From contig OMIN01000011.1 in assembly GCA_900299145.1 (NCBI GenBank), forward strand, positions 1 to 56,708: a stretch of 56,708 nucleotides of DNA, in the 5' to 3' direction. Source of the DNA: Betaproteobacteria bacterium (GTDB lineage Bacteria; Pseudomonadota; Gammaproteobacteria; Burkholderiales; SG8-41). Below, piece by piece: positions 1-56,708 of this stretch. Positions within the stretch are counted from its first letter, which is position 1, and each line of letters begins with the position of its first letter. The translations under genes and the position numbers were made by a program. The notes below the pieces were generated by a model. It worked only from the letters and a program-made list of their open reading frames with translations. It did not search any database and was not told the DNA's origin.

Positions 1-1
1 C

Positions 2-178
2 AGCCTCGCTTTGCAGGGCGGCCCGTTCAGTGCTGAAGCGGCGCGGCGCTTTATTGCGCAGCCGCATGCACGCGAGGCGGCGCGCCTGCGCGTTTGGGAC
101 GATCATGCCAAGACGCCGGGTGCGGCAACGCCGCCGCTCATACATTACGCCGCCATCATGCGGCGCCGTGCCACATGA
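2..178 (+). CDS. C-terminal end of a phosphonate-associated HD-domain protein (PhnZ-like), partial
   Basis: Reading from base 2 gives 58 residues open to the left edge and ending at a TGA (176-178). The tail contains LQGGPFS near the start, then LRVWDDHAKTPG and PPLIHY. This resembles the C-terminus of the phosphonate-operon HD-domain family that includes PhnZ, the iron oxygenase that cleaves the C-P bond of 1-hydroxy-2-aminoethylphosphonate made by PhnY. The HD catalytic residues lie outside the window, so the family call rests on the tail and on the C-P lyase context. The stop overlaps the start of the next gene (ATGA), which indicates a shared transcript. It could also be another HD hydrolase with a similar tail. 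Confidence 0.6.
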   Translation, partial: SLALQGGPFSAEAARRFIAQPHAREAARLRVWDDHAKTPGAATPPLIHYAAIMRRRAT

Positions 179-684
179 AGCTGCTGGTGCGTGAGGCCAC
201 GCGCGGCGATTTGCCAGTAGTGGTCAGCCTGTTGGCCGAGATGGATTCGGGGGAAACGCCGATGCCACTCTCGCGCGCGGAGCGCATTTTTCGGGAAATG
301 TCGCGGTATCCCGATTACCGTTGTTACCTTGGATTCGACGGTGATACTCCGGTGGCAACCTTCTCGCTGCTGATTTTCGATGCGCTGGTGCATGGTGGCG
401 CGCGCGAAGCCATGCTCGACGGCGTGGTGGTCACTGCCGATAGGCGCGGGTACGGGCTGGGCCGCGCGATGATTCAAGAGGCCATGCGGCTATCGGCGGC
501 GGCGGGTTGCTACAAGCTCGCGCTGTCGTCCAACCTGAAACGCGCGGACGCTCACCGCTTTTATGAATCGCTGGGGTTTCAGCGGCACGGTGTGAGCTTC
601 GTCATTCCCGAGGTTGCTGCCATTGGAAGCGCTGCTTCAGACAGCGGCGCCATCATGCGCGGACGCCTTACCGTGGCCGAGTAA
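175..684 (+). CDS. GNAT-family N-acetyltransferase
   Basis: A 169-residue acetyltransferase starting at the ATG that overlaps the previous stop. An upstream in-frame extension to 94 is possible but lies inside the preceding gene. The core shows the GNAT pattern: a beta strand with MLDGVVVTADRRGYGLGRAM (acetyl-CoA pyrophosphate loop RRGYGLG) and a C-terminal AHRFYESLGFQR motif. In phosphonate clusters such enzymes (PhnO) acetylate aminoalkylphosphonates. PhnO is about 144 residues, so this protein is somewhat longer and orthology is not shown. The 3' end overlaps phnN by 48 bases tail to tail. The context suggests acetylation of an aminophosphonate or a detoxification role; that is inference. 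Confidence 0.8.
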   Translation: MKLLVREATRGDLPVVVSLLAEMDSGETPMPLSRAERIFREMSRYPDYRCYLGFDGDTPVATFSLLIFDALVHGGAREAMLDGVVVTADRRGYGLGRAMIQEAMRLSAAAGCYKLALSSNLKRADAHRFYESLGFQRHGVSFVIPEVAAIGSAASDSGAIMRGRLTVAE

Positions 685-1257
685 TACACCCACCAGTGCT
701 TGCGCGGCGGTTTCCAGTGCGCCGCTGTTATCGATGTTTACTAGCTGGGTCGCAGGCACAGGCAACGGCGGCGTGCGGCCCATGCGCCCAGCAATGGAAG
801 CGGCATTTTCACGCCCGCGCGCGATAAGACGTGCGTGAGCCACCTGCGGCGGCACGCTGACGTGCACCACGGTCATCGCTGGATATTTTGCTAGCGCGAC
901 CGGAAGATAGGCGCGCGAACCGTTCACTACCACGGTCAGTCCCGCGCGCAGCGGCGTGTTGATGGTGGCGGCTATTCCGTAACTGAAACCATGAGCGTCC
1001 CAATCGAGTGCAAAAAAACCGTTCTGCCGGTAATGCGCGAAGGCGAAGGCACTGACCGGTAGATCGCCGTTGTCACTGACCGGTAGATCGCCGTTGTCAC
1101 TGACCGCAATTCGCGTCACGTAGCGCCGGGAAAAGTATAACCTATTGTTTTTATTGGCTATTTTACTCGCGGCTGCTATGACGCTGTCTTTGCCGGCGCC
1201 AGATGGCCCGACGACGTAAATCAATCGCCCGTAGCTCAAAGCCTCAGTACTTGTCAC
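637..1257 (-). CDS. phnN: Ribose 1,5-bisphosphate phosphokinase PhnN
   Basis: PhnN phosphorylates ribose 1,5-bisphosphate to PRPP, the last step of the C-P lyase route. The N-terminus has LIYVVGPSGAGKDS (Walker A, K23 from the chosen start), followed by YFSRRYVTR and FALDWDAHGFSYGI, typical of the family. The start is uncertain. GTG 1257 has a weak GGA eight bases upstream and is used here; TTG 1281 and TTG 1239 are also possible. All lie at or near the end of the upstream gene, whose stop is at 1244-1246, so translation is probably coupled. An in-frame 24-bp tandem duplication adds eight residues (VSDNGDLP twice) in the loop after the RRYVTR motif. Confidence 0.9.
   Translation of the reverse strand: MTSTEALSYGRLIYVVGPSGAGKDSVIAAASKIANKNNRLYFSRRYVTRIAVSDNGDLPVSDNGDLPVSAFAFAHYRQNGFFALDWDAHGFSYGIAATINTPLRAGLTVVVNGSRAYLPVALAKYPAMTVVHVSVPPQVAHARLIARGRENAASIAGRMGRTPPLPVPATQLVNIDNSGALETAAQALVGVLLGHGKASAHDGAAV
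1050..1106. repeat. 24-bp tandem repeat inside phnN
   Basis: Two perfect 24-bp copies (1050-1073 and 1074-1097) are followed by the first nine bases of a third (1098-1106). The length is a multiple of three, so phnN stays open and gains a repeated eight-residue loop. It was probably produced by replication slippage. Confidence 0.95.
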
Positions 1258-2083
1258 GATAATTTTCCACGCTGCCGTCAAAGCCGTAACGGCGCGTTAT
1301 CACGAACGGCGCGTTGGGCGCGGGTTGCAGATAGATCGTCAGCGCATCCAGCCGCAGCGGCTGTTCGTTTAGCCGGGCGACCACGGGCGCCAGTGCATTG
1401 ATGATTTTCTGGCGCTCCGCAGCGGGCAGCGGGCCGGTAAGCGTCATGTGAAAGCGGAATTCCTGAAACACGTAGGGGTAACCCCATTCGGCCAAAAGGT
1501 TGGCCTGACGCGGCGTCAGGCGATTGGCGTGGCGGCGCGCCAGTTCGCGCGCATCGGGCGCTTCGCGCAAATGATCGAAAGCCGATACGCATTGCGCGGC
1601 CAACGCGTTCACCGCGGGCAGATTCGTGTCTGTAGCGAGACTGCCCACGGTGCTTTCACGAGGGAAACTTAACGCGACGAAACCGTCGATCTCGCACAAC
1701 TGCACTTGCGGTAATTCCACCACCATAAGCGATTGCGCCAAATCCTGCGCCTGAGCGTAGACGTCGTCTGGCGTGTAACCTGTCCTAAGGCGGAACGGCG
1801 CTTTCAGCGTGGCGTGAAAGCCATAGCGCCGGGGCGCGGCGGTTATACGCGTCAGCGTGCTGGCGTCGATGCTCATGCCTTCGAGATCGGGTAAATCGGG
1901 CAAGGACGGGCGCGCCACGCTGGTGTTGGTCAAAGGATCACGACCCAACCACGCGCAGCCGAAACACCACCACGCACTATCAGGCGGCGGCGCAAAATAG
2001 ATCGCGTAACGCGTGGGCTCCGCGAAATCTTCGCGGTGCACCGGAACTTCACGGGATTGCAGCGGATGCAGGTGAGCAACCAT
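1244..2083 (-). CDS. DUF1045 protein, 2H-phosphoesterase superfamily, phosphonate metabolism
   Basis: A 279-residue protein of the DUF1045 family that accompanies C-P lyase operons. Two H-x-T motifs characteristic of 2H phosphoesterases are present: GFHATLKAP (H90, T92) and RFHMTLTGPL (H212, T214). Members of this superfamily act on cyclic or linear phosphodiesters. No phnP (cyclic ribose phosphodiesterase) is present in the window, so this enzyme may hydrolyse the 1,2-cyclic ribose phosphate made by PhnJ; that is inference. It starts at an ATG, diverges from phnG across a 171-bp regulatory gap, and is the first gene of a two-gene unit with phnN. Confidence 0.88.
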   Translation of the reverse strand: MVAHLHPLQSREVPVHREDFAEPTRYAIYFAPPPDSAWWCFGCAWLGRDPLTNTSVARPSLPDLPDLEGMSIDASTLTRITAAPRRYGFHATLKAPFRLRTGYTPDDVYAQAQDLAQSLMVVELPQVQLCEIDGFVALSFPRESTVGSLATDTNLPAVNALAAQCVSAFDHLREAPDARELARRHANRLTPRQANLLAEWGYPYVFQEFRFHMTLTGPLPAAERQKIINALAPVVARLNEQPLRLDALTIYLQPAPNAPFVITRRYGFDGSVENYRDKY

Positions 2084-2125
2084 TTGATTTCACGGGAATT
2101 ATTTGCGTCAGCATACGCGGCCTTT

Positions 2126-2143
2126 GTTACTGTGGCATGACGG
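2126..2143 (-). promoter_or_regulatory. Candidate Pho box for the DUF1045-phnN unit
   Basis: On the minus strand the 18 bases read CCGTCAT-GCCA-CAGTAAC, matching 10 of 14 positions of the two half-sites of the PhoB consensus (CTGTCAT, 4-base spacer, CTGTCAT). It lies 43 bp upstream of the DUF1045 start. The match is moderate. Confidence 0.4.
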
Positions 2144-2190
2144 CGGCGGCGCCCTTTGAACTGAGTTTGTGCTCGAGTGCCACGCCATAA

Positions 2191-2208
2191 CGGTCATAAA
2201 ACCTTAAC
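2191..2208 (+). promoter_or_regulatory. Candidate Pho box for the phnGHIJKLM operon
   Basis: The 18 bases read CGGTCAT-AAAA-CCTTAAC. The first half-site matches CTGTCAT at 6 of 7 positions and the second is weak. It lies about 47 bp upstream of the chosen phnG start in the divergent intergenic gap, where a PhoB site would be expected. Confidence 0.3.
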
Positions 2209-2254
2209 GCGACGCGCGTAAATTTACGGAATCTTGTCTGAAGGACGCCTGACT

Positions 2255-2737
2255 GTGAGCACTGTTGATCTTTCCGCCGTATCCCGGCGCCAGCAATGGA
2301 TGTCGATACTCGCGTCCGCCGATCGCGATGCTCTCGAGGTTGTCTGCCGTCCGCTGGGAGACCTCATCCGCGTGCGCTGTCAATGGTTGCGCGCGCCCGA
2401 AACAGGGCTGGTGATGGTGCGCGGACGTATCGGCGGCAGTGGTGCGAAATTCAATCTGGGTGAAGTGCCAGTGACACGTTGCGCGTTGCGATTACAGATC
2501 GAAAAAAACAGTAGCACGGGCGCGGCCTGGGTGCAGGGGCGCGATGTGCATCACGCCGAACTGGCGGCACGCATTGACGCCTTATTGCAAATACCCGTCC
2601 ATTCCGAACACGTATACGGGCAGGTGATTACACCGCTCGCCGCCGGACGAAGCGCGCGTCGCGAGACGGCTGCGCGCAAGGCAGCTGCGACCAAAGTCGA
2701 GTTCTATACCCTGGCGCGCGAGTCGCTGGCCGGGTGA
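2255..2737 (+). CDS. phnG: C-P lyase core complex subunit PhnG
   Basis: PhnG is part of the PhnGHIJ complex that transfers alkylphosphonate to ATP, displacing adenine, and cleaves the C-P bond. The protein has RRQQWMSILASA near the N-terminus, ETGLVMVRGRIGGSGAKFN, WVQGRDVHHAE and a C-terminal KVEFYTLAR, all matching the family. GTG 2255 is chosen because AAGGA lies ten bases upstream, giving about 160 residues (E. coli has 150). A TTG at 2234 would add seven residues. It is the first gene of the plus-strand phn operon. Confidence 0.95.
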   Translation: MSTVDLSAVSRRQQWMSILASADRDALEVVCRPLGDLIRVRCQWLRAPETGLVMVRGRIGGSGAKFNLGEVPVTRCALRLQIEKNSSTGAAWVQGRDVHHAELAARIDALLQIPVHSEHVYGQVITPLAAGRSARRETAARKAAATKVEFYTLARESLAG

Positions 2738-2770
2738 AATCCTGACGTAATTAGGTAATAGCGAAAACGC

Positions 2771-3376
2771 ATGATGAATACTATTTCGGATGTTCCTCCC
2801 GCCCTGGCACCGGGTTTTGATCAGCCCGTGTTTGACAGCATTAAGGTGTTTCGCGTGGTGGCCGATGCCATGGCACATCCCGGCGAAATTAAGCGGATCG
2901 ATGCGCGTCCTCCGGCGCCCGCGCAACTCATGCCTGCCGCCGCCGCGTTGTGTCTCACGTTGCTCGATTTTGAAACGGTGTTGTGGACGCAAAACCCGCA
3001 TTCCGCCGTTAGCGAGTATCTGCGCTTTCATTGCGGCTGCCCTGTTACGCAGACGCCGTCGCAAGCCGCTTTTGCGTGGATCGACAGTACGATGAATATG
3101 CCGCCGTTGAGCGCGTTTATCGCGGGCGATCCCGAATATCCCGACCGTTCCACGACATTGCTGATACAGGTGAAGAGCCTGTCCAACGCCAGCGGCGTGC
3201 GGCTTTTCGGGCCGGGCATACGTGAATCGATCTATCTGGACGTGGCGGGCATTCCCGCGGCGTATTGGCGTGAGCTCCAAGCGAGCCGCGCCGCCTTTCC
3301 CTGCGGTATCGATATCGTTTTCATCTGGGGCGAACGCATTGCCGCGTTGCCCCGTACAACCCAGGTGGTGATGTGA
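2771..3376 (+). CDS. phnH: C-P lyase core complex subunit PhnH
   Basis: A 201-residue PhnH homologue, a subunit of the C-P lyase core complex. Family segments include the N-terminal FRVVADAMAHPGEI, the central LRFHCGCP, and RLFGPGI in the C-terminal half. It starts at the first of two adjacent ATG codons, 33 bp after phnG. The stop is one base before the phnI start, consistent with a tightly coupled operon. Confidence 0.96.
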   Translation: MMNTISDVPPALAPGFDQPVFDSIKVFRVVADAMAHPGEIKRIDARPPAPAQLMPAAAALCLTLLDFETVLWTQNPHSAVSEYLRFHCGCPVTQTPSQAAFAWIDSTMNMPPLSAFIAGDPEYPDRSTTLLIQVKSLSNASGVRLFGPGIRESIYLDVAGIPAAYWRELQASRAAFPCGIDIVFIWGERIAALPRTTQVVM

Positions 3377-3377
3377 C

Positions 3378-4496
3378 ATGTATATCGCGGTCAAGGGGGG
3401 CGAACAGGCGATACTCAATTCGTGGCGGCTGCTGGCCGAAAAGCGGCGCGGCGATGCGCGGCATGCTGAATTGTCTCTGGCGCAAATTCGCGAACAGCTG
3501 GGGCTGGCGGTTGACCGCGTCATGGTCGAAGGCTCGCTCTACGATCCGGAACTAGCCGCGCTGGCGATTAAGCAGGCACAGGGCGATCTGATCGAGGCCG
3601 TGTTTTTGCTGCGTGCTTACCGCACGACGCTGCCGCGTCTGGGTGTGTCGTTGCCTATTGATACTGGCACCATGCGTCTGGAGCGCCGGATTTCGGCGAT
3701 TTACAAGGATGTGCCCGGCGGTCAGGTGCTGGGGGCAACTTACGATTACACCCAGCGTTTGCTGGATTTTCAGCTTGCCGTGGCAAATGCCGGCCCGCCT
3801 ACGGCGGCACAGGAATCGGTGCAATCTATGCCGCCTGCGCCACGCGTGACCGACATCATGGGCGGCGAAGGGCTGCTTGCTCCTGAAACGCCAACGCCGG
3901 GTGATCCGGTGCCGCGCGACCTGACGCGCGAGCCGATGGAGTTTCCCGCGGATCGCGCCCTGCGGCTGCAAAACCTTGCGCGGGGCGATGAAGGATTCTT
4001 ATTGGCGCTGGGCTACTCCTCGCAACGAGGCTATGGCAATACGCATCCCTTCGCGGGCGAGATACGCCAAGGCATGGTGATTGTCGAAGTTGAACCCGAG
4101 GAACTGGGTTTCCCGGTTGAGATCGGTGAAATCGAAATCACCGAATGCCAGATGGTGAATCAGTTCGCCGGAAGCGCCAGTATGCTGCCGCAGTTCACGC
4201 GCGGCTATGGCTTGACCTTCGGTGCCTGCGAACGCAAGGCAATGGCCATGGCGCTGGTGGATCGCAGCCTGCGCGCCGAAGAACTCGGCGAAACGGTGAC
4301 CGCTCCGGCGCAGATGCAGGAGTTCGTGCTGTATCACAGCGACAATGTCGAAGCCTCCGGATTTGTGCAGCATCTGAAATTGCCGCACTACGTCGATTTT
4401 CAGTCGGAACTGGAGTTGGTGCGCAAGCTGCGCGCGCGGCACGCGGCACACGCGACAGTCTCATTATCCCCATCGGCCGGCGCGGAGGCTGCGTGA
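3378..4496 (+). CDS. phnI: C-P lyase core complex subunit PhnI (nucleosidase)
   Basis: PhnI removes adenine from ATP or GTP so that phosphonate is attached to ribose C1; it needs PhnG, PhnH and PhnL. The 372 residues begin MYIAVKGGEQAI and include the family segments ATYDYTQRLLDFQLAVANAGPP (quoted in part: DYTQRLLDFQ), LALGYSSQRGYGNTHPFAGEIR (in part: SSQRGYGNTHPF) and YHSDNVEASGFVQHLKLPHY (in part: HSDNVEASGF). The length is close to E. coli (354). The last base of its stop is the first base of the phnJ ATG. Confidence 0.97.
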   Translation: MYIAVKGGEQAILNSWRLLAEKRRGDARHAELSLAQIREQLGLAVDRVMVEGSLYDPELAALAIKQAQGDLIEAVFLLRAYRTTLPRLGVSLPIDTGTMRLERRISAIYKDVPGGQVLGATYDYTQRLLDFQLAVANAGPPTAAQESVQSMPPAPRVTDIMGGEGLLAPETPTPGDPVPRDLTREPMEFPADRALRLQNLARGDEGFLLALGYSSQRGYGNTHPFAGEIRQGMVIVEVEPEELGFPVEIGEIEITECQMVNQFAGSASMLPQFTRGYGLTFGACERKAMAMALVDRSLRAEELGETVTAPAQMQEFVLYHSDNVEASGFVQHLKLPHYVDFQSELELVRKLRARHAAHATVSLSPSAGAEAA

Positions 4497-5359
4497 TGGC
4501 CGCCACGGAAACCGTCGAAGGCTACAACTTCGCGTACCTGGATGAGCACACCAAACGCATGATCCGCCGCGCGATATTGAAAGCTATTGCGATCCCAGGC
4601 TATCAGGTTCCGTTCGGCAGCCGTGAGATGCCGCTGCCGTATGGTTGGGGCACCGGCGGCATACAGGTCACCGCTGCGGTCATCGGGCCGGACGACGTGC
4701 TGAAAGTGATAGATCAAGGCTCTGACGACACCACCAACGCGGTCAATATCCGGCGCTTTTTCGCGCGTACCACTGGCGTGAAAACCACCGAGCGCACCTT
4801 GGAAGCGACGATTATCCAAACGCGCCACCGCATACCCGAAACACCTCTGCGTGACGGGCAAATCCTCGTCTATCAGGTACCTATACCCGAAATGCTGCGC
4901 TGGCTGGAGCCGCGTGAAGCCGAGACACGCAAGATGCATGCGTTGTCCGAGTACGGCGCGATGCACGTGAAGCTCTACGAAGATATCGCGCGCCACGGCT
5001 ACATTGCCGCGACTTACGACTACCCGGTGATCGTCAACGAACGCTATCTGATGCGCCCGTCGCCGATTCCCAAGTTCGACAATCCGAAAATGCACATGAA
5101 TCCGGCGCTGCAGCTCTTCGGCGCGGGACGCGAAAAACGCATTTACGCGGTGCCGCCGTATACCGCCGTGCGCAGCCTTGATTTCGAGGACCATCCGTTT
5201 GAAACCCAGCACTGGGATCACGCCTGCGAACTGTGCGGCGCGGCGGACAGCTTTCTCGATGAAGTCATCATGGATGATCGCGGCACGCGCATGTTCGTGT
5301 GTTCGGACAGTGAATACTGTTTGTCGCGGCGCGAGAAGCAACAACCGGCGGTGGCATGA
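4496..5359 (+). CDS. phnJ: Alpha-D-ribose 1-methylphosphonate 5-phosphate C-P lyase PhnJ
   Basis: PhnJ is the radical SAM enzyme that breaks the C-P bond, releasing the alkane and 5-phosphoribosyl 1,2-cyclic phosphate. The 287-residue protein begins with GYNFAYLDEHTKRMIRR and has the PLPYGWGTGGIQ segment. Four cysteines at the C-terminus (C244, C247, C269, C275) have exactly the spacing of the E. coli set 241/244/266/272 that binds the iron-sulfur cluster. The ATG is chosen because it overlaps the phnI stop; a longer open frame to 4145 lies inside phnI. The stop overlaps the phnK start (ATGA). Confidence 0.98.
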   Translation: MAATETVEGYNFAYLDEHTKRMIRRAILKAIAIPGYQVPFGSREMPLPYGWGTGGIQVTAAVIGPDDVLKVIDQGSDDTTNAVNIRRFFARTTGVKTTERTLEATIIQTRHRIPETPLRDGQILVYQVPIPEMLRWLEPREAETRKMHALSEYGAMHVKLYEDIARHGYIAATYDYPVIVNERYLMRPSPIPKFDNPKMHMNPALQLFGAGREKRIYAVPPYTAVRSLDFEDHPFETQHWDHACELCGAADSFLDEVIMDDRGTRMFVCSDSEYCLSRREKQQPAVA

Positions 5360-6144
5360 GCGGCGCCATGGACGAATCCCCGCTGCTGGAAGTGCAGGAA
5401 CTCGGCTACAGCTACGGTACGCGCGCCGCCTGCGCCGGAATAACGTTTGACTTGTATCCCGGTGAAGTGCTGGCCGTGGTGGGTGAATCCGGTTCCGGCA
5501 AGACTACGTTGCTGCGTTGTATCTCGGGGCAGTTGCGGCCTGACGAGGGCCGTGTGCTGTTTCAGACCCGCGCTGGTGAAATCGCCGATGTGTGGGCGGT
5601 TTCCGAGGCGTCGCGCCGACTGCTCACGCGCACCGATTGGGGCTTTGTGCATCAGAACCCGCGCGATGGTTTGCGCACTGACGTTAGCGCGGGCGCCAAC
5701 ATCGGCGAGCGTCTGATGGCCATTGGTGCACGCCGCTACGGCAACATCCGCCAGGAAGCCACCGCGTGGATGTACAAGGTTGAACTAGACGCCGCGCGTA
5801 TCGATGACTCGCCGCAGGCGTTTTCCGGCGGCATGCAGCAGCGTCTGCAAATCTCGCGCAATCTGGTATCGCAGCCGCGGCTGGCGTTCATGGATGAGCC
5901 CACGGCCGGGCTGGATGTGTCGGTGCAGGCGCGGCTGCTCGACTTGCTGCGCGGGCTGACGAGCGATCTGGGCTTGTCCGCCGTGATCGTCACGCACGAT
6001 CTGGCCGTGGCGCGTTTGCTCGCGCACCGCACGCTGGTCATGCAGGCGGGGCGCATGGTCGAAGCGGGCCTCACCGACCAGGTGCTCGACGATCCGCAAC
6101 ACGCGTACACCCAACTGCTGGTGTCGTCGGCCTTGCCAGCCTAG
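5356..6144 (+). CDS. phnK: C-P lyase ABC-type ATPase PhnK
   Basis: PhnK is an ABC-family ATPase that docks on the C-P lyase core complex; it is not a transport ATPase. The 262 residues contain Walker A GESGSGKTT (from residue 43), the signature FSGGMQQRLQISR, Walker B LAFMDEPTAGLD and the switch VTHD. Near the Q-loop, DWGFVHQNPRDGLR matches PhnK. It overlaps phnJ by four bases and is followed nine bases later by phnL. Confidence 0.96.
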   Translation: MSGAMDESPLLEVQELGYSYGTRAACAGITFDLYPGEVLAVVGESGSGKTTLLRCISGQLRPDEGRVLFQTRAGEIADVWAVSEASRRLLTRTDWGFVHQNPRDGLRTDVSAGANIGERLMAIGARRYGNIRQEATAWMYKVELDAARIDDSPQAFSGGMQQRLQISRNLVSQPRLAFMDEPTAGLDVSVQARLLDLLRGLTSDLGLSAVIVTHDLAVARLLAHRTLVMQAGRMVEAGLTDQVLDDPQHAYTQLLVSSALPA

Positions 6145-6153
6145 TGAATTTAA

Positions 6154-6858
6154 ATGCTTATGGAAAATATCATACAAATCAATAACTTATGCAAATCATT
6201 CATATTGCATATGCAAGGCGGCGTGAATCTGTCGGTGCTCGATGCGGTGACGCTGGCCGCATCTGCTGGTGAGTGTGTAGCAATCGCCGGAAGTTCTGGC
6301 GCGGGTAAAAGCACGTTGCTGAAATGCATTTATGCCAACTATCGCGCGCAAGCCGGCAGCGTGTGCGTGCGGCATCGCGGTGGCTGGGTGGACATGGCGC
6401 GCGCGCAGCCGCGCGAGGTTCTCGACGTACGCCGCTACACCATGGGTTATGTCAGCCAGTTTCTGCGGGTGATTCCGCGCGTACCGGCACTGAATATCGT
6501 CATGGCACCGCTGCTCGCGGCTGGTACAGAACCGACCATGGCACGTGCGAGGGCGCAAACGCTGCTGGAACGGCTGAACATTCCGTCTCGCCTGTGGCCG
6601 CTGCCGCCGGCGACGTTTTCCGGGGGCGAGCAGCAGCGCGTAAACATCGCCCGCGCCTTTGCCCCCCAGCCGCCGGTGATGTTACTCGACGAACCCACCG
6701 CTGCGCTGGATGAGGTCAACCGCAGCGCTGTGGTGGATTTAATCCGCGATGCGCGGCGGCGTGGCGCCCTGCTGGTGGGCATTTTTCACGATCATTCGGT
6801 GCGCACGGCGGTTGCTACGCGCCTTTTTCCTTTGCGGCCTTCCGGAGCAAGCGCATGA
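6154..6858 (+). CDS. phnL: C-P lyase ABC-type ATPase PhnL
   Basis: The second ABC-type subunit of the C-P lyase system, needed for the PhnI reaction. The 234 residues hold Walker A GSSGAGKST, GYVSQFLRVIPRV (Q-loop), signature SGGEQQRVNIAR and Walker B VMLLDEPTAALD. The first 60 bases of the gene are unusually AT-rich compared with its neighbours. The stop overlaps the phnM ATG (ATGA). Confidence 0.95.
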   Translation: MLMENIIQINNLCKSFILHMQGGVNLSVLDAVTLAASAGECVAIAGSSGAGKSTLLKCIYANYRAQAGSVCVRHRGGWVDMARAQPREVLDVRRYTMGYVSQFLRVIPRVPALNIVMAPLLAAGTEPTMARARAQTLLERLNIPSRLWPLPPATFSGGEQQRVNIARAFAPQPPVMLLDEPTAALDEVNRSAVVDLIRDARRRGALLVGIFHDHSVRTAVATRLFPLRPSGASA

Positions 6859-7994
6859 CACAGATGAACATTACCAATACGCGCATCGTCACCCGCGAGC
6901 GTGACTTCTTGGGCAACCTGCACGTGCGTTGCGGCAACATTGCTGGCTTCGATGAAGGGGTGCTGCGGCTGGCCGGCGCGGAGGACTGGAATGGCGATTA
7001 CCTGCTGCCCGGCTTTATCGAATTGCATACCGACAATCTCGAAAAACATCTAATGCCGCGGCCCAAGGTGAGTTGGCCGGAATTTCCCGCGCTGTTGGCG
7101 CACGACGCCGAGGTTGCCGCCGCCGGTATCACCACCGTTTACGACGCACTGGGCGTGGGTGACGTGGACGAGGCTGCGCTGCGCGGCAAGGACATGTCCG
7201 AACTGACGCGCTGCATTGATGATGCGGAAAAGGCTGGTCTGCTACGCGTGGAACACCGACTGCATGTACGCTGTGAGCTCCCCGCGCCCAATGCCGTGCG
7301 CCTATTTGAGCCGTTTCTGAACAATACGCGCGTGCAACTGCTGTCGCTGATGGATCACACCCCGGGCCAGCGTCAATGGACGAATGTCGAACAGGCGCGT
7401 GTTTACTACACCGGCAAGAAGGGTTGGAGCGACGAGAAATTCGATCACGTGGTCAACGAGTCCAAAACCCTGCAACAGCAGTATGCCAAACCGCACCGTG
7501 AGTTTTTTGTAGAACACGCTCGCAGCCGCAGCATACCGCTGGCGAGCCACGACGATACGACACCAGAACATGTCAGCGAAGCGCGCGAGGCCGGCATTGC
7601 CGTATCGGAATTTCCCACCACTTTTGAAGCCGCGCGTGCCGCCCGCGCCAATGCGCTGGGCATCGTGATGGGCGCGCCGAACGTGGTGCGCGGAGGCTCG
7701 CATTCGGGCAATATCGCGGCGGCCGATCTCGCCCGCCAGGGGTTGCTGGATGTGTTGTCGTCAGATTACGTGCCCTCGAGTCTCTTGAGCGCGGCATTTA
7801 TTCTAGTGGACAAATGCGGTTTCACTGTGGCGCAGGCTGTGGCCACTATCAGCGCGAACCCGGCACGCTGCGTAGGCCTCGCAGATCGCGGCGAAATCGC
7901 CGAAGGCAAACGAGCGGATTTTTCGCGGGTGCGGCTAGTCAAAGGTGTACCCAGCGTCATTGCGGTGTGGCGCGGCGGAAAGCGTGTCGCGTAA
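6855..7994 (+). CDS. phnM: Alpha-D-ribose 1-methylphosphonate 5-triphosphate diphosphatase PhnM
   Basis: PhnM removes pyrophosphate from the ribosyl phosphonate triphosphate before PhnJ acts. It is an amidohydrolase-superfamily enzyme of 379 residues with the metal-binding segments LPGFIELHTDNLEKH, PLASHDDTTPEH and DVLSSDYVPSSLL. It is the last gene of the phnGHIJKLM operon and is followed by an 81-bp gap before the convergent ppx gene. No phnF regulator or phnCDE transporter is present in the window. Confidence 0.97.
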   Translation: MTQMNITNTRIVTRERDFLGNLHVRCGNIAGFDEGVLRLAGAEDWNGDYLLPGFIELHTDNLEKHLMPRPKVSWPEFPALLAHDAEVAAAGITTVYDALGVGDVDEAALRGKDMSELTRCIDDAEKAGLLRVEHRLHVRCELPAPNAVRLFEPFLNNTRVQLLSLMDHTPGQRQWTNVEQARVYYTGKKGWSDEKFDHVVNESKTLQQQYAKPHREFFVEHARSRSIPLASHDDTTPEHVSEAREAGIAVSEFPTTFEAARAARANALGIVMGAPNVVRGGSHSGNIAAADLARQGLLDVLSSDYVPSSLLSAAFILVDKCGFTVAQAVATISANPARCVGLADRGEIAEGKRADFSRVRLVKGVPSVIAVWRGGKRVA

Positions 7995-8075
7995 CGAACG
8001 GCCGCCAGTACGTCAAACACGTATACGAGTAAACGCCAAGCACTCCAGCTGCGGGAACTAGCAACTTAGTGCAAA

Positions 8076-9587
8076 TTACTCACGCTGCGATGTCACCGAG
8101 CCGTCATCTTCATCGGCGAGCCCGTGAATATTGATGTCGTAGCCGATTTTCGCCCACTCCGCGATCTCCTCATGCAACACGGCGTTGGTCAGCGGGTTAT
8201 TGGCGAGCCAATCGGGTTCTATCGACAAACTCAATTTCTTATTGCCGGCCCTTGCGTTGACTATCGGCGGATTGGCATTGCGGCGGCGCTGGCAAAACAG
8301 CACCGCCAGCCGCAATGCGAAAACCTTGCGCCAATCTGGTGATGTATCACTCTCGTCCGGCAGACGTTTGAGCGAACGGCGGTGCACCAGCAGCAGCTCG
8401 GCGATGTGCTGCTGCTCCTCGCGGGTAAATCCCGGCATATCCGCATTCGCGACGATATAGGCCGAGTGTTTGTGATAGCCCGCATAGGCCACGGAAATAC
8501 CAATTTCATGCAACTGTGCGGCCCACGTGAGATCACGCGCCTCAGCCAATTCATTGCCCGTAAGCTGCTTGTATAAACCGAGTGCCAAGGTTGTCACGCG
8601 CCGCGCCTGGGATTCGTCGACGCGATAGCGCTGCTTGAACTGTTCTATGGTGGCCTCGCGCGGATCGCGGTGGTGGCTGCGTCCCAACATGTCGAGCAAA
8701 ATGCCTTCCCGCAGAGCGCCATCCGCGACGGTCATGCTTTTGATATTTAATTCATCGAACACCGCGGCCATGATCGCGAGCCCGCCGGGCAGTATGCTGG
8801 AACGTTCATCGCGCACGCCTTGAAAACTGATTTTGGACGTGTTGCCCCAACGCAGCAGTTGGGCGCGCAAGTCATCAAGGCCGCCAGCCGTGATGGCCGA
8901 GCCTGCAGGATCCAGAGTTTTCGCGGCATACAGAAGCGCCCGCGCCGTTCCCGAGGAACCGACGGCCTGCCGCCAATGGGCGCTGGAGAAATCCTCGGCG
9001 ATATGCTGCAACTCCGTACGAGCGGCGAGTTCGGCTTCCCTGAAGGCGCGTTTTGTGAGCTTGCCATCGGCAAAAAAACGCATGCTGTAGGAAACACAGC
9101 CCATATACAGACTGTCCAGCTTGAGCGGCTTGTAGCCTTCGCCGACGATGAATTCGGTCGAGCCGCCGCCAATGTCCACCACCAGCCTGCGATCATTGCT
9201 TTGCGGCAAACCGTTCGAGACACCCAGATATATCAGGCGTGCCTCTTCCCGCCCCGCGATGATTTCAATCGGGAAGCCAAGCGCATTTTGTGCCTTTTTC
9301 AGAAAATCATCGGAATTCTTGGCTACGCGCAAAGCATTGGTACCAAGCGCGCGCACATCGCCCGCATGAAAACTGCGCAGCCTTTCGCCGAAACGTTGCA
9401 AACAGGCGATCGCGCGTGTCTGGGAGGGCTCGTCCAGCAATTTGTCGCCGTCAAGCCCGGCCGCGAGCCGCACGGGTTCACGCAAGCTGTCCAACGGGTA
9501 GGTATGGTCGCCATCGACGCGCGCGATTTGGCAATGAAAGGAATTGGATCCCAGATCTACAGCTGCAATGGTCTCGAATTCAGCCAT
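8076..9587 (-). CDS. ppx: Exopolyphosphatase / guanosine pentaphosphatase (Ppx/GppA family)
   Basis: Degrades polyphosphate from the ends (Ppx) or converts pppGpp to ppGpp (GppA). The 503-residue length and the partner gene favour Ppx. Visible motifs are AAVDLGSNSFHCQIARV (phosphate loop 1), DIGGGSTEFIVGEG (loop 2) and SSILPGGLAIM. The C-terminal half carries the HD-like domain (AAQLHEIGISVAYAGYHKHS). The ATG start is clear. It diverges from ppk1 across a 142-bp gap that holds a Pho box. Confidence 0.94.
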   Translation of the reverse strand: MAEFETIAAVDLGSNSFHCQIARVDGDHTYPLDSLREPVRLAAGLDGDKLLDEPSQTRAIACLQRFGERLRSFHAGDVRALGTNALRVAKNSDDFLKKAQNALGFPIEIIAGREEARLIYLGVSNGLPQSNDRRLVVDIGGGSTEFIVGEGYKPLKLDSLYMGCVSYSMRFFADGKLTKRAFREAELAARTELQHIAEDFSSAHWRQAVGSSGTARALLYAAKTLDPAGSAITAGGLDDLRAQLLRWGNTSKISFQGVRDERSSILPGGLAIMAAVFDELNIKSMTVADGALREGILLDMLGRSHHRDPREATIEQFKQRYRVDESQARRVTTLALGLYKQLTGNELAEARDLTWAAQLHEIGISVAYAGYHKHSAYIVANADMPGFTREEQQHIAELLLVHRRSLKRLPDESDTSPDWRKVFALRLAVLFCQRRRNANPPIVNARAGNKKLSLSIEPDWLANNPLTNAVLHEEIAEWAKIGYDINIHGLADEDDGSVTSQRE

Positions 9588-9675
9588 GGTGTTGTTTTTC
9601 TACGTGCAAACTGGCTACGGCCCCATTATCCGCCTGATATGCCAACAAATCCATCGCTTTGATGTTCGGGAACCC

Positions 9676-9693
9676 CTGTCACATTGCTGTCAT
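9676..9693 (+). promoter_or_regulatory. Pho box upstream of ppk1
   Basis: The bases CTGTCAC-ATTG-CTGTCAT match 13 of 14 half-site positions of the PhoB consensus with the correct 4-base spacer. A -10-like TATGTT starts ten bases after the box (9704-9709), the usual arrangement at PhoB-activated promoters. The ppk1 ATG follows at 9730. The divergent ppx start at 9587 is 89 bp away and may be co-regulated. Confidence 0.85.
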
Positions 9694-9729
9694 CCGGCCT
9701 TGCTATGTTCGCACGCACGATGGATTACT

Positions 9730-11823
9730 ATGCTTATGTCTGATTCTCTCCCTTCCGAATTGTTTCTCAACCGCGAATTGGCGCAGCTCGCGTTCAACCA
9801 CCGGGTGTTGGCGCAAGCGGAGGAAGTCCGCACGCCGTTGCTGGAGCGATTGCGGTTTTTGTGCATCGTCAGCAGCAATCTTGACGAATTCTTCGAAATC
9901 CGCGTGGCGGGCTTGCACGCGGAGATCGAGGCCGGTATTGCATCATCGGCGCCAGACAAAACGCCGGCGGCTGAATCGTATCGACAGGTAGCGCATGCAG
10001 TTCATGCTTTGGTCGTTGAGCAGTACCGGCTGTTCAACGAAGCTATAGTTCCCGCTCTCGCGGACAAAGGCATCCGGTTCCTGCAGCACGCCGATTTCAA
10101 CGAGCGGCAGGCGCAATGGGTTCGGGACTATTTCCACGATGCGGTAATGCCGGTGCTTACCCCCATCGGCTTGGATCCGGCGCATCCGTTTCCAAGGGTT
10201 TTAAACAAGAGCCTGAATTTCGCGGTAGAACTCGAAGGCAGAGATGCATTCGGTCGCGACTCCGGCACGGCTATCGTTCAGGCACCACTCGTGCTGCCGC
10301 GCGTGATCCGGCTGCCGCGCGAATTTTCCGAAGTCGAATACGAGTTCGTACTGTTATCCACCATCATGCAGGCGCATGTTGATGCACTGTTTCCCGGCAT
10401 GACCGTAAAAGGTTGTTACCAGTTCCGTTTGACGCGCAATAGTGATTTGTTTGTCGATGAAGAGGAAGTCAAAGATCTGCGCGCCGCCTTAAGTGGTGAA
10501 CTGCCCAACCGCCAGTTTGGCGATGAAGTGCGCCTGGAAATTGCCGCCAATTGCCCCGCGCAGCTCGCAACTTTCTTGACCCGCCATTTTCACCTTGATA
10601 CGGAAGATGTTTATCGCGTGGACGGCCCGGTGAATCTCGTCCGCCTGATTAACGTGCCCGACGACGTTGACCGGCCAGACTTGAAGTTTCACGCCTTCGT
10701 CCCGGGAACTGTCAAGCGACTTGAACAATCTGCGAATGTATTCGATGCCATTCGTGAAGGCGACTTGTTGTTCTACCACCCGTTTCAGTCGTTTCAGCCC
10801 ATCGTGGCATTTTTGCAGGAAGCATCAACTGACCCCTCGGTCGTCGCGATCAAACAGACCATCTATCGCACCGGCACCGGCTCGGAGCTTATCCCACTCC
10901 TAATAGCGGCGGCGCGCAATGGCAAGGAAGTGACCGTGGTGCTGGAGCTTCTGGCGCGATTCGATGAGGAAGCCAACATCAACTGGGCGCAAAGGCTTGA
11001 AGAGGCTGGCGCCCATGTCGTATACGGCGTGGTTGGCGCAAAAACCCATGCAAAAATGCTGATGGTAGTACGTGCTGAAACTCCTGCCGCGGGCGCATCT
11101 TCTCAATTTGCCAGGTTAAAGCGTTACGTGCATCTGTCGACGGGCAATTACCATTCCCGAACCGCACGGCTCTATACCGATTTCGGGCTGTTCACCTGCG
11201 ACGACGCGATCACCACGGACGTCAACAATCTCTTCATGCAACTTACGGGCTTGGGGCGTGTGAGCGAGTCTCGCTTGCTGTGGCAAGCGCCCTTTTCGTT
11301 GCACGAGCGCGTCATGCAGGCGATACGCGCGGAGACTGCCAATGCAGCGGCTGGCCGCAAGGCTGCCATTATCGCAAAAATGAATGCTTTGCTGGAGCCA
11401 AAAGTTATTGCTGCGCTTTACGAAGCGTCGCGCGCTGGCGTACAGATTGACCTGATTGTGCGCGGCATGTGCGCTCTGCGGCCGGGCTTGCCCGGCGTGT
11501 CGGATAACATTCGTGTGCGTTCCATCGTGGGACGCTTTCTGGAACATTCCCGGGTATTTTATTTTTTCAATGGCGGCGAAGAAGACGTCTATCTTTCCAG
11601 CGCTGACTGGATGGGGCGCAACTTTTTTGGGCGGATCGAAATTTGTTTTCCGGTGCGCGACCCGCGACTCAAGCGGCGTGTCATCGACGAAGGCCTGCAA
11701 CCTTACCTCGACGATCCGCACGCGTGGATCATGGATCCGGACGGAAACTATCAGCGCCGCACCGACGACGAGCGGCCCAACGCACATCAGACGCTGCTCA
11801 AACTGCTGGCGGCGAGCAGTTAA
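9730..11823 (+). CDS. ppk1: Polyphosphate kinase 1
   Basis: Polymerises the gamma phosphate of ATP into polyphosphate at the inner membrane. The 697 residues match the family length. Motifs include the N-terminal ELFLNRELAQLAFNHRVLAQ, SSNLDEFFEIRVAG, YHPFQSF, GAKTHAKMLMVVR (with the autophosphorylated histidine), HLSTGNYHSRTARLYTDFG and VRGMCALRPGLPG. ATG 9730 is chosen; a second in-frame ATG lies at 9736. An upstream open extension runs through the promoter and is not coding. Expression is probably induced by phosphate starvation through the Pho box. Confidence 0.96.
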   Translation: MLMSDSLPSELFLNRELAQLAFNHRVLAQAEEVRTPLLERLRFLCIVSSNLDEFFEIRVAGLHAEIEAGIASSAPDKTPAAESYRQVAHAVHALVVEQYRLFNEAIVPALADKGIRFLQHADFNERQAQWVRDYFHDAVMPVLTPIGLDPAHPFPRVLNKSLNFAVELEGRDAFGRDSGTAIVQAPLVLPRVIRLPREFSEVEYEFVLLSTIMQAHVDALFPGMTVKGCYQFRLTRNSDLFVDEEEVKDLRAALSGELPNRQFGDEVRLEIAANCPAQLATFLTRHFHLDTEDVYRVDGPVNLVRLINVPDDVDRPDLKFHAFVPGTVKRLEQSANVFDAIREGDLLFYHPFQSFQPIVAFLQEASTDPSVVAIKQTIYRTGTGSELIPLLIAAARNGKEVTVVLELLARFDEEANINWAQRLEEAGAHVVYGVVGAKTHAKMLMVVRAETPAAGASSQFARLKRYVHLSTGNYHSRTARLYTDFGLFTCDDAITTDVNNLFMQLTGLGRVSESRLLWQAPFSLHERVMQAIRAETANAAAGRKAAIIAKMNALLEPKVIAALYEASRAGVQIDLIVRGMCALRPGLPGVSDNIRVRSIVGRFLEHSRVFYFFNGGEEDVYLSSADWMGRNFFGRIEICFPVRDPRLKRRVIDEGLQPYLDDPHAWIMDPDGNYQRRTDDERPNAHQTLLKLLAASS

Positions 11824-11843
11824 CCGTTACGGCACGGGCGGCG

Positions 11844-13778
11844 TCAACTGCCTACGATTCCGCCATCATTTTTGCAGATTACTATCGTTGCCGAACGCGG
11901 TCGTCCGCCCAATGCGCCATCGGGCCAACTGCTGACTGCCTTCGGGTACTTCGGATCGTTGCGTTCGGTTGAGGTTTCACCGGGGTGCTGGATATTGACA
12001 AACATCGTGCGTCGATCCGGCGTGGCGGTGATGCCGGTAATCTCGCAACCGTTGGGCCCGGTGAGAAAACGCCGTATTTCGCCTGACCGAATATCCGCCG
12101 CCAGCATCTGATTGTTGCCCATGAATTCGTAATCCCCCTTGTGCATGGCGCTGGTAGAGACATCCGTCTGTATCCAGAGGATGCCGCCATCGTCGAACCA
12201 CAGTCCATCGGGGCTCCCGAAGGCATCGCCGTTGATGCTGCCGCGCTTCGCAGGGTCTTTGTGTTGCGGATCGCCTGCCAGTACGAAGATGTCCCACTTG
12301 AAGGTGGCGGTTGCGGGATCGTTGCCGTCCTCGCGCCAGCGGATGATGTGGCCGAAGCCGTTGTTTACGCGTGGATTGGCCTTGTCCGTAGCGCGTTCGC
12401 TGGCTGCGCCACGGCGCACGTTGTTGGTGAGCGTACAGTAAACCTCTTGCGTGGCCGGATGCACGGCAATCCACTCGGGTCGATCCATCGGGGTTGCGCC
12501 CACGGTATCAGCGGCGGCGCGCGTGCGGATCAGCACGTCCGCCTGATCACGAAAGCCGCGGGCTGTTGTCAGGCCATTCAACCCGTGCGTGAGCGCGACC
12601 CAAGCACCTGTGCCGTCGTCTCTGAACTGTGCGACATACAAGGTACCGTAATCCAGCAAATGACGATTCGCATCCCGGTCTCGCGGATTCCACGCGTCGC
12701 GCGTGACGAATTTGTAAATGTATTCAAAGGCGCGGTCGTCACCCATGTATACCGTGACACGGCCATCCGGCCCCAAGGTGTGGCAAGCGCCTTCGTGGCT
12801 GAATCGTCCCAGCGCCGTTCGCTTGACGGGCTTGGAGTTCGGGTCGTACGGATCGATCTCCACTACCCAGCCAAAGCGGTTGGGTTCGTTGGGATGCTTG
12901 CCGGCGTCGAAACGTTCGTCGAATTCTTCCCAGCGATAACCACGTCCTCGCGGCGGAATGCCATTGCGCACCTGATCGGGTGTTAATGTGCCGGAATTCA
13001 TGAAGTAACTGTCCCAGTTTTCCTCGCAGGTTAGATAAGTGCTCCACGGCGTGTAGCCGTTGGCGCAATTGTTGAGTGTGCCGAGCACCTCGCGACCGGA
13101 AGGATCGGCGGTGGTCTGCATTTGCGGTGCACCGGCTGCCGGGCCGGAAATTGCAACCGGCGTACGCGCGGAGATACGACGTGCATAGCGCGACGGGCGC
13201 ACGACTTCCCATTTGCCGTTCCGGTCACGTACTTCGACAATGGTTACGCCATGTGCGTTTTGCGATTTGCGCACCTTTTCCGCGCTCCAGTTGGCGAAGC
13301 CATCAGTATGCAGTAGACCGTCATCGGTATATTCGTTATTGATAGTGAGTAAACCGTTCACCGAACCGTGGTCACCATGCGGAAGCGGAAAGTAGTGCAT
13401 GCCGTCGTGGTGCATGCCCGTCTGCAATGCCTGCTCATCTGCGGTGTTGCTGGCATCATGCTTGAAAGCAGGAGATCCTGAAGAGTGCCCGATGGGGTCA
13501 CCCCACGACAGCAACACTGTCGCGGTATAGCCATCCGGCACGCGCACGTTATCCGCCATTGACAACGGTACGCGGCTAAAGCCCAGCATACCGGTGCGTT
13601 TCAGGCCACCCGTTGCACAGCCCGTTAGCGACATCGAAAGCGGGAATGCGCCCGCGACGGCCAGGGACGCCGCGCCTTTGAGTGCATCGCGGCGCAAAAG
13701 CCGTAGCTGAAGTATGTCGTGAAATGAGGGATTGATCGATCGGTTCAGTGATTTGCCATCGTTATGGTTGTGACTCAT
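11844..13778 (-). CDS. phoX: PhoX-family alkaline phosphatase (DUF839), Tat-exported
   Basis: A periplasmic phosphomonoesterase of the PhoX type, which uses iron and calcium. The 644 residues begin with a cytoplasmic leader and a Tat signal (LLRRDALKGAASLAV, R29 R30, then a hydrophobic stretch ending at a lipobox-like LTGCATGG). PhoX segments include NNEYTDDG, GTLNNCANGYTPWSTYLTCEENW (in part: CANGYTPWSTYLTCEENW), FSHEGA, and SPDGLWFDDGGILWIQTD (in part: DGLWFDDGGILWIQTD). The ATG has GGAG upstream. It is tail to tail with ppk1 (20-bp gap) and divergent from a second phosphatase. Confidence 0.93.
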   Translation of the reverse strand: MSHNHNDGKSLNRSINPSFHDILQLRLLRRDALKGAASLAVAGAFPLSMSLTGCATGGLKRTGMLGFSRVPLSMADNVRVPDGYTATVLLSWGDPIGHSSGSPAFKHDASNTADEQALQTGMHHDGMHYFPLPHGDHGSVNGLLTINNEYTDDGLLHTDGFANWSAEKVRKSQNAHGVTIVEVRDRNGKWEVVRPSRYARRISARTPVAISGPAAGAPQMQTTADPSGREVLGTLNNCANGYTPWSTYLTCEENWDSYFMNSGTLTPDQVRNGIPPRGRGYRWEEFDERFDAGKHPNEPNRFGWVVEIDPYDPNSKPVKRTALGRFSHEGACHTLGPDGRVTVYMGDDRAFEYIYKFVTRDAWNPRDRDANRHLLDYGTLYVAQFRDDGTGAWVALTHGLNGLTTARGFRDQADVLIRTRAAADTVGATPMDRPEWIAVHPATQEVYCTLTNNVRRGAASERATDKANPRVNNGFGHIIRWREDGNDPATATFKWDIFVLAGDPQHKDPAKRGSINGDAFGSPDGLWFDDGGILWIQTDVSTSAMHKGDYEFMGNNQMLAADIRSGEIRRFLTGPNGCEITGITATPDRRTMFVNIQHPGETSTERNDPKYPKAVSSWPDGALGGRPRSATIVICKNDGGIVGS

Positions 13779-13833
13779 GGGGGCTCCGTACGTCAGAGAT
13801 GAAGAGCGGAGCCTAGGGCGGCGGCATTACCAC

Positions 13834-13878
13834 TTTGTGACAACGAGGCAAGTCACTTGCGCCTTATCAAGTCACAAA
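13834..13878. promoter_or_regulatory. Inverted-repeat block between phoX and the metallophosphoesterase
   Basis: TTTGTGAC (13834-13841) and its inverse GTCACAAA (13871-13878) flank a perfect palindrome CAAGTCACTTG (13849-13859). GTCAC/GTGAC recurs three times. It resembles an operator for a dimeric regulator. It is not a good PhoB box, because the GTCAC copies are not spaced by 11 bp. Confidence 0.35.
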
Positions 13879-13992
13879 ACCGTAGCAATTCCGAAATATT
13901 TCTTGTCCATACTCGCTGATAACCCTTGAGCGAATCTGTAAATCGCCCACAAAAGCCTTCCGTAAATTCAAACAGATGGCACGCCAATTACC

Positions 13993-15105
13993 ATGAAAAA
14001 CTTTGCCCGATATATTGCAGGTCTGGGGCTGCTGGCAGTCGCGCTGATGGTAAGCGCGCAGGACTCGTCACTTTCCGTAATGTTTCGTTTCACCACCGTG
14101 GGCGACAGTCGTGAAGAACCCACGCCAGGCAAGCTGTCAAACCAGGAAATGTTGTGGCTACAGAACACCAGGGTTCTGGCTCGCATGATCCGGGAAATGC
14201 AGGCTGACAAGCCGCAGGCCCTGTTCTTTAACGGAGACATGATTTATGGCTATACCGCCGATCGTGCCGTGCTGGACAGGCAATATGCCTACTGGCGCGG
14301 CATGGTGGCGCATCTCATGGAAAGCGGAACGTACGTGGTGCCGGTGCCCGGCAATCACGAAATTCAAGTCAGGACCAGGAGCGCACTGGGCAGGGAGGTT
14401 CGAACCGCCACGGTCGAAAACGAAAATGCGTGGCGCGCCAACATGGGCGATCTGATTTTCAATCAAGCCAAATGGCAGGCGATGACCAACCTGCCCGCGA
14501 CAGCGTGGAGTATCGATAATGCCCCGCAAGCAGGTGTTGATGGCATCACCACTGATCAGCGCCAACTGAGTTACTCTTTTGATGTGGGCAGAATTCACTT
14601 TGCCATCATCAATACAGATCCGGCGGGCTTTGACGATTCCGCGCCGGTAAAATGGCTGGAGGCCGATTTTGCAGCAGCCAGACAGCGTGGCGCGAACCGC
14701 TTTTTTGTGTTCGGTCACAAGATGGCATTTACCTACGTGCCGGAAAAGCTAAGACAGCGCAACGTAACTCGCACCGACGGCCTTGATGCAAGGCCGGGTG
14801 TGCGGGATGCTTTCTGGGATTTGATTGAATCCTACCAAGCTATCTTTTTCACTGGACACCAGCATGTATTTCATGCCTCCCAGCCGCGCAAGGATAGCGG
14901 CGGCAAGGCGTGGCAGGTGATCGTCGGCAGCGGTGGCACGAATTTTTCCATCAAAAAAGGCGATAGCGACAACATCTACGACTATTACTACTCATGGGCG
15001 GATGTCTCGGTACTGTCTGACAACACAGTGCGCATCAAGGTGCTTGGCTTCGACGAAAACTTTGGTCCGACGCGCGTGATCGATAGCTGGGACATTCAGC
15101 CGTGA
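13993..15105 (+). CDS. Secreted calcineurin-like metallophosphoesterase
   Basis: A 370-residue phosphoesterase with an N-terminal signal peptide (MKNFARYIAGLGLLAVALMV, then SAQ as cleavage region). Dimetal motifs appear in order: TTVGDSREEP, FFNGDMIYG, VPGNHE, FVFGHKMAF and FFTGHQHVFH. It probably releases phosphate from organic esters in the periplasm. The substrate cannot be told from sequence. Its neighbours (phoX, ppk1, olsB) point to a phosphate-starvation role. Confidence 0.85.
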   Translation: MKNFARYIAGLGLLAVALMVSAQDSSLSVMFRFTTVGDSREEPTPGKLSNQEMLWLQNTRVLARMIREMQADKPQALFFNGDMIYGYTADRAVLDRQYAYWRGMVAHLMESGTYVVPVPGNHEIQVRTRSALGREVRTATVENENAWRANMGDLIFNQAKWQAMTNLPATAWSIDNAPQAGVDGITTDQRQLSYSFDVGRIHFAIINTDPAGFDDSAPVKWLEADFAAARQRGANRFFVFGHKMAFTYVPEKLRQRNVTRTDGLDARPGVRDAFWDLIESYQAIFFTGHQHVFHASQPRKDSGGKAWQVIVGSGGTNFSIKKGDSDNIYDYYYSWADVSVLSDNTVRIKVLGFDENFGPTRVIDSWDIQP

Positions 15106-15140
15106 CCTCGGAGACCCGGCGCTACGCAGTGTAATTTGTT

Positions 15141-15170
15141 CGTAACTATCTGATAATGAAGCAGTAATAG
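15141..15170 (+). repeat. AT-rich boundary motif, copy 1 (weak)
   Basis: Left block CGTAACTATCTGAT matches the family consensus GTAACTATCTG; the right half has diverged. It lies between the metallophosphoesterase and olsB, 74 bp before the olsB start. Confidence 0.4.
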
Positions 15171-15214
15171 AAAGTCGTTACCCTCTGTTCGTCTGGTCAA
15201 TGGAGGGGTAAAGG

Positions 15215-15982
15215 ATGCTGCAAAAGCACTTGGCGGATCGGGGGCACAAGTCGGGAATTTATCCTCGCGCGTTAACGATATCCATTGCGCGCGATCAAAA
15301 CGAAGTACGGGAAGCGCAGCGCTTGCGCTACAGGGTGTTTGCGGAAGAAATGGGGGCGCGTCTGAGTGGGCGTGCTGCGGGCATAGACTGCGATATTTTC
15401 GATCCGTGGTGCGAGCATTTGATCGTGCGCGAAACGGAAGGTGGCTGCGTGGTGGGTACCTACCGCATGCTCTGCGGCGCCAATGCACGGCGTCTGGGGG
15501 GATTCTATTCGGACGAAGAGTTCGATCTCACACGGCTTGATCATTTACGGAACCAGATTCTCGAAGTGGGCCGTACCTGCGTGCATCGCGATTACCGCTC
15601 CGGCGCGGTCATTTCCATGCTTTGGTCCGGGGTGGCGCGTTACATGCGGGAGAGTGGCTACCAGTACCTGATGGGTTGCGCGAGTGTGAGTATGGCTGAC
15701 GGCGGAGCCGCGGCAGCGAACGTGCACTATGCCCTGCAATGTTCCAGCGGCAGCCCGGCCGAATACCGCGTGTTTCCACGTTTGGATTTGCCGCTACGCC
15801 GTGCACGGCCCACTGACCCGGTGGTGATTCCGCCGCTGCTCAAAGGTTACATGCGGCTGGGTGCTTACGTGTGCGGTGCGCCGGCGTGGGATCCGGACTT
15901 CAATACTGCAGATTTGTTGCTGTTGTTGCCGATGTCGCGATTGGCGCCACGCTATGCGCAGCATTTCACCCGCACCCGCTAA
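15215..15982 (+). CDS. olsB: OlsB-like N-acyltransferase (ornithine lipid synthesis)
   Basis: A 255-residue GNAT-fold acyltransferase of the OlsB type, which attaches a 3-hydroxyacyl chain to ornithine; OlsA would then complete the phosphorus-free ornithine lipid. Visible segments are EAQRLRYRVFAEEMGA, DPWCEHLIV, VVGTYRML, LEVGRTCVHRDYRSG and the C-terminal PPLLKGYMRLGAYVCGAPAWDPDFN (in part: PPLLKGYMRLGAYVCG). ATG 15215 has GGAGG 14 bases upstream and AAGG 3 bases upstream; TTG 15224 also fits the spacing. No olsA is adjacent. Replacing phospholipid under phosphate limitation fits the cluster. Confidence 0.85.
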   Translation: MLQKHLADRGHKSGIYPRALTISIARDQNEVREAQRLRYRVFAEEMGARLSGRAAGIDCDIFDPWCEHLIVRETEGGCVVGTYRMLCGANARRLGGFYSDEEFDLTRLDHLRNQILEVGRTCVHRDYRSGAVISMLWSGVARYMRESGYQYLMGCASVSMADGGAAAANVHYALQCSSGSPAEYRVFPRLDLPLRRARPTDPVVIPPLLKGYMRLGAYVCGAPAWDPDFNTADLLLLLPMSRLAPRYAQHFTRTR

Positions 15983-16010
15983 ATTTTTAACCGGTGTCGC
16001 GAGGATAGCC

Positions 16011-16400
16011 ATGCGCATAGTGGATGCGGTGACCAGTTCGAACACGAAGAATGAAGTAGAGTTCCTGCTGACAGCTTATACAGAAACATTGCAGTTTTGC
16101 GGTGCCGCAAGATATTTGCCAGCCAACGCGGCATTATTGCCGTTAGCGGGTATCGACGATATAGAGCATCGATTGGGCAAATTGTTGAGTCACAACGCAG
16201 GCGGTTCTGAAAATCAACACTACTACGCCCGGAGCGGCATATTGCGTGAGGCCACCGAAATATTTGGCGCCGCGTGCCTACGTCTACGGTCGCTTCAAAC
16301 GAAGCCGCAGGAGGGAACCAAGGCCTCGCTGTCATTCGGCAACAGAGAACATGCCCATTTTAATGTTTCCTATGTTGATGCTTTCGCTGCGTGCAAGTAA
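16011..16400 (+). CDS. Conserved small protein of unknown function
   Basis: A 129-residue protein with no motif I recognise. ATG 16011 has GAGG six bases upstream and follows olsB by 28 bp, so it is probably in the same transcript. No signal peptide or membrane segment is visible. The sequence is mixed alpha-helical with a central LLPLAGIDDIEHRLGKLL stretch and ends AFAACK. Its position between olsB and a porin suggests a link to the envelope or phosphate-stress response, which is inference only. Confidence 0.65.
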   Translation: MRIVDAVTSSNTKNEVEFLLTAYTETLQFCGAARYLPANAALLPLAGIDDIEHRLGKLLSHNAGGSENQHYYARSGILREATEIFGAACLRLRSLQTKPQEGTKASLSFGNREHAHFNVSYVDAFAACK

Positions 16401-16497
16401 CCTTGTTAATTGCCCTATGGTTGATTCCGCTCATGACCGTCAAAGCTTGCCTGACTTCGGATTGCCGTTCGGTTTGATTTGCAGGTAAGTAGGCGCG

Positions 16498-17814
16498 ATG
16501 TCACGTTTCCCTATCCTTGTCTTGCTAATGCTCGTCAGCATGCCCGTGGTTGGAAACGCGCAATCGATAGACAGGGAGGGGTGGAACGCCAAGTTTCAAT
16601 CTACCTATATTTGGCAGGGCAAACAGCCGATTGGAGCACAGTACTCCGGTCCGAATAGCCTTTCACCGCAAAAGGAAAGAAGTTACTCGTTTACTGCCAC
16701 GGCGGCTCTGGGCTTCAGGCTTTGGCCGGGAAGTGAATTCTATGTCAATCCGGAAGGCGTGCAGGGCGTGCCCTTGTCCCGGTTAACCGGACTGGGCGGC
16801 TTTACCAATGGCGAAATTGCGCGCACTTCCGGTCCGAATTTGACTGTGTATCGCGCACGGCTCTTCATGCGTCAGTCTTGGGGCTTTGGCGGTGGTACGG
16901 AGAATATCGAATTGGACATCAATCAGCTGGCTGGCCTGGCGGACAAAAGACGTTTGGTTTTGACCGTGGGTAATCTGTCCGTTATTGACATCTTCGATGA
17001 TAATGCCTTTAGCCATGACCCACGCACGCAATTCATGAACTGGTCAATTATGACTCATGGCGCCTATGATTTTGCGGCAGACGCACGTGGCTATTCTGTC
17101 GGCGCCGCCCTGGAGTACTTTCACGATGACTGGGCCGTTCGTGCCGGCCGCTTCGCGCAACCCAAGGAACCCAATCAGCTCAAACTGGACTACGGCATAG
17201 ACAAACACTTTGGCGACCAGATTGAAGTGGAACGCGGCTACACGCTGAGCGGCCAGCCCGGAAAGATTCGCGTTTTGGTTTTTCGCAACTACGCGAAAAT
17301 GTCACGATTCAATGATGCTTTGGCGGTTGGAATAGCCACCGCAACAACACCGGATATCAACATTGTCCGGCTCTCGAATCAGGTCAAGCGCGGTATAGGT
17401 ATCAATATTGAACAGGCATTCTCCAATGATGCCGGCCTGTTTGCACGCGCCTTGTGGGCCGATGGAAAGACAGAGACATATGCGTTTACGGAAATTGATC
17501 AATCTATCTCGGGAGGCGTCGTGGTTAGAGGTACGCGGTGGGGGCGGGGCAAAGACAGTCTCGGCGTGGCTTATGCCAGCAACGGATTGTCGACTGAACA
17601 TCGCAATTACCTTGCCGCCGGGGGAATCGGCTACTTTATTGGAGATGGCAAACTGAACTACAGGCGTGAAAGCATAGTCGAAACCTATTACAGCCTGAGC
17701 ATGGGCAAGTATGCATGGCTGTCGCTGGGGTGGCAGCACATCAAACATCCGGCATACAACGCCGATCGTGGGGCGGTGACGGTGACGACATTGCGCCTGC
17801 ATACGGAATTTTGA
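16498..17814 (+). CDS. OprB-type carbohydrate-selective outer-membrane porin
   Basis: A 438-residue outer-membrane beta-barrel protein with a signal peptide (MSRFPILVLLMLVSMPVVG, cleavage after NAQ). OprB-like features are YIWQGKQPIGAQYSGPNSL, ATAALGFRLWPGSEFYVNPE (in part: LGFRLWPGSEFYVNPE), LGGFTNGE and YRARLFMRQSWGFGG, with a C-terminal strand ending in Phe (LRLHTEF). The family takes up sugars. In this block it might admit organophosphate or phosphonate substrates, which is inference. GTAAG lies nine bases before the ATG, so the ribosome site is weak. Confidence 0.82.
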   Translation: MSRFPILVLLMLVSMPVVGNAQSIDREGWNAKFQSTYIWQGKQPIGAQYSGPNSLSPQKERSYSFTATAALGFRLWPGSEFYVNPEGVQGVPLSRLTGLGGFTNGEIARTSGPNLTVYRARLFMRQSWGFGGGTENIELDINQLAGLADKRRLVLTVGNLSVIDIFDDNAFSHDPRTQFMNWSIMTHGAYDFAADARGYSVGAALEYFHDDWAVRAGRFAQPKEPNQLKLDYGIDKHFGDQIEVERGYTLSGQPGKIRVLVFRNYAKMSRFNDALAVGIATATTPDINIVRLSNQVKRGIGINIEQAFSNDAGLFARALWADGKTETYAFTEIDQSISGGVVVRGTRWGRGKDSLGVAYASNGLSTEHRNYLAAGGIGYFIGDGKLNYRRESIVETYYSLSMGKYAWLSLGWQHIKHPAYNADRGAVTVTTLRLHTEF

Positions 17815-18250
17815 GCGCAGCGTACGAGAACCGCCAATTACCATTCTGCGAGTTATTTTTCGCCTAATCATTGTCAGGCGCTGGCACAAAGCTGTGATCT
17901 AAATGCACTGATTAAGCAGCCTCGCTATAAACTGAATACCAAGAACCGTATCTGTGGTGACAATGGCGTTTTTCCAGCTAGAGCGCCAGCGATTTCAGTG
18001 CCTTTCACCGGTCATTTTTGTCTTGTCGCTTAAGTCATAAAGTACGCAAGTGTGGGGCCGAATTTTGTGTTTGTCGCTGCCGATGTCGTAGGCACTGTCG
18101 TCCTTCGCATTACGTCATGCCTTCGCCCGCTGTATGTCTTTTGGTAAACGTGGGGAAAACGTGACACATTCGGCGATTCGCTGCGTTGCTCGACGAGTGT
18201 AAGTAATTGAGGGTGGGTCATTTTCACTCGTTAAACTGCGATACTTCGAT
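17815..18250. other. Intergenic stretch without recognised gene
   Basis: No open frame here has a credible family match or ribosome site. It lies directly left of a truncated tRNA gene and could hold decayed mobile-element sequence, but I cannot identify an integrase remnant. Confidence 0.5.
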
Positions 18251-18295
18251 CTTTTAATCCGTTGGTCGCGAGTTCGAATCTCGCACCTCCTACCA
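18251..18295 (+). pseudogene. 3' fragment of a tRNA-Lys(UUU)-like gene (possible att site)
   Basis: The 45 bases begin in the anticodon loop (CTTTTAATCCG, anticodon TTT) and run through the variable region, a perfect T arm (GCGAG, loop TTCGAAT, CTCGC), the acceptor strand ACCTCCT and an encoded ACCA. No D arm, 5' acceptor strand or 5' anticodon stem is present upstream, so the gene is truncated. Such 3' fragments are typical of integrase attachment sites. Confidence 0.8.
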
Positions 18296-18316
18296 GTTTT
18301 TCTTTGATTAGCATCA

Positions 18317-18346
18317 AGGGGTTACGCGTCAGCGTAGCCCTTTTTT
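18317..18346 (+). terminator. Rho-independent terminator after the tRNA fragment
   Basis: Stem GGGTTACGC (18319-18327), loop GTCA, stem GCGTAGCCC (18332-18340) with one G-U pair, then six T. It sits where the terminator of an intact tRNA gene would be. Confidence 0.9.
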
Positions 18347-18723
18347 GTTTGCTGGCTTTGTTCTGTGTTATTGCGAAGGCCTCCAGAGGTTGCATGTCTC
18401 GCAAAGGCTGCCGTTTGGGATGAGTCCCAGGTAATCGTAGGCGACTCCCTTGTCCCAGACCCTGGAATCTCCAAGATTTCCACTCTGACGGCCACTGCAT
18501 GGCGTTAGCAGTTGCCCGCACGGGACAATCTAGCGAGAAGCCTGCAGGTTTGCCCTGCACCAAGCGGACTGCCCCGACTTTTCCCGATATGGAACTTGCC
18601 TGACATGTGCCTTGCTAATGACGCATGCCGGGCAGTTACCGAGATTAGTGCAAGACCGACAAGCGCTCCGGCGTTGACCTCAATCAATGCTTCGCTTGCG
18701 GCAGCATCTAATCTGGCTGCATC
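18347..18723. other. Intergenic stretch without recognised gene
   Basis: Short open frames occur on both strands but none has a recognisable product. One minus-strand frame runs back through the tRNA fragment and is an artefact. The promoter of the radical SAM gene presumably lies here. Confidence 0.5.
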
Positions 18724-19674
18724 ATGAGCATCGTTGATCGCATAGACGCCACCACCCGCATTCCGTTAAGCCACCGGCAGGCCGACCCGCCGGCGCCGCG
18801 CAGTGTCAAGATCGAAATATCACCGCGGTGCAATTTTCGTTGTGGTTTTTGCGCGCTGCGTACGCGTGAGGTGCAACCGAAGTGGGATATGGATTTTGGC
18901 CTCTTTAAGCGCATCACGCGCGAAATGCGCGAGGCTGGCGTCGAGGAAATCGGCGTGTTCTACCTTGGCGAATCGTTCATGAATCCGCGCCTGCTGGTCG
19001 ATTGCATCCGCTACCTCAAGCAGGACATTGCGATGCCGTATGTGTTTCTGACTTCCAACGCCTCCATGGCATTCCCGGAGGCTGTGGAGGCCTGCATGAA
19101 CGCAGGGCTGGATTCGCTGAAATGGTCAGTCAACGCCGCGGACGAAACGCAATTCGAGAAAATCATGGGGGTCGCCGGCAAGCTGTTTCACCGGGCGCTC
19201 GACAATATCCGAAGCGCCTGGAATGCGCGGCAGCAACATGGATACAAGACAGGGCTTTACGCCTCATCGATACAATATGACGGCGAACAACTCGCGAGGA
19301 TGGAAGCGCTTCTGAACGCGCATGTGCGTCCTTATGTGGATCAGCATTACTGGTTACCGCTGTACTCCATGGGCGCTTTTGCCACGCAGCGCGAGGAGCA
19401 GCTCGGCTACCGGCCCACTGCCGGCAATCAGGGAAGGCTTGATGCCCTGCGTGAACCGCTGCCCTGCTGGTCGGCGTTCACCGAAGGCCATGTCACCGCC
19501 GAAGGCAAACTGTCTGCTTGCTGCTTTGACGCCACGGCCAACTGGACCATGGGTGACCTGAACCGGCAATCATTCATGGAAGCCTGGAATTCAGCGCCAT
19601 TCGTGGCGCTGCGCCAGGCGCATTTGCGCAAGGATGTACGCGGCACGGTGTGCGAGCACTGTATTGCTTACTGA
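18724..19674 (+). CDS. Radical SAM/SPASM-domain protein of unknown substrate
   Basis: A 316-residue radical SAM enzyme. The cluster motif is CNFRCGFC (C36, C40, C43). The C-terminus has a SPASM/twitch-like cysteine set (PCWSAF, KLSACCFD, TVCEHC at 310 and 313) for an auxiliary iron-sulfur cluster. The central part fits the partial TIM barrel (GVFYLGESFMNPRLL, LKWSVNAAD). Related proteins modify peptides or act on small molecules, and the substrate is not evident. No precursor peptide is visible nearby. It is convergent with the nar operon, with no sign of functional linkage. Confidence 0.85.
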   Translation: MSIVDRIDATTRIPLSHRQADPPAPRSVKIEISPRCNFRCGFCALRTREVQPKWDMDFGLFKRITREMREAGVEEIGVFYLGESFMNPRLLVDCIRYLKQDIAMPYVFLTSNASMAFPEAVEACMNAGLDSLKWSVNAADETQFEKIMGVAGKLFHRALDNIRSAWNARQQHGYKTGLYASSIQYDGEQLARMEALLNAHVRPYVDQHYWLPLYSMGAFATQREEQLGYRPTAGNQGRLDALREPLPCWSAFTEGHVTAEGKLSACCFDATANWTMGDLNRQSFMEAWNSAPFVALRQAHLRKDVRGTVCEHCIAY

Positions 19675-19796
19675 GCGGCGCCTTGGCACGTCAATTCGGC
19701 AGTCCAGGAGCGCATTTGATAGCCGTGTTAACCCGCAGGACTACGTTGGCACCGTTGCGGACGGTAAGTAAGTTCGTGCTGAATGCCGCACGTCGA

Positions 19797-19826
19797 TATA
19801 ACCATCTGTTTTAATTGATATTTTCA
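19797..19826 (+). repeat. AT-rich boundary motif, copy 2
   Basis: Reads ATAACCATCTG followed by TTTTAATTGATATTTTCA. The tail supplies the narI stop codon on the minus strand (19824-19826). Confidence 0.6.
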
Positions 19827-20510
19827 GCCTCTGGTGCGCACGATTTGATAGGCGCGCGTCAGGTAGCTCACAGCGCCAAAGCCGCTCCAGATGTGCACCA
19901 GACGTGAGAATGGAAACAGCACAAACAGCGTCATCCCAAGCATCAGGTGCAGCTTGTAGATCCAATGCACGTCCGCGATGAAATCAGCGGCGCCCGCGCG
20001 GAACGTCACAATGTGCTGTGCCCACTGGCCCAGGAGTACCATCACGCCACCGTCGCGATGCCCCAGCGAAACGACGATGCTCGCCAACCCCAACAGCAGT
20101 GTCGCGAGTATCCATAGCAAGATAAATATATCCATGCGCGTCGAGGTCACGCGGATGCGTGGTTCAGTCAGACGGCGATGCACCAGCAATAGCAGACCAA
20201 CAAGGCACATGCCGCCGAACACGCCGCCGGCGACAATGGCGACCATCTGCTTGGCTTCTGTGGAAAGCCCCAGCGCGTGATACAGCTCTTTGGGTGTCAG
20301 CAGCCCCACGAAATGCCCCGCAAATAGCGCAAGAATGCCAATGTGAAACAGATTGCTGCCCAAACGCAGTTGCCCGCGCCGCAGCAACTGGCTGGAATCG
20401 CTTTTCCACGTGTATTGTTCGCGGTCGAAGCGAATCAGGCTGCCCAGCAGAAATACGGCCAGCGCGAGATACGGATAGATGCCAAATGCGAAGTTGTGCA
20501 GGTAGCTCAT
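19824..20510 (-). CDS. narI: Respiratory nitrate reductase gamma subunit NarI
   Basis: NarI is the membrane cytochrome b that oxidises quinol and passes electrons to NarH. The 228 residues have five hydrophobic segments, including FHIGILALFAGHFVG and HWIYKLHLMLGMTLFVLFPF (the His-rich helices that bind the two hemes), and a C-terminal RLVHIWSG. ATG 20510 is chosen because it overlaps the narJ stop (ATGA) and has GAGGAG upstream; a longer frame to 20567 lies within narJ. It is the last gene of the operon. Confidence 0.96.
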   Translation of the reverse strand: MSYLHNFAFGIYPYLALAVFLLGSLIRFDREQYTWKSDSSQLLRRGQLRLGSNLFHIGILALFAGHFVGLLTPKELYHALGLSTEAKQMVAIVAGGVFGGMCLVGLLLLVHRRLTEPRIRVTSTRMDIFILLWILATLLLGLASIVVSLGHRDGGVMVLLGQWAQHIVTFRAGAADFIADVHWIYKLHLMLGMTLFVLFPFSRLVHIWSGFGAVSYLTRAYQIVRTRG

Positions 20511-21172
20511 CTTGACGCTCCTCGGTGAAAGTGAATGACTGACTCCGTTTGTGGGCGCGGAGGACAAGACGCACCGCCAAATGCCGGTTGCTCCGCCCAG
20601 AGCCTGTCAAGCTCCGCCGGATCGTCCTCACGCTGAATTTCGGCTTCGTCGATTACGATGTGCTCGGCGCGATGCCCTGCCAGCGATAACAACGCGTTGA
20701 ACACTGCCGCATAGTGGCTGCCGCGTTTGGCGAGTCGCGCGCCAATGCCGTCAAGAATGTGCGCCGTGTCTTGAAGCTGCTTTACGGCTTCTTTATGCGG
20801 CAGCAGCGACAGATATTCGAGGAATGCGGGCAGAAAATCCGGCAATTCCTGTCCGGCGAGGATCAGCCCTTTTTCTGCGTACATCCCGGCAAGATCGACC
20901 ATCGCCTGGCCACGGTCGCGCGATTCGCCATGCACGTGCTCAAAAAGATGCAGCGACAGAGAGCGAACACGGTCAAAAAGTTCGACATAACTTTCCTGCG
21001 CTGCCAGCAGATCGCTATGGCGCACGTGCTCCGAAAGCCGCGAAATGCCTGTGCGTCCCGCTCTGGGCAGCAAATCCTCGGTGGCAATCACAGCTTCGAT
21101 TTCGCCAAGGGCATCCACCAACGCCGGTTCGGGATAGGCGAGCAACGCGCCAAGTGCCTTGAAGGTTTTCAA
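20507..21172 (-). CDS. narJ: Nitrate reductase chaperone NarJ
   Basis: NarJ is the cytoplasmic chaperone that holds NarGH until the molybdenum cofactor is inserted and then delivers it to NarI. The 221 residues show LGALLAYPEPALVDAL, the central SYVELFDRVRSLSLHLFEHVHGESRDRGQAM (in part: ELFDRVRSLSLHLFEHVHGE) and DFLPAFLEYLS, as in the family. It sits ten bases after narH and overlaps narI by four bases. Confidence 0.95.
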   Translation of the reverse strand: MKTFKALGALLAYPEPALVDALGEIEAVIATEDLLPRAGRTGISRLSEHVRHSDLLAAQESYVELFDRVRSLSLHLFEHVHGESRDRGQAMVDLAGMYAEKGLILAGQELPDFLPAFLEYLSLLPHKEAVKQLQDTAHILDGIGARLAKRGSHYAAVFNALLSLAGHRAEHIVIDEAEIQREDDPAELDRLWAEQPAFGGASCPPRPQTESVIHFHRGASR

Positions 21173-21182
21173 ATGTGGCTCC

Positions 21183-22715
21183 TTACTTGATCTGTTTGAT
21201 GGGAATCATCTTTTTACCTTTGCCGCCAAACAGGCTGGTTTTGCTGCTGCCATCCGAGCAACCATTCCCGAACGAAAAGCCACACCCGCCCTTCAGGTCA
21301 TAGGCGTTTTCCGCATATTCGCGGTGCGTGGTCGGAATGACGAAGCGGTCTTCATAGTTGGCTATTGCCATGATGCGGTACATATCTTCGACTTCCGTCA
21401 CCGTGAGATTAGCCTGCGCCAGCAGCGCCGCGTCGTCACGCTTTTCCACGTGACGTGCGCGCATGAAGGCACGCATCGCGAGCATGCGCTCCAGCGCGTG
21501 GGCGACAGGTGCCTCGTCGCCGGCGGTGAGCAGATTGGCGAGGTACTTGAGCGGAATGCGCAGCGATTTCACATCGGGCAACGCGCCCTTCGATTCCATC
21601 AACCCGCTGCTGGCCGCGGCGCTCACTGGTGACAGCGGGGGCACATACCACACCATCGGCAGCGTGCGATACTCAGGATGCAACGGCAGTGCCACTTTCC
21701 AATCCATCGCCATCTTGTAGACCGGCGATTCACGCGCAGCCTTCAGCCATGCCTCCGGCACGCCATCTTTCCGCGCCTGTTCCTGCACCTCGACCGCGTG
21801 CGGATCCAGAAAAACACCGAGCTGGGCTTTATAGAGATCCTTATCGTTTTCCACGCTCGCAGCGTGCTCAATGCGGTCGGCATCGTAGAGCAGGACGCCG
21901 AGGTAACGAATGCGTCCCACGCAGGTTTCCGAACAAACCGTGGGCTGTCCGGCCTCGATGCGCGGGTAACAGAAGATGCACTTCTCTGCCTTGCCGCTGT
22001 TCCAGTTGTAATAAATCTTTTTGTAGGGGCAGGCGGATACGCACATGCGCCAACCGCGGCATTTGTCCTGATCAATCAGCACTACGCCGTCTTCCTCGCG
22101 CTTGTAGATCGAGCCCGATGGGCAGGCGGCAACGCACGCCGGATTCAGGCAATGTTCGCACAGGCGCGGCAGATACATCATGAAGGTGCGCTCGAATTCA
22201 CCCACCATCTGCTTTTGCGCCGCCTCGAAGTTCGCCAGATTCTCGTCCTTGCTGCGCTTTTCGAATTCGCCTCCGAGGATTTCCTCCCAGTTCGGCCCCC
22301 ACTCGATTTTCTCCATGCGCTCGCCGGTAATCAGCGAACGAGGCCGGGCGGTCGGGGCGGCCTGCGATTCCGGTGCGTGGTGCAAATGCTCGTAATCGAA
22401 GGTGAACGGTTCATAGTAATCGTCGATCTCCGGCAGGTCCGGGTTGGCGAAAAGGTTCGACAGTACTTTCAGCCTGCCGCCGATTTTTGGCACGATCTTG
22501 CCGTTGGGTTTGCGTATCCAGCCACCCTTCCACTTTTCCTGGTTCTCCCATTGCTTGGGATAACCGATTCCGGGCTTGGTCTCGACATTGTTGAACCACG
22601 CGTATTCCATTCCTGGCCGTGATGTCCAGACGTTTTTGCAGGTGACAGAGCACGTGTGACAGCCGATGCACTTATCGAGATTGAGTACCATGCCGATCTG
22701 GGCGCGGACTTTCAT
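21183..22715 (-). CDS. narH: Respiratory nitrate reductase beta subunit NarH
   Basis: NarH is the iron-sulfur subunit that carries electrons from NarI to NarG. The 510 residues hold four cysteine groups: CIGCHTCSVTC, CEHCLNPACVAACP, CRGWRMCVSACP (Trp in place of one Cys, marking the 3Fe-4S cluster) and CIFCYPR with TVCSETC. The first 57 bases are a duplicate of sequence that overlaps the narG stop; the ATG used here is the downstream copy. A 92-bp insert with a REP-like palindrome separates it from narG. Translation is probably re-coupled by the relic frame ending at this ATG. Confidence 0.96.
   Translation of the reverse strand: MKVRAQIGMVLNLDKCIGCHTCSVTCKNVWTSRPGMEYAWFNNVETKPGIGYPKQWENQEKWKGGWIRKPNGKIVPKIGGRLKVLSNLFANPDLPEIDDYYEPFTFDYEHLHHAPESQAAPTARPRSLITGERMEKIEWGPNWEEILGGEFEKRSKDENLANFEAAQKQMVGEFERTFMMYLPRLCEHCLNPACVAACPSGSIYKREEDGVVLIDQDKCRGWRMCVSACPYKKIYYNWNSGKAEKCIFCYPRIEAGQPTVCSETCVGRIRYLGVLLYDADRIEHAASVENDKDLYKAQLGVFLDPHAVEVQEQARKDGVPEAWLKAARESPVYKMAMDWKVALPLHPEYRTLPMVWYVPPLSPVSAAASSGLMESKGALPDVKSLRIPLKYLANLLTAGDEAPVAHALERMLAMRAFMRARHVEKRDDAALLAQANLTVTEVEDMYRIMAIANYEDRFVIPTTHREYAENAYDLKGGCGFSFGNGCSDGSSKTSLFGGKGKKMIPIKQIK
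22659..22715 (-). repeat. 57-bp direct repeat, copy used as the present narH 5' end
   Basis: Identical over 57 bp to 22808-22864. Both begin with the ATG of narH on the minus strand and encode the first 19 residues up to CIGC. The copies are offset by 149 bp. Confidence 0.95.
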
Positions 22716-22761
22716 AATGCATCTCCAGCATGTCTGGTTATAAGTGCATCGCTAGAACTCT

Positions 22762-22782
22762 CCCTCCCCGTGGCGGGGAGGG
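22762..22782. repeat. REP-like palindrome in the narG-narH insert
   Basis: CCCTCCCCG, TGG, CGGGGAGGG forms a perfect 9-bp stem inside the 92-bp insert (22716-22807). The GC-rich flank (GGCTGGGGTAGGGGGAG) resembles REP-type elements dispersed in betaproteobacterial genomes. Confidence 0.75.
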
Positions 22783-22807
22783 CTGGGGTAGGGGGAGCGT
22801 TAAATCC

Positions 22808-22864
22808 ACAGCCGATGCACTTATCGAGATTGAGTACCATGCCGATCTGGGCGCGGACTTTCAT
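22808..22864 (-). repeat. 57-bp direct repeat, ancestral narH start copy
   Basis: The upstream copy in the direction of transcription. Its ATG overlaps the narG stop codon. It is identical to 22659-22715. Confidence 0.95.
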
Positions 22865-25800
22865 CACACCACCTCCTTCACGGCAGAAGCCTGTTCCCCA
22901 TCAAGCCAATCCACCTTCGCCATTTTGCGCACGATCACGAATTCATCGCGGTTGGTGCCGATAGTGCCGTAGTAGTTAAAGCCGTAACTCTGCTGTGCAT
23001 ACCCCCCGATCATGTGCGTGGGCTTTACCACGGCACGGGTTACCGAGTTGTGAATGCCGCCACGCGTGCCGGTGATTTCGGACCCGGGCACGTTCACGAT
23101 CTTTTCCTGTGCGTGATACATGAGGATCATGCCCTCGTTCACGCGCTGCGAAACCACTGCTCGGGCGGCAAGTGCGCCATTCAGGTTATAGGCTTCGACC
23201 CAATCGTTGTCCTCGATGCCGGCTTTCCTGGCATCGGTTTCGGACAGCCACACAATTGGTCCGCCGCGGGAGAGCGTCAACATCAACAGGTTGTCGGTGT
23301 AAGTGGAATGAATGCCCCATTTCTGGTGCGGCGTGATGAAGTTGAGCACTATCTCCGGGTTGCCGTTGCCGCGCTTGCCCAATAGCGGGCTGACCGTGCG
23401 TGTGTCGATCGGCGGCCGATAGACGCATAGCGTTTCGCCAAAGGCCCGCATCCACGGGTGATCCTGGTACAACTGTTGGCGCCCGGTAAGTGTGCGCCAC
23501 GGGATCAGTTCGTGCACATTGGTGTAGCCGGCGTTGTAGCTGACGTGCTCGGACTCTATGCCACTCCACGTGGGGGACGAAATGATCTTGCGCGGTTGTG
23601 CCTGCAAGTCGCGAAAGCGCAGCTTGTCCTCCTCGCGCGCGTTGGCGAGATGCGTGTGGTCGCGTCCGGTAATCTCCGACAAGGCCTTCCAGGCCTTTAC
23701 CGCGACTTCGCCGTTGGTTTCCGGTGCAAGCGACAGAATGACTTCGGTGGCATCAATGTCGGATTCAATCCGCGGCAGCCCTTGGGTGGTTCCCTCCTCG
23801 GAGACCGTATTGTTGAGCTTGCCGAGAAACTCCACCTCGTGCTGCGTATTCCAAGCTATCCCCTTGCCTCCGTTGCCCACCTTGCTCATCAGTGGCCCCA
23901 GTGCGGTAAAGCGTTTGTATACATTCGGATAATCACGTTCGACCACAATCATCGAAGGCATGGTCTTGCCAGGCACCGGCTCGCACTCACCGCGTTTCCA
24001 GTCCTTAACCTCCAGCGGTTGCGCCAGTTCGGTAGGCGTGTCGTGCAGTGTGGGCGCCAGCACCAGGTCCTTCTCCACGCCCAGGTAACCCGTCGCCAGT
24101 TCGGAAAACTGCTTCGCGAAGCCCTTGTAGATCTCCCAATCGCTGCGTGCCTGCCATACCGGGTCTATCGCCGCCGACAGCGGGTGTATGAACGGATGCA
24201 TGTCTGAGGTATTGAGATCGTTCTTTTCGTACCAGGTCGCCGGTGGCAGCGCCACGTCCGAGTACAGGCACGTGGTTGACATGCGGAAGTCGATGGTCAC
24301 CAGCAAATCGAGCTTGCCTTCCGGGGCTCCGACGTTCCCCGCGCCGTTGTCCACGTCGCGCCACGTGACTTCCTCCGGCTTGTCGCCACCGAGCGCACCC
24401 AAATCCTTGCCCTGCACCCCATGTTTGGTGCCGAGCAGGCGTTTAAGAAAGTACTCGTGGCCCTTGCCGGATGACCCCAGCAGATTTGAACGCCACACAA
24501 AGAGGTTACGCGGGAAGTTGGCGGGGTTGTCCGGGTCTTCGCACGACATTTTCAGCTTGCCGGACTTCAGCTCGCGTACCGCGTAGTCCTTCGGATCCAT
24601 GCCCGCGGCTGCGGCTTCTTTGCACACCTGCAAGGGGTTGGTCTGCAATTGCGGGGCGGAAGGGAGCCAACCCATGCGCTCCGAGCGCACATTAAAGTCG
24701 ATCAGGCTGCCGGAGTACTGTTTCGCGTCAGCGAGTGGCGAGAGAATTTCCGGCACCCGCAGCGACTCGTACCGCCACTGATCCGTGTGGTTGTAAAAAA
24801 ACGAAGTCGAGTTCATGTGCCGCGGCGGACGCGCCCAGTCAAGCGCAAACGCCAGTGCGGTCCAGCCGGTCTGCGGCCGGAGCTTTTCCTGACCGACGTA
24901 ATGCGCCCAGCCGCCGCCGGATTGCCCGACGCAGCCGCACATCGCCAGCAGATTGATCACCGAGCGGTAATTCATGTCGGCGTGGTACCAGTGATTCATG
25001 GCGGCCCCGATGATCACCATTGACTTGCCCTGCGTCTTGTCGGCGTTGTCGGCGAATTCCCGGGCAACCTGAATCACCTGCGCGCGGGGGACACCGGTGA
25101 TTTTTTCCTGCCACGCCGGTGTATAAGGGGTGTCATCGTCAAGGCTTTTTGCCACGTACCCGCCGCCCAGACCGCGATCCACGCTGTAGTTGGCGAGCAG
25201 CAGATCAAACACGGTAGCGACCAGGGTCTCGCCGTCTTTCAATACCAGCTTCTTCACTGCGACGTTGCGCTTGAGTACGTCTTCACGCTTGCTGGCAGTG
25301 AAGTGCACATGCTCGATGCCGCCGAAATAGGGGAATGCGACCGGTACGACTCCGTCCTGGGCGCCAATCAGCGTGAGCCGCAGCTTCGTATCCGTACCCG
25401 TCTGGCCGGATTTCTCCTCGAGATTCCATTTGCCTTTTTCGCCCCAGCGATAGCCGATCGCGCCGCGTGGGGCGACGACTTTGCCGCTCGTTTCGTCGAT
25501 AGCGGCGGTCTTCCAATCAGGGTTGTTGGCTTCACCCAAACCATCCGCAAAGTCGGAGGCCCTCACGAAGCGGTCCGGCACGTAGGCCTCGCCGCGTTTC
25601 ACCAGCCGAACCAGCATCGGCATGTCGGTGTAGCGCCGGCAGTAGTCGGTGAAATAAGCCGACTTGCCGGTGTTGTGATATTCCGAGAGGATCACATGGC
25701 CCATCGCCATGCCGAGTGCTGCATCGGTACCCTGTTTCGGGTGCAGCCACAAATCGGAAAGCTTCGCGACTTCGGAATAGTCGGGCGTCACCGCCACGGT

Positions 25801-26628
25801 TTTCGCGCCTTTGTAGCGCACTTCGGTGAAGAAATGCGCATCCGGCGTGCGTGTCTGCGGCACATTGCTGCCCCAGGCGATGATGTAAGTGGAGTTGTAC
25901 CAGTCAGCCGATTCCGGCACGTCGGTCTGCTCGCCCCACGTCTGCGGGCTTGAAGGCGGCAAATCACAGTACCAGTCGTAAAAGCTCATGCACACGCCGC
26001 CGATCAGCGACAGGTACCGCGACCCCGCGGCATACGACACCATGGACATCGCCGGTATCGGGGAAAAGCCGATCACCCGATCTGGCCCGTATTGCTTGAC
26101 GGTGTAAAGGTTGGCGGCGGCGACCAGTTCGTTCACTTCATCCCAGGACGCGCGCACGAAGCCGCCCATACCCCGTGCGCTTTGGTACGAATTTAACTTC
26201 ACTGCGTCCTCGACGATGGATTTCCACGCCTCAACCGGCGCCTGCGTACGCCGCGCTTCGCGCCACAGCCGCATCAACTTGCCGCGCACCATCGGGTACT
26301 TCAGGCGATTCCCGCTGTAGAGATACCAGGAATAGGAGGCGCCACGTGAGCAGCCGCGCGGTTCATGGTTGGGCATGTCGGGACGCGTGCGCGGGTAATC
26401 GGTCTGTTGCGTCTCCCAGGTGACGATGCCGCCCTTCACATAAATCTTCCAGCTGCACGAGCCCGTACAGTTGGTGCCGTGTGTCGAGCGCACGATCTTG
26501 TCGTGCTGCCAGCGCTTGCGGTATGCGTCTTCCCACGTGCGGTCTTCGGTGCGCACCTCGCCGTGCTCACCTGCAAACGACACCTTGCCTTTATTAAAGA
26601 ATGTCAACCGGTCAAGGAAGTGACTCAT
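22864..26628 (-). CDS. narG: Respiratory nitrate reductase alpha subunit NarG
   Basis: NarG is the molybdenum subunit that reduces nitrate to nitrite on the cytoplasmic face. The 1254 residues match the family length. The N-terminal HGTNCTGSCSWKI and PRGCSRGAS supply the His/Cys ligands of the FS0 cluster. YDWYCDLPPSSPQTWGEQTD (in part: WYCDLPPSSPQTWGEQTD) contains the Asp that ligates molybdenum. The ATG has GAGG seven bases upstream. It lies 40 bp after narK2, with an AT-rich boundary motif between them. Its stop overlaps a relic of the original narH start. Confidence 0.98.
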   Translation of the reverse strand: MSHFLDRLTFFNKGKVSFAGEHGEVRTEDRTWEDAYRKRWQHDKIVRSTHGTNCTGSCSWKIYVKGGIVTWETQQTDYPRTRPDMPNHEPRGCSRGASYSWYLYSGNRLKYPMVRGKLMRLWREARRTQAPVEAWKSIVEDAVKLNSYQSARGMGGFVRASWDEVNELVAAANLYTVKQYGPDRVIGFSPIPAMSMVSYAAGSRYLSLIGGVCMSFYDWYCDLPPSSPQTWGEQTDVPESADWYNSTYIIAWGSNVPQTRTPDAHFFTEVRYKGAKTVAVTPDYSEVAKLSDLWLHPKQGTDAALGMAMGHVILSEYHNTGKSAYFTDYCRRYTDMPMLVRLVKRGEAYVPDRFVRASDFADGLGEANNPDWKTAAIDETSGKVVAPRGAIGYRWGEKGKWNLEEKSGQTGTDTKLRLTLIGAQDGVVPVAFPYFGGIEHVHFTASKREDVLKRNVAVKKLVLKDGETLVATVFDLLLANYSVDRGLGGGYVAKSLDDDTPYTPAWQEKITGVPRAQVIQVAREFADNADKTQGKSMVIIGAAMNHWYHADMNYRSVINLLAMCGCVGQSGGGWAHYVGQEKLRPQTGWTALAFALDWARPPRHMNSTSFFYNHTDQWRYESLRVPEILSPLADAKQYSGSLIDFNVRSERMGWLPSAPQLQTNPLQVCKEAAAAGMDPKDYAVRELKSGKLKMSCEDPDNPANFPRNLFVWRSNLLGSSGKGHEYFLKRLLGTKHGVQGKDLGALGGDKPEEVTWRDVDNGAGNVGAPEGKLDLLVTIDFRMSTTCLYSDVALPPATWYEKNDLNTSDMHPFIHPLSAAIDPVWQARSDWEIYKGFAKQFSELATGYLGVEKDLVLAPTLHDTPTELAQPLEVKDWKRGECEPVPGKTMPSMIVVERDYPNVYKRFTALGPLMSKVGNGGKGIAWNTQHEVEFLGKLNNTVSEEGTTQGLPRIESDIDATEVILSLAPETNGEVAVKAWKALSEITGRDHTHLANAREEDKLRFRDLQAQPRKIISSPTWSGIESEHVSYNAGYTNVHELIPWRTLTGRQQLYQDHPWMRAFGETLCVYRPPIDTRTVSPLLGKRGNGNPEIVLNFITPHQKWGIHSTYTDNLLMLTLSRGGPIVWLSETDARKAGIEDNDWVEAYNLNGALAARAVVSQRVNEGMILMYHAQEKIVNVPGSEITGTRGGIHNSVTRAVVKPTHMIGGYAQQSYGFNYYGTIGTNRDEFVIVRKMAKVDWLDGEQASAVKEVV

Positions 26629-26642
26629 GATGGCCTCAATGA

Positions 26643-26672
26643 TGTAAGTATCTGTTTTTATTGAATATTTAT
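26643..26672 (+). repeat. AT-rich boundary motif, copy 3
   Basis: Reads TGTAAGTATCTG then TTTTTATTGAATATTTAT. It fills the gap between narK2 and narG, and its tail gives the narK2 stop codon (TAA, 26671-26669, minus strand). Confidence 0.8.
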
Positions 26673-28330
26673 GGATTCTTTACGTAAGCATTGCTGCGCA
26701 GGTAAAACCACCAGTTGAGTACCAGACACAGCGCATAGAACGCGGCAAATCCGTACATTGCGATCTCCGGCGTCCCGGCCTTAATCTGTGCGCCAATCAC
26801 GACGGGGGCGACAAACGCGCCGTAGGCGCCGATGGCCGAGGTCCAGCCCAATACCGGCCCCGCCTTGGTGCGGTCGAAAATTACGCCAATGGTGCGGAAC
26901 GTCGAACCGTTGCCGATGCCGCTTGCCGCAAAAAGCACCACGAACAGCACCATGAAAATCACAAAGTACTGTTCCGGCGCCGGTGACTTGTAGGCGAGCA
27001 TCATCACGTATCCCACTGCGACAGAAGCCAGCACCATCAGGGCGGAAATGATCTGCGTCACGATGGAGCCGCCCACCTTATCGGAGATCCAGCCCCCGAC
27101 CGGGCGTATCGCCGCGCCCACGAAGGGGCCAATCCACGCATAGGTAAAGGCCGAGGGTGCATTCGGATTTTTCAGTGTGTGCTGCATCACGCCAGCGGCA
27201 TCCGGCACGTGGGAAACGCCGAAGATCACCGTGATGGACAGCGGCAGCGCCATCGAAAAGCCGATGAACGATCCAAAGGTGACGATGTAGAGCGCGGTCA
27301 TGGACCAGGTGTGCTTGTCGCCGAAAATCTCAAATTGCTTGGCCACGTTGGCTTTCATAGGGCCGAATGCCGCGAGCTTCATGGTGAGCAACGCGAGAAA
27401 GACATCCAGCGGTATGGCTACCCACATGCTCAGCAGGCCCAATCCGGTAGGTTGCGGCAAATAAAGGTAAAGCACGAAGATCGCCGGCACGAACGACAGC
27501 GTGTATAGCCATGTCACTTTGGCAAACGCAACCAGCGGATGCCCCGGATCCGGCGTTACCGTCTTCAGATTGTTCATTCCAAACCAGCAGAAGATGGCAA
27601 GCGGCACCAGTGACAATATCCGCGCCAGGCCAGCGTTTTGAATATAGGTGGGCGTGCCTGCGGCGATCTTGCCGAAAATCCAGCCACTGTCTTTCATCAG
27701 TGTCATCGCTTCGCCGCCCCAGGCTCCAAAAATGCTGACCGTCATCACCAGCGGTATGACGATTTGCATGGTCGTGACACCGAAGTTGCCGACACCCGCG
27801 TTGATGCCCAGTGCCGTGCCTTGCAGCCGCTTGGGGAAAAACGTGTTGATATTGGACATGGAACTGGCGAAATTCCCGCCGCCCACGCCCGACCACAGCG
27901 CCATCAACTGAAACGCCCACAGCGGCCAATCCTTGTGCTGAAGCGCAATGCCCGTACCGATGGCCGGCGCGAGCAGCATGGCGGTGGTGAGGAATATCGT
28001 GTTGCGCCCGCCCGCCAGCCGTATGAAGAACGAGGCCGGGATGCGCATGGTCGCGCCGGCGATGCCTGCAATCGCCGTCAGGGTAAACAGCTCCGCCTGG
28101 GTGAAGGGAAAGCCCAGGTTATGCATCTGCACGGTGATGATGCCCCACATGCCCCACACGGCAAAAGCGCACAGAAGGGCCGGCACCGAAATCATCAGGT
28201 TGCGATAGGCGATGCGCTTGCCCTGCGATTCCCAAAACGCGTTGTTCTCGACATCCCAGTGTTCGATGTCGCCGCTTGGGCTGGAATGCTTTTCCGGAAT
28301 ATCCGTGCCGTGTTCCATTATGGCTCCCAT
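26669..28330 (-). CDS. narK2: Nitrate/nitrite transporter NarK2 (major facilitator)
   Basis: A 553-residue MFS protein of the NarK family, probably the nitrate/nitrite exchanger type found as the second of a NarK1-NarK2 pair. About 12 hydrophobic segments follow a 45-residue hydrophilic N-terminus. The nitrate-signature regions are GGNFASSMSNINTFFPKRLQGTALGINAGVGNFGV (in part: ASSMSNINTFFPKRLQG) and GIGNGSTFRTIGVIF. ATG 28330 has GGGAG eight bases upstream; ATG 28318 also has GGAG. It starts three bases after the narK1 stop. Confidence 0.92.
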   Translation of the reverse strand: MGAIMEHGTDIPEKHSSPSGDIEHWDVENNAFWESQGKRIAYRNLMISVPALLCAFAVWGMWGIITVQMHNLGFPFTQAELFTLTAIAGIAGATMRIPASFFIRLAGGRNTIFLTTAMLLAPAIGTGIALQHKDWPLWAFQLMALWSGVGGGNFASSMSNINTFFPKRLQGTALGINAGVGNFGVTTMQIVIPLVMTVSIFGAWGGEAMTLMKDSGWIFGKIAAGTPTYIQNAGLARILSLVPLAIFCWFGMNNLKTVTPDPGHPLVAFAKVTWLYTLSFVPAIFVLYLYLPQPTGLGLLSMWVAIPLDVFLALLTMKLAAFGPMKANVAKQFEIFGDKHTWSMTALYIVTFGSFIGFSMALPLSITVIFGVSHVPDAAGVMQHTLKNPNAPSAFTYAWIGPFVGAAIRPVGGWISDKVGGSIVTQIISALMVLASVAVGYVMMLAYKSPAPEQYFVIFMVLFVVLFAASGIGNGSTFRTIGVIFDRTKAGPVLGWTSAIGAYGAFVAPVVIGAQIKAGTPEIAMYGFAAFYALCLVLNWWFYLRSNAYVKNP

Positions 28331-28333
28331 GAT

Positions 28334-29593
28334 TTATGCTCCCTGACTTTGCGGCATGGCTGCCAAGACCCCATTGCGGCCAGGCACGATTTCCGTCCAG
28401 TACATCCACACCAGCGAAACCAGCGTGATGCCCCACATCAGCATGAAAATGGTGCTGTTTACGCCCGTGATGTCGACCAGCACGCCAAACATGATGGGCA
28501 GCAGGAACCCGCCCATGGCGCCAACGAGCCCCACGATGCCGGAGATCACGCCAATGTTTTGGGAGTACTCGTCGGAGATGTATTTGAAGACCGACGCCTT
28601 GCCCACCGCCCACGCCACGCCCATGACAAACATCAGTGCGGTGAACGTCCAGACATTCAGGCCGATGTGCAGGTTGTAATCGCCTTTGGCGGTTTTGATA
28701 ACCAGATCCGTTTGCGGATACGACAGGAAAAACAGGCACACCCACGAGATCAGCATCCCCCACCACGTTACCGGGTGGGCGCCGTAGCGGTCGGAAATCC
28801 AGCCGCCGATCGCACGCAACACGCCGCCCGGCAGGGAGAAGCAGGCCGCCAGCATTGCCGCGGTTTGAATTTGAAATCCGTATTCGGTGACGTAGTACTT
28901 GGTCATCCACAACGAGAGCGCGACATATCCGCCGAATACGATGGAGTAGTACTGGCAGTACTTCCACACCCGCGGGTCTCTGAGCGCGGCCAGTTGGTCC
29001 TTGACTGTCACGGTCGACGGCACCAAGTGTTTGGGATCATGCGCGGACAGCACCCAGAAAATCAGCGCCGTCACCAGCATGGCGATGGCGTAGACCTTGG
29101 GCACCATCGCCCAGCCCCACGCCAGCAGAATTGCGGGGGCCACGAACTTGGTGACGGCCGCACCGGAGTTGCCCGCGCCGAACACGCCCATCGCCATGCC
29201 CTGCTGCTGCTTCTGGAACCAGCGCGCACAATAGGCTATGCCCACCGAAAACGATCCGCCGGCGAGCCCTACAAACAGCCCCAGCACGAGAAAATGCCAA
29301 TATTGGGTCGCTTCACTGATGAGCCAGATCGGGGCCACGCAAGCCAGCATCAGGATGAAAAATACGATGCGCCCGCCGTAACGATCCGTCCACATTCCCA
29401 GCGGCAGGCGGATAAGCGATCCGGTCAATACCGGCGTGGCAGCCAGCAAACCGAACTGGGTCTCATTAAGATTGAGTTGCTTCTTGATCGGAATGCCGAT
29501 GACCGCAAACATCATCCACACGGCAAAGCACACGGTAAACGCTATCGTGCTCGCGGCGAGTACCGACCACTTGGTGTTGGCGCCCATGTTCAC
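28334..29593 (-). CDS. narK1: Nitrate transporter NarK1 (major facilitator)
   Basis: An MFS nitrate transporter of the NarK1 type, probably nitrate/proton symport, about 419 residues with 12 hydrophobic segments. Signature regions are RLPLGMWTDRYGGR, GGSFSVGIAYCARWFQKQQQG (in part: SVGIAYCARWFQKQQQG) with GVFGAGNSGAA, and GVISGIVGLVGAMGGF. GTG 29593 is preferred because AAGGAG lies seven bases upstream; ATG 29587 would be 13 bases from it. It is the first gene of the narK1K2GHJI operon and is preceded by an FNR-type site. Confidence 0.93.
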   Translation of the reverse strand: MNMGANTKWSVLAASTIAFTVCFAVWMMFAVIGIPIKKQLNLNETQFGLLAATPVLTGSLIRLPLGMWTDRYGGRIVFFILMLACVAPIWLISEATQYWHFLVLGLFVGLAGGSFSVGIAYCARWFQKQQQGMAMGVFGAGNSGAAVTKFVAPAILLAWGWAMVPKVYAIAMLVTALIFWVLSAHDPKHLVPSTVTVKDQLAALRDPRVWKYCQYYSIVFGGYVALSLWMTKYYVTEYGFQIQTAAMLAACFSLPGGVLRAIGGWISDRYGAHPVTWWGMLISWVCLFFLSYPQTDLVIKTAKGDYNLHIGLNVWTFTALMFVMGVAWAVGKASVFKYISDEYSQNIGVISGIVGLVGAMGGFLLPIMFGVLVDITGVNSTIFMLMWGITLVSLVWMYWTEIVPGRNGVLAAMPQSQGA

Positions 29594-29640
29594 AACGACT
29601 CTCCTTGTCTCCCTGTCAGCCTTGCTGCGGCTTTGTGAAC

Positions 29641-29646
29641 ACTGTA
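29641..29646 (-). promoter_or_regulatory. -10 element of the nar promoter
   Basis: TACAGT on the minus strand. With a start point near 29634, the FNR-type site is centred about 41 bases upstream, the class II position. Confidence 0.6.
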
Positions 29647-29667
29647 GGGAAAGCGCGGCATACCCGG

Positions 29668-29681
29668 TTGACACAGATCAA
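29668..29681. promoter_or_regulatory. FNR/ANR-type binding site upstream of narK1
   Basis: TTGAC-ACAG-ATCAA matches the FNR consensus TTGAT-N4-ATCAA at 9 of 10 positions. It is about 80 bp upstream of the narK1 start, so the operon is probably induced under oxygen limitation. Confidence 0.85.
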
Positions 29682-29877
29682 ATAGGTGACAGTCCGCCGT
29701 GACGTATGAGGCTGGCGCGCGCGCGGATCACGCAAGCAGGTTCCTGGCCGAAGCGGAGCGATGCTGCCCCGATAACATCGAGCCCAAAGACGCATGCGTT
29801 GCTTTTGACGAAGCCAGCCTTTATGTCAGCTCGTGCCAGAAAGAATGACGAGCGTGGGATGGGAGTGAGGGGGTACG

Positions 29878-29910
29878 GTAACTATCTGATTTATATATGT
29901 ATTTTAATTG
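29878..29910 (+). repeat. AT-rich boundary motif, copy 4
   Basis: Reads GGTAACTATCTGATTTAT followed by ATATGTATTTTAATTG. It lies in the narK1/tctC intergenic region. Confidence 0.6.
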
Positions 29911-30055
29911 CCGCGCCTTTCGGGCTTTTTGCTGGCCGTACTTGGCAAACAGCCCGGCCATCCACGCAAAGGGCTCGCTTGGCGTTAAACGCTTTTCGTT
30001 TCCCGCGCAGCGCGGCTACACTGGGCGCAAGTGATTTCGCTTCCAGGGAGGCGCC

Positions 30056-31036
30056 ATGATTCACTGCATTCGGATGGCCATGATTGCGATGCTGGCCTTG
30101 GCCCCCGTTCTATCGGCACAGGCACAATCCGCGACGCCATGGCCCGCCAAAGCCATCCGTATGATCATCCCGGTGCCGCCGGGCGGCACGTCGGACATCC
30201 TCGCGCGCATGCTGGGCCAGAAGCTCACCGAAACCTGGGGCCAGCAGATCGTGGTGGAAAGCCGCCCCGGCGCCAATGGCAACATCGGCGTGGAGTTGCT
30301 GGTGCGCTCGCCGCCGGATGGCTACACGCTGTGCTTGATGGATGTCGGCAATCTGTCGATCAGCCCCGCGATGTATACCAGACTACCGTTTGACATTCTG
30401 CGCGACCTCACGCCGGTGACCATGGTGTCGTACTCCACACATCTGGTCACCGTGCATCCCAGCGTGCCGGTGAAGAATGTGGGTGAAGTGATCGCACTGG
30501 CGAAAAAAAATCCGGGCAAGCTCAATTTTCCGACAGCGCTGGGTAGTGCCGCGCATCTGGCGGGTTTGTTGTTGCAGCAGCGCACCGGCGCGCAGTGGGT
30601 GTACGTGCCGACCAAGGGTGGTCAAAGTTCCATTTTGACGGTGGCCACCGGCGAAGGTGACTTGCTGTTCATGGGCATGCTGCAAACGTTGCCGCATGTA
30701 AAAGCGGGCCGGCTAAAGCCGATTGCAGTGTCGGGCGACAGGCGTGATCCCAGTTTGCCCAATGTGGCGACGGTGGCGGAAACGCCGGGGCTTGATGGAT
30801 TCTTCACCGGCTCGTGGCAGGGCATACTCGGCCCGGCGAAATTGCCTGTGGAAATCACCAACAAGATGGCCGGCGAAGTCCGGCGCATACTCGCGCTGCC
30901 CGATGTATTGGAAAAGCTGTCTACGCAGGGCACGCTGCCGCGCCCGCAAACGCCACAGGAAATGGGCAAATGGCTGGCGGCGGAAAAAGACCGCTGGGCG
31001 AGGGTGGTGAAAGACAGCGGCTTTAAAATCGAGTAA
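30056..31036 (+). CDS. Tripartite tricarboxylate transporter (TctC/Bug) substrate-binding protein
   Basis: A 326-residue periplasmic binding protein with a signal peptide (MIHCIRMAMIAMLALAPVLS, cleavage near AQAQ). Family motifs are IRMIIPVPPGGTSDILARML, GQQIVVESRPGANGNIG, PPDGYTL and WQGILGPAKLPVEI. GGGAGG precedes the ATG. No TctA or TctB membrane partner is present in the window, as is common for Bug proteins. It precedes a hydrolase gene by 28 bp; the two may handle the same substrate, probably a carboxylate. Confidence 0.92.
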   Translation: MIHCIRMAMIAMLALAPVLSAQAQSATPWPAKAIRMIIPVPPGGTSDILARMLGQKLTETWGQQIVVESRPGANGNIGVELLVRSPPDGYTLCLMDVGNLSISPAMYTRLPFDILRDLTPVTMVSYSTHLVTVHPSVPVKNVGEVIALAKKNPGKLNFPTALGSAAHLAGLLLQQRTGAQWVYVPTKGGQSSILTVATGEGDLLFMGMLQTLPHVKAGRLKPIAVSGDRRDPSLPNVATVAETPGLDGFFTGSWQGILGPAKLPVEITNKMAGEVRRILALPDVLEKLSTQGTLPRPQTPQEMGKWLAAEKDRWARVVKDSGFKIE

Positions 31037-31064
31037 CGCTTAATTCATACGACAAGGAGCCAGC

Positions 31065-31808
31065 ATGGCGCAGTTGAACTGGGTGGAAAGTGGCGAAACA
31101 AACGCGGGCGTGACCGAACGCGGCTTTGCCGTTGAGCGGCAAGGGCAAACCATCCCCGGCGTCTTCTGGCAACCCTCCGCCACGGGTGGGCGCAGGCCGT
31201 TGGTGTTGATGGGCCACGGCGGCACCGGCCACAAGCGCAATGAACGCATGAAAATGCTGGGCCGGTTGTTCGCCGGCGACTTTGGCTGGTGTGCTGCCGC
31301 GATTGACGGCCCCGCGCACGGTGATCGCGGCCCGGTGGACGATGCGGAGCGATCGAACTACCGGCTGATGTGGCAACGGCCGAACATTGTGCAATCGATG
31401 GCCGACGACTGGCGTGCCACGCTGGATGCACTGTGCGGTTTGCAGGAAGTCGACGCCAGCCGCGTGGGTTACTGGGGCGTATCCATGGGCACCATGTTTG
31501 GTTTGCCTTATGTCGCGAACGAGCCCCGCGTGCGCGTGGCCGTGCTGGGCAAAGCCGGCATGACCGGCCCCAGCGTCGTGCGTAGCGGCATTGATGCGCA
31601 CTTCCGGCAACACGCGGGGAACGTGCGCGTGCCAGTCTTGTTTACCATGCAGTGGGACGACGAACGCTTTGACCGTACCGGCCAATTGACGCTGTTCGAT
31701 ATGATCGCCGCCGCGGATAAGCGTTTGCACGCCTACCCGGGCGAACACTCCGCCAACGGCCCGGAAGCCTTTGTGGTGCAAGCGGAGTTTCTCAAGCGAT
31801 ACCTGTAG
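31065..31808 (+). CDS. Alpha/beta hydrolase (dienelactone hydrolase-like)
   Basis: A 247-residue cytoplasmic hydrolase. The probable triad is Ser in GYWGVSMGTMFG, Asp in FTMQWDDERF and His in YPGEHSANGPEAF. The oxyanion region is PLVLMGHGGTGHK. The ATG has AAGGAG eight bases upstream and follows the tctC gene, so co-transcription is likely. The substrate is unknown; an ester or lactone fits the fold. Confidence 0.8.
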   Translation: MAQLNWVESGETNAGVTERGFAVERQGQTIPGVFWQPSATGGRRPLVLMGHGGTGHKRNERMKMLGRLFAGDFGWCAAAIDGPAHGDRGPVDDAERSNYRLMWQRPNIVQSMADDWRATLDALCGLQEVDASRVGYWGVSMGTMFGLPYVANEPRVRVAVLGKAGMTGPSVVRSGIDAHFRQHAGNVRVPVLFTMQWDDERFDRTGQLTLFDMIAAADKRLHAYPGEHSANGPEAFVVQAEFLKRYL

Positions 31809-31817
31809 CTAGCTGAT

Positions 31818-32063
31818 ATGCCCTCAGAACTTACACTTGTACTCGGCTTGCTCGCTGTGGTTGTTGCATGCCTCAATGGGGTTGCGACATTTCGAATCTG
31901 GCGCGACGAATTCCTCGAGCGACACCAACGCATTGCTCAAACGGTACTCGTGTGGCTTTTACCTCTTGTCGGTACTATAGTCGTCCTGTGGTCAATGCGA
32001 GAGGAAAAATTCGAGCGACCGCCCTATGAAGGTCCCGGCGGCGATGATGGTAGATTTCTATGA
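31818..32063 (+). CDS. Small two-helix membrane protein
   Basis: An 81-residue protein with two hydrophobic segments (residues about 5-25, LTLVLGLLAVVVACLNGVAT; and about 42-60, TVLVWLLPLVGTIVVLWSM) joined by a charged loop, ending in an acidic tail (GPGGDDGRFL). It begins nine bases after the hydrolase stop. Its lower G+C content and separate style suggest a recent arrival. No function can be assigned. Confidence 0.55.
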   Translation: MPSELTLVLGLLAVVVACLNGVATFRIWRDEFLERHQRIAQTVLVWLLPLVGTIVVLWSMREEKFERPPYEGPGGDDGRFL

Positions 32064-32070
32064 TGCCAGT

Positions 32071-32096
32071 GTCAGCCAACGTTAGTTGTAGCTGAC
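32071..32096. repeat. Hairpin downstream of the small membrane protein gene
   Basis: GTCAGCCAAC, loop GTTA, then GTTG-TA-GCTGAC forms a ten-pair stem with a two-base bulge. No T tract follows, so a simple terminator is unlikely. Confidence 0.5.
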
Positions 32097-32164
32097 GCCA
32101 AGCCAGCGGCGTTGCCACCGGACATGGCGTTATCTGTCAGTAAGGCTAGTTGGCATCGCCTGCG

Positions 32165-33400
32165 TTAGCCAGTAGCCGCCAGCGCCGCCGGCTCACGCGA
32201 CAACGAACCCGCCGGCTTCGCGATGCCGTAAAGCCGCGCGCAGTTGTCCCACAGTATTTTGCGCCGCTGCCCGTCGTCCAGCGGCAAGCCGAGGAACTGC
32301 TGCATCGCTTCAGGGAACGCGCCATCGGAGTGCGGATAGTCGGTCGACACCACAAAGTAATCCGGCCCCATTTTGTTGATGACATCCACCGCGGGCTCTT
32401 CGTCGACGTCGAGCGCGATATAGCACTGGCGCCGGAAATATTCGCTCGGCAGCATTTTCAGTGGACGCTCGCAGCCGGGGCCGTATTTCTCCCAATGATC
32501 GTCCAGACGCCACAGCCACCAGTGCAGCCAGCCCGCAGTGCCTTCGAGAAAGGCGCAGCGAAGTTTCGGGTGCCGTTCGAGGATGCCGCCAGTGGTCATG
32601 CTGGCGAGCGCGCCCATCAGCTCGACCGGATTGCGTATCGCGTGTGCGATCGGGTGAAAATTGGCGTGGCCGACGTAACGCTGGCCCATGTCGTCCTTCA
32701 GCGAGCTGTTGCCCGTCGGGTGAAAACCAATGGGCACATCCAGTGCTTCGAGTTCATTCCACAACGGCTCACAAACATCATCGTGCAGGTGCTGGCCATT
32801 CACCGGATTCGGCGTGCCGATCACCGCCACCGCGCCGAGTTCCTTTACGCAGCGGCGCGCTTCCGCTACCGCGCTGCCAACATCGTGCATGGCGATTTGC
32901 GCGGCGAATTTCAGGCGCTGTGGATCGGTTTTGCAGTAATCAAATGCCCAGTTGTTGTAGGCGCGGGCCAGCGCCGTGGCGTAATCGGGCGACAGATTGT
33001 CGTGGCACAGAATCTGCCGGCCGCGCGTGCCGTACATCACGGCCACGTCGATGCCTTCGATGTCCATGGCGGTCAGCGTGGAGGGCGCATCGAACGCGCG
33101 GGCGCGGGCTACCGCAAAATGCGGATGCCGCGCGCGGCTGCGGCGCCGTAGTTCGCGGCTCTGCGCATTGGCGCCCGATTGTGTTGCGAACGAGGGAATC
33201 GCCAGTCCCTGCACTTCCATGCCGCGGATGGTGTCGGCGTTGCCTTTATCTTCGGCGCTCTTGGTGAGCTCTTTCTTTTGTCCGCCAAAAAAGCGCGGCG
33301 GATTCGCCTTGTGCGGTCCTTCGAGGTAATTCGCCCACAAATCATCGGGCTCCATCATGTGCAGGTCGCTGTCGAGGATCAAATAGCCTTCACGTGCCAT
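32165..33400 (-). CDS. Amidohydrolase family 2 protein
   Basis: A 411-residue metal-dependent hydrolase or decarboxylase of the amidohydrolase 2 family (aminocarboxymuconate-semialdehyde decarboxylase relatives). Motifs are LILDSDLHMMEP at the N-terminus (His in the SDLH segment), VPIGFHPTGN (metal His), RHPKLRCAFLEGTAGW and VVSTDYPHSDG (catalytic Asp). ATG 33400 has AAGGAG seven bases upstream; the longer frame to 33442 lacks a site. It diverges from the alpha-hydroxyacid oxidase. The substrate is unknown, possibly an aromatic or cyclic acid. Confidence 0.85.
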   Translation of the reverse strand: MAREGYLILDSDLHMMEPDDLWANYLEGPHKANPPRFFGGQKKELTKSAEDKGNADTIRGMEVQGLAIPSFATQSGANAQSRELRRRSRARHPHFAVARARAFDAPSTLTAMDIEGIDVAVMYGTRGRQILCHDNLSPDYATALARAYNNWAFDYCKTDPQRLKFAAQIAMHDVGSAVAEARRCVKELGAVAVIGTPNPVNGQHLHDDVCEPLWNELEALDVPIGFHPTGNSSLKDDMGQRYVGHANFHPIAHAIRNPVELMGALASMTTGGILERHPKLRCAFLEGTAGWLHWWLWRLDDHWEKYGPGCERPLKMLPSEYFRRQCYIALDVDEEPAVDVINKMGPDYFVVSTDYPHSDGAFPEAMQQFLGLPLDDGQRRKILWDNCARLYGIAKPAGSLSREPAALAATG

Positions 33401-33624
33401 GTTGCTCTCCTTTGCGTTACGTTTGCCTGGGTTTGCCGCCATGTGGATTGCGTTAATTCGGCGGTACGAAAATGGTGCTGCCGTAGTATAGGCTCATGAT
33501 GTGCGACCGCAAGGCCGAGCAAAGGCGCTGACCTGCTGCCAACCAAAAGCACTAGAATTACGGGCATTCAGTGCCCAGTCCGGATGTTGCAACGGCCGTC
33601 GGCACGCCAACAGGGAGAGTGCAC

Positions 33625-34827
33625 ATGAGCAGCAACGCTGACCGTATCAAACGCGCCATCGCCGCATCCGGCAAGTTGAGGGAAATTCTGTGTCTGGAAG
33701 ACTTTGAAGCGCCTGCCCGCGCTTTCTTGCCACGCCCGATTTTTGGGTTTATTCAAGGCGGTGTGGAGAGCAACTCGTCGCGCGATGGCAACCGCGCTGC
33801 GTTCAGTGAATACGAATTTCTGCCGCGTGTGTTGGTGAACACGCGTGCGCGCAATCAGAAAACCACGCTGTTCGGTAAGACTTACGATTTGCCTTTCGGC
33901 TTTCCGCCGATGGGTGGCACCGCGCTGGCGGCTTACGACGGCGATGTGGTGCTGGCCAAAGCCGCAGCGGATTTGAATACGGTGATGATTCAAAGTGGCG
34001 CGGCATTGACCACCATGGAGCGGGTAAAAGAAAATGGCCCTACCGCGTGGTTCCAGGCGTATCTGCCGGGCGATCCTTCGATCATTACGCCGGTGGTGGA
34101 GCGCGCACAGAATGCCGGCTTTGAAGTGCTGGCGCTGACGGTGGACGTACAAGTCTCGTCCAACCGCGAGAACAACTTGCGCACCGGATTCAGTTCGCCG
34201 CTGAAACCCACGCCGCGTCTCGCGTGGGATTGCATGCTGCGTCCGGGCTGGTCGCTCGGCACGTTCGCGCGCACCGTCATGACGCGCGGCATGCCGCATA
34301 TCGAGAACATGGGCCTCGAGCGCATGCCGGTGTTGGGTAATCTTGAACGGCCGCGTCTGGCGCGTGACGCGCTAGCGTGGGAGCACGTGGATCTCATGCG
34401 CAAGTTGTGGAAAGGCAAGCTGGTGCTAAAGGGCGTGTTGTCGCCTAAGGATGTACGCATGGCGCGCGAACACGGCGTTGACGGCATCATGGTGTCGAAC
34501 CATGGCGGACGGCAACTCGATTTCACCGTCGCGCCGCTGCGCATGTTGCCGGCGGTGAAAGCCGAGGCAGGCAATATGACTATTATGCTCGACAGCGGCG
34601 TGCGCCGCGGCACGGATGTGCTGAAGGCGCTGGCGCTCGGTGCGGATTTTGTGTTCATTGGCCGGCCGTTCCTGTATGCGGCATCCATCGCGGGCGAAGC
34701 CGGCGTGCATCACGCCGCCAACCTGCTGCGCGATGAAATCAGCCGCAATATGGCGATGCTCGGCATCAACTCAATGAAGGAAATGACGCGCGATTTGCTG
34801 GTGCCGGCGCGCGGGCCGATTTCTTAA
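33625..34827 (+). CDS. FMN-dependent alpha-hydroxyacid dehydrogenase/oxidase
   Basis: A 400-residue FMN enzyme of the glycolate oxidase, L-lactate and mandelate dehydrogenase family. Visible segments are FEAPARAFLPRPIFGFIQGG (N-terminal), PFGFPPMGGTAL, WFQAYLPGD, LALTVDVQV, LKGVLSPKDVRMAREHGVDG and VSNHGGRQLD (catalytic His and Arg), then MLDSGVRRGTDVLKAL and FIGRPFLY for FMN phosphate. ATG 33625 has GGGAG seven bases upstream. It oxidises an L-2-hydroxyacid to the 2-oxoacid; which acid cannot be told. Confidence 0.92.
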   Translation: MSSNADRIKRAIAASGKLREILCLEDFEAPARAFLPRPIFGFIQGGVESNSSRDGNRAAFSEYEFLPRVLVNTRARNQKTTLFGKTYDLPFGFPPMGGTALAAYDGDVVLAKAAADLNTVMIQSGAALTTMERVKENGPTAWFQAYLPGDPSIITPVVERAQNAGFEVLALTVDVQVSSNRENNLRTGFSSPLKPTPRLAWDCMLRPGWSLGTFARTVMTRGMPHIENMGLERMPVLGNLERPRLARDALAWEHVDLMRKLWKGKLVLKGVLSPKDVRMAREHGVDGIMVSNHGGRQLDFTVAPLRMLPAVKAEAGNMTIMLDSGVRRGTDVLKALALGADFVFIGRPFLYAASIAGEAGVHHAANLLRDEISRNMAMLGINSMKEMTRDLLVPARGPIS

Positions 34828-34889
34828 GACGCGTCGCGGCCGGGGCGCGGCGCTGCTTGCAGGCTGTCTGCGCCTTAAAGTGTCATTGT

Positions 34890-34920
34890 GTAAGTATCTG
34901 TATTTATTGAAAGTTTTATA
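34890..34920 (+). repeat. AT-rich boundary motif, copy 5
   Basis: Reads GTAAGTATCTG then TATTTATTGAAAGTTTTATA. It ends at the 5' edge of the next tctC gene. Confidence 0.8.
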
Positions 34921-34929
34921 GTGTCGTCA

Positions 34930-35916
34930 ATGAAATTTGCAATGAAAATCCGTCCCTGTGGGCTTGCCGCATTGGGCACGTGGCTGCTTTTGCCTCACGC
35001 AACAGCCGTCATCGCGCAAAACTTTCCCTCCAAACCCGTGCGGCTGGTGGTCGGCTTTCCGCCCGGCGGCCCGGCGGATTACACCGCGCGGCTGCTGGCT
35101 GAAAAACTGCCTGCGTTGCTCGGCGGTAACGTTATCGTTGAAAACCGCACGGGGGCGAACGCCACTATCGGCGCCGATTTTGTCGCCAAGTCGCCACCCG
35201 ATGGGCACACACTGTTTTTCACCACCTGCGGCGCGATGGCGATCAGCCCGCACATTGGCGCGAAGCTGCCGTACGATCCGCAGCGTGATTTCACGCCCAT
35301 TGCGCAAGTGGTTACGGCCTACAGCACATTGGCAGTGCACCCGTCGTTACCGGCGAAAAACGTGAAAGAATTCGTGGCGCTGGCTCGCGCCAGCAAGGGC
35401 CAGATCACCATGGCGTCCACTGGTATCGGCAGCATTCCGCATCTGGCACAGGAGTTGCTCAAGACTTCCGCAAAAATTGATCTGGTGCACGTGCCATATA
35501 AAGGTGCGGGGCCGCTGATTGTCGATGCCATCGGCGGGCAGATCAGTTCGTTTGTGCTGGATGTCACGCCGCAGTTGCCGCATATCAAAGCGGGTAAGGT
35601 GCGCGCCATCGGCATCGCCGGTGACAAACGCGTGCCGCTGTTGCCCGACGTGGCGACCATGGCCGAGCAGGGCTTCAAGAATGTTGAAGCGCCCAATTGG
35701 TATGCGATGTTCGGGCCGGCGAAACTGCCGCGCCCGCTGGTGGAGCGTTTGAACGACGCTGTGCGCAAGGCCATCGCCATGCCCGATATCCGCGAGCGGC
35801 TGATCAGCACCGGCGCTGACCCCGTGTTGTCGTCGCCGGAGCAACTGGCAGACCTGCTTGCGCGCGATCTTGCCAAGTGGGGCAAGCTGATTCGCGATAA
35901 CAACATTACCGAATGA
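34930..35916 (+). CDS. TctC/Bug-type substrate-binding protein
   Basis: About 328 residues with a signal peptide (MKIRPCGLAALGTWLLLPHA region, cleavage near IAQN). Family motifs are VRLVVGFPPGGPADYTARLL, VIVENRTGANATIGADFV, SPPDGHTLFF and YAMFGPAKLPRPLVERL. The start is uncertain among GTG 34921, ATG 34930 and ATG 34942, because no clear ribosome site is present and the boundary motif abuts it. The stop overlaps the MmgE/PrpD start (ATGA), so the two are coupled. Confidence 0.9.
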   Translation: MKFAMKIRPCGLAALGTWLLLPHATAVIAQNFPSKPVRLVVGFPPGGPADYTARLLAEKLPALLGGNVIVENRTGANATIGADFVAKSPPDGHTLFFTTCGAMAISPHIGAKLPYDPQRDFTPIAQVVTAYSTLAVHPSLPAKNVKEFVALARASKGQITMASTGIGSIPHLAQELLKTSAKIDLVHVPYKGAGPLIVDAIGGQISSFVLDVTPQLPHIKAGKVRAIGIAGDKRVPLLPDVATMAEQGFKNVEAPNWYAMFGPAKLPRPLVERLNDAVRKAIAMPDIRERLISTGADPVLSSPEQLADLLARDLAKWGKLIRDNNITE

Positions 35917-37346
35917 GTATAACCATGTCCGCCACGCAACCCATTCAACCCGTTACCGCCCAACTGTCCGCCTGGGCCGCCAGTTTCAAACTTGACGATG
36001 CACCCGCTGAAGTCGTGCAACGCATGAAAGCGCTGGTGCTGGATTTTCTGCGCGTGGTTACCGTCGGCCAGCCGCTGCCGTGGAGCCGCGCCGCGCGTAA
36101 CCTCACGCTGCAACTGGGCGGCAAGGCGGAAAGCTCGCTGGTGCTGTGCGGCAGCAAGGTCGATGCCGCGCGCGCGGCGTTTGTGAATGGGGCGTATGCG
36201 CACGCGTGCGATCTCGACGACACACATGTCGGCTCGATGCATCACGCGGGCGCATCGATACTGCCCGCCGTGCTGGCCATGGCCGAGCGCGACAACCTTG
36301 ATGGCCGCACGCTGCTCACCGCCGCCATCATCGGCTACGAGGCGTCGCTGCGCATAGGGCTTGCCACGCAACCTGCGTTGTTTCAGCGCGGCTTCATGGC
36401 CACACCCGTGTGCGGTGCGATGGGTGCTGCGTTGGCTGTTTCCAAGTGTTTGAATTTAAACGAAAAAGATATGGCGGGTGCCTTGGGCGCCGCCGGTGCT
36501 TACGCGGGCGGCCTCGCACAGTTTTACTTGTCGGGCGGCGTGACCAAGCGTTTGAATGGCGCGCGCGGCGCGGAGTCCGGCGTGATGGCGGCGTTGCTTT
36601 CGCAGGCTGGTATTTGGGGGCCGCGCGACATACTGGAAGGCGAGGCTGGTTTCTTTCACGCATTTTCCGGCGCACCAAAGCCCGAAAAAATCACCGGGGA
36701 TCTGGGGCAAGGTTTCAGGCTGATGGAGGTGAGCACCAAGATCCACGCCGGCGCGGGGCGTTTGCAGGCGACGGTCGATGCGGGGCTCGCGCTGGGCTTC
36801 GAGCACAAACTCACGCCCGCCCAAGTGGTTGAGTGCGAAGTCGGCATACCCAAGGTGGTGCAGGGGCGGCTCACGCAAAACGATCCGCCCGATTTGCAGA
36901 GCGCGCAATTGAGCATTCCGTTCAGTCTCGCCATGGCGCTGGGTCTCGGCCGCACGCGCGGTGCACAGGCCTCGCTGCGCAGCACCGACTACGATGTAGC
37001 GTTGAAGGATGCCGAGGTGCGCGCGTTATCCAATCGCACCCTTTGCGTGCTCGACCCGTGGGTGGAGGCGGGCACCAACACCGAGGAAGTGCCCACGCGC
37101 GTCACGCTCAAACTTGCCAGCGGCGCCACACACGAAATGAAAATCGAACACCCGCGCGGCAGCCCGCACCGGCGCATGGCGTGGGAGGAATTGACGGCGC
37201 TGTTTTGCGATACCGTGGGTGATGCGCTGCCGCCGGATCGTTCGCAAAAAGTGCAAACGCTGGTGGCTGGGTTGGATGGCGGCAGTAGCGTGCGCGAGCT
37301 GATGCAGAACTTTGTGGCCACACCGCAATGGTTGGCAAAATCGTAA
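35913..37346 (+). CDS. MmgE/PrpD family protein
   Basis: A 477-residue protein of the MmgE/PrpD (2-methylcitrate dehydratase-like) family. Segments include FVNGAYAHACDLDDTH (conserved DLDDTH), HHAGASILPAVLAMAE, GFMATPVCGAMGAALAVSKC and STKIHAGAGRLQATVDAGL. Members dehydrate or isomerise tricarboxylates, such as cis-aconitate decarboxylase and iminodisuccinate epimerase, so the family name does not fix the reaction. It is coupled to a tctC gene upstream and followed ten bases later by a reductase gene; uptake and dehydration of a carboxylate is a plausible unit. Confidence 0.9.
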   Translation: MSITMSATQPIQPVTAQLSAWAASFKLDDAPAEVVQRMKALVLDFLRVVTVGQPLPWSRAARNLTLQLGGKAESSLVLCGSKVDAARAAFVNGAYAHACDLDDTHVGSMHHAGASILPAVLAMAERDNLDGRTLLTAAIIGYEASLRIGLATQPALFQRGFMATPVCGAMGAALAVSKCLNLNEKDMAGALGAAGAYAGGLAQFYLSGGVTKRLNGARGAESGVMAALLSQAGIWGPRDILEGEAGFFHAFSGAPKPEKITGDLGQGFRLMEVSTKIHAGAGRLQATVDAGLALGFEHKLTPAQVVECEVGIPKVVQGRLTQNDPPDLQSAQLSIPFSLAMALGLGRTRGAQASLRSTDYDVALKDAEVRALSNRTLCVLDPWVEAGTNTEEVPTRVTLKLASGATHEMKIEHPRGSPHRRMAWEELTALFCDTVGDALPPDRSQKVQTLVAGLDGGSSVRELMQNFVATPQWLAKS

Positions 37347-37355
37347 GAGAAAAGC

Positions 37356-38414
37356 ATGGACAAACAAATCGCAGTACTCAGCACCGGCGCCATCGGCAGC
37401 AGTATCGGCGCCGACCTCACGCACGCCGGTTACAACGTGTGCCTCGTCGATCAATGGCCGGCGCATGTGGAGGCCATGAAAGCCAATGGCCTGCACGTGA
37501 CCATGCCGGATTCCGAATTAAAGACGCCTGTCACGGCTTACCATTTGTGTGAATTGTCTTCGGCGAAAAAGCAGTTCGATATCGTGTTCCTCGCGGCGAA
37601 ATCGCACGACACGCGCTGGCTGTGCGAATTCATCAAGCCGTATCTCAGGGAAGACGGCGTAATCGTCGGTACGCAAAACGGCATGAACAACGCTGACATT
37701 ATCGACATCATCGGTAAACCGCGTGTGCTGGGCTGTGTGCTGGAGCTGTCCGCCGAAGTGTTTACGCCGGGCAAGGTGCAGCGCAATACCGACAACGCGC
37801 ACACGTGGATTGGCCTCGGTGAATTCGATGGCACGGTGACGCCACGCCTGACCGAGATCGAGCGCATCCTCAAGCATGTGGCGAAGATCGGCATCACCGA
37901 TAACATTGAAGGCGCGAAGTGGACCAAGCTCGTCAATAGCTCAATGATCCTCGCGCCTTTCGGCGCGCTGGGGCTGCAATCGTGGCAGGCAGTGGAAATC
38001 CCCGAAGTTGTGAAACTGTGCGCGCAGCTCGCCTCCGAAACCATGCGCGTGGGTGCGGCGCATGGCTATAAGCTGGATGCGATCTTTGGCCTGTCGCCGG
38101 AAGAGTTCATGGGGCCGGAAGAAAAGATCATCGACAAGCTGCTCTACACCATCCTCGGCCACATGGGCAAAAAGGGTTCGCGCACCGCGCGCGGCGTGGT
38201 GTTTCAGGATTTGCTGAAAGGCCGCCGAACCGAAACGGATTTTTTGAATGGACATATCGCGCGCAAGGGGCGCGAAAAAGGTATTCCTACGCCGGCGAAT
38301 GATGCGATAGTTGAACTGGTGAAGCGGCTGGAGCGCGGCGAGGGTAAGCCGGACAAGTCGAATGTGGCGATTATTGAGCAGATCATGGCATCACGTAGGG
38401 CGGGTGGAGCGTAG
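37356..38414 (+). CDS. Ketopantoate reductase (PanE/ApbA)-like dehydrogenase
   Basis: A 352-residue NAD(P)H-dependent reductase. The nucleotide fold starts at AVLSTGAIGSSIGADL, where the first Gly of GxGxxG is Ser. AAKSHDT and TQNGMNNADI are typical, and the C-terminal domain has AKWTKLVNSSMI (Lys and Asn/Ser of the active site), and RTETDFLNGHIARKG. In this catabolic setting it more likely reduces a 2-oxoacid than makes pantoate. The last residues (RRAGGA) and the stop come from an inverted-repeat element (38394-38430). Confidence 0.85.
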   Translation: MDKQIAVLSTGAIGSSIGADLTHAGYNVCLVDQWPAHVEAMKANGLHVTMPDSELKTPVTAYHLCELSSAKKQFDIVFLAAKSHDTRWLCEFIKPYLREDGVIVGTQNGMNNADIIDIIGKPRVLGCVLELSAEVFTPGKVQRNTDNAHTWIGLGEFDGTVTPRLTEIERILKHVAKIGITDNIEGAKWTKLVNSSMILAPFGALGLQSWQAVEIPEVVKLCAQLASETMRVGAAHGYKLDAIFGLSPEEFMGPEEKIIDKLLYTILGHMGKKGSRTARGVVFQDLLKGRRTETDFLNGHIARKGREKGIPTPANDAIVELVKRLERGEGKPDKSNVAIIEQIMASRRAGGA

Positions 38415-38430
38415 CGCAACCCACCCTACG
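38394..38430. repeat. Inverted-repeat element at the 3' end of the PanE-like gene
   Basis: CGTAGGGCGGGT and ACCCACCCTACG form an imperfect palindrome around GGAGCGTAGCGCA. It resembles the GTAGGGTGGGT-type repeats common in proteobacteria. It replaces the gene's C-terminal codons. Confidence 0.75.
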
Positions 38431-38475
38431 GTTACTGAAAGCCCTCAACCAGTTATGAAGAACACGCCATACCAA

Positions 38476-38563
38476 CCCCGTCGCTCCCGTGCAGGCGGGA
38501 GCCCATGCAACGATTGCGATGCAGAGTGTGTTATGGGTTCCCGCCTGCGCGGGAACGACGGGG
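38476..38563. repeat. Paired inverted repeat (BIME/MITE-like) upstream of a tctC gene
   Basis: CCCCGTCG...CCCGTGCAGGCGGGA at the left is mirrored by TCCCGCCTGCGCGGGA...CGACGGGG at the right. Each arm is a hairpin, and the whole 88 bp is an imperfect inverted pair. Frames through it give the RLRGNDG peptide often seen as an artefact. Confidence 0.85.
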
Positions 38564-38604
38564 ATATTTTTCGACGTGCATGGAAATACTTTGCGCGGAC
38601 GACG

Positions 38605-39576
38605 TTGCAACGGTATGAAGTGCTTCGTATTCTTGGCGCCGTTTTGACAATCACAACAGCCAGCGTCCACGCCGCCGATACCTACCCCACGCGCCCACTG
38701 CGCCTCATAGTCCCCTACTTCACCGGCGGCACACCCGACCTTCAGGGCCGCGCGCTGGCCGAACATTTGCGCACGCGGCTGGCGCAGCCGGTGGTGGTGG
38801 ATAACCGGCCCGGCGCCAATGGCAGCATTGGCGTGGGTCTCGTCGCGCGTGCACCTGCCGACGGCTACACGCTGTTGATCGCGCCGGTGGGGCCGTGGGT
38901 GGTGAATGCGTATCTGTATAAGCTGCCTTACGATTTGCGCAATGACATTGCGCCGGTGATTCAGGTGTCTTCGGTGCCGGCGATCCTCGCAGTGCATCCG
39001 GGCGTGCCCGCGCACTCGGTGAAGGACTTGATTGCCGTGGCGAAACAAAAACCGGGCGAACTGTTTTATGCATCGGCGGGTATAGGCGGCTTCGGGCACA
39101 CCTCGGGCGCGCTGTTTTGCGTGATGACGGGCGTCACCATGACGCACGTGCCGCACAAGGGCGCGGTCGGCGTGTTGACGGACCTCGCGGGCGGGCATGT
39201 GCAGGTGTCGTTCAATGTGTCGTCGAGCACGATACCGTTTGTCAAGGCTGGCCGCGTGCGCGCGCTGGCCACCACTGGCAAAACACGCTTCGAACACCTG
39301 CCGGATTTGCCCACGGTGGCGGAAACCGTGCCTGGTTATGAGAACCTGACGTGGAACGGTGTCGGCGTGCCCGCGCGCACACCGGCAGCGGTGATCGAGC
39401 GGCTGAACCGCGAACTCGCCGCCAGCCTGCAAACGGCAGAGATGAAAGAGACCGCGCGCATCGAGGCCTACACCATCATCGGCGGCACGCCCGCGCAGTT
39501 CGCCGCGCATTTGAAGGCCGAGCATGCGAAGTACGCCAGGCTGATCAAGGACGCGGGCATCAAGGGTGCGGATTAG
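38605..39576 (+). CDS. TctC/Bug-type substrate-binding protein, start disturbed by a repeat
   Basis: A binding protein of about 323 residues: signal peptide (RILGAVLTITTASVHA), LRLIVPYFTGGTPDLQGRAL, VVVDNRPGANGSIG, PADGYTLLI and WNGVGVPARTPAAVIERLN. The usual GG of the PGG motif is retained as TGG. The start is uncertain. TTG 38605 gives a normal signal peptide, GTG 38620 is also possible, and ATG 38455 would read through the BIME-like repeat. The repeat probably removed the original start region, so expression may be impaired. It is the first of three consecutive tctC genes. Confidence 0.8.
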   Translation: MQRYEVLRILGAVLTITTASVHAADTYPTRPLRLIVPYFTGGTPDLQGRALAEHLRTRLAQPVVVDNRPGANGSIGVGLVARAPADGYTLLIAPVGPWVVNAYLYKLPYDLRNDIAPVIQVSSVPAILAVHPGVPAHSVKDLIAVAKQKPGELFYASAGIGGFGHTSGALFCVMTGVTMTHVPHKGAVGVLTDLAGGHVQVSFNVSSSTIPFVKAGRVRALATTGKTRFEHLPDLPTVAETVPGYENLTWNGVGVPARTPAAVIERLNRELAASLQTAEMKETARIEAYTIIGGTPAQFAAHLKAEHAKYARLIKDAGIKGAD

Positions 39577-40566
39577 ATGCGCATGACCAGGTTGAGGGAT
39601 TGGGGATTCACGGCCATTGCGCTAACGGCGTTGATGACACTGATGGCATTGCGGCCGTTGGCGCTCCAGGCGCAGACGTATCCCGCGAAAACTGTGCGCA
39701 TCATTGTGCCCTTCACGCCCGGTGGTGGCACCGATTTTATTGCGCGGTTGATCGGCGCGAAGCTGTCATCGGCGTGGGGCCAGCAATTCGTGGTGGAAAA
39801 TCGTGTCGGCGCCGGCAGCACGCTCGGCAGTGAATTCGCGTTGAAATCGCCCCCGGATGGTTACACGCTGTTGCTGACCTCCGGCAGCTACACGGCGTCG
39901 CCGTCTCTCTACAAGTTGCGTTACGACCCGATCAAGGACATGACGCCGATCATTCAGCCTGATGATGGACCATTTGTGGTGTCGCTGCACCCGTCAGTGC
40001 CGGTGCGGAGCGTGGCACAATTGGTTACGCTCGCCAAAAAGCAGCCGGGGCAAATCAACTACGCTACCAGCGGACAGGGCAGCATTTCGCATCTGGCGAC
40101 GGAGTTGTTCGCCATGCTGAGCGGTACGCAGTTCACCCACGTGCCGTACAAAGGTAACGGGCAATCGATAGCCGACACCATGGCCGGGCAGACGCAAATG
40201 CTGCTGGCGGCGATCGCGGCGGTGATACCACATGTGAAATCGGGCCGCTTGCGCGCCGTTGCCGTGACTTCCGCTCAGCGCGTGCCGGCGCTGGCGGAAG
40301 TGCCGGCAGTGATGGAGTCCGGCTACAAGTTTGAAGTCAGCAACTGGCATGGGCTGATGGGACCACGCGGTTTGCCGCCGGCCATCGTGGAAAGACTCAA
40401 CGGCGAAATTAATCGCGTCATCAAAGACCCCGAATTCGCACAGCGTATCGCCTCGGATGGTCTTGTGCCCGCAGGCGGGCCACCAGAGCGGCTGCTGAAA
40501 TTGTTGAACGAAGAGATCGCGAATTGGGCCAAGGTGGCTGAACGCACCGGGCTTAAGGTGCAATAG
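39577..40566 (+). CDS. TctC/Bug-type substrate-binding protein
   Basis: A 329-residue periplasmic binding protein starting directly after the previous stop (a second ATG lies at 39583). Signal peptide TAIALTALMTLMALRPLALQ, cleavage near AQT. Motifs: VRIIVPFTPGGGTDFIARLI, FVVENRVGAGSTLGSEFALK, PPDGYTLLL, PYKGNGQSIADTMAGQ and HGLMGPRGLPPAIVERLN. It is the second of three adjacent paralogues. Its ligand is probably different from its neighbours', since the pocket loops differ. Confidence 0.92.
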   Translation: MRMTRLRDWGFTAIALTALMTLMALRPLALQAQTYPAKTVRIIVPFTPGGGTDFIARLIGAKLSSAWGQQFVVENRVGAGSTLGSEFALKSPPDGYTLLLTSGSYTASPSLYKLRYDPIKDMTPIIQPDDGPFVVSLHPSVPVRSVAQLVTLAKKQPGQINYATSGQGSISHLATELFAMLSGTQFTHVPYKGNGQSIADTMAGQTQMLLAAIAAVIPHVKSGRLRAVAVTSAQRVPALAEVPAVMESGYKFEVSNWHGLMGPRGLPPAIVERLNGEINRVIKDPEFAQRIASDGLVPAGGPPERLLKLLNEEIANWAKVAERTGLKVQ

Positions 40567-40591
40567 GCAATAGGAAAAGTCGGGAAAACTC

Positions 40592-41551
40592 ATGAAACTG
40601 AAATATTGTGTAGCTTGTGTGTTGACGCTGCTAGCGGCAAGCGCGAGCGCGCAGTCTTACCCGCAGCGCCCGGTTCGTCTGGTGGTGGCCGTTGCCGCAG
40701 GCGGCAGCACGGACGTGATGGGGCGGCTGTTCGCGGCGAAATTGAGCGAGCGGCTGGGGCAGCAATTCGTCGTCGATAATCGCCCCGGTGGCAGCAGTAT
40801 GATTGGCTCGGAGATTGTGGCCAAGGCGCAGCCCGACGGTTACACCTTGTTGATGGCGTCTGCGTCGTTCGGCACCATTGGCGCCATGTTTTCACGCGTA
40901 CCGTTCGATTTGCAGAAGGATTTTGCGCCGGTGAGTCTGCTCGCCACCTCGCCGTATGTGCTGGTGGTGCAGCCTTCGCTGCCGATCAAATCCGTGTCTG
41001 ATCTCGTCAGCTACGGCAAGGCCAATCCGGGCAAGCTCAATTTCGCCGGTTCCACACCGGGCTCGCTGCAACGGCTAGCGGGTGAATTGTTAAAACGCAC
41101 GGCGGGGTTCGACATGACTTATGTGCCATACAAAGGCACCGGCCAGTTGATGCCCGATCTGCTTGGCGGGCGTTTGCAGGTGTGTTTCGACAACGTGCTG
41201 ATTCTCACGCCGTACATCCGCAACAACACGCTGCGCGGCATCGGCGTTACCAGTTCCAAGCGCTCGGCGCTGTTTCCCGAACTGCCGACGATTGCCGAAA
41301 CGGGCGTGCCGGGGTTTCACGCCGTCGGCTGGTTCGGCATTTTCTCCACGGGTAAAACGCCGCAGCCAGTGATCAACACGCTGAACAGTGCTTTGGTCGC
41401 GACCATGAAAGACCCCGACATGCGCGAGCGCCTGATCAAGCAGGGCGCGGAGCCGCTCGGCGGTTCGCCCGAAGAGCTGCGCCAATATCTGGCGGGCGAG
41501 ATCAGCAAGTGGGGCAAGGTGATCCGCGAGGCGGGAATCAAGGCGGATTGA
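40592..41551 (+). CDS. TctC/Bug-type substrate-binding protein
   Basis: A 319-residue periplasmic binding protein: signal peptide MKLKYCVACVLTLLAASASA (cleavage before QSYP), VRLVVAVAAGGSTDVMGRLF, FVVDNRPGGSSMIGSEIV, QPDGYTLLM, PYKGTGQLMPDLLGG and WFGIFSTGKTPQPVINTLN. It is 25 bp downstream of the preceding paralogue and the last of the three. The following acyl-CoA synthetase may activate the imported acid; that is inference. Confidence 0.92.
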   Translation: MKLKYCVACVLTLLAASASAQSYPQRPVRLVVAVAAGGSTDVMGRLFAAKLSERLGQQFVVDNRPGGSSMIGSEIVAKAQPDGYTLLMASASFGTIGAMFSRVPFDLQKDFAPVSLLATSPYVLVVQPSLPIKSVSDLVSYGKANPGKLNFAGSTPGSLQRLAGELLKRTAGFDMTYVPYKGTGQLMPDLLGGRLQVCFDNVLILTPYIRNNTLRGIGVTSSKRSALFPELPTIAETGVPGFHAVGWFGIFSTGKTPQPVINTLNSALVATMKDPDMRERLIKQGAEPLGGSPEELRQYLAGEISKWGKVIREAGIKAD

Positions 41552-41569
41552 CGCAGGGCGCTGTTAATC

Positions 41570-41600
41570 GTAACTATCTGTTTTTATTGAATATTTAAAG
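41570..41600 (+). repeat. AT-rich boundary motif, copy 6 (closest to consensus)
   Basis: Reads CGTAACTATCTG then TTTTTATTGAATATTTAAA. It ends 7 bp before the acyl-CoA synthetase ATG, which has no clear Shine-Dalgarno sequence. Confidence 0.85.
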
Positions 41601-41607
41601 ACATCCT

Positions 41608-43722
41608 ATGGGCAGCTTTGAACGGCTTTTTAATCCACGCGGCGTCGCCATCGTCGGCGCCACCGAAGACACCATCCGCGCGGGCGGGCAGGCGCTGGAG
41701 GCGATCACCAGTCACGGTTACCGCGGCGGCATTTTTCCGGTGAACCCGAATTACGACACGATGGCGGGGATGCGTTGTTATCGCAGTCTTGACGACATCA
41801 CCGAGCCGTGTGACGTGGCAGTGGTTTGCATTCCCGCGAAGCTGGTGCCCGGCATCATCGAGCAGTGTGGCGCGAAGGGTATCCCTTTCGCGGTGGTGCT
41901 CGGCGGCGGCTTTCGTGAAACCGGGCCGGAGGGCATTGAAAACGAAAAGCGCATGCTGGCGGCGGCGAAGAAAGGCGGCGTGCGCATCATCGGGCCGAAT
42001 TGTCTGGGCCTCGTCAACATTCATCAGAACATTTACACCGGCTTTGGCAGCATTACCAAGCCGCCAACGCTAAAGCCCGGCCCGGTGTCAGCAGTGATTC
42101 AAAGCGGCGGCTTCGGCAACAGCGTGGTGATCCAGACCGGGATGCAAAACGTGGGCTTTCGCTACGTGGTAGCGAGCGGCAATGAATCCGACATTCAGGC
42201 GCCGGAACTCATCAACGCGTTTGTCGACGACCCCGAAACCAAGGTGATCCTAGCCTACCTCGAAGGTGTTGCTGATGGCCGTGCGCTGATGGCGGCGGCA
42301 CGGCGTGCGTTGGCGGCGGGTAAACCGGTGATCATTTTAAAAGCGGGCAACACCACACAAGGCTTGAAAGCCGCAGCGTCGCACACGGCGAATCTCACCA
42401 GCAGCTACGACGTGTTCCGCGCCGCGTTCAAGCAATGCGGCGTGATCGAAGTCACCGACACGCACGAAGCCGGCGACTACGCGCAATGTTTCGCGGCGGG
42501 CCGTCAAGCCAAAGGGCGCAACGTGGTGGTGATGGGCGGCTCGGGCGGCTCGGCGGTGGGCTTTTCCGACGCGGCGGATGAAATGGGCCTCAAGCTTGTG
42601 CCGCTGTCAGATAAGACCATGGCCGTGCTGCGCGAGTGTTTGCCCAACGTCGCCTCGCTGGAAAACCCGGTGGATTACGCAGCGGGATTTATCAGCGACA
42701 AAAACATGCCGAAGTATCAACGCGCGCTCGATGCCGTGCTCGCCGACCCGGATGTGCACATGGTCGGCATGCTGTTCGCCACCACCAGTGGCCGCACGCA
42801 GTTGAACGGCGTGCAGGGCGTGGTGGAGGCGATGAAACACACGGATAAGCCGATTTTGTCATTTTGCTCGATTCCGTACGAAGCGGGGCCTGAGGGCTTT
42901 GATCTCATCGCCGAACACGGCATTCCCATGCAGCCGTCGCCGCGCCGTGTGGCGTACGCCATGGGCAGGCTCGCGGATTACTACGACACGCTGCAACAGC
43001 GCGACCGTATCTGCAACCCGCCGGTGCCGAAGCCGCGAGCGTTACCGCCATTGCCGGATGTACGCGAAGGGGCCGTGACGCTGGATGAAGTGGAAAGCAA
43101 AAATGTTTTGCGTGCTTTTGGTGTGCCGGTAACCAACGATGTGCTGGTGGCGCCGGGTGCGGCCTTGCCCGCGAATATAAAGTTTCCAGTAGCCGTCAAA
43201 ATTGCTTCGCGCGACATCGCGCACAAATCCGACATCGGCGGCGTGCGTCTGAACGTGATGGATGCAACCCAGTTGGAAAAGGCGATGGCCGAAGTGCTCG
43301 CCAACGCCAAACGCGCCGTGCCACAGGCCAACATCGCCGGTACGATCGTCGCGAAAATGGTCACAGATGGCCTCGAAACCATCGTGGGAGTAGTCAACGA
43401 TGCGTGCTTCGGCCCGGTAGTGGCGTTTGGTCTCGGCGGCATACTGGCCGAAACCATCCGCGACGTGACTTACCGCGTCGCGCCCTTCGACAAAATCGAA
43501 GCGCTGTCGATGATTCGCGAAATTCGCGGCGCGAAACTTTTCGATGGTGTGCGCGGCCAGCCCGCACGTGACGTGGATGCACTCGCGGATTTGCTGGTGG
43601 CGGTGTCGGACATGGCCTGGCTCATGCGCGAGCGCGTGGCGGAGATGGATATCAATCCGGTGCTGGTGCGGCCGAAGGGCTTGGGCGTGGCGGCGGCGGA
43701 TGCGCTAGTAGTCTTGCGGTGA
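41608..43722 (+). CDS. Acyl-CoA synthetase (NDP-forming)
   Basis: A 704-residue single-chain acid-CoA ligase of the ADP-forming type. Domain order: CoA-binding Rossmann domain (FNPRGVAIVGATED, then FPVNPNYDTMAG), two succinyl-CoA-synthetase-like domains (SAVIQSGGFGNSVV; AASHTANLTSSYDVFRAAF with the phosphohistidine candidate), then a C-terminal ATP-grasp domain from about residue 480 (VAVKIASRDIAHKSDIGGVRLNV in part: VAVKIASRDIAHKSDIGGV; MDINPVLV). It converts an organic acid, CoA and ATP to acyl-CoA. The substrate is unknown. Confidence 0.93.
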   Translation: MGSFERLFNPRGVAIVGATEDTIRAGGQALEAITSHGYRGGIFPVNPNYDTMAGMRCYRSLDDITEPCDVAVVCIPAKLVPGIIEQCGAKGIPFAVVLGGGFRETGPEGIENEKRMLAAAKKGGVRIIGPNCLGLVNIHQNIYTGFGSITKPPTLKPGPVSAVIQSGGFGNSVVIQTGMQNVGFRYVVASGNESDIQAPELINAFVDDPETKVILAYLEGVADGRALMAAARRALAAGKPVIILKAGNTTQGLKAAASHTANLTSSYDVFRAAFKQCGVIEVTDTHEAGDYAQCFAAGRQAKGRNVVVMGGSGGSAVGFSDAADEMGLKLVPLSDKTMAVLRECLPNVASLENPVDYAAGFISDKNMPKYQRALDAVLADPDVHMVGMLFATTSGRTQLNGVQGVVEAMKHTDKPILSFCSIPYEAGPEGFDLIAEHGIPMQPSPRRVAYAMGRLADYYDTLQQRDRICNPPVPKPRALPPLPDVREGAVTLDEVESKNVLRAFGVPVTNDVLVAPGAALPANIKFPVAVKIASRDIAHKSDIGGVRLNVMDATQLEKAMAEVLANAKRAVPQANIAGTIVAKMVTDGLETIVGVVNDACFGPVVAFGLGGILAETIRDVTYRVAPFDKIEALSMIREIRGAKLFDGVRGQPARDVDALADLLVAVSDMAWLMRERVAEMDINPVLVRPKGLGVAAADALVVLR

Positions 43723-43846
43723 TGTTTCGCAAGTAGGGCTCATTCAGTTATGGAACGGGTCGCATACCTTCGCGGGAACGAAGGGGTTTGAATTCACCGG
43801 TTCTGACGGACTGCACTTGCGCTTCGAAAGTGCCGTTGTTTGATTC

Positions 43847-43872
43847 AAGTAGTTGATTTAATTGAATTTTAA
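43847..43872 (+). repeat. AT-rich boundary motif, copy 7
   Basis: Reads AAGTAGTTGATTTAATTG then AATTTTAA. Its tail supplies the stop (TAA, 43871-43869) of the minus-strand CoA-transferase gene. Confidence 0.55.
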
Positions 43873-45116
43873 TCTTCCGCCGGCGCGCCCCGTACCACGC
43901 CATCCGCAATCAGTTTTTCAATCTCCGTTTCCGACAGCCCCGCCTCACGCAGCAATTCAACACTGTGTTCGCCGATGTGCGGCGTCGGGCGGCGGTTCAT
44001 CGCGGGGGTGGCCGAAAACTTCATCGACGTGCGCATGGCGCGCACCTTGCCTTCGGTGGGGTGTTCCTCGATCTGGAAAAAATCCACGTCGTTCAGATGC
44101 GGATCGGCAAGCAGGCTCTCCATGTTGTGCACGGGCGATGCCGGAATGTCGGCTTGTTCCAGCAGTTGCAGCCACTCGGCGCTGGTGCGCGTGGCGAGCG
44201 CGGCTTCGGTAATTTCGTACACCTCCGGCAAATGATTGGTACGTTGGGAGCGGTGTGCGAAGCGCGGATCAGTTTTCAGTTCAGGCCGGTCGATGATGTC
44301 GCAAAAGGCAGAAAACATTTTTTCGCCGGAGGCCATCACGCAGATGTAACCATCCTTGGTTTTGTACGGCCGGCGGTCGAACATACGGTTGCGGTTCTTA
44401 ACCTTGCGCGGCGGCACGAAGTAGTCGCTCCACAGGTGTTCCGACAACACCATCTCAGCCATGGTCTCGAACATCGGCACTTCGACTTCCTGCCCTTCGC
44501 CGGTGCGCGCGCGATGCAGCAGCGCCGCCAACGTGGCATTGGCAAGATGAATACCGGTTACGCGATCAGCGAAGTTGATGGGCACGAAGGTGGTCTTGCC
44601 AGTGGTGGTGTTCAGCAGCGAGGGCAGGCTGCTCAATCCCTGAATAATGTCGTCGTACGCCGGGCGTCCCGCGTAGCGGCCCTTGCTGCCAAAGCCGACG
44701 GCGTAGCAATAGGCGATATCCGGCTTCACCTTGCGCACGTGTTCGTAGTCGAGCCGCAGCCGCTTCATCGCCTGCACGCGCGCGTTGTGCACCATCGCGT
44801 CGGCGGTGGCGGCGAGCCGAAGAAATGCCTCACGTCCCGCCGGGTCTTTCAGATTAATGGCAATGGCGCGCTTGGCGCGATTAAGCACCATAAAGGTCTG
44901 GCCCATGCTTTTGTTGACCATCGGGCCGGAATCGCGCCGGCCTTCGCCTTCCACGGTTTCGATTTTGATGATGTCGGCGCCCAGGTCGCCGAGAATTTTG
45001 GTGGCGTAAGGGCCCAGCAGCACCGTGGTGAGATCGAGTATACGCATGCCGGCGAGCGGGCCCGTAGGTGCAGGAATTGGCGCGGGCGGTGGCGCTGAGG
45101 TAGCGGAGTTCGTCAT
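43869..45116 (-). CDS. Family III CoA-transferase (CaiB/BaiF)
   Basis: A 415-residue CoA-transferase. Visible segments are GMRILDLTTVLLGPYATKIL, LGADIIKIETVEGEGRRDSG (in part: DIIKIETVEGEGRRD), LNRAKRAIAINLKDPAGREA, GRPAYDDIIQG (catalytic Asp candidate D155) and EVEVPMFETMAEMVLSEHL (in part: VPMFETMAEMVLSEHL). ATG 45116 has GGAGG eight bases upstream; a frame to 45146 adds ten unlikely residues. A proline-rich stretch precedes the domain. It moves CoA between acids by a carboxylate-bound thioester; the substrates are not evident. It is convergent with the acyl-CoA synthetase. Confidence 0.93.
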   Translation of the reverse strand: MTNSATSAPPPAPIPAPTGPLAGMRILDLTTVLLGPYATKILGDLGADIIKIETVEGEGRRDSGPMVNKSMGQTFMVLNRAKRAIAINLKDPAGREAFLRLAATADAMVHNARVQAMKRLRLDYEHVRKVKPDIAYCYAVGFGSKGRYAGRPAYDDIIQGLSSLPSLLNTTTGKTTFVPINFADRVTGIHLANATLAALLHRARTGEGQEVEVPMFETMAEMVLSEHLWSDYFVPPRKVKNRNRMFDRRPYKTKDGYICVMASGEKMFSAFCDIIDRPELKTDPRFAHRSQRTNHLPEVYEITEAALATRTSAEWLQLLEQADIPASPVHNMESLLADPHLNDVDFFQIEEHPTEGKVRAMRTSMKFSATPAMNRRPTPHIGEHSVELLREAGLSETEIEKLIADGVVRGAPAED

Positions 45117-45275
45117 GGAACAGCCTCCATCGGTTTGTTCAGGCATTGAATGCCGGTCGCGGAAAGTCTACCGGATCGCAACCGGTTGCGTGAAGCGTCA
45201 CGGAATCCGTTATGCTATTCGCGCGTGTGAAGCATCTGCTGTTTCAACTGCCGTCCTTTTCGAGTAGGAGTTCAG

Positions 45276-46871
45276 ATGAAAAGCAAAGTCCGCAATAAGC
45301 TACAGGCCCGCGTGCTCGCTGCTGCGGTTTGCAGCCTCGCGATTTCAGCCGCCGCCCAAAAGCCCGGTGGCACCTTGCGCGTCGTACTGCGCGAAAACCC
45401 CGGCAGCATGTCGCTCGCGGAAGAGTCGTCGGTCTACACCAACCTGCCATTAATGGGGGTGTTCAATAATCTGGTGGTGTTCGATCAACAGGACAAAATC
45501 GCGCGGCTGGAATCGATCAAGCCTGATCTGGCGACGGATTGGTCGTGGAGCGCCGACAATCGCATGGTGACCTTCAAGCTGCGCGAAGGTGTTAAGTGGC
45601 ACGATGGCAAGCCGTTCACCAGTGCGGACGTGCAATGCACCTGGGACACCATACTCGGCAAGCGCGACATGAACTGGCGCAAGAACGTGCGCAAGGAGTG
45701 GTATCAGAATTTGAAGGAAGTCACGGTCAACGGGCCTTACGAAGTGCGCTTCATGCTCGAGCGTCCGCAGCCGTCGTTTATGTCGATGCTCGCGGTCGGC
45801 TGGTCGGCGGTGTATCCGTGCCACGTTGATGGCCGCGTGATGCGGCAAAAGCCCATCGGCACCGGGCCGTACAAGCTGGTGGAGTACAAGCCCAACGAAT
45901 TCATACGCGTGGCCAAAAACCCGGATTACTGGAAAAAGGGCTTGCCGTATCTTGACGCCATCGAATATCGCATCGTCACCAGCCTGTCGACGCGCACGCT
46001 GTCATTTGTGACCGGCCAGGTCGACATTACCAGCAGCGATATCACGCCGGCGGTGGAGAAGGACATAAAAACGCAAGCGCCCAAAGCCGTGTGCGAGACC
46101 TTCGCTTCGGCTGGCAGCTCGCACATTTTGATCAATCATCAAGCGAAAGAATTGCAGGATGCGCGCGTGCGCCGCGCCATTGACATCGCGCTCGACCGCA
46201 ATGTGTTCATCGCGTCGCAGCAGGGGCACGGGCGGTTGGGTGGCGCGATGATGACGCCGCCGCACGGCCAGTGGGGGATGACGCCGGCACAGCTTGCAAG
46301 TCTGCCCGCGTTCGGCAAGGACATCGAAAAACGCCGCGCCGAAGCAAAGAAGCTCATGGAAGAGGCCGGTTACGGCCCCAACAAGAGACTGAAGGTGAGC
46401 TATCTCGTGCGACAAGCCAACGCTGCGATTCAAGGCGCCTCGCTCGTCGCCGATCAACTGCGCACGATTTACGTCGACGGCGATGTTGATGCCAAGGACT
46501 ACACCCTGTTTACCGGCATGCTGATGAAGGGCACGTACACGCTGGCGTTTCACGGCACCGGCAACGCGATGGATGACCCGGACATCATTCTTTACGAGAA
46601 CTTCATTTGCAATTCGCCGCGCAACTACACCAAGTATTGCAACAAAGAAGTTGAAGCAAAAATCCACGAGCAATCCGCCACGCTTGACCCGAAAAAGCGC
46701 CGCGAGCTGGTACAGCAGATTGACATGCAGCTGCAGCGCGACAGCGCCAAGCCGACGCTGTTTCAGACGCTGCTTACGCAGTGCTGGCAGCCGCATGTTA
46801 GAGGTTTCATCAAAGGCGCAAACGGCAACTATTCACACAACCGGCTGGAGACGGTGTGGCTCGATAAATGA
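45276..46871 (+). CDS. ABC-type peptide/nickel-family substrate-binding protein (SBP family 5)
   Basis: A 531-residue periplasmic binding protein of the DppA/OppA type. Signal peptide (LQARVLAAAVCSLAISAAAQ). Family segments are TFKLREGVKWHDGKPFTSAD, IGTGPYKLVEYKPNEFIRV, DARVRRAIDIALDRN and LMEEAGYGPNKRLKV. GTAGGAG lies five bases before the ATG. No ABC permease or ATPase follows, so it is an orphan in this window. Such relatives in organisms of this type may bind small organic compounds as well as peptides. Confidence 0.9.
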   Translation: MKSKVRNKLQARVLAAAVCSLAISAAAQKPGGTLRVVLRENPGSMSLAEESSVYTNLPLMGVFNNLVVFDQQDKIARLESIKPDLATDWSWSADNRMVTFKLREGVKWHDGKPFTSADVQCTWDTILGKRDMNWRKNVRKEWYQNLKEVTVNGPYEVRFMLERPQPSFMSMLAVGWSAVYPCHVDGRVMRQKPIGTGPYKLVEYKPNEFIRVAKNPDYWKKGLPYLDAIEYRIVTSLSTRTLSFVTGQVDITSSDITPAVEKDIKTQAPKAVCETFASAGSSHILINHQAKELQDARVRRAIDIALDRNVFIASQQGHGRLGGAMMTPPHGQWGMTPAQLASLPAFGKDIEKRRAEAKKLMEEAGYGPNKRLKVSYLVRQANAAIQGASLVADQLRTIYVDGDVDAKDYTLFTGMLMKGTYTLAFHGTGNAMDDPDIILYENFICNSPRNYTKYCNKEVEAKIHEQSATLDPKKRRELVQQIDMQLQRDSAKPTLFQTLLTQCWQPHVRGFIKGANGNYSHNRLETVWLDK

Positions 46872-46898
46872 CCTGTGCAAGCTGCGACGAGCGAATTC

Positions 46899-47882
46899 TT
46901 ATTCGATTTTGATTCCCGCCGCACGCACTACGCGCGACCACTTGGCGAGTTCTGTCGCGAGGTGTTTCTGGAACAGGGCCGGACTGCCACCGGCGGGTTC
47001 AGCGCCGTCGGCGGCGAGCTTTTGCCGTACGTCAGGCAGCGCGATCACCTTGTCCAGTGCCTCATTCATTCGCGCGATGGCGGCCGCGCGCGTGCCGGCG
47101 GGGGCCAGCACACCATACCAGCTGGTGGTGGCGTAATCGCGCATGCCTGCTTCGGCCACAGTGGGCAGTTCGGGCAATGCATCGGAGCGTTTCGCACTGG
47201 TGACAGCCAGCGCGCGCAAGCGTGCGGAGCGAACATGCTGCAGCGACGAAATCATGCTGGCGAAAGTCATTTGCACCTGGCCGGCGATGGTGTCGGTGAG
47301 CGCCGGCCCCGCACCTTTGTACGGCACGTGCGCGAGCTTGACGCCGGCGGCATGCTGAAAGAGTTCGCCGGACAGATGTCCTGAACTTCCGGTACCGCCG
47401 GACGCGAAATTGAGTGCGCCCGGCTTCGCTCTCGCCAACGCCACCAGCTCCTTCACCGAAGATGCGGGAAGCGACGGGTGCACCACCAGCAAAAATGGCG
47501 CCTGCGCGAGCAGAATGACTGGCGACAAATCCTTCATCGGATCAAACGGCAAATTCGCACCGAGGCTGGGGTTAATCGCGTAACTGCTCGAAACCACCAG
47601 CAGCGTATAACCATCCGGCGCGCTTTTCGCCACCAGCCCCGCACCGACAGAACCCGCTGCCCCCGTGCGGTTGTCGACAATCATTGCGTGACCTAGGGCC
47701 TCGGTCAGCTTCGCGGTCACTGCGCGCGCGATCAAATCCGTGCCGCCGCCGGGCGCTTGGCCGACGACGAAGCGTACGGGCTTTGCCGGGTATGGTGGCG
47801 TGGACTGCGCACACAGAATAGTTACAGGTGCGGCAGCGCACAATCCAAAGACAATCTGTAAGCATTTGTTTTTATATGACAT
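46899..47882 (-). CDS. TctC/Bug-type substrate-binding protein
   Basis: A 327-residue periplasmic binding protein on the minus strand: short signal peptide (CLQIVFGLCAAAPVTILCAQ), VRFVVGQAPGGGTDLIARAV, AMIVDNRTGAAGSVGAGLVA, APDGYTLLV, PYKGAGPALTDTIAGQ and WYGVLAPAGTRAAAIARMN. ATG 47882 is chosen from the signal peptide; a longer frame to 48035 overlaps the divergent gene. The first ten codons (MSYKNKCLQI) lie inside an AT-rich boundary-motif copy read in reverse. Confidence 0.9.
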   Translation of the reverse strand: MSYKNKCLQIVFGLCAAAPVTILCAQSTPPYPAKPVRFVVGQAPGGGTDLIARAVTAKLTEALGHAMIVDNRTGAAGSVGAGLVAKSAPDGYTLLVVSSSYAINPSLGANLPFDPMKDLSPVILLAQAPFLLVVHPSLPASSVKELVALARAKPGALNFASGGTGSSGHLSGELFQHAAGVKLAHVPYKGAGPALTDTIAGQVQMTFASMISSLQHVRSARLRALAVTSAKRSDALPELPTVAEAGMRDYATTSWYGVLAPAGTRAAAIARMNEALDKVIALPDVRQKLAADGAEPAGGSPALFQKHLATELAKWSRVVRAAGIKIE

Positions 47883-47886
47883 TTTT
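47857..47886 (+). repeat. AT-rich boundary motif, copy 8, overlapping a tctC start
   Basis: Reads TGTAAGCATTTG then TTTTTATATGACATTTTT. On the other strand it encodes the first codons of the tctC gene, the only copy that clearly lies in coding sequence. Confidence 0.55.
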
Positions 47887-47982
47887 GATGAGGGATCCCG
47901 CTTCGTTTTTCGTGCCTGAGCTGCCGTGGCACGCCGCCCCGCATACCAGCTTGTAATATACCTGACGCAAAGGAGCCTACTC

Positions 47983-49101
47983 ATGAGCACGAACAGCAGC
48001 GTAACTTTACTCGGCGTCGGCGACGTCGGACCCATACATGAACCGATGGCGGCCTACAGTGAATTGGTACGCGCAACATTGACGAGCGCCGACATCCGCT
48101 TCGGCCAATGCGAACGCGTGTATTCCGAACGCGGCGCGTTGCAGTTGCATTCAGGTGGCGCGCACAGCCGCGTGAAGCCGCACATGGCTTCGGTGTTTAC
48201 CGATTGCGGTTTCGACGTGGTGTCGGTGGCGAGCAATCATGCGATGGATTGGGGTGGCGACGCGTTGCTCGACACGATTCATTTGCTCCAAAGCAAGGGG
48301 ATCAAGACCATCGGTGCAGGGCGCAATCTGGCAGAAGCGCGCCGGCCCGCGATCATCGAGAAAAACGGCGTGCGCGTGGCGTTTCTCGCCTACTGTTCGA
48401 TCCTCAACGAAGGTTACGCCGCCGGACCTGAAAAAACCGGCATCGCACCGTTGCGCGCGCACACGTATTACCAGTGCGTCGATTATCAGGCGGGCGTGCC
48501 GCCCAAAGTGGTGACAGTGCCGTATGAGGACGATCTCGCGGCGATGGTGAGCGACATCACATCCGCGAAGGCGAAGGCAGACGCGGTGATTGTATCGCTG
48601 CACTGGGGCATCCATTTCGTGCCGCGCCTCATCGCGGATTACCAGATTACCGTGGCGAAAGCGGCGTTTGCTGCGGGCGCGGACATGATCCTCGGCCATC
48701 ACGCACACACGCCCAAGGCCATCGGCGTGCATGGTGGCAGGACGTGTTTTTACAGTTTGAGCAATTTCATCATGTCCTCCACCGCCAAAAATGCCGCGAG
48801 CGCCGCCGCGTTTGAAAAGAAGTACGGCGTGAAGCTTGATCCGGATTATCCGCATCTCGCGTATGGCGAAGACGCCAAGCGCAGCCTGATCGCCAAAGCC
48901 GTCATCGGAAAAGCGGGCGTGCAGCAAGCCGCTTTCCTGCCGGTGTTGATCGACAAACAGTTGCGGCCCGAAGTGTTGAAGGCAAACGACGCGCGCTTTG
49001 CCGATGCAGTGCGCTTTATGGACTGGGTGTCGGAGGATTTTGACCATCGCTTCACCGTGGAAGGAGACGCCGTGGTAATTACGGGTGGCGCGCCCGCGTA
49101 A
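47983..49101 (+). CDS. CapA/PgsA-family metallophosphatase-like protein
   Basis: A 372-residue protein of the CapA family (bacterial encapsulation / poly-gamma-glutamate-associated), which has a calcineurin-like fold. Segments are LLGVGDVGPIHEP, VVSVASNHAMDWGGDALL (NH metal motif), IVSLHWGIHFVPR and MILGHHAHTPKAIGVHGGR. No signal peptide is visible, so it may act in the cytoplasm. ATG 47983 has AAGGAG eight bases upstream. No other polyglutamate or capsule genes are near, so the name gives the family, not a function. Confidence 0.87.
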   Translation: MSTNSSVTLLGVGDVGPIHEPMAAYSELVRATLTSADIRFGQCERVYSERGALQLHSGGAHSRVKPHMASVFTDCGFDVVSVASNHAMDWGGDALLDTIHLLQSKGIKTIGAGRNLAEARRPAIIEKNGVRVAFLAYCSILNEGYAAGPEKTGIAPLRAHTYYQCVDYQAGVPPKVVTVPYEDDLAAMVSDITSAKAKADAVIVSLHWGIHFVPRLIADYQITVAKAAFAAGADMILGHHAHTPKAIGVHGGRTCFYSLSNFIMSSTAKNAASAAAFEKKYGVKLDPDYPHLAYGEDAKRSLIAKAVIGKAGVQQAAFLPVLIDKQLRPEVLKANDARFADAVRFMDWVSEDFDHRFTVEGDAVVITGGAPA

Positions 49102-49168
49102 GCCTTGACGCTCGCTTGAGCGCTGCACCATACTGCGTCAAACCATAACGCAATTGCAGGCAGCCACC

Positions 49169-50056
49169 ATGTTCACCCGCATCGACCATGTCATGATTTG
49201 CGTGCCCGATCTCGCGGCGGGCATCGCGCAGTACGGCAAGATGGGTTTCAACATTTACGCGGGCGGCGCGCATCCTGGCCGCGGCACGCACAACGCCATC
49301 GCGATCAACGACGAAGACTATATGGAACTGCTGGCGGTGCGCGATGCGGCCGAATATGCGGCGTCGGGCAAACCGGGCACGTGGAACACCGGTCTCACCG
49401 ATTTCATCAAGGCGGGCGGCGGCATCCGTTACGTGGTTTTGCAAAGCGATGATCTCGCGGCGGATGTCGCCGCCATGCGCGGGCGCAGCGTCGATGTGAG
49501 CGATGTTACTGCGGGCAGCCGCCGCACGCCATCGGGGCAGGAACTCCAGTGGATGTCCGCCACACTCGGCCCAAAAAATCCACTGCCGATATTTTTTATC
49601 CAGCATGTCACGCCGATGGCCGAACGCCGAAAGCAGGTGCCGGTGGCGGGCAAGCATCCGAATGGCGTTTACACGCTGGAACGCACCTACATCGTGTCGG
49701 ATAATGCCAATGCTGCGTCGGCGCTCTACGCCAGAGTGCTGGGCCTGCCGCAGCCGAAAATGGTCAAGGGCACGGTCATCATGTCGGACATGTACGTGTT
49801 TCAGCTGGGCCCGCATGGCTTGGGCATCGTGCAGCCGTACGCTGCTGGCCCAGCCGCCGATGCGCTGGAGCGGCGCGGCCCTGGCCCGTTTCAGGCGCTG
49901 TATCGCACCAGGAGCATGGGTGCCGCCGCGCGCTGGATGCAGGAGCACGGATTGCCGCCGCCCGCGCGCGGTGTGCGCAATAACGGCGAGCAGGCGATGC
50001 TGATGACACCACCGGATACCTTTGGCGCGTATATTGGTTTTGTCGGGCCGGAATAA
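49169..50056 (+). CDS. VOC-family (glyoxalase-like) protein
   Basis: A 295-residue protein with two glyoxalase-like halves. The first begins FTRIDHVMICVPDLAAGIAQ with GMxxYAGG-type loop (KMGFNIYAGGAHPGRGTHNA in part: NIYAGGAHPGRGTHN) and INDEDYMELLAV; the second begins LERTYIVSDNANAASALYAR. The fold matches the PF13468-type glyoxalase-like domain. The metal ligands likely include H12 in RIDHV and E in YMELL. Neither reaction nor substrate can be given. ATG 49169 is used; no strong ribosome site is visible. Confidence 0.82.
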   Translation: MFTRIDHVMICVPDLAAGIAQYGKMGFNIYAGGAHPGRGTHNAIAINDEDYMELLAVRDAAEYAASGKPGTWNTGLTDFIKAGGGIRYVVLQSDDLAADVAAMRGRSVDVSDVTAGSRRTPSGQELQWMSATLGPKNPLPIFFIQHVTPMAERRKQVPVAGKHPNGVYTLERTYIVSDNANAASALYARVLGLPQPKMVKGTVIMSDMYVFQLGPHGLGIVQPYAAGPAADALERRGPGPFQALYRTRSMGAAARWMQEHGLPPPARGVRNNGEQAMLMTPPDTFGAYIGFVGPE

Positions 50057-50089
50057 AATTACCGGACGAAGGTCTCTGGTCGAACGTCT

Positions 50090-50118
50090 GTAACTATCTG
50101 TTTTTATTAAATTTTTTT
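50090..50118 (+). repeat. AT-rich boundary motif, copy 9
   Basis: Reads GTAACTATCTG then TTTTTATTAAATTTTTTT. It lies 48 bp upstream of the cyclic-nucleotide-binding gene. Confidence 0.8.
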
Positions 50119-50166
50119 GCCGTTGCGAAGGCGTAACGGCAGCCATTGCGTAACAGGAGCGCAACC

Positions 50167-50838
50167 GTGACAACGCAGGAAGCCGTGGGCCATGTATCGT
50201 TCGCACTGGGCGCGGTGTCGTATTGGGTGCGCGACGAAATCTGGCTGCGCTCGCTGCTGATTTTGTCGTTCGCCACCGGGTTGATTTACAACGCCATGCC
50301 GCCGGTGGGGCCGCTATGGCTGGTGCTGTTCTGGTTGACGGTGTACGTGTTCATCAACGTTTACCGCATTGTCACCAAGCTCGCCGAGGCGCGCAAGGTA
50401 CGCTTGACGGAAGAAGAAGCCGAGCTGCGCGATACGGTGTTCCCGGAATTCACGCCGGTGGAGTTTGCCAAGTTGATGCGCATCAGCACGTGGAAAGCGG
50501 TGCCCGCTGGTGTCGCGCTGACGACACAGGGTAAGATGGTGTCCGAAGTGAGCGTGATTCAGAGCGGGCATCTCAATGTGGAAATCGATGGCCGCAACGT
50601 GCACACCATGAAAGATGGCGAAATCGTCGGCGAAATGTCATTCATCGGCGGCAATCCGGCGACCGCCACCGTGCGCACTATCACGCCTACGCGCTACGTT
50701 GCATGGGAGCAGCCGGCTCTGCGCGCGTTGCTCGCACGTAACCCGGCGATGAGTTCGGCGATGCGTTCGGTGTTCAGCGTGGAACTCACGCGCAAACTGA
50801 TTGAAAGTGATCAGCAACGGGTGGCGCCGCGCGTATGA
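50167..50838 (+). CDS. Membrane protein with cyclic-nucleotide-binding domain (Popeye-like layout)
   Basis: A 223-residue protein. Hydrophobic segments occupy about residues 15-75 (LRSLLILSFATGLIYNAMPP and PLWLVLFWLTVYVFINVYRI). The C-terminal 120 residues form a cNMP-binding-like beta roll (VSVIQSGHLNVEIDGRNVH, DGEIVGEMSFIGGNPATATV). The GEMSFxGG loop replaces the canonical GExALL phosphate loop, and the usual Arg is absent (ATATVRT). No helix-turn-helix follows, so it is not a Crp-type regulator. The layout recalls Popeye proteins. GTG 50167 has GGAG eight bases upstream. Confidence 0.75.
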   Translation: MTTQEAVGHVSFALGAVSYWVRDEIWLRSLLILSFATGLIYNAMPPVGPLWLVLFWLTVYVFINVYRIVTKLAEARKVRLTEEEAELRDTVFPEFTPVEFAKLMRISTWKAVPAGVALTTQGKMVSEVSVIQSGHLNVEIDGRNVHTMKDGEIVGEMSFIGGNPATATVRTITPTRYVAWEQPALRALLARNPAMSSAMRSVFSVELTRKLIESDQQRVAPRV

Positions 50839-50949
50839 TCAACATTTCTTACGGGCTATTTTTGCCACGCGCATAGCCATTTGGAACACAAAAGCAGACC
50901 GGCAAACGGCGATAGATATTTACATCGACAACTGACAGGGAGAGACCAC

Positions 50950-52704
50950 ATGAAAGGCAACACCACAACCCTTGTATCAATTTTGAAGACTCGCACGCGC
51001 CCGTGGGTAACGTCGGCGGCGCTGGCGGCAATGTTCGGCGCTGGGATATATACTGCCGGCGCGCCACACGCGCTGGCTGCCGATGTTACCTATGAACGAC
51101 TGCTCAATCCGGAGCCGCAAAACTGGCTTTCCCATCATCGCGATTTCACCGCGCAGCGCCACTCCCCGCTCAATCAGATCAACAAATCGAACGCCAAGAA
51201 TCTGAAACTGCATTTTGCGGTGGCGATCGGCGGCACTTCGCCCAATGAGGGCTTGCAGGTGACGCCGCTGGTGGAAGACGGCTTCATGTATGTGATCGAC
51301 GGCTGGGGCGTGGTCTACAAGATCGACGTGCGCTCTGGTAATCACGGACGCATCCTGTGGAAAATGGATCCGGGCATGAAGCGTTATGGACGCATCCGCG
51401 GCGTGGCGCTATGGGGCAATCTGGTGATTTCCCCCACAGGCAAAGATGGCCGCATCATCGCCACAGACAAGGAAACCGGCAAGATCGTGTGGGACAAAAA
51501 CCTCTCTGATCATCCGGAATTGGAATTGTCCGCAGCGCCGCTGGCACTGAAAGACGACGTTATCATTGGAGGCTCCGGCGGGGATCAGGGTACGCGCAAC
51601 TGGATCGCGTCGCTTGACCCGAAAACCGGTGATCTGAAATGGAAAACTTACACCATTCCCGCGCCCGGCGAACCCGGCAGTGAAACGTGGAAAGATAAAA
51701 ACGAAGCGTGGAAAACCGGCGGCGGCGCTTTCTATGTGACTGGCTCCTACGATCCCGCGACCAATCTGACCATTTGGGGCTCTGGCAACCCGGTGCCTGG
51801 TTATGACGCCACGCGCCGTCCCGGAGATAATCTGTACACCTCGAGTGCGATTGCTTTTGACGTGGCCACCGGCAAGATGAAATGGTACTTCCAGTACACA
51901 CCCAACGATAACCGCGATTACGACGAGACCGGATCGCATGTGCTGATCGACGCAAAAGTGGATGGACAGGATCGCAAGCTCGTCACCCACGCGGGCCGCA
52001 ATGGGTTCAATTACACCTTCGACCGCGCCACCGGCCAGTTCCTTAAAGTAGGGCAGTACGTCGGCAAGGTCACGTGGACCAAAGGCATTGATCCCAAAAC
52101 TGGCAAGCCCGTTGATTACGACCCCACCAAGGACTTGCAGCTGTACGCCGAGCCGCCCACTGCTCTTCAGCACAAGGGCACGCGGCAGGTGTGCCCCGAA
52201 ATCTCCGGCGGCAACAACCTGTGGCCGGCGACCTATAGTCCGGTGACACGGCTGTTCTATATCCCCAGTCTTGAAGGTTGCTCGGACATCACCTCGGATC
52301 AAACTGCTCACGTGCCGGGCAAGTTCGCGGGTGGTAGTTACACACTGTCGGACCGGTTGACCAGCAGCATTGTGGTGGTAGATCCCGCCACCGGGCAGCA
52401 GAAGGCGCGCAAGGAACTGCCGTATCCCAACACAGCCGGTACGCTGAGCACCGCCGGCGGCTTGCTGATTACCGGCCTTACCGATGGCACGGTATTGGCG
52501 CTCGACGACCAGACCCTGGAAGAAGCGTGGCGCATCAACGTCGGCACAGGCTTTAACGCGCCGCCGATGACCTATTCCGTTAACGGCAAGCAGTACATCG
52601 CCATTGCCTCGGGCCTTGGACGCTCGGCGAGAAACAAACTGACGAAGTCGCCCGAAATGCGTACCGCCTCACAAGCGACGATGATTTTTGTATTTGGCCT
52701 GTAA
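50950..52704 (+). CDS. PQQ-dependent alcohol dehydrogenase (methanol/ethanol family), lanthanide-type signature
   Basis: A 584-residue periplasmic quinoprotein with a signal peptide (VTSAALAAMFGAGIYTAGAP, cleavage near ALAAD). Beta-propeller repeats include DGRIIATDKETGKIVWDKNL, WKTGGGAFYVTGSYDP, WGSGNPVPGYDATRRPGDNL and FDRATGQFLKVG. The catalytic Asp is D323 in NDNRDYDETG. D325 two residues later is the extra Asp of lanthanide-dependent XoxF/PedH enzymes. The metal Asn is N280; the metal Glu of the family (SGGE) is Asp (SGGDQG, D212). The vicinal Cys pair is absent. GGGAG lies seven bases before the ATG. A cytochrome c gene follows. Confidence 0.9.
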   Translation: MKGNTTTLVSILKTRTRPWVTSAALAAMFGAGIYTAGAPHALAADVTYERLLNPEPQNWLSHHRDFTAQRHSPLNQINKSNAKNLKLHFAVAIGGTSPNEGLQVTPLVEDGFMYVIDGWGVVYKIDVRSGNHGRILWKMDPGMKRYGRIRGVALWGNLVISPTGKDGRIIATDKETGKIVWDKNLSDHPELELSAAPLALKDDVIIGGSGGDQGTRNWIASLDPKTGDLKWKTYTIPAPGEPGSETWKDKNEAWKTGGGAFYVTGSYDPATNLTIWGSGNPVPGYDATRRPGDNLYTSSAIAFDVATGKMKWYFQYTPNDNRDYDETGSHVLIDAKVDGQDRKLVTHAGRNGFNYTFDRATGQFLKVGQYVGKVTWTKGIDPKTGKPVDYDPTKDLQLYAEPPTALQHKGTRQVCPEISGGNNLWPATYSPVTRLFYIPSLEGCSDITSDQTAHVPGKFAGGSYTLSDRLTSSIVVVDPATGQQKARKELPYPNTAGTLSTAGGLLITGLTDGTVLALDDQTLEEAWRINVGTGFNAPPMTYSVNGKQYIAIASGLGRSARNKLTKSPEMRTASQATMIFVFGL

Positions 52705-52709
52705 TCACG

Positions 52710-53210
52710 ATGCGAGTGATGCGAGTTTCGTTCAGACTGGCCACTGCCGCGCTGGTGATGGCCAGCGCGGTAGTCGCGGCACAGGAAGATTTTTCCTATG
52801 GCCGGCGCCTTTATCTCGACAAGGCGCAGTGTTCGTATTGCCACGGCTGGGCGGGAGATGGCGCGGGTGACGGGCAGTCCAACGGCGGCGCTGCCAACCT
52901 GCGGCAAAGCCGGCTCAATCGCGCACAGTTGGTTCTGGTCATCCAATGCGGCCGGCCGGGCACGGCCATGCCACACTTTGACGAAGGGGCCTATCGCGAC
53001 AAGCCGTGCTATGGCATGAATGAAGCCGAGGTTGGTGCACGCAAGCCACAGTTGCCGCCCGGCTCCACGCTGCAACCGCGCGAAGCCGAAGCCATTGCTG
53101 ACTATCTGCTTGGTAAATTCATCGGGCGCGGCGCCATCACGCGGGCCGAGTGTGAAGAATCGTTCGGGAAGGATGCGCGGGCGTGCGGGGAGTATGCGGC
53201 GAAGCCGTAA
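52710..53210 (+). CDS. Periplasmic cytochrome c, probable electron acceptor of the PQQ dehydrogenase
   Basis: A 166-residue monoheme cytochrome with a signal peptide (VSFRLATAALVMASAVVA, cleavage near AQED). The heme motif is CSYCH (C41, C44, H45); a likely axial Met lies in GTAMPHFDEGAY. Extra cysteines occur at QCGRPG, KPCYGM, AECEES and RACGEY, perhaps forming disulfides. It begins five bases after the dehydrogenase stop, so the two are one transcript and one electron-transfer unit. It is similar in size to XoxG/ExaB-type cytochromes, but orthology is not shown. Confidence 0.9.
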   Translation: MRVMRVSFRLATAALVMASAVVAAQEDFSYGRRLYLDKAQCSYCHGWAGDGAGDGQSNGGAANLRQSRLNRAQLVLVIQCGRPGTAMPHFDEGAYRDKPCYGMNEAEVGARKPQLPPGSTLQPREAEAIADYLLGKFIGRGAITRAECEESFGKDARACGEYAAKP

Positions 53211-53344
53211 GCGCAATCTTCATTGTGGGTAGGGAAGCGTTGCGCCGTGTTGCGAGCACGAACAACGCATGGGTGTGATCGATGACAGGGAGCTGGCCAT
53301 TTGCGTCAGTGTGTACGTATATACTCAAAGCCGAAAAAACATTC

Positions 53345-53380
53345 TTTCAAATCGCAGAAACTGGCGATTGACTGTTGAAA
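53345..53380. promoter_or_regulatory. Nested inverted repeat before an amidohydrolase gene
   Basis: Outer arms TTTCAA and TTGAAA enclose inner arms ATCGC and GCGAT. It ends just before the ribosome site AAGGAG (53384-53389). It could be an operator or an mRNA hairpin. Confidence 0.35.
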
Positions 53381-53395
53381 CCCAAGGAGCAATAA

Positions 53396-54235
53396 ATGAT
53401 CACCGACGCACAAGTTCATCTGTGGAATCCCAACACGCCCGACGACCCGTGGGAGCCGGGCGCAGCGGCACATTTGCCCGAACCCATGCCCGCCGAGCGC
53501 ATGATGAAGCTGATGGATGAAGCTGGCATTGACCGCGCGATCGTGTCGCCAGCGAATGTTGCGCCCAAGCGCAGCCCGGTGTGCGGGCAGGCGGCCGCGG
53601 CCAAATACCCGAAGCGTTTTCGCGTGATGGCGTGGTTTGTGCCGACGGTGCCGGAGCAATACCAACTGCTGCCACGCTGGCTGGATCAGCCCGGCGTGTG
53701 CAGCCTGCGGCTTTCGATGAACGAGCCGGAACATCAGAAGATGTTTGCCGACGGTGTCTTCGATCAGGTGTGGAAGGCATGCCTCGATCAGGACATGCCG
53801 GTGGCGATCTGGACGCGTGCCGGTCCCGCGCTGATGGAACCGGTGCTGCAGAAATACCCGAACCTTGCTTACATCATTGACCACTTCGGCTGGGTCGCGC
53901 CCGACGATAAACGCGAGGCCAAGATCAAGGCCATGGAGTCTCTGGCGCGCTTCAAGAACGTCACGGTCAAAGTGTCGTCGCTGCCACTGATTTCGAGCGG
54001 CAACCCACCCGAATACGACGACCTGCATCCGATTATCAAGCGCGTGCACGCGGCGTTTGGCGCCGACCGCTTGATGTGGGGTTCGGACCAGACGCAGATC
54101 ATGGGCAAGAACCGCGGCAGCTACGCGCAGAACGCTGACATCGTGCGCAAATACGCGGCGGCCTATCTGCCCGCCGGCGATGTGCAGAAAATGATGCACG
54201 ACACGGCGACGCGCGTGTTCAAGTGGCCGGTGTAG
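53396..54235 (+). CDS. Amidohydrolase family 2 protein (TIM-barrel metal hydrolase)
   Basis: A 279-residue amidohydrolase with ITDAQVHLWNPNTPDDPWEP at the N-terminus (HxW in place of HxH, as in lactonase-like members), PVAIWTRAGPA, NLAYIIDHFGW (metal His), VTVKVSSLPL and LMWGSDQTQ (catalytic Asp). It resembles the 4-sulfomuconolactone/2-pyrone-4,6-dicarboxylate lactonase branch. AAGGAG lies seven bases before the ATG. The reaction is probably hydrolysis of a lactone from aromatic breakdown, but the substrate is not shown. Confidence 0.87.
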   Translation: MITDAQVHLWNPNTPDDPWEPGAAAHLPEPMPAERMMKLMDEAGIDRAIVSPANVAPKRSPVCGQAAAAKYPKRFRVMAWFVPTVPEQYQLLPRWLDQPGVCSLRLSMNEPEHQKMFADGVFDQVWKACLDQDMPVAIWTRAGPALMEPVLQKYPNLAYIIDHFGWVAPDDKREAKIKAMESLARFKNVTVKVSSLPLISSGNPPEYDDLHPIIKRVHAAFGADRLMWGSDQTQIMGKNRGSYAQNADIVRKYAAAYLPAGDVQKMMHDTATRVFKWPV

Positions 54236-54315
54236 GCGGTTAAATTGCCATGCGTGGCCGCGCAGCGCCCGGCCGGATTCGGTGGACGGTCATTTCACTA
54301 GCAGGTCCAATGAAT

Positions 54316-54344
54316 CATAACTATTTGATTTGTTGATATTTTTT
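54316..54344 (+). repeat. AT-rich boundary motif, copy 10
   Basis: Reads CATAACTATTTG then ATTTGTTGATATTTTTT. It lies between the convergent amidohydrolase and double CoA-transferase genes. Confidence 0.55.
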
Positions 54345-54361
54345 CGATCGTGACTTAGGTT

Positions 54362-56611
54362 CTAGCAACCCGCCTTAACACCATCCACCGCAACCACGTG
54401 CTCGCGAATCAGGCGTCCCAGCTGGCCCGCCATGCCGATATCGGCCAGAACGCTGGTGGCATCCGAGCCGGGCTTGGGCGCCACGCGGCCAATTTCCATC
54501 GGCGTACGCGAGAGCTTCACGCCCGGCGCGGTGGTGGTGATCGGCCCGAAGCCTTCATGTTCGCGCGTGACGGCAAGACCGCGTTGCTGCACCAGCGGGT
54601 CGGTCATTAACTCGACGAGGCTTGGCACCACGCGATGTGCGCCGATGCCGGCCTTGGTGAGCGCTTCCACCCACGCAGCGACACTGCGGTCGCGCAGGCG
54701 TTCTTCAAGCGCGCGCTCCAGCTTTTCGCCTTCATGCCCGGCAAGGTCCGCCAGTTCCGTGCAACGCGCCAGCACACCCGCGTACGCGGCGTCACCCGCG
54801 CGCGCCGCGAGGAACACCCAGCCGTCGCTCGCCAGATACATGCGATTCAGCGGCCCGCTGCCGAGCGATTCTTGTCCGTGCGGTTCATTCCATTGCTTGC
54901 CGGGGTAATCCTGCAACAACGCCGATTGCAGCATCGTTGCCGTATAGGCTAGCGCGCTATCGACAAATTGCCCCTGACCCGTGCGGCGGCGGTGCAGCAG
55001 CGCCAGCGCCACGCCGTAACAGGCCATCAGGCCCGTGCCGTAATCGTTGGCGGCGAAGGGCGCGGTGGCAGGCTTCGCCGAACCGTAGCGCACCTGCATG
55101 CCCGACACCGCCTGTCCGAGCTGTTCGTGGCCTGGTCGGCCCGCAAACGGGCCAAGGTGGCCGAAGGTATTCATCGAGCCGTAAACAATATCCGGCCGGC
55201 GCGCGCGCACGCGTTCGTAGTCGATACCGAGTTTTTCCGCTACGCCGCTGCGGAAGTTTTGCAGCACCACGTCGGCCTGATCGACGAGCTTCCAGAAAAT
55301 CTCCAGACCATCTTTCGTTTTGAGATCGACAAGAATGCTGCGCTTGGCGCGGTTGATGTCGTTATGCCGCAGCACGGTGCGAACATGCGGGCTGTCGATC
55401 TTGACCACGTCCGCTCCGAACTCGGCCAGCGTGCGCCCGCAGGTGGGGCCGGCCAGTACGATGCACAAATCAACCACTTTCACGCCTTGCAGTGCGGTGC
55501 GCAAAATTTCGTCGCCATCGGCTTTTGGTGAGGGCCTTGGCGCAGCCAGCTCTGCCAGAATTTCCGTACGGTCGGCGTCAGTTTTCGCGCGTGGCCGGCG
55601 CACGGACCCCGGTGTCACCGACAGCCGTGTGTTGATGCCCGGCCCGCAGAAATGGCCCAATTCCGGATCATCGAAATCGGCGATGATTTTGGATTCCAGC
55701 GCCTGTGGGTGTTGCAGCCACTCCGCGCTGGAATGGCAGATCACGCCTTCGGAACCGATTTCCGCGACGATGTCTTCCCATTCCTTCGCCGTGCGTGTGC
55801 GCATGATCTCGTCGTATTTTTGCGCGAGTTCCTGCGGCGGCAACTTGGCATCGCGCCACTTGTCCATGCCGATGTGTTTGATAAAGGCCTCGAAGCGCTT
55901 GTTGTTCGCCACATACATCAGCCAGCGGCCATCCTTGCACGGCAACTGCCGGCTCCAGTTGAACGCAGGTTCTTCTTCAGGCTTGCCGTTGACCAGCAAA
56001 CCGCGCGCACCTACCACGGTAAAGGTTGCGTCAAACAGCGGAATTTCCACGAGCTGGCCGCGCCCCGAGCGCGCCCGTTCGTTGAGCGCCATGGCCACCG
56101 TCACCGCGCACAGGAACGCGCCGTAGGCTGAGCCGTAGGGGATCACCGTATACACTGGCCGCGTGCCGCCGGGCCGCCCGCCACCGGACATTCTGTAGGC
56201 GCCCGTTGCCGCGCCCAGCACGCCTTCCCACGCCGGCACTGCTGCGCGCGGATCATCCGCGCCGAAACCCGGCAGCGAGCAGTAAATGAGGCGCGGGTTG
56301 CCCGCTGTCATCGCTGCCGCACCCAGCCCCAGGCGATCCATTACACCTGGCCGAAAGTTCTCGATTACCACGTCGGCGCCAGCGATCAGCTGCCGCGCGA
56401 TTTCACGATCCCTGTCGCTCTTGAGGTCGAGCACAATGCTGCGTTTATTGCGATTCCATGTCGCATTGGCGGGCGTTTTCCAGCGCGGCCCGCCCGGCGG
56501 ATCAACACGAATCACATCCGCGCCCTGATCGCCGAGCAGCATCGCTGCCATCGGCCCCGCGATGTATTGGCCAAAATCGATAACGCGTACGCCCTCCAGA
56601 ACGCCTGCCAT
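54362..56611 (-). CDS. Tandem family III CoA-transferase (two CaiB/BaiF domains fused)
   Basis: A 749-residue protein with two CoA-transferase halves. Domain 1 starts GVRVIDFGQYIAGPMAAMLL, domain 2 (from about residue 374) GVKVVDLCIVLAGPTCGRTL. Each has the AxRS-type segment (RNKRSIVLDLK; RAKRSILVDLK). At the position of the catalytic Asp (RPxYD in the single-domain enzyme nearby) both halves carry Glu: VPAWEGVLGAATG (E129) and RPGHEQLGQAVSG (E496). ATG 56611 has GGGAG five bases upstream. Fused transferases occur in DddD-like and related proteins. The substrate is unknown, and activity with Glu is uncertain. Confidence 0.9.
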   Translation of the reverse strand: MAGVLEGVRVIDFGQYIAGPMAAMLLGDQGADVIRVDPPGGPRWKTPANATWNRNKRSIVLDLKSDRDREIARQLIAGADVVIENFRPGVMDRLGLGAAAMTAGNPRLIYCSLPGFGADDPRAAVPAWEGVLGAATGAYRMSGGGRPGGTRPVYTVIPYGSAYGAFLCAVTVAMALNERARSGRGQLVEIPLFDATFTVVGARGLLVNGKPEEEPAFNWSRQLPCKDGRWLMYVANNKRFEAFIKHIGMDKWRDAKLPPQELAQKYDEIMRTRTAKEWEDIVAEIGSEGVICHSSAEWLQHPQALESKIIADFDDPELGHFCGPGINTRLSVTPGSVRRPRAKTDADRTEILAELAAPRPSPKADGDEILRTALQGVKVVDLCIVLAGPTCGRTLAEFGADVVKIDSPHVRTVLRHNDINRAKRSILVDLKTKDGLEIFWKLVDQADVVLQNFRSGVAEKLGIDYERVRARRPDIVYGSMNTFGHLGPFAGRPGHEQLGQAVSGMQVRYGSAKPATAPFAANDYGTGLMACYGVALALLHRRRTGQGQFVDSALAYTATMLQSALLQDYPGKQWNEPHGQESLGSGPLNRMYLASDGWVFLAARAGDAAYAGVLARCTELADLAGHEGEKLERALEERLRDRSVAAWVEALTKAGIGAHRVVPSLVELMTDPLVQQRGLAVTREHEGFGPITTTAPGVKLSRTPMEIGRVAPKPGSDATSVLADIGMAGQLGRLIREHVVAVDGVKAGC

Positions 56612-56639
56612 GATGGCTCCCCCGGTTAGTATTTCCAAA

Positions 56640-56696
56640 TCAAACGATGCCGCTTTGCTTCATGCGCTGCACGTCAGCGGCGGGCACGCCACACAG
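56640..56696 (-). CDS. C-terminal end of an unidentified gene, partial
   Basis: Eighteen codons (ending GVPAADVQRMKQSGIV) before a TGA at 56642-56640, open to the right edge. The gene lies 28 bp upstream of the double CoA-transferase in the same direction, so it was probably in the same operon. Too little is left to name a family. Confidence 0.5.
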   Translation of the reverse strand: MCGVPAADVQRMKQSGIV

Positions 56697-56708
56697 CTGT
56701 CTCTTATA
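56697..56708. other. Sequencing adapter remnant (Nextera/Tn5 mosaic end)
   Basis: CTGTCTCTTATA equals the first 12 bases of the Nextera read-through adapter. These bases are most likely artificial and mark an untrimmed contig end. Confidence 0.85.

Follow-up and report, generated by a model that had tools for sequence, protein, structure and literature searches.

What is the short AT-rich motif that recurs along the 56,708-nt stretch of DNA from an uncultured betaproteobacterium analysed here (the window), and why should the host chromosome carry it? A sequence-only reading of the window had listed ten copies at gene boundaries, all in the plus direction and none in the first 15 kb, and had put forward three candidates: a replichore-oriented chromosome signal, a short dispersed repeat and a site for a nucleoid protein. 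The repeated motif is real and far beyond chance, and the last of these candidates fits best, with the form of the motif pointing to IHF (integration host factor), a DNA-bending protein. It is likely that the copies are IHF binding sites and, with rather less assurance, probable that they would together make up an array structuring a chromosome that lacks HU, ordinarily the DNA-packing protein.

Copies in the window and the host genome

Nine of the ten listed copies stand, with scores of 31.8 to 49.3 bits under a genome-wide position weight matrix (PWM) whose training sites include those same copies. Three are strong: one separating narG from a narK-like gene that scores under its NCBIfam cut-off, the two genes being encoded on the minus strand (26642..26671, plus strand, 49.0 bits), one in a gap flanked by two plus-strand genes (41568..41597, plus, 48.1 bits) and one in a gap flanked by two called plus-strand genes (50088..50117, plus, 49.3 bits). 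The other six, all likewise on the plus strand, occupy a gap flanked by two plus-strand genes (34888..34917, 36.2 bits), a convergent gap (19796..19825, 41.1 bits), a divergent gap between called genes (47856..47885, 37.1 bits), a gap in which the end of the copy abuts a short called gene (29876..29905, 32.6 bits), and two further convergent gaps in which the motif has the canonical TTGATT form (43843..43872, 31.8 bits; 54315..54344, 35.3 bits). The tenth, listed at 15141, is doubtful, its plus-strand match (15140..15169) reaching 9.5 bits and consisting of the left block only. Four copies were absent from the original list, namely 1135..1164 (plus, 35.1 bits), 2074..2103 (plus, weaker at 17.6 bits, of the YAANNNNTTGATT form), 6163..6192 (minus, 27.5 bits, barely within a called gene start) and a weak intragenic copy at 36440..36469 (plus, 13.1 bits). 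The first three of these contradict the supposed emptiness of the first 15 kb, the interval without sites at a 12-bit threshold running from approximately 6.2 to 19.8 kb, while the minus-strand copy breaks the supposed uniformity of direction, the near-all-plus appearance being local to the window.

The host genome (G000) comprises 5,508,723 bases in 158 contigs, with approximately 60% GC. The PWM was built by iteration on a sample of nine stretches (848,727 bp), consisting of the window plus long host contigs, about 0.79 Mb in all, taken from a list of consensus matches. A scan of this sample reveals a large excess: 259 sites of at least 16 bits in the 848,727 bp, against none in one dinucleotide shuffle. 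A search of the whole 5.5-Mb genome for the consensus GTAASTATCTGTTTTTATTGAAT, allowing at most three mismatches, finds 226 forward and 228 reverse matches, against 0 for a reversed-pattern control, and a looser pattern, YAANNNNYTGWTTWWWW, is found 1,273 times (623 and 650 on the two strands) against 11 for its reversed control. When the loose pattern is applied to the sample it predicts 1,240 copies per genome, close to the 1,273 counted, and the sample is therefore not notably site-rich; the PWM count thus extrapolates to approximately 1,700 copies per 5.5 Mb (1,681 plain; 1,726 calibrated).

Form of the motif

Site frequencies describe the motif as TAA-S-T-A-T-Y-TG-W-TTT-W-ATT-R-A-N-T-W-TTTT, with a weak preference for A/T up to about six bases before it. 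In the host PWM this resolves into a core, YAA-N4-YTG-WTT, and an A/T tract beyond; the conserved span is approximately 37 bp (about -6 to +31), with the T-rich tract some 9 bp past the core. The IHF consensus is WATCARNNNNTTR, with an A-tract upstream and a site of 35 bp, as described in PMC9820253 and PMC8421141. Save for one position, the host motif is WATCARNNNNTTR read in reverse complement, and its A-tract lies on the side where an IHF site would have it: both half-sites are present with the exact 4-bp spacer, and the conserved span and the side of the T-rich tract correspond to the upstream A-tract and the span of about 35 bp. At the departing position, the complement of the T of WATCAR, T is found in 200/274 host sites and the canonical A in 73/274. 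When W is permitted at this position, YAAN4YTGWTW occurs 290 times in 849 kb against 49 in the shuffle; spacers of 2, 3, 5 and 6 between the half-sites show no enrichment in the same 849 kb (33-48 against 41-53 shuffled). A comparison among genera, in which the spacer and position 13 were excluded from scoring, finds the half-sites still informative in g7, g8 and G014, with a spacer preference that is weaker or altered there, and in G014 the changed position is canonical in 12 of 18 sites (67%).

These same features must be weighed against the possibility that a different DNA-binding protein, either a global regulator or another nucleoid protein, recognises a motif similar to that of IHF. Such a protein would account for the conservation of the host spacer, STAT, which exceeds that of the N4 in the IHF consensus, and for the one consensus position that differs in most copies; yet the exact 4-bp spacer, the position of the A/T tract and the span all agree with IHF, the spacer is relaxed in other genera and the motif of G014 is mostly canonical, and we consider this explanation unlikely.

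Placement, spacing and conservation

The placement at gene boundaries first noticed in the window holds for most copies, 186 of the 259 sites in the host sample lying between genes: 114 in co-directional gaps, 36 in convergent gaps and 36 in divergent gaps. One site lies at a contig edge and 72 fall within called genes, of which 37 lie at most 150 bp from a called start, four are near a stop and 31 are deep; genes were taken from a simple purpose-made caller and their starts are approximate. Some avoidance of genes is to be expected anyway of an AT-rich word in a genome of 60% GC. Within co-directional gaps, 68 sites have the same orientation as the genes and 46 the opposite (69 and 61 in a wider count). 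Promoters and terminators can be set aside, as the first reading had argued, given that sites occur in every type of gap, in both orientations in co-directional gaps, and with no enrichment of hairpins.

The sites are more evenly distributed than the available gaps would dictate. Mean spacing in the host sample is 3.25 kb, and only 4/250 intervals are shorter than 500 bp where about 36 would be expected at random. The coefficient of variation (CV) of spacing is 0.65, against 0.82 +- 0.05 for randomly drawn gap positions (0/500 simulations reaching a value this low), and intervals shorter than 1.5 kb number 36, against 75 in random gap draws (minimum 59). The same tendency extends to the 31 deep intragenic sites, whose median distance to the closest non-deep site is 2,373 bp (1,098 bp at random; 0/1000 simulations as far), with two of them within 1 kb of a non-deep site where 14.7 were expected; the genes that contain them are long (median 1,722 bp against a length-weighted expectation of 1,107 bp). 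Spacing is also even in G018, of genus g6 (CV 0.81 against 1.04, 0/500; deep sites 18/1000), and falls short of significance in G025 (124/500; deep sites 151/1000). G001 is irregular at a low threshold (CV 1.03 against 0.85, with 478/500 simulations at or below); with a strict PWM its CV is lower, 0.76 and 0.45 on two stretches, values that have no null for comparison.

Conservation of position between orthologous gaps, a check proposed in the sequence-only reading, was assessed by mapping motif-bearing loci of relatives onto the host via both flanks. Nineteen places could be mapped and 17 have a site; we count 13, excluding six on host loci that had been fetched for having the motif. The orthologous place retains a site (at least 8 bits) in 11 of these 13, with identical orientation in all 11, one of them being weak (15.5 bits) and in a wide interval. 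The core is 88% identical against 67% for the 30-bp flanks across 15 pairs, comprising 10 of the 11 unbiased places and five of the six excluded ones.

Gene content, rival readings and known systems

If the motif is an IHF site, the host should be expected to encode IHF, and it does. A search with Pfam PF00216 returned only two proteins in the host, IHF-alpha and IHF-beta, both over NCBIfam cut-offs. Neither PF00216 nor an HU query from a relative detected HU, and PF00816, the sole model used for H-NS, detected none; IHF is thus the only recognised HU/IHF-family protein of this genome. The best models for the HU query are HU-beta and HU-alpha, but it does not reach the cut-offs of these two models, which are of E. 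coli type; nonetheless it splits the family genomes sharply, with E <=6e-24 where HU is present and approximately 1e-11 to 1e-13 where IHF alone answers. H-NS (PF00816) was found in 4/45 family genomes searched. The alignment showed no change in IHF unique to motif-rich genomes.

The motif is concentrated in the host's family. A strict pattern matches 33 of 120 genomes, the host among them, and none of the 48 from other families, and of the 80 loci listed when a public genome collection was scanned for exact copies, 77 belong to assemblies named as Betaproteobacteria, Burkholderiales or Bordetella and the other three to two Sphingobacterium and a rumen bacterium. The loose pattern and its reversed control were also counted in 199 genomes (74 from the family, 125 outside). 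Besides the host, 13 other g1 genomes have 121-1,088 copies, G018 has 895, 21 g7 genomes have 238-441, three g8 genomes have 99-206 and G014 has 79 against 4 for the control. An excess of more than 10 sites per Mb, a cut-off chosen after seeing the data, is passed by 41/74 family genomes, and 37/74 exceed the highest of the 125 outside genomes (36.9 per Mb). Outside the family 30/125 genomes also pass 10 per Mb, all of them HU-bearing and many with high reversed-control counts, so that G014 (13), G009 (17.5), G050 (20) and G026 (31) are weak evidence of expansion. Adding an eight-fold ratio to the control leaves one outside genome of the 125 (G193) and removes G009 and G057 inside. An unrooted tree of 14 genomes groups g1 with G018 with full support, and G014 with the HU-bearing G022 likewise, its deeper order being without support.

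Expansion of the motif and presence of HU do not coincide in any family genome: HU was detected in 0/41 expanded genomes, and hence in 0/37 of the top ones, and 0/22 HU-bearing family genomes pass the cut-off. Fisher's test gives p = 5e-11 on the assumption of independent genomes, which related genomes are not, and these are accordingly not 74 independent tests. Two genomes, G010 and G121, have no HU/IHF match of any kind, and their lack of HU may therefore be assembly loss. The absence of HU is insufficient by itself for expansion, since 11 of 52 HU-negative family genomes are unexpanded (including 4/4 of g9, 4/4 of the HU-negative g4, G039, G049 and G064), and outside the family, too, six HU-negative genomes show no expansion, with at most 4.8 per Mb.

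The usual view is that nucleoid proteins pack bacterial DNA largely without regard to its sequence, and that IHF sites act at single promoters or in single recombination events. From the form and distribution of the motif and from gene content we infer a different arrangement here. The asymmetric core, WATCARNNNNTTR in reverse complement, would be recognised together with the A/T tract by the IHF heterodimer, which would bend approximately 35 bp of DNA sharply, at IHF-type sites about every 3 kb along the chromosome. Selection would maintain their fairly even spacing, chiefly in the gaps between genes, because there an AT-rich word costs least, and within long genes at places remote from any gap site. 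The bends might then act as regular architectural points, in compaction or in supercoil domains, in place of HU, which suggests that one packing protein may have taken over the role of another. That the array compensates for the absence of HU we regard as close to an even question, leaning slightly to the negative; the fullest version of the proposal, in which a lineage without detectable HU and H-NS would have replaced nonspecific packing with an IHF bend lattice of approximately 1,700 sites, selected at intervals of 2-4 kb even within genes, is more tentative again. IHF sites are of course already known, and the new part would be a large, evenly spaced array in genera without detectable HU; we found no description in the open-licence literature of a genome-wide IHF-site array, nor of HU loss in this group. 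Were the proposal true, the fold of the nucleoid would be written in the genome sequence, a positional code for the folding of a bacterial chromosome would become directly testable, and these genera would represent a natural experiment on nucleoid proteins replacing one another.

The chief rival, because uptake would also favour dispersed sites, is a DNA uptake sequence, in which case transformation would favour DNA carrying the motif, and biased uptake with recombination would spread it evenly. The motif is over-represented on both strands, as such a sequence would be, and several of its traits resemble the Pasteurellaceae USS: a core with A/T tracts spaced by roughly one helical turn, copies in the hundreds to thousands in either orientation, and dialects that differ between genera. 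The host also encodes ComEC, and G009, the weak-motif member of its genus, does not; G009 has in addition two H-NS matches and a third PF00216 protein, a gene content compatible with either IHF sites or DNA uptake. However, ComEC is near-universal regardless of the motif (43/45 family genomes searched), flanking hairpins are not enriched at host sites, and the uptake reading leaves the IHF consensus form unexplained. None of 271 host sites (at least 12 bits) lies within 100 bp of another, although the closest pair under a slightly looser PWM (278 sites) is 64 bp apart; the USS of H. influenzae are often paired, 23% being within 100 bp of another (PMC7811141). Only 31/259 host sites are deep within genes, whereas ORFs contain 65% of the USS in H. 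influenzae (PMC2346458), a contrast tempered by the avoidance of genes to be expected of an AT-rich word. We judge uptake to be quite unlikely because of the IHF form, the lack of close pairs and the lack of a link to ComEC; if it were correct, this would be a new uptake sequence outside the Neisseriaceae and Pasteurellaceae.

The dispersed repeat suggested by the sequence-only reading, whether of REP/BIME, Correia or MITE-like type, would agree with a high copy number, a mainly intergenic position and concentration in one family, but is very improbable. Similarity ends beyond approximately 37 bp and the copies vary in the manner of a binding motif; they repel one another, and their place is conserved across species. 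The motif is not palindromic, and flanking hairpins are not enriched at the 259 sites, where stems of at least 7 occur upstream in 15/259 and downstream in 14/259 against 32/344 random gaps. A replichore-oriented, KOPS-like signal, to which the all-plus copies first listed in the window had pointed, retains hardly any probability because the strands are used equally, the test that the first reading had itself named: consensus matches number 226 and 228, PWM sites over the nine stretches 143 plus and 116 minus, neighbouring sites share orientation in 135/250 pairs, and the plus:minus ratio is unrelated to GC skew, our stand-in for the origin-terminus axis since the assembly is fragmented (70:55 on positive-skew stretches, 73:61 on negative).

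Putative IHF sites thus remain the preferred reading, and the motif invites comparison with several known systems. KOPS/AIMS-type motifs are short, non-palindromic and abundant, as the host motif is, but the latter has no strand bias. Pasteurellaceae USS and Neisseriaceae DUS are similarly abundant, occur in both orientations and have dialects between genera, and USS also have a core with A/T tracts; the host motif is unlike them in its few close pairs, mainly intergenic position, IHF-site core and no apparent link to ComEC. Correia elements are dispersed and can bind IHF (PMC2649163), as is proposed for the host copies. BIME/RIB elements, also dispersed, likewise carry IHF sites. Both kinds of element have inverted repeats or palindromes, whereas the host repeats the site alone. 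The IHF sites of E. coli share with the host motif the half-sites, the 4-bp spacer, the A/T tract and the span. They number about 300 (PMC8421141), against approximately 1,700 by extrapolation in the host, where spacing is even, HU is not detected, and the consensus is tighter, with one position mostly changed.

Species labels and site-free stretches

Among the matches listed from an exact-match scan of a public genome collection for the motif (an AT-rich, IHF-like repeat, YAA-N4-YTG-WTT with an A/T tract, read as a putative IHF site), loci L046-L049, L052, L058-L060 and others belong to metagenome assemblies publicly labelled Bordetella parapertussis. Because these assemblies bear the motif of the host's lineage, the label is probably wrong. 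Long stretches without motif sites, and with lower GC, were seen at 6.2-19.8 kb of the window (GC 0.57) and at 13.8-30.2 kb of host contig C124 (GC 0.54); these are possibly acquired islands.

HU/IHF proteins within the family

Three relatives from genus g9 (G021, G032 and G037) each encode four proteins of the HU/IHF family (PF00216), none of them HU-close, and motif counts per genome showed no motif expansion; this is another unusual HU/IHF arrangement within the host's family. G009, from the host's own genus, is a natural contrast to the host, combining lower GC (0.48 over 100 kb sampled), a weak motif expansion, two H-NS matches and a third PF00216 protein, while a genome search did not find ComEC.

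Repeats and an open frame in the window

A 91-nt block is common to five places between 30242 and 41301, with 62-76% identity to its reference copy; the genes there appear to encode putative periplasmic substrate-binding (Bug-type) proteins, two of which had no match in an NCBIfam model search. The stretch from the narG stop to where the following gene begins contains a perfect 57-bp direct duplication (22659-22715 and 22808-22864, offset by 149 bp start to start), and the end of each copy could supply a minus-strand start codon. The single open frame at 54362-56611 has two tandem matches to CaiB-type CoA-transferase models, both below cut-offs, and this tandem arrangement suggests a predicted two-domain fused enzyme. 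Finally, an inverted repeat at 38476-38563, with 31-nt arms that are 90% complementary and separated by a 26-nt gap, looks from its sequence like a REP- or MITE-type hairpin.
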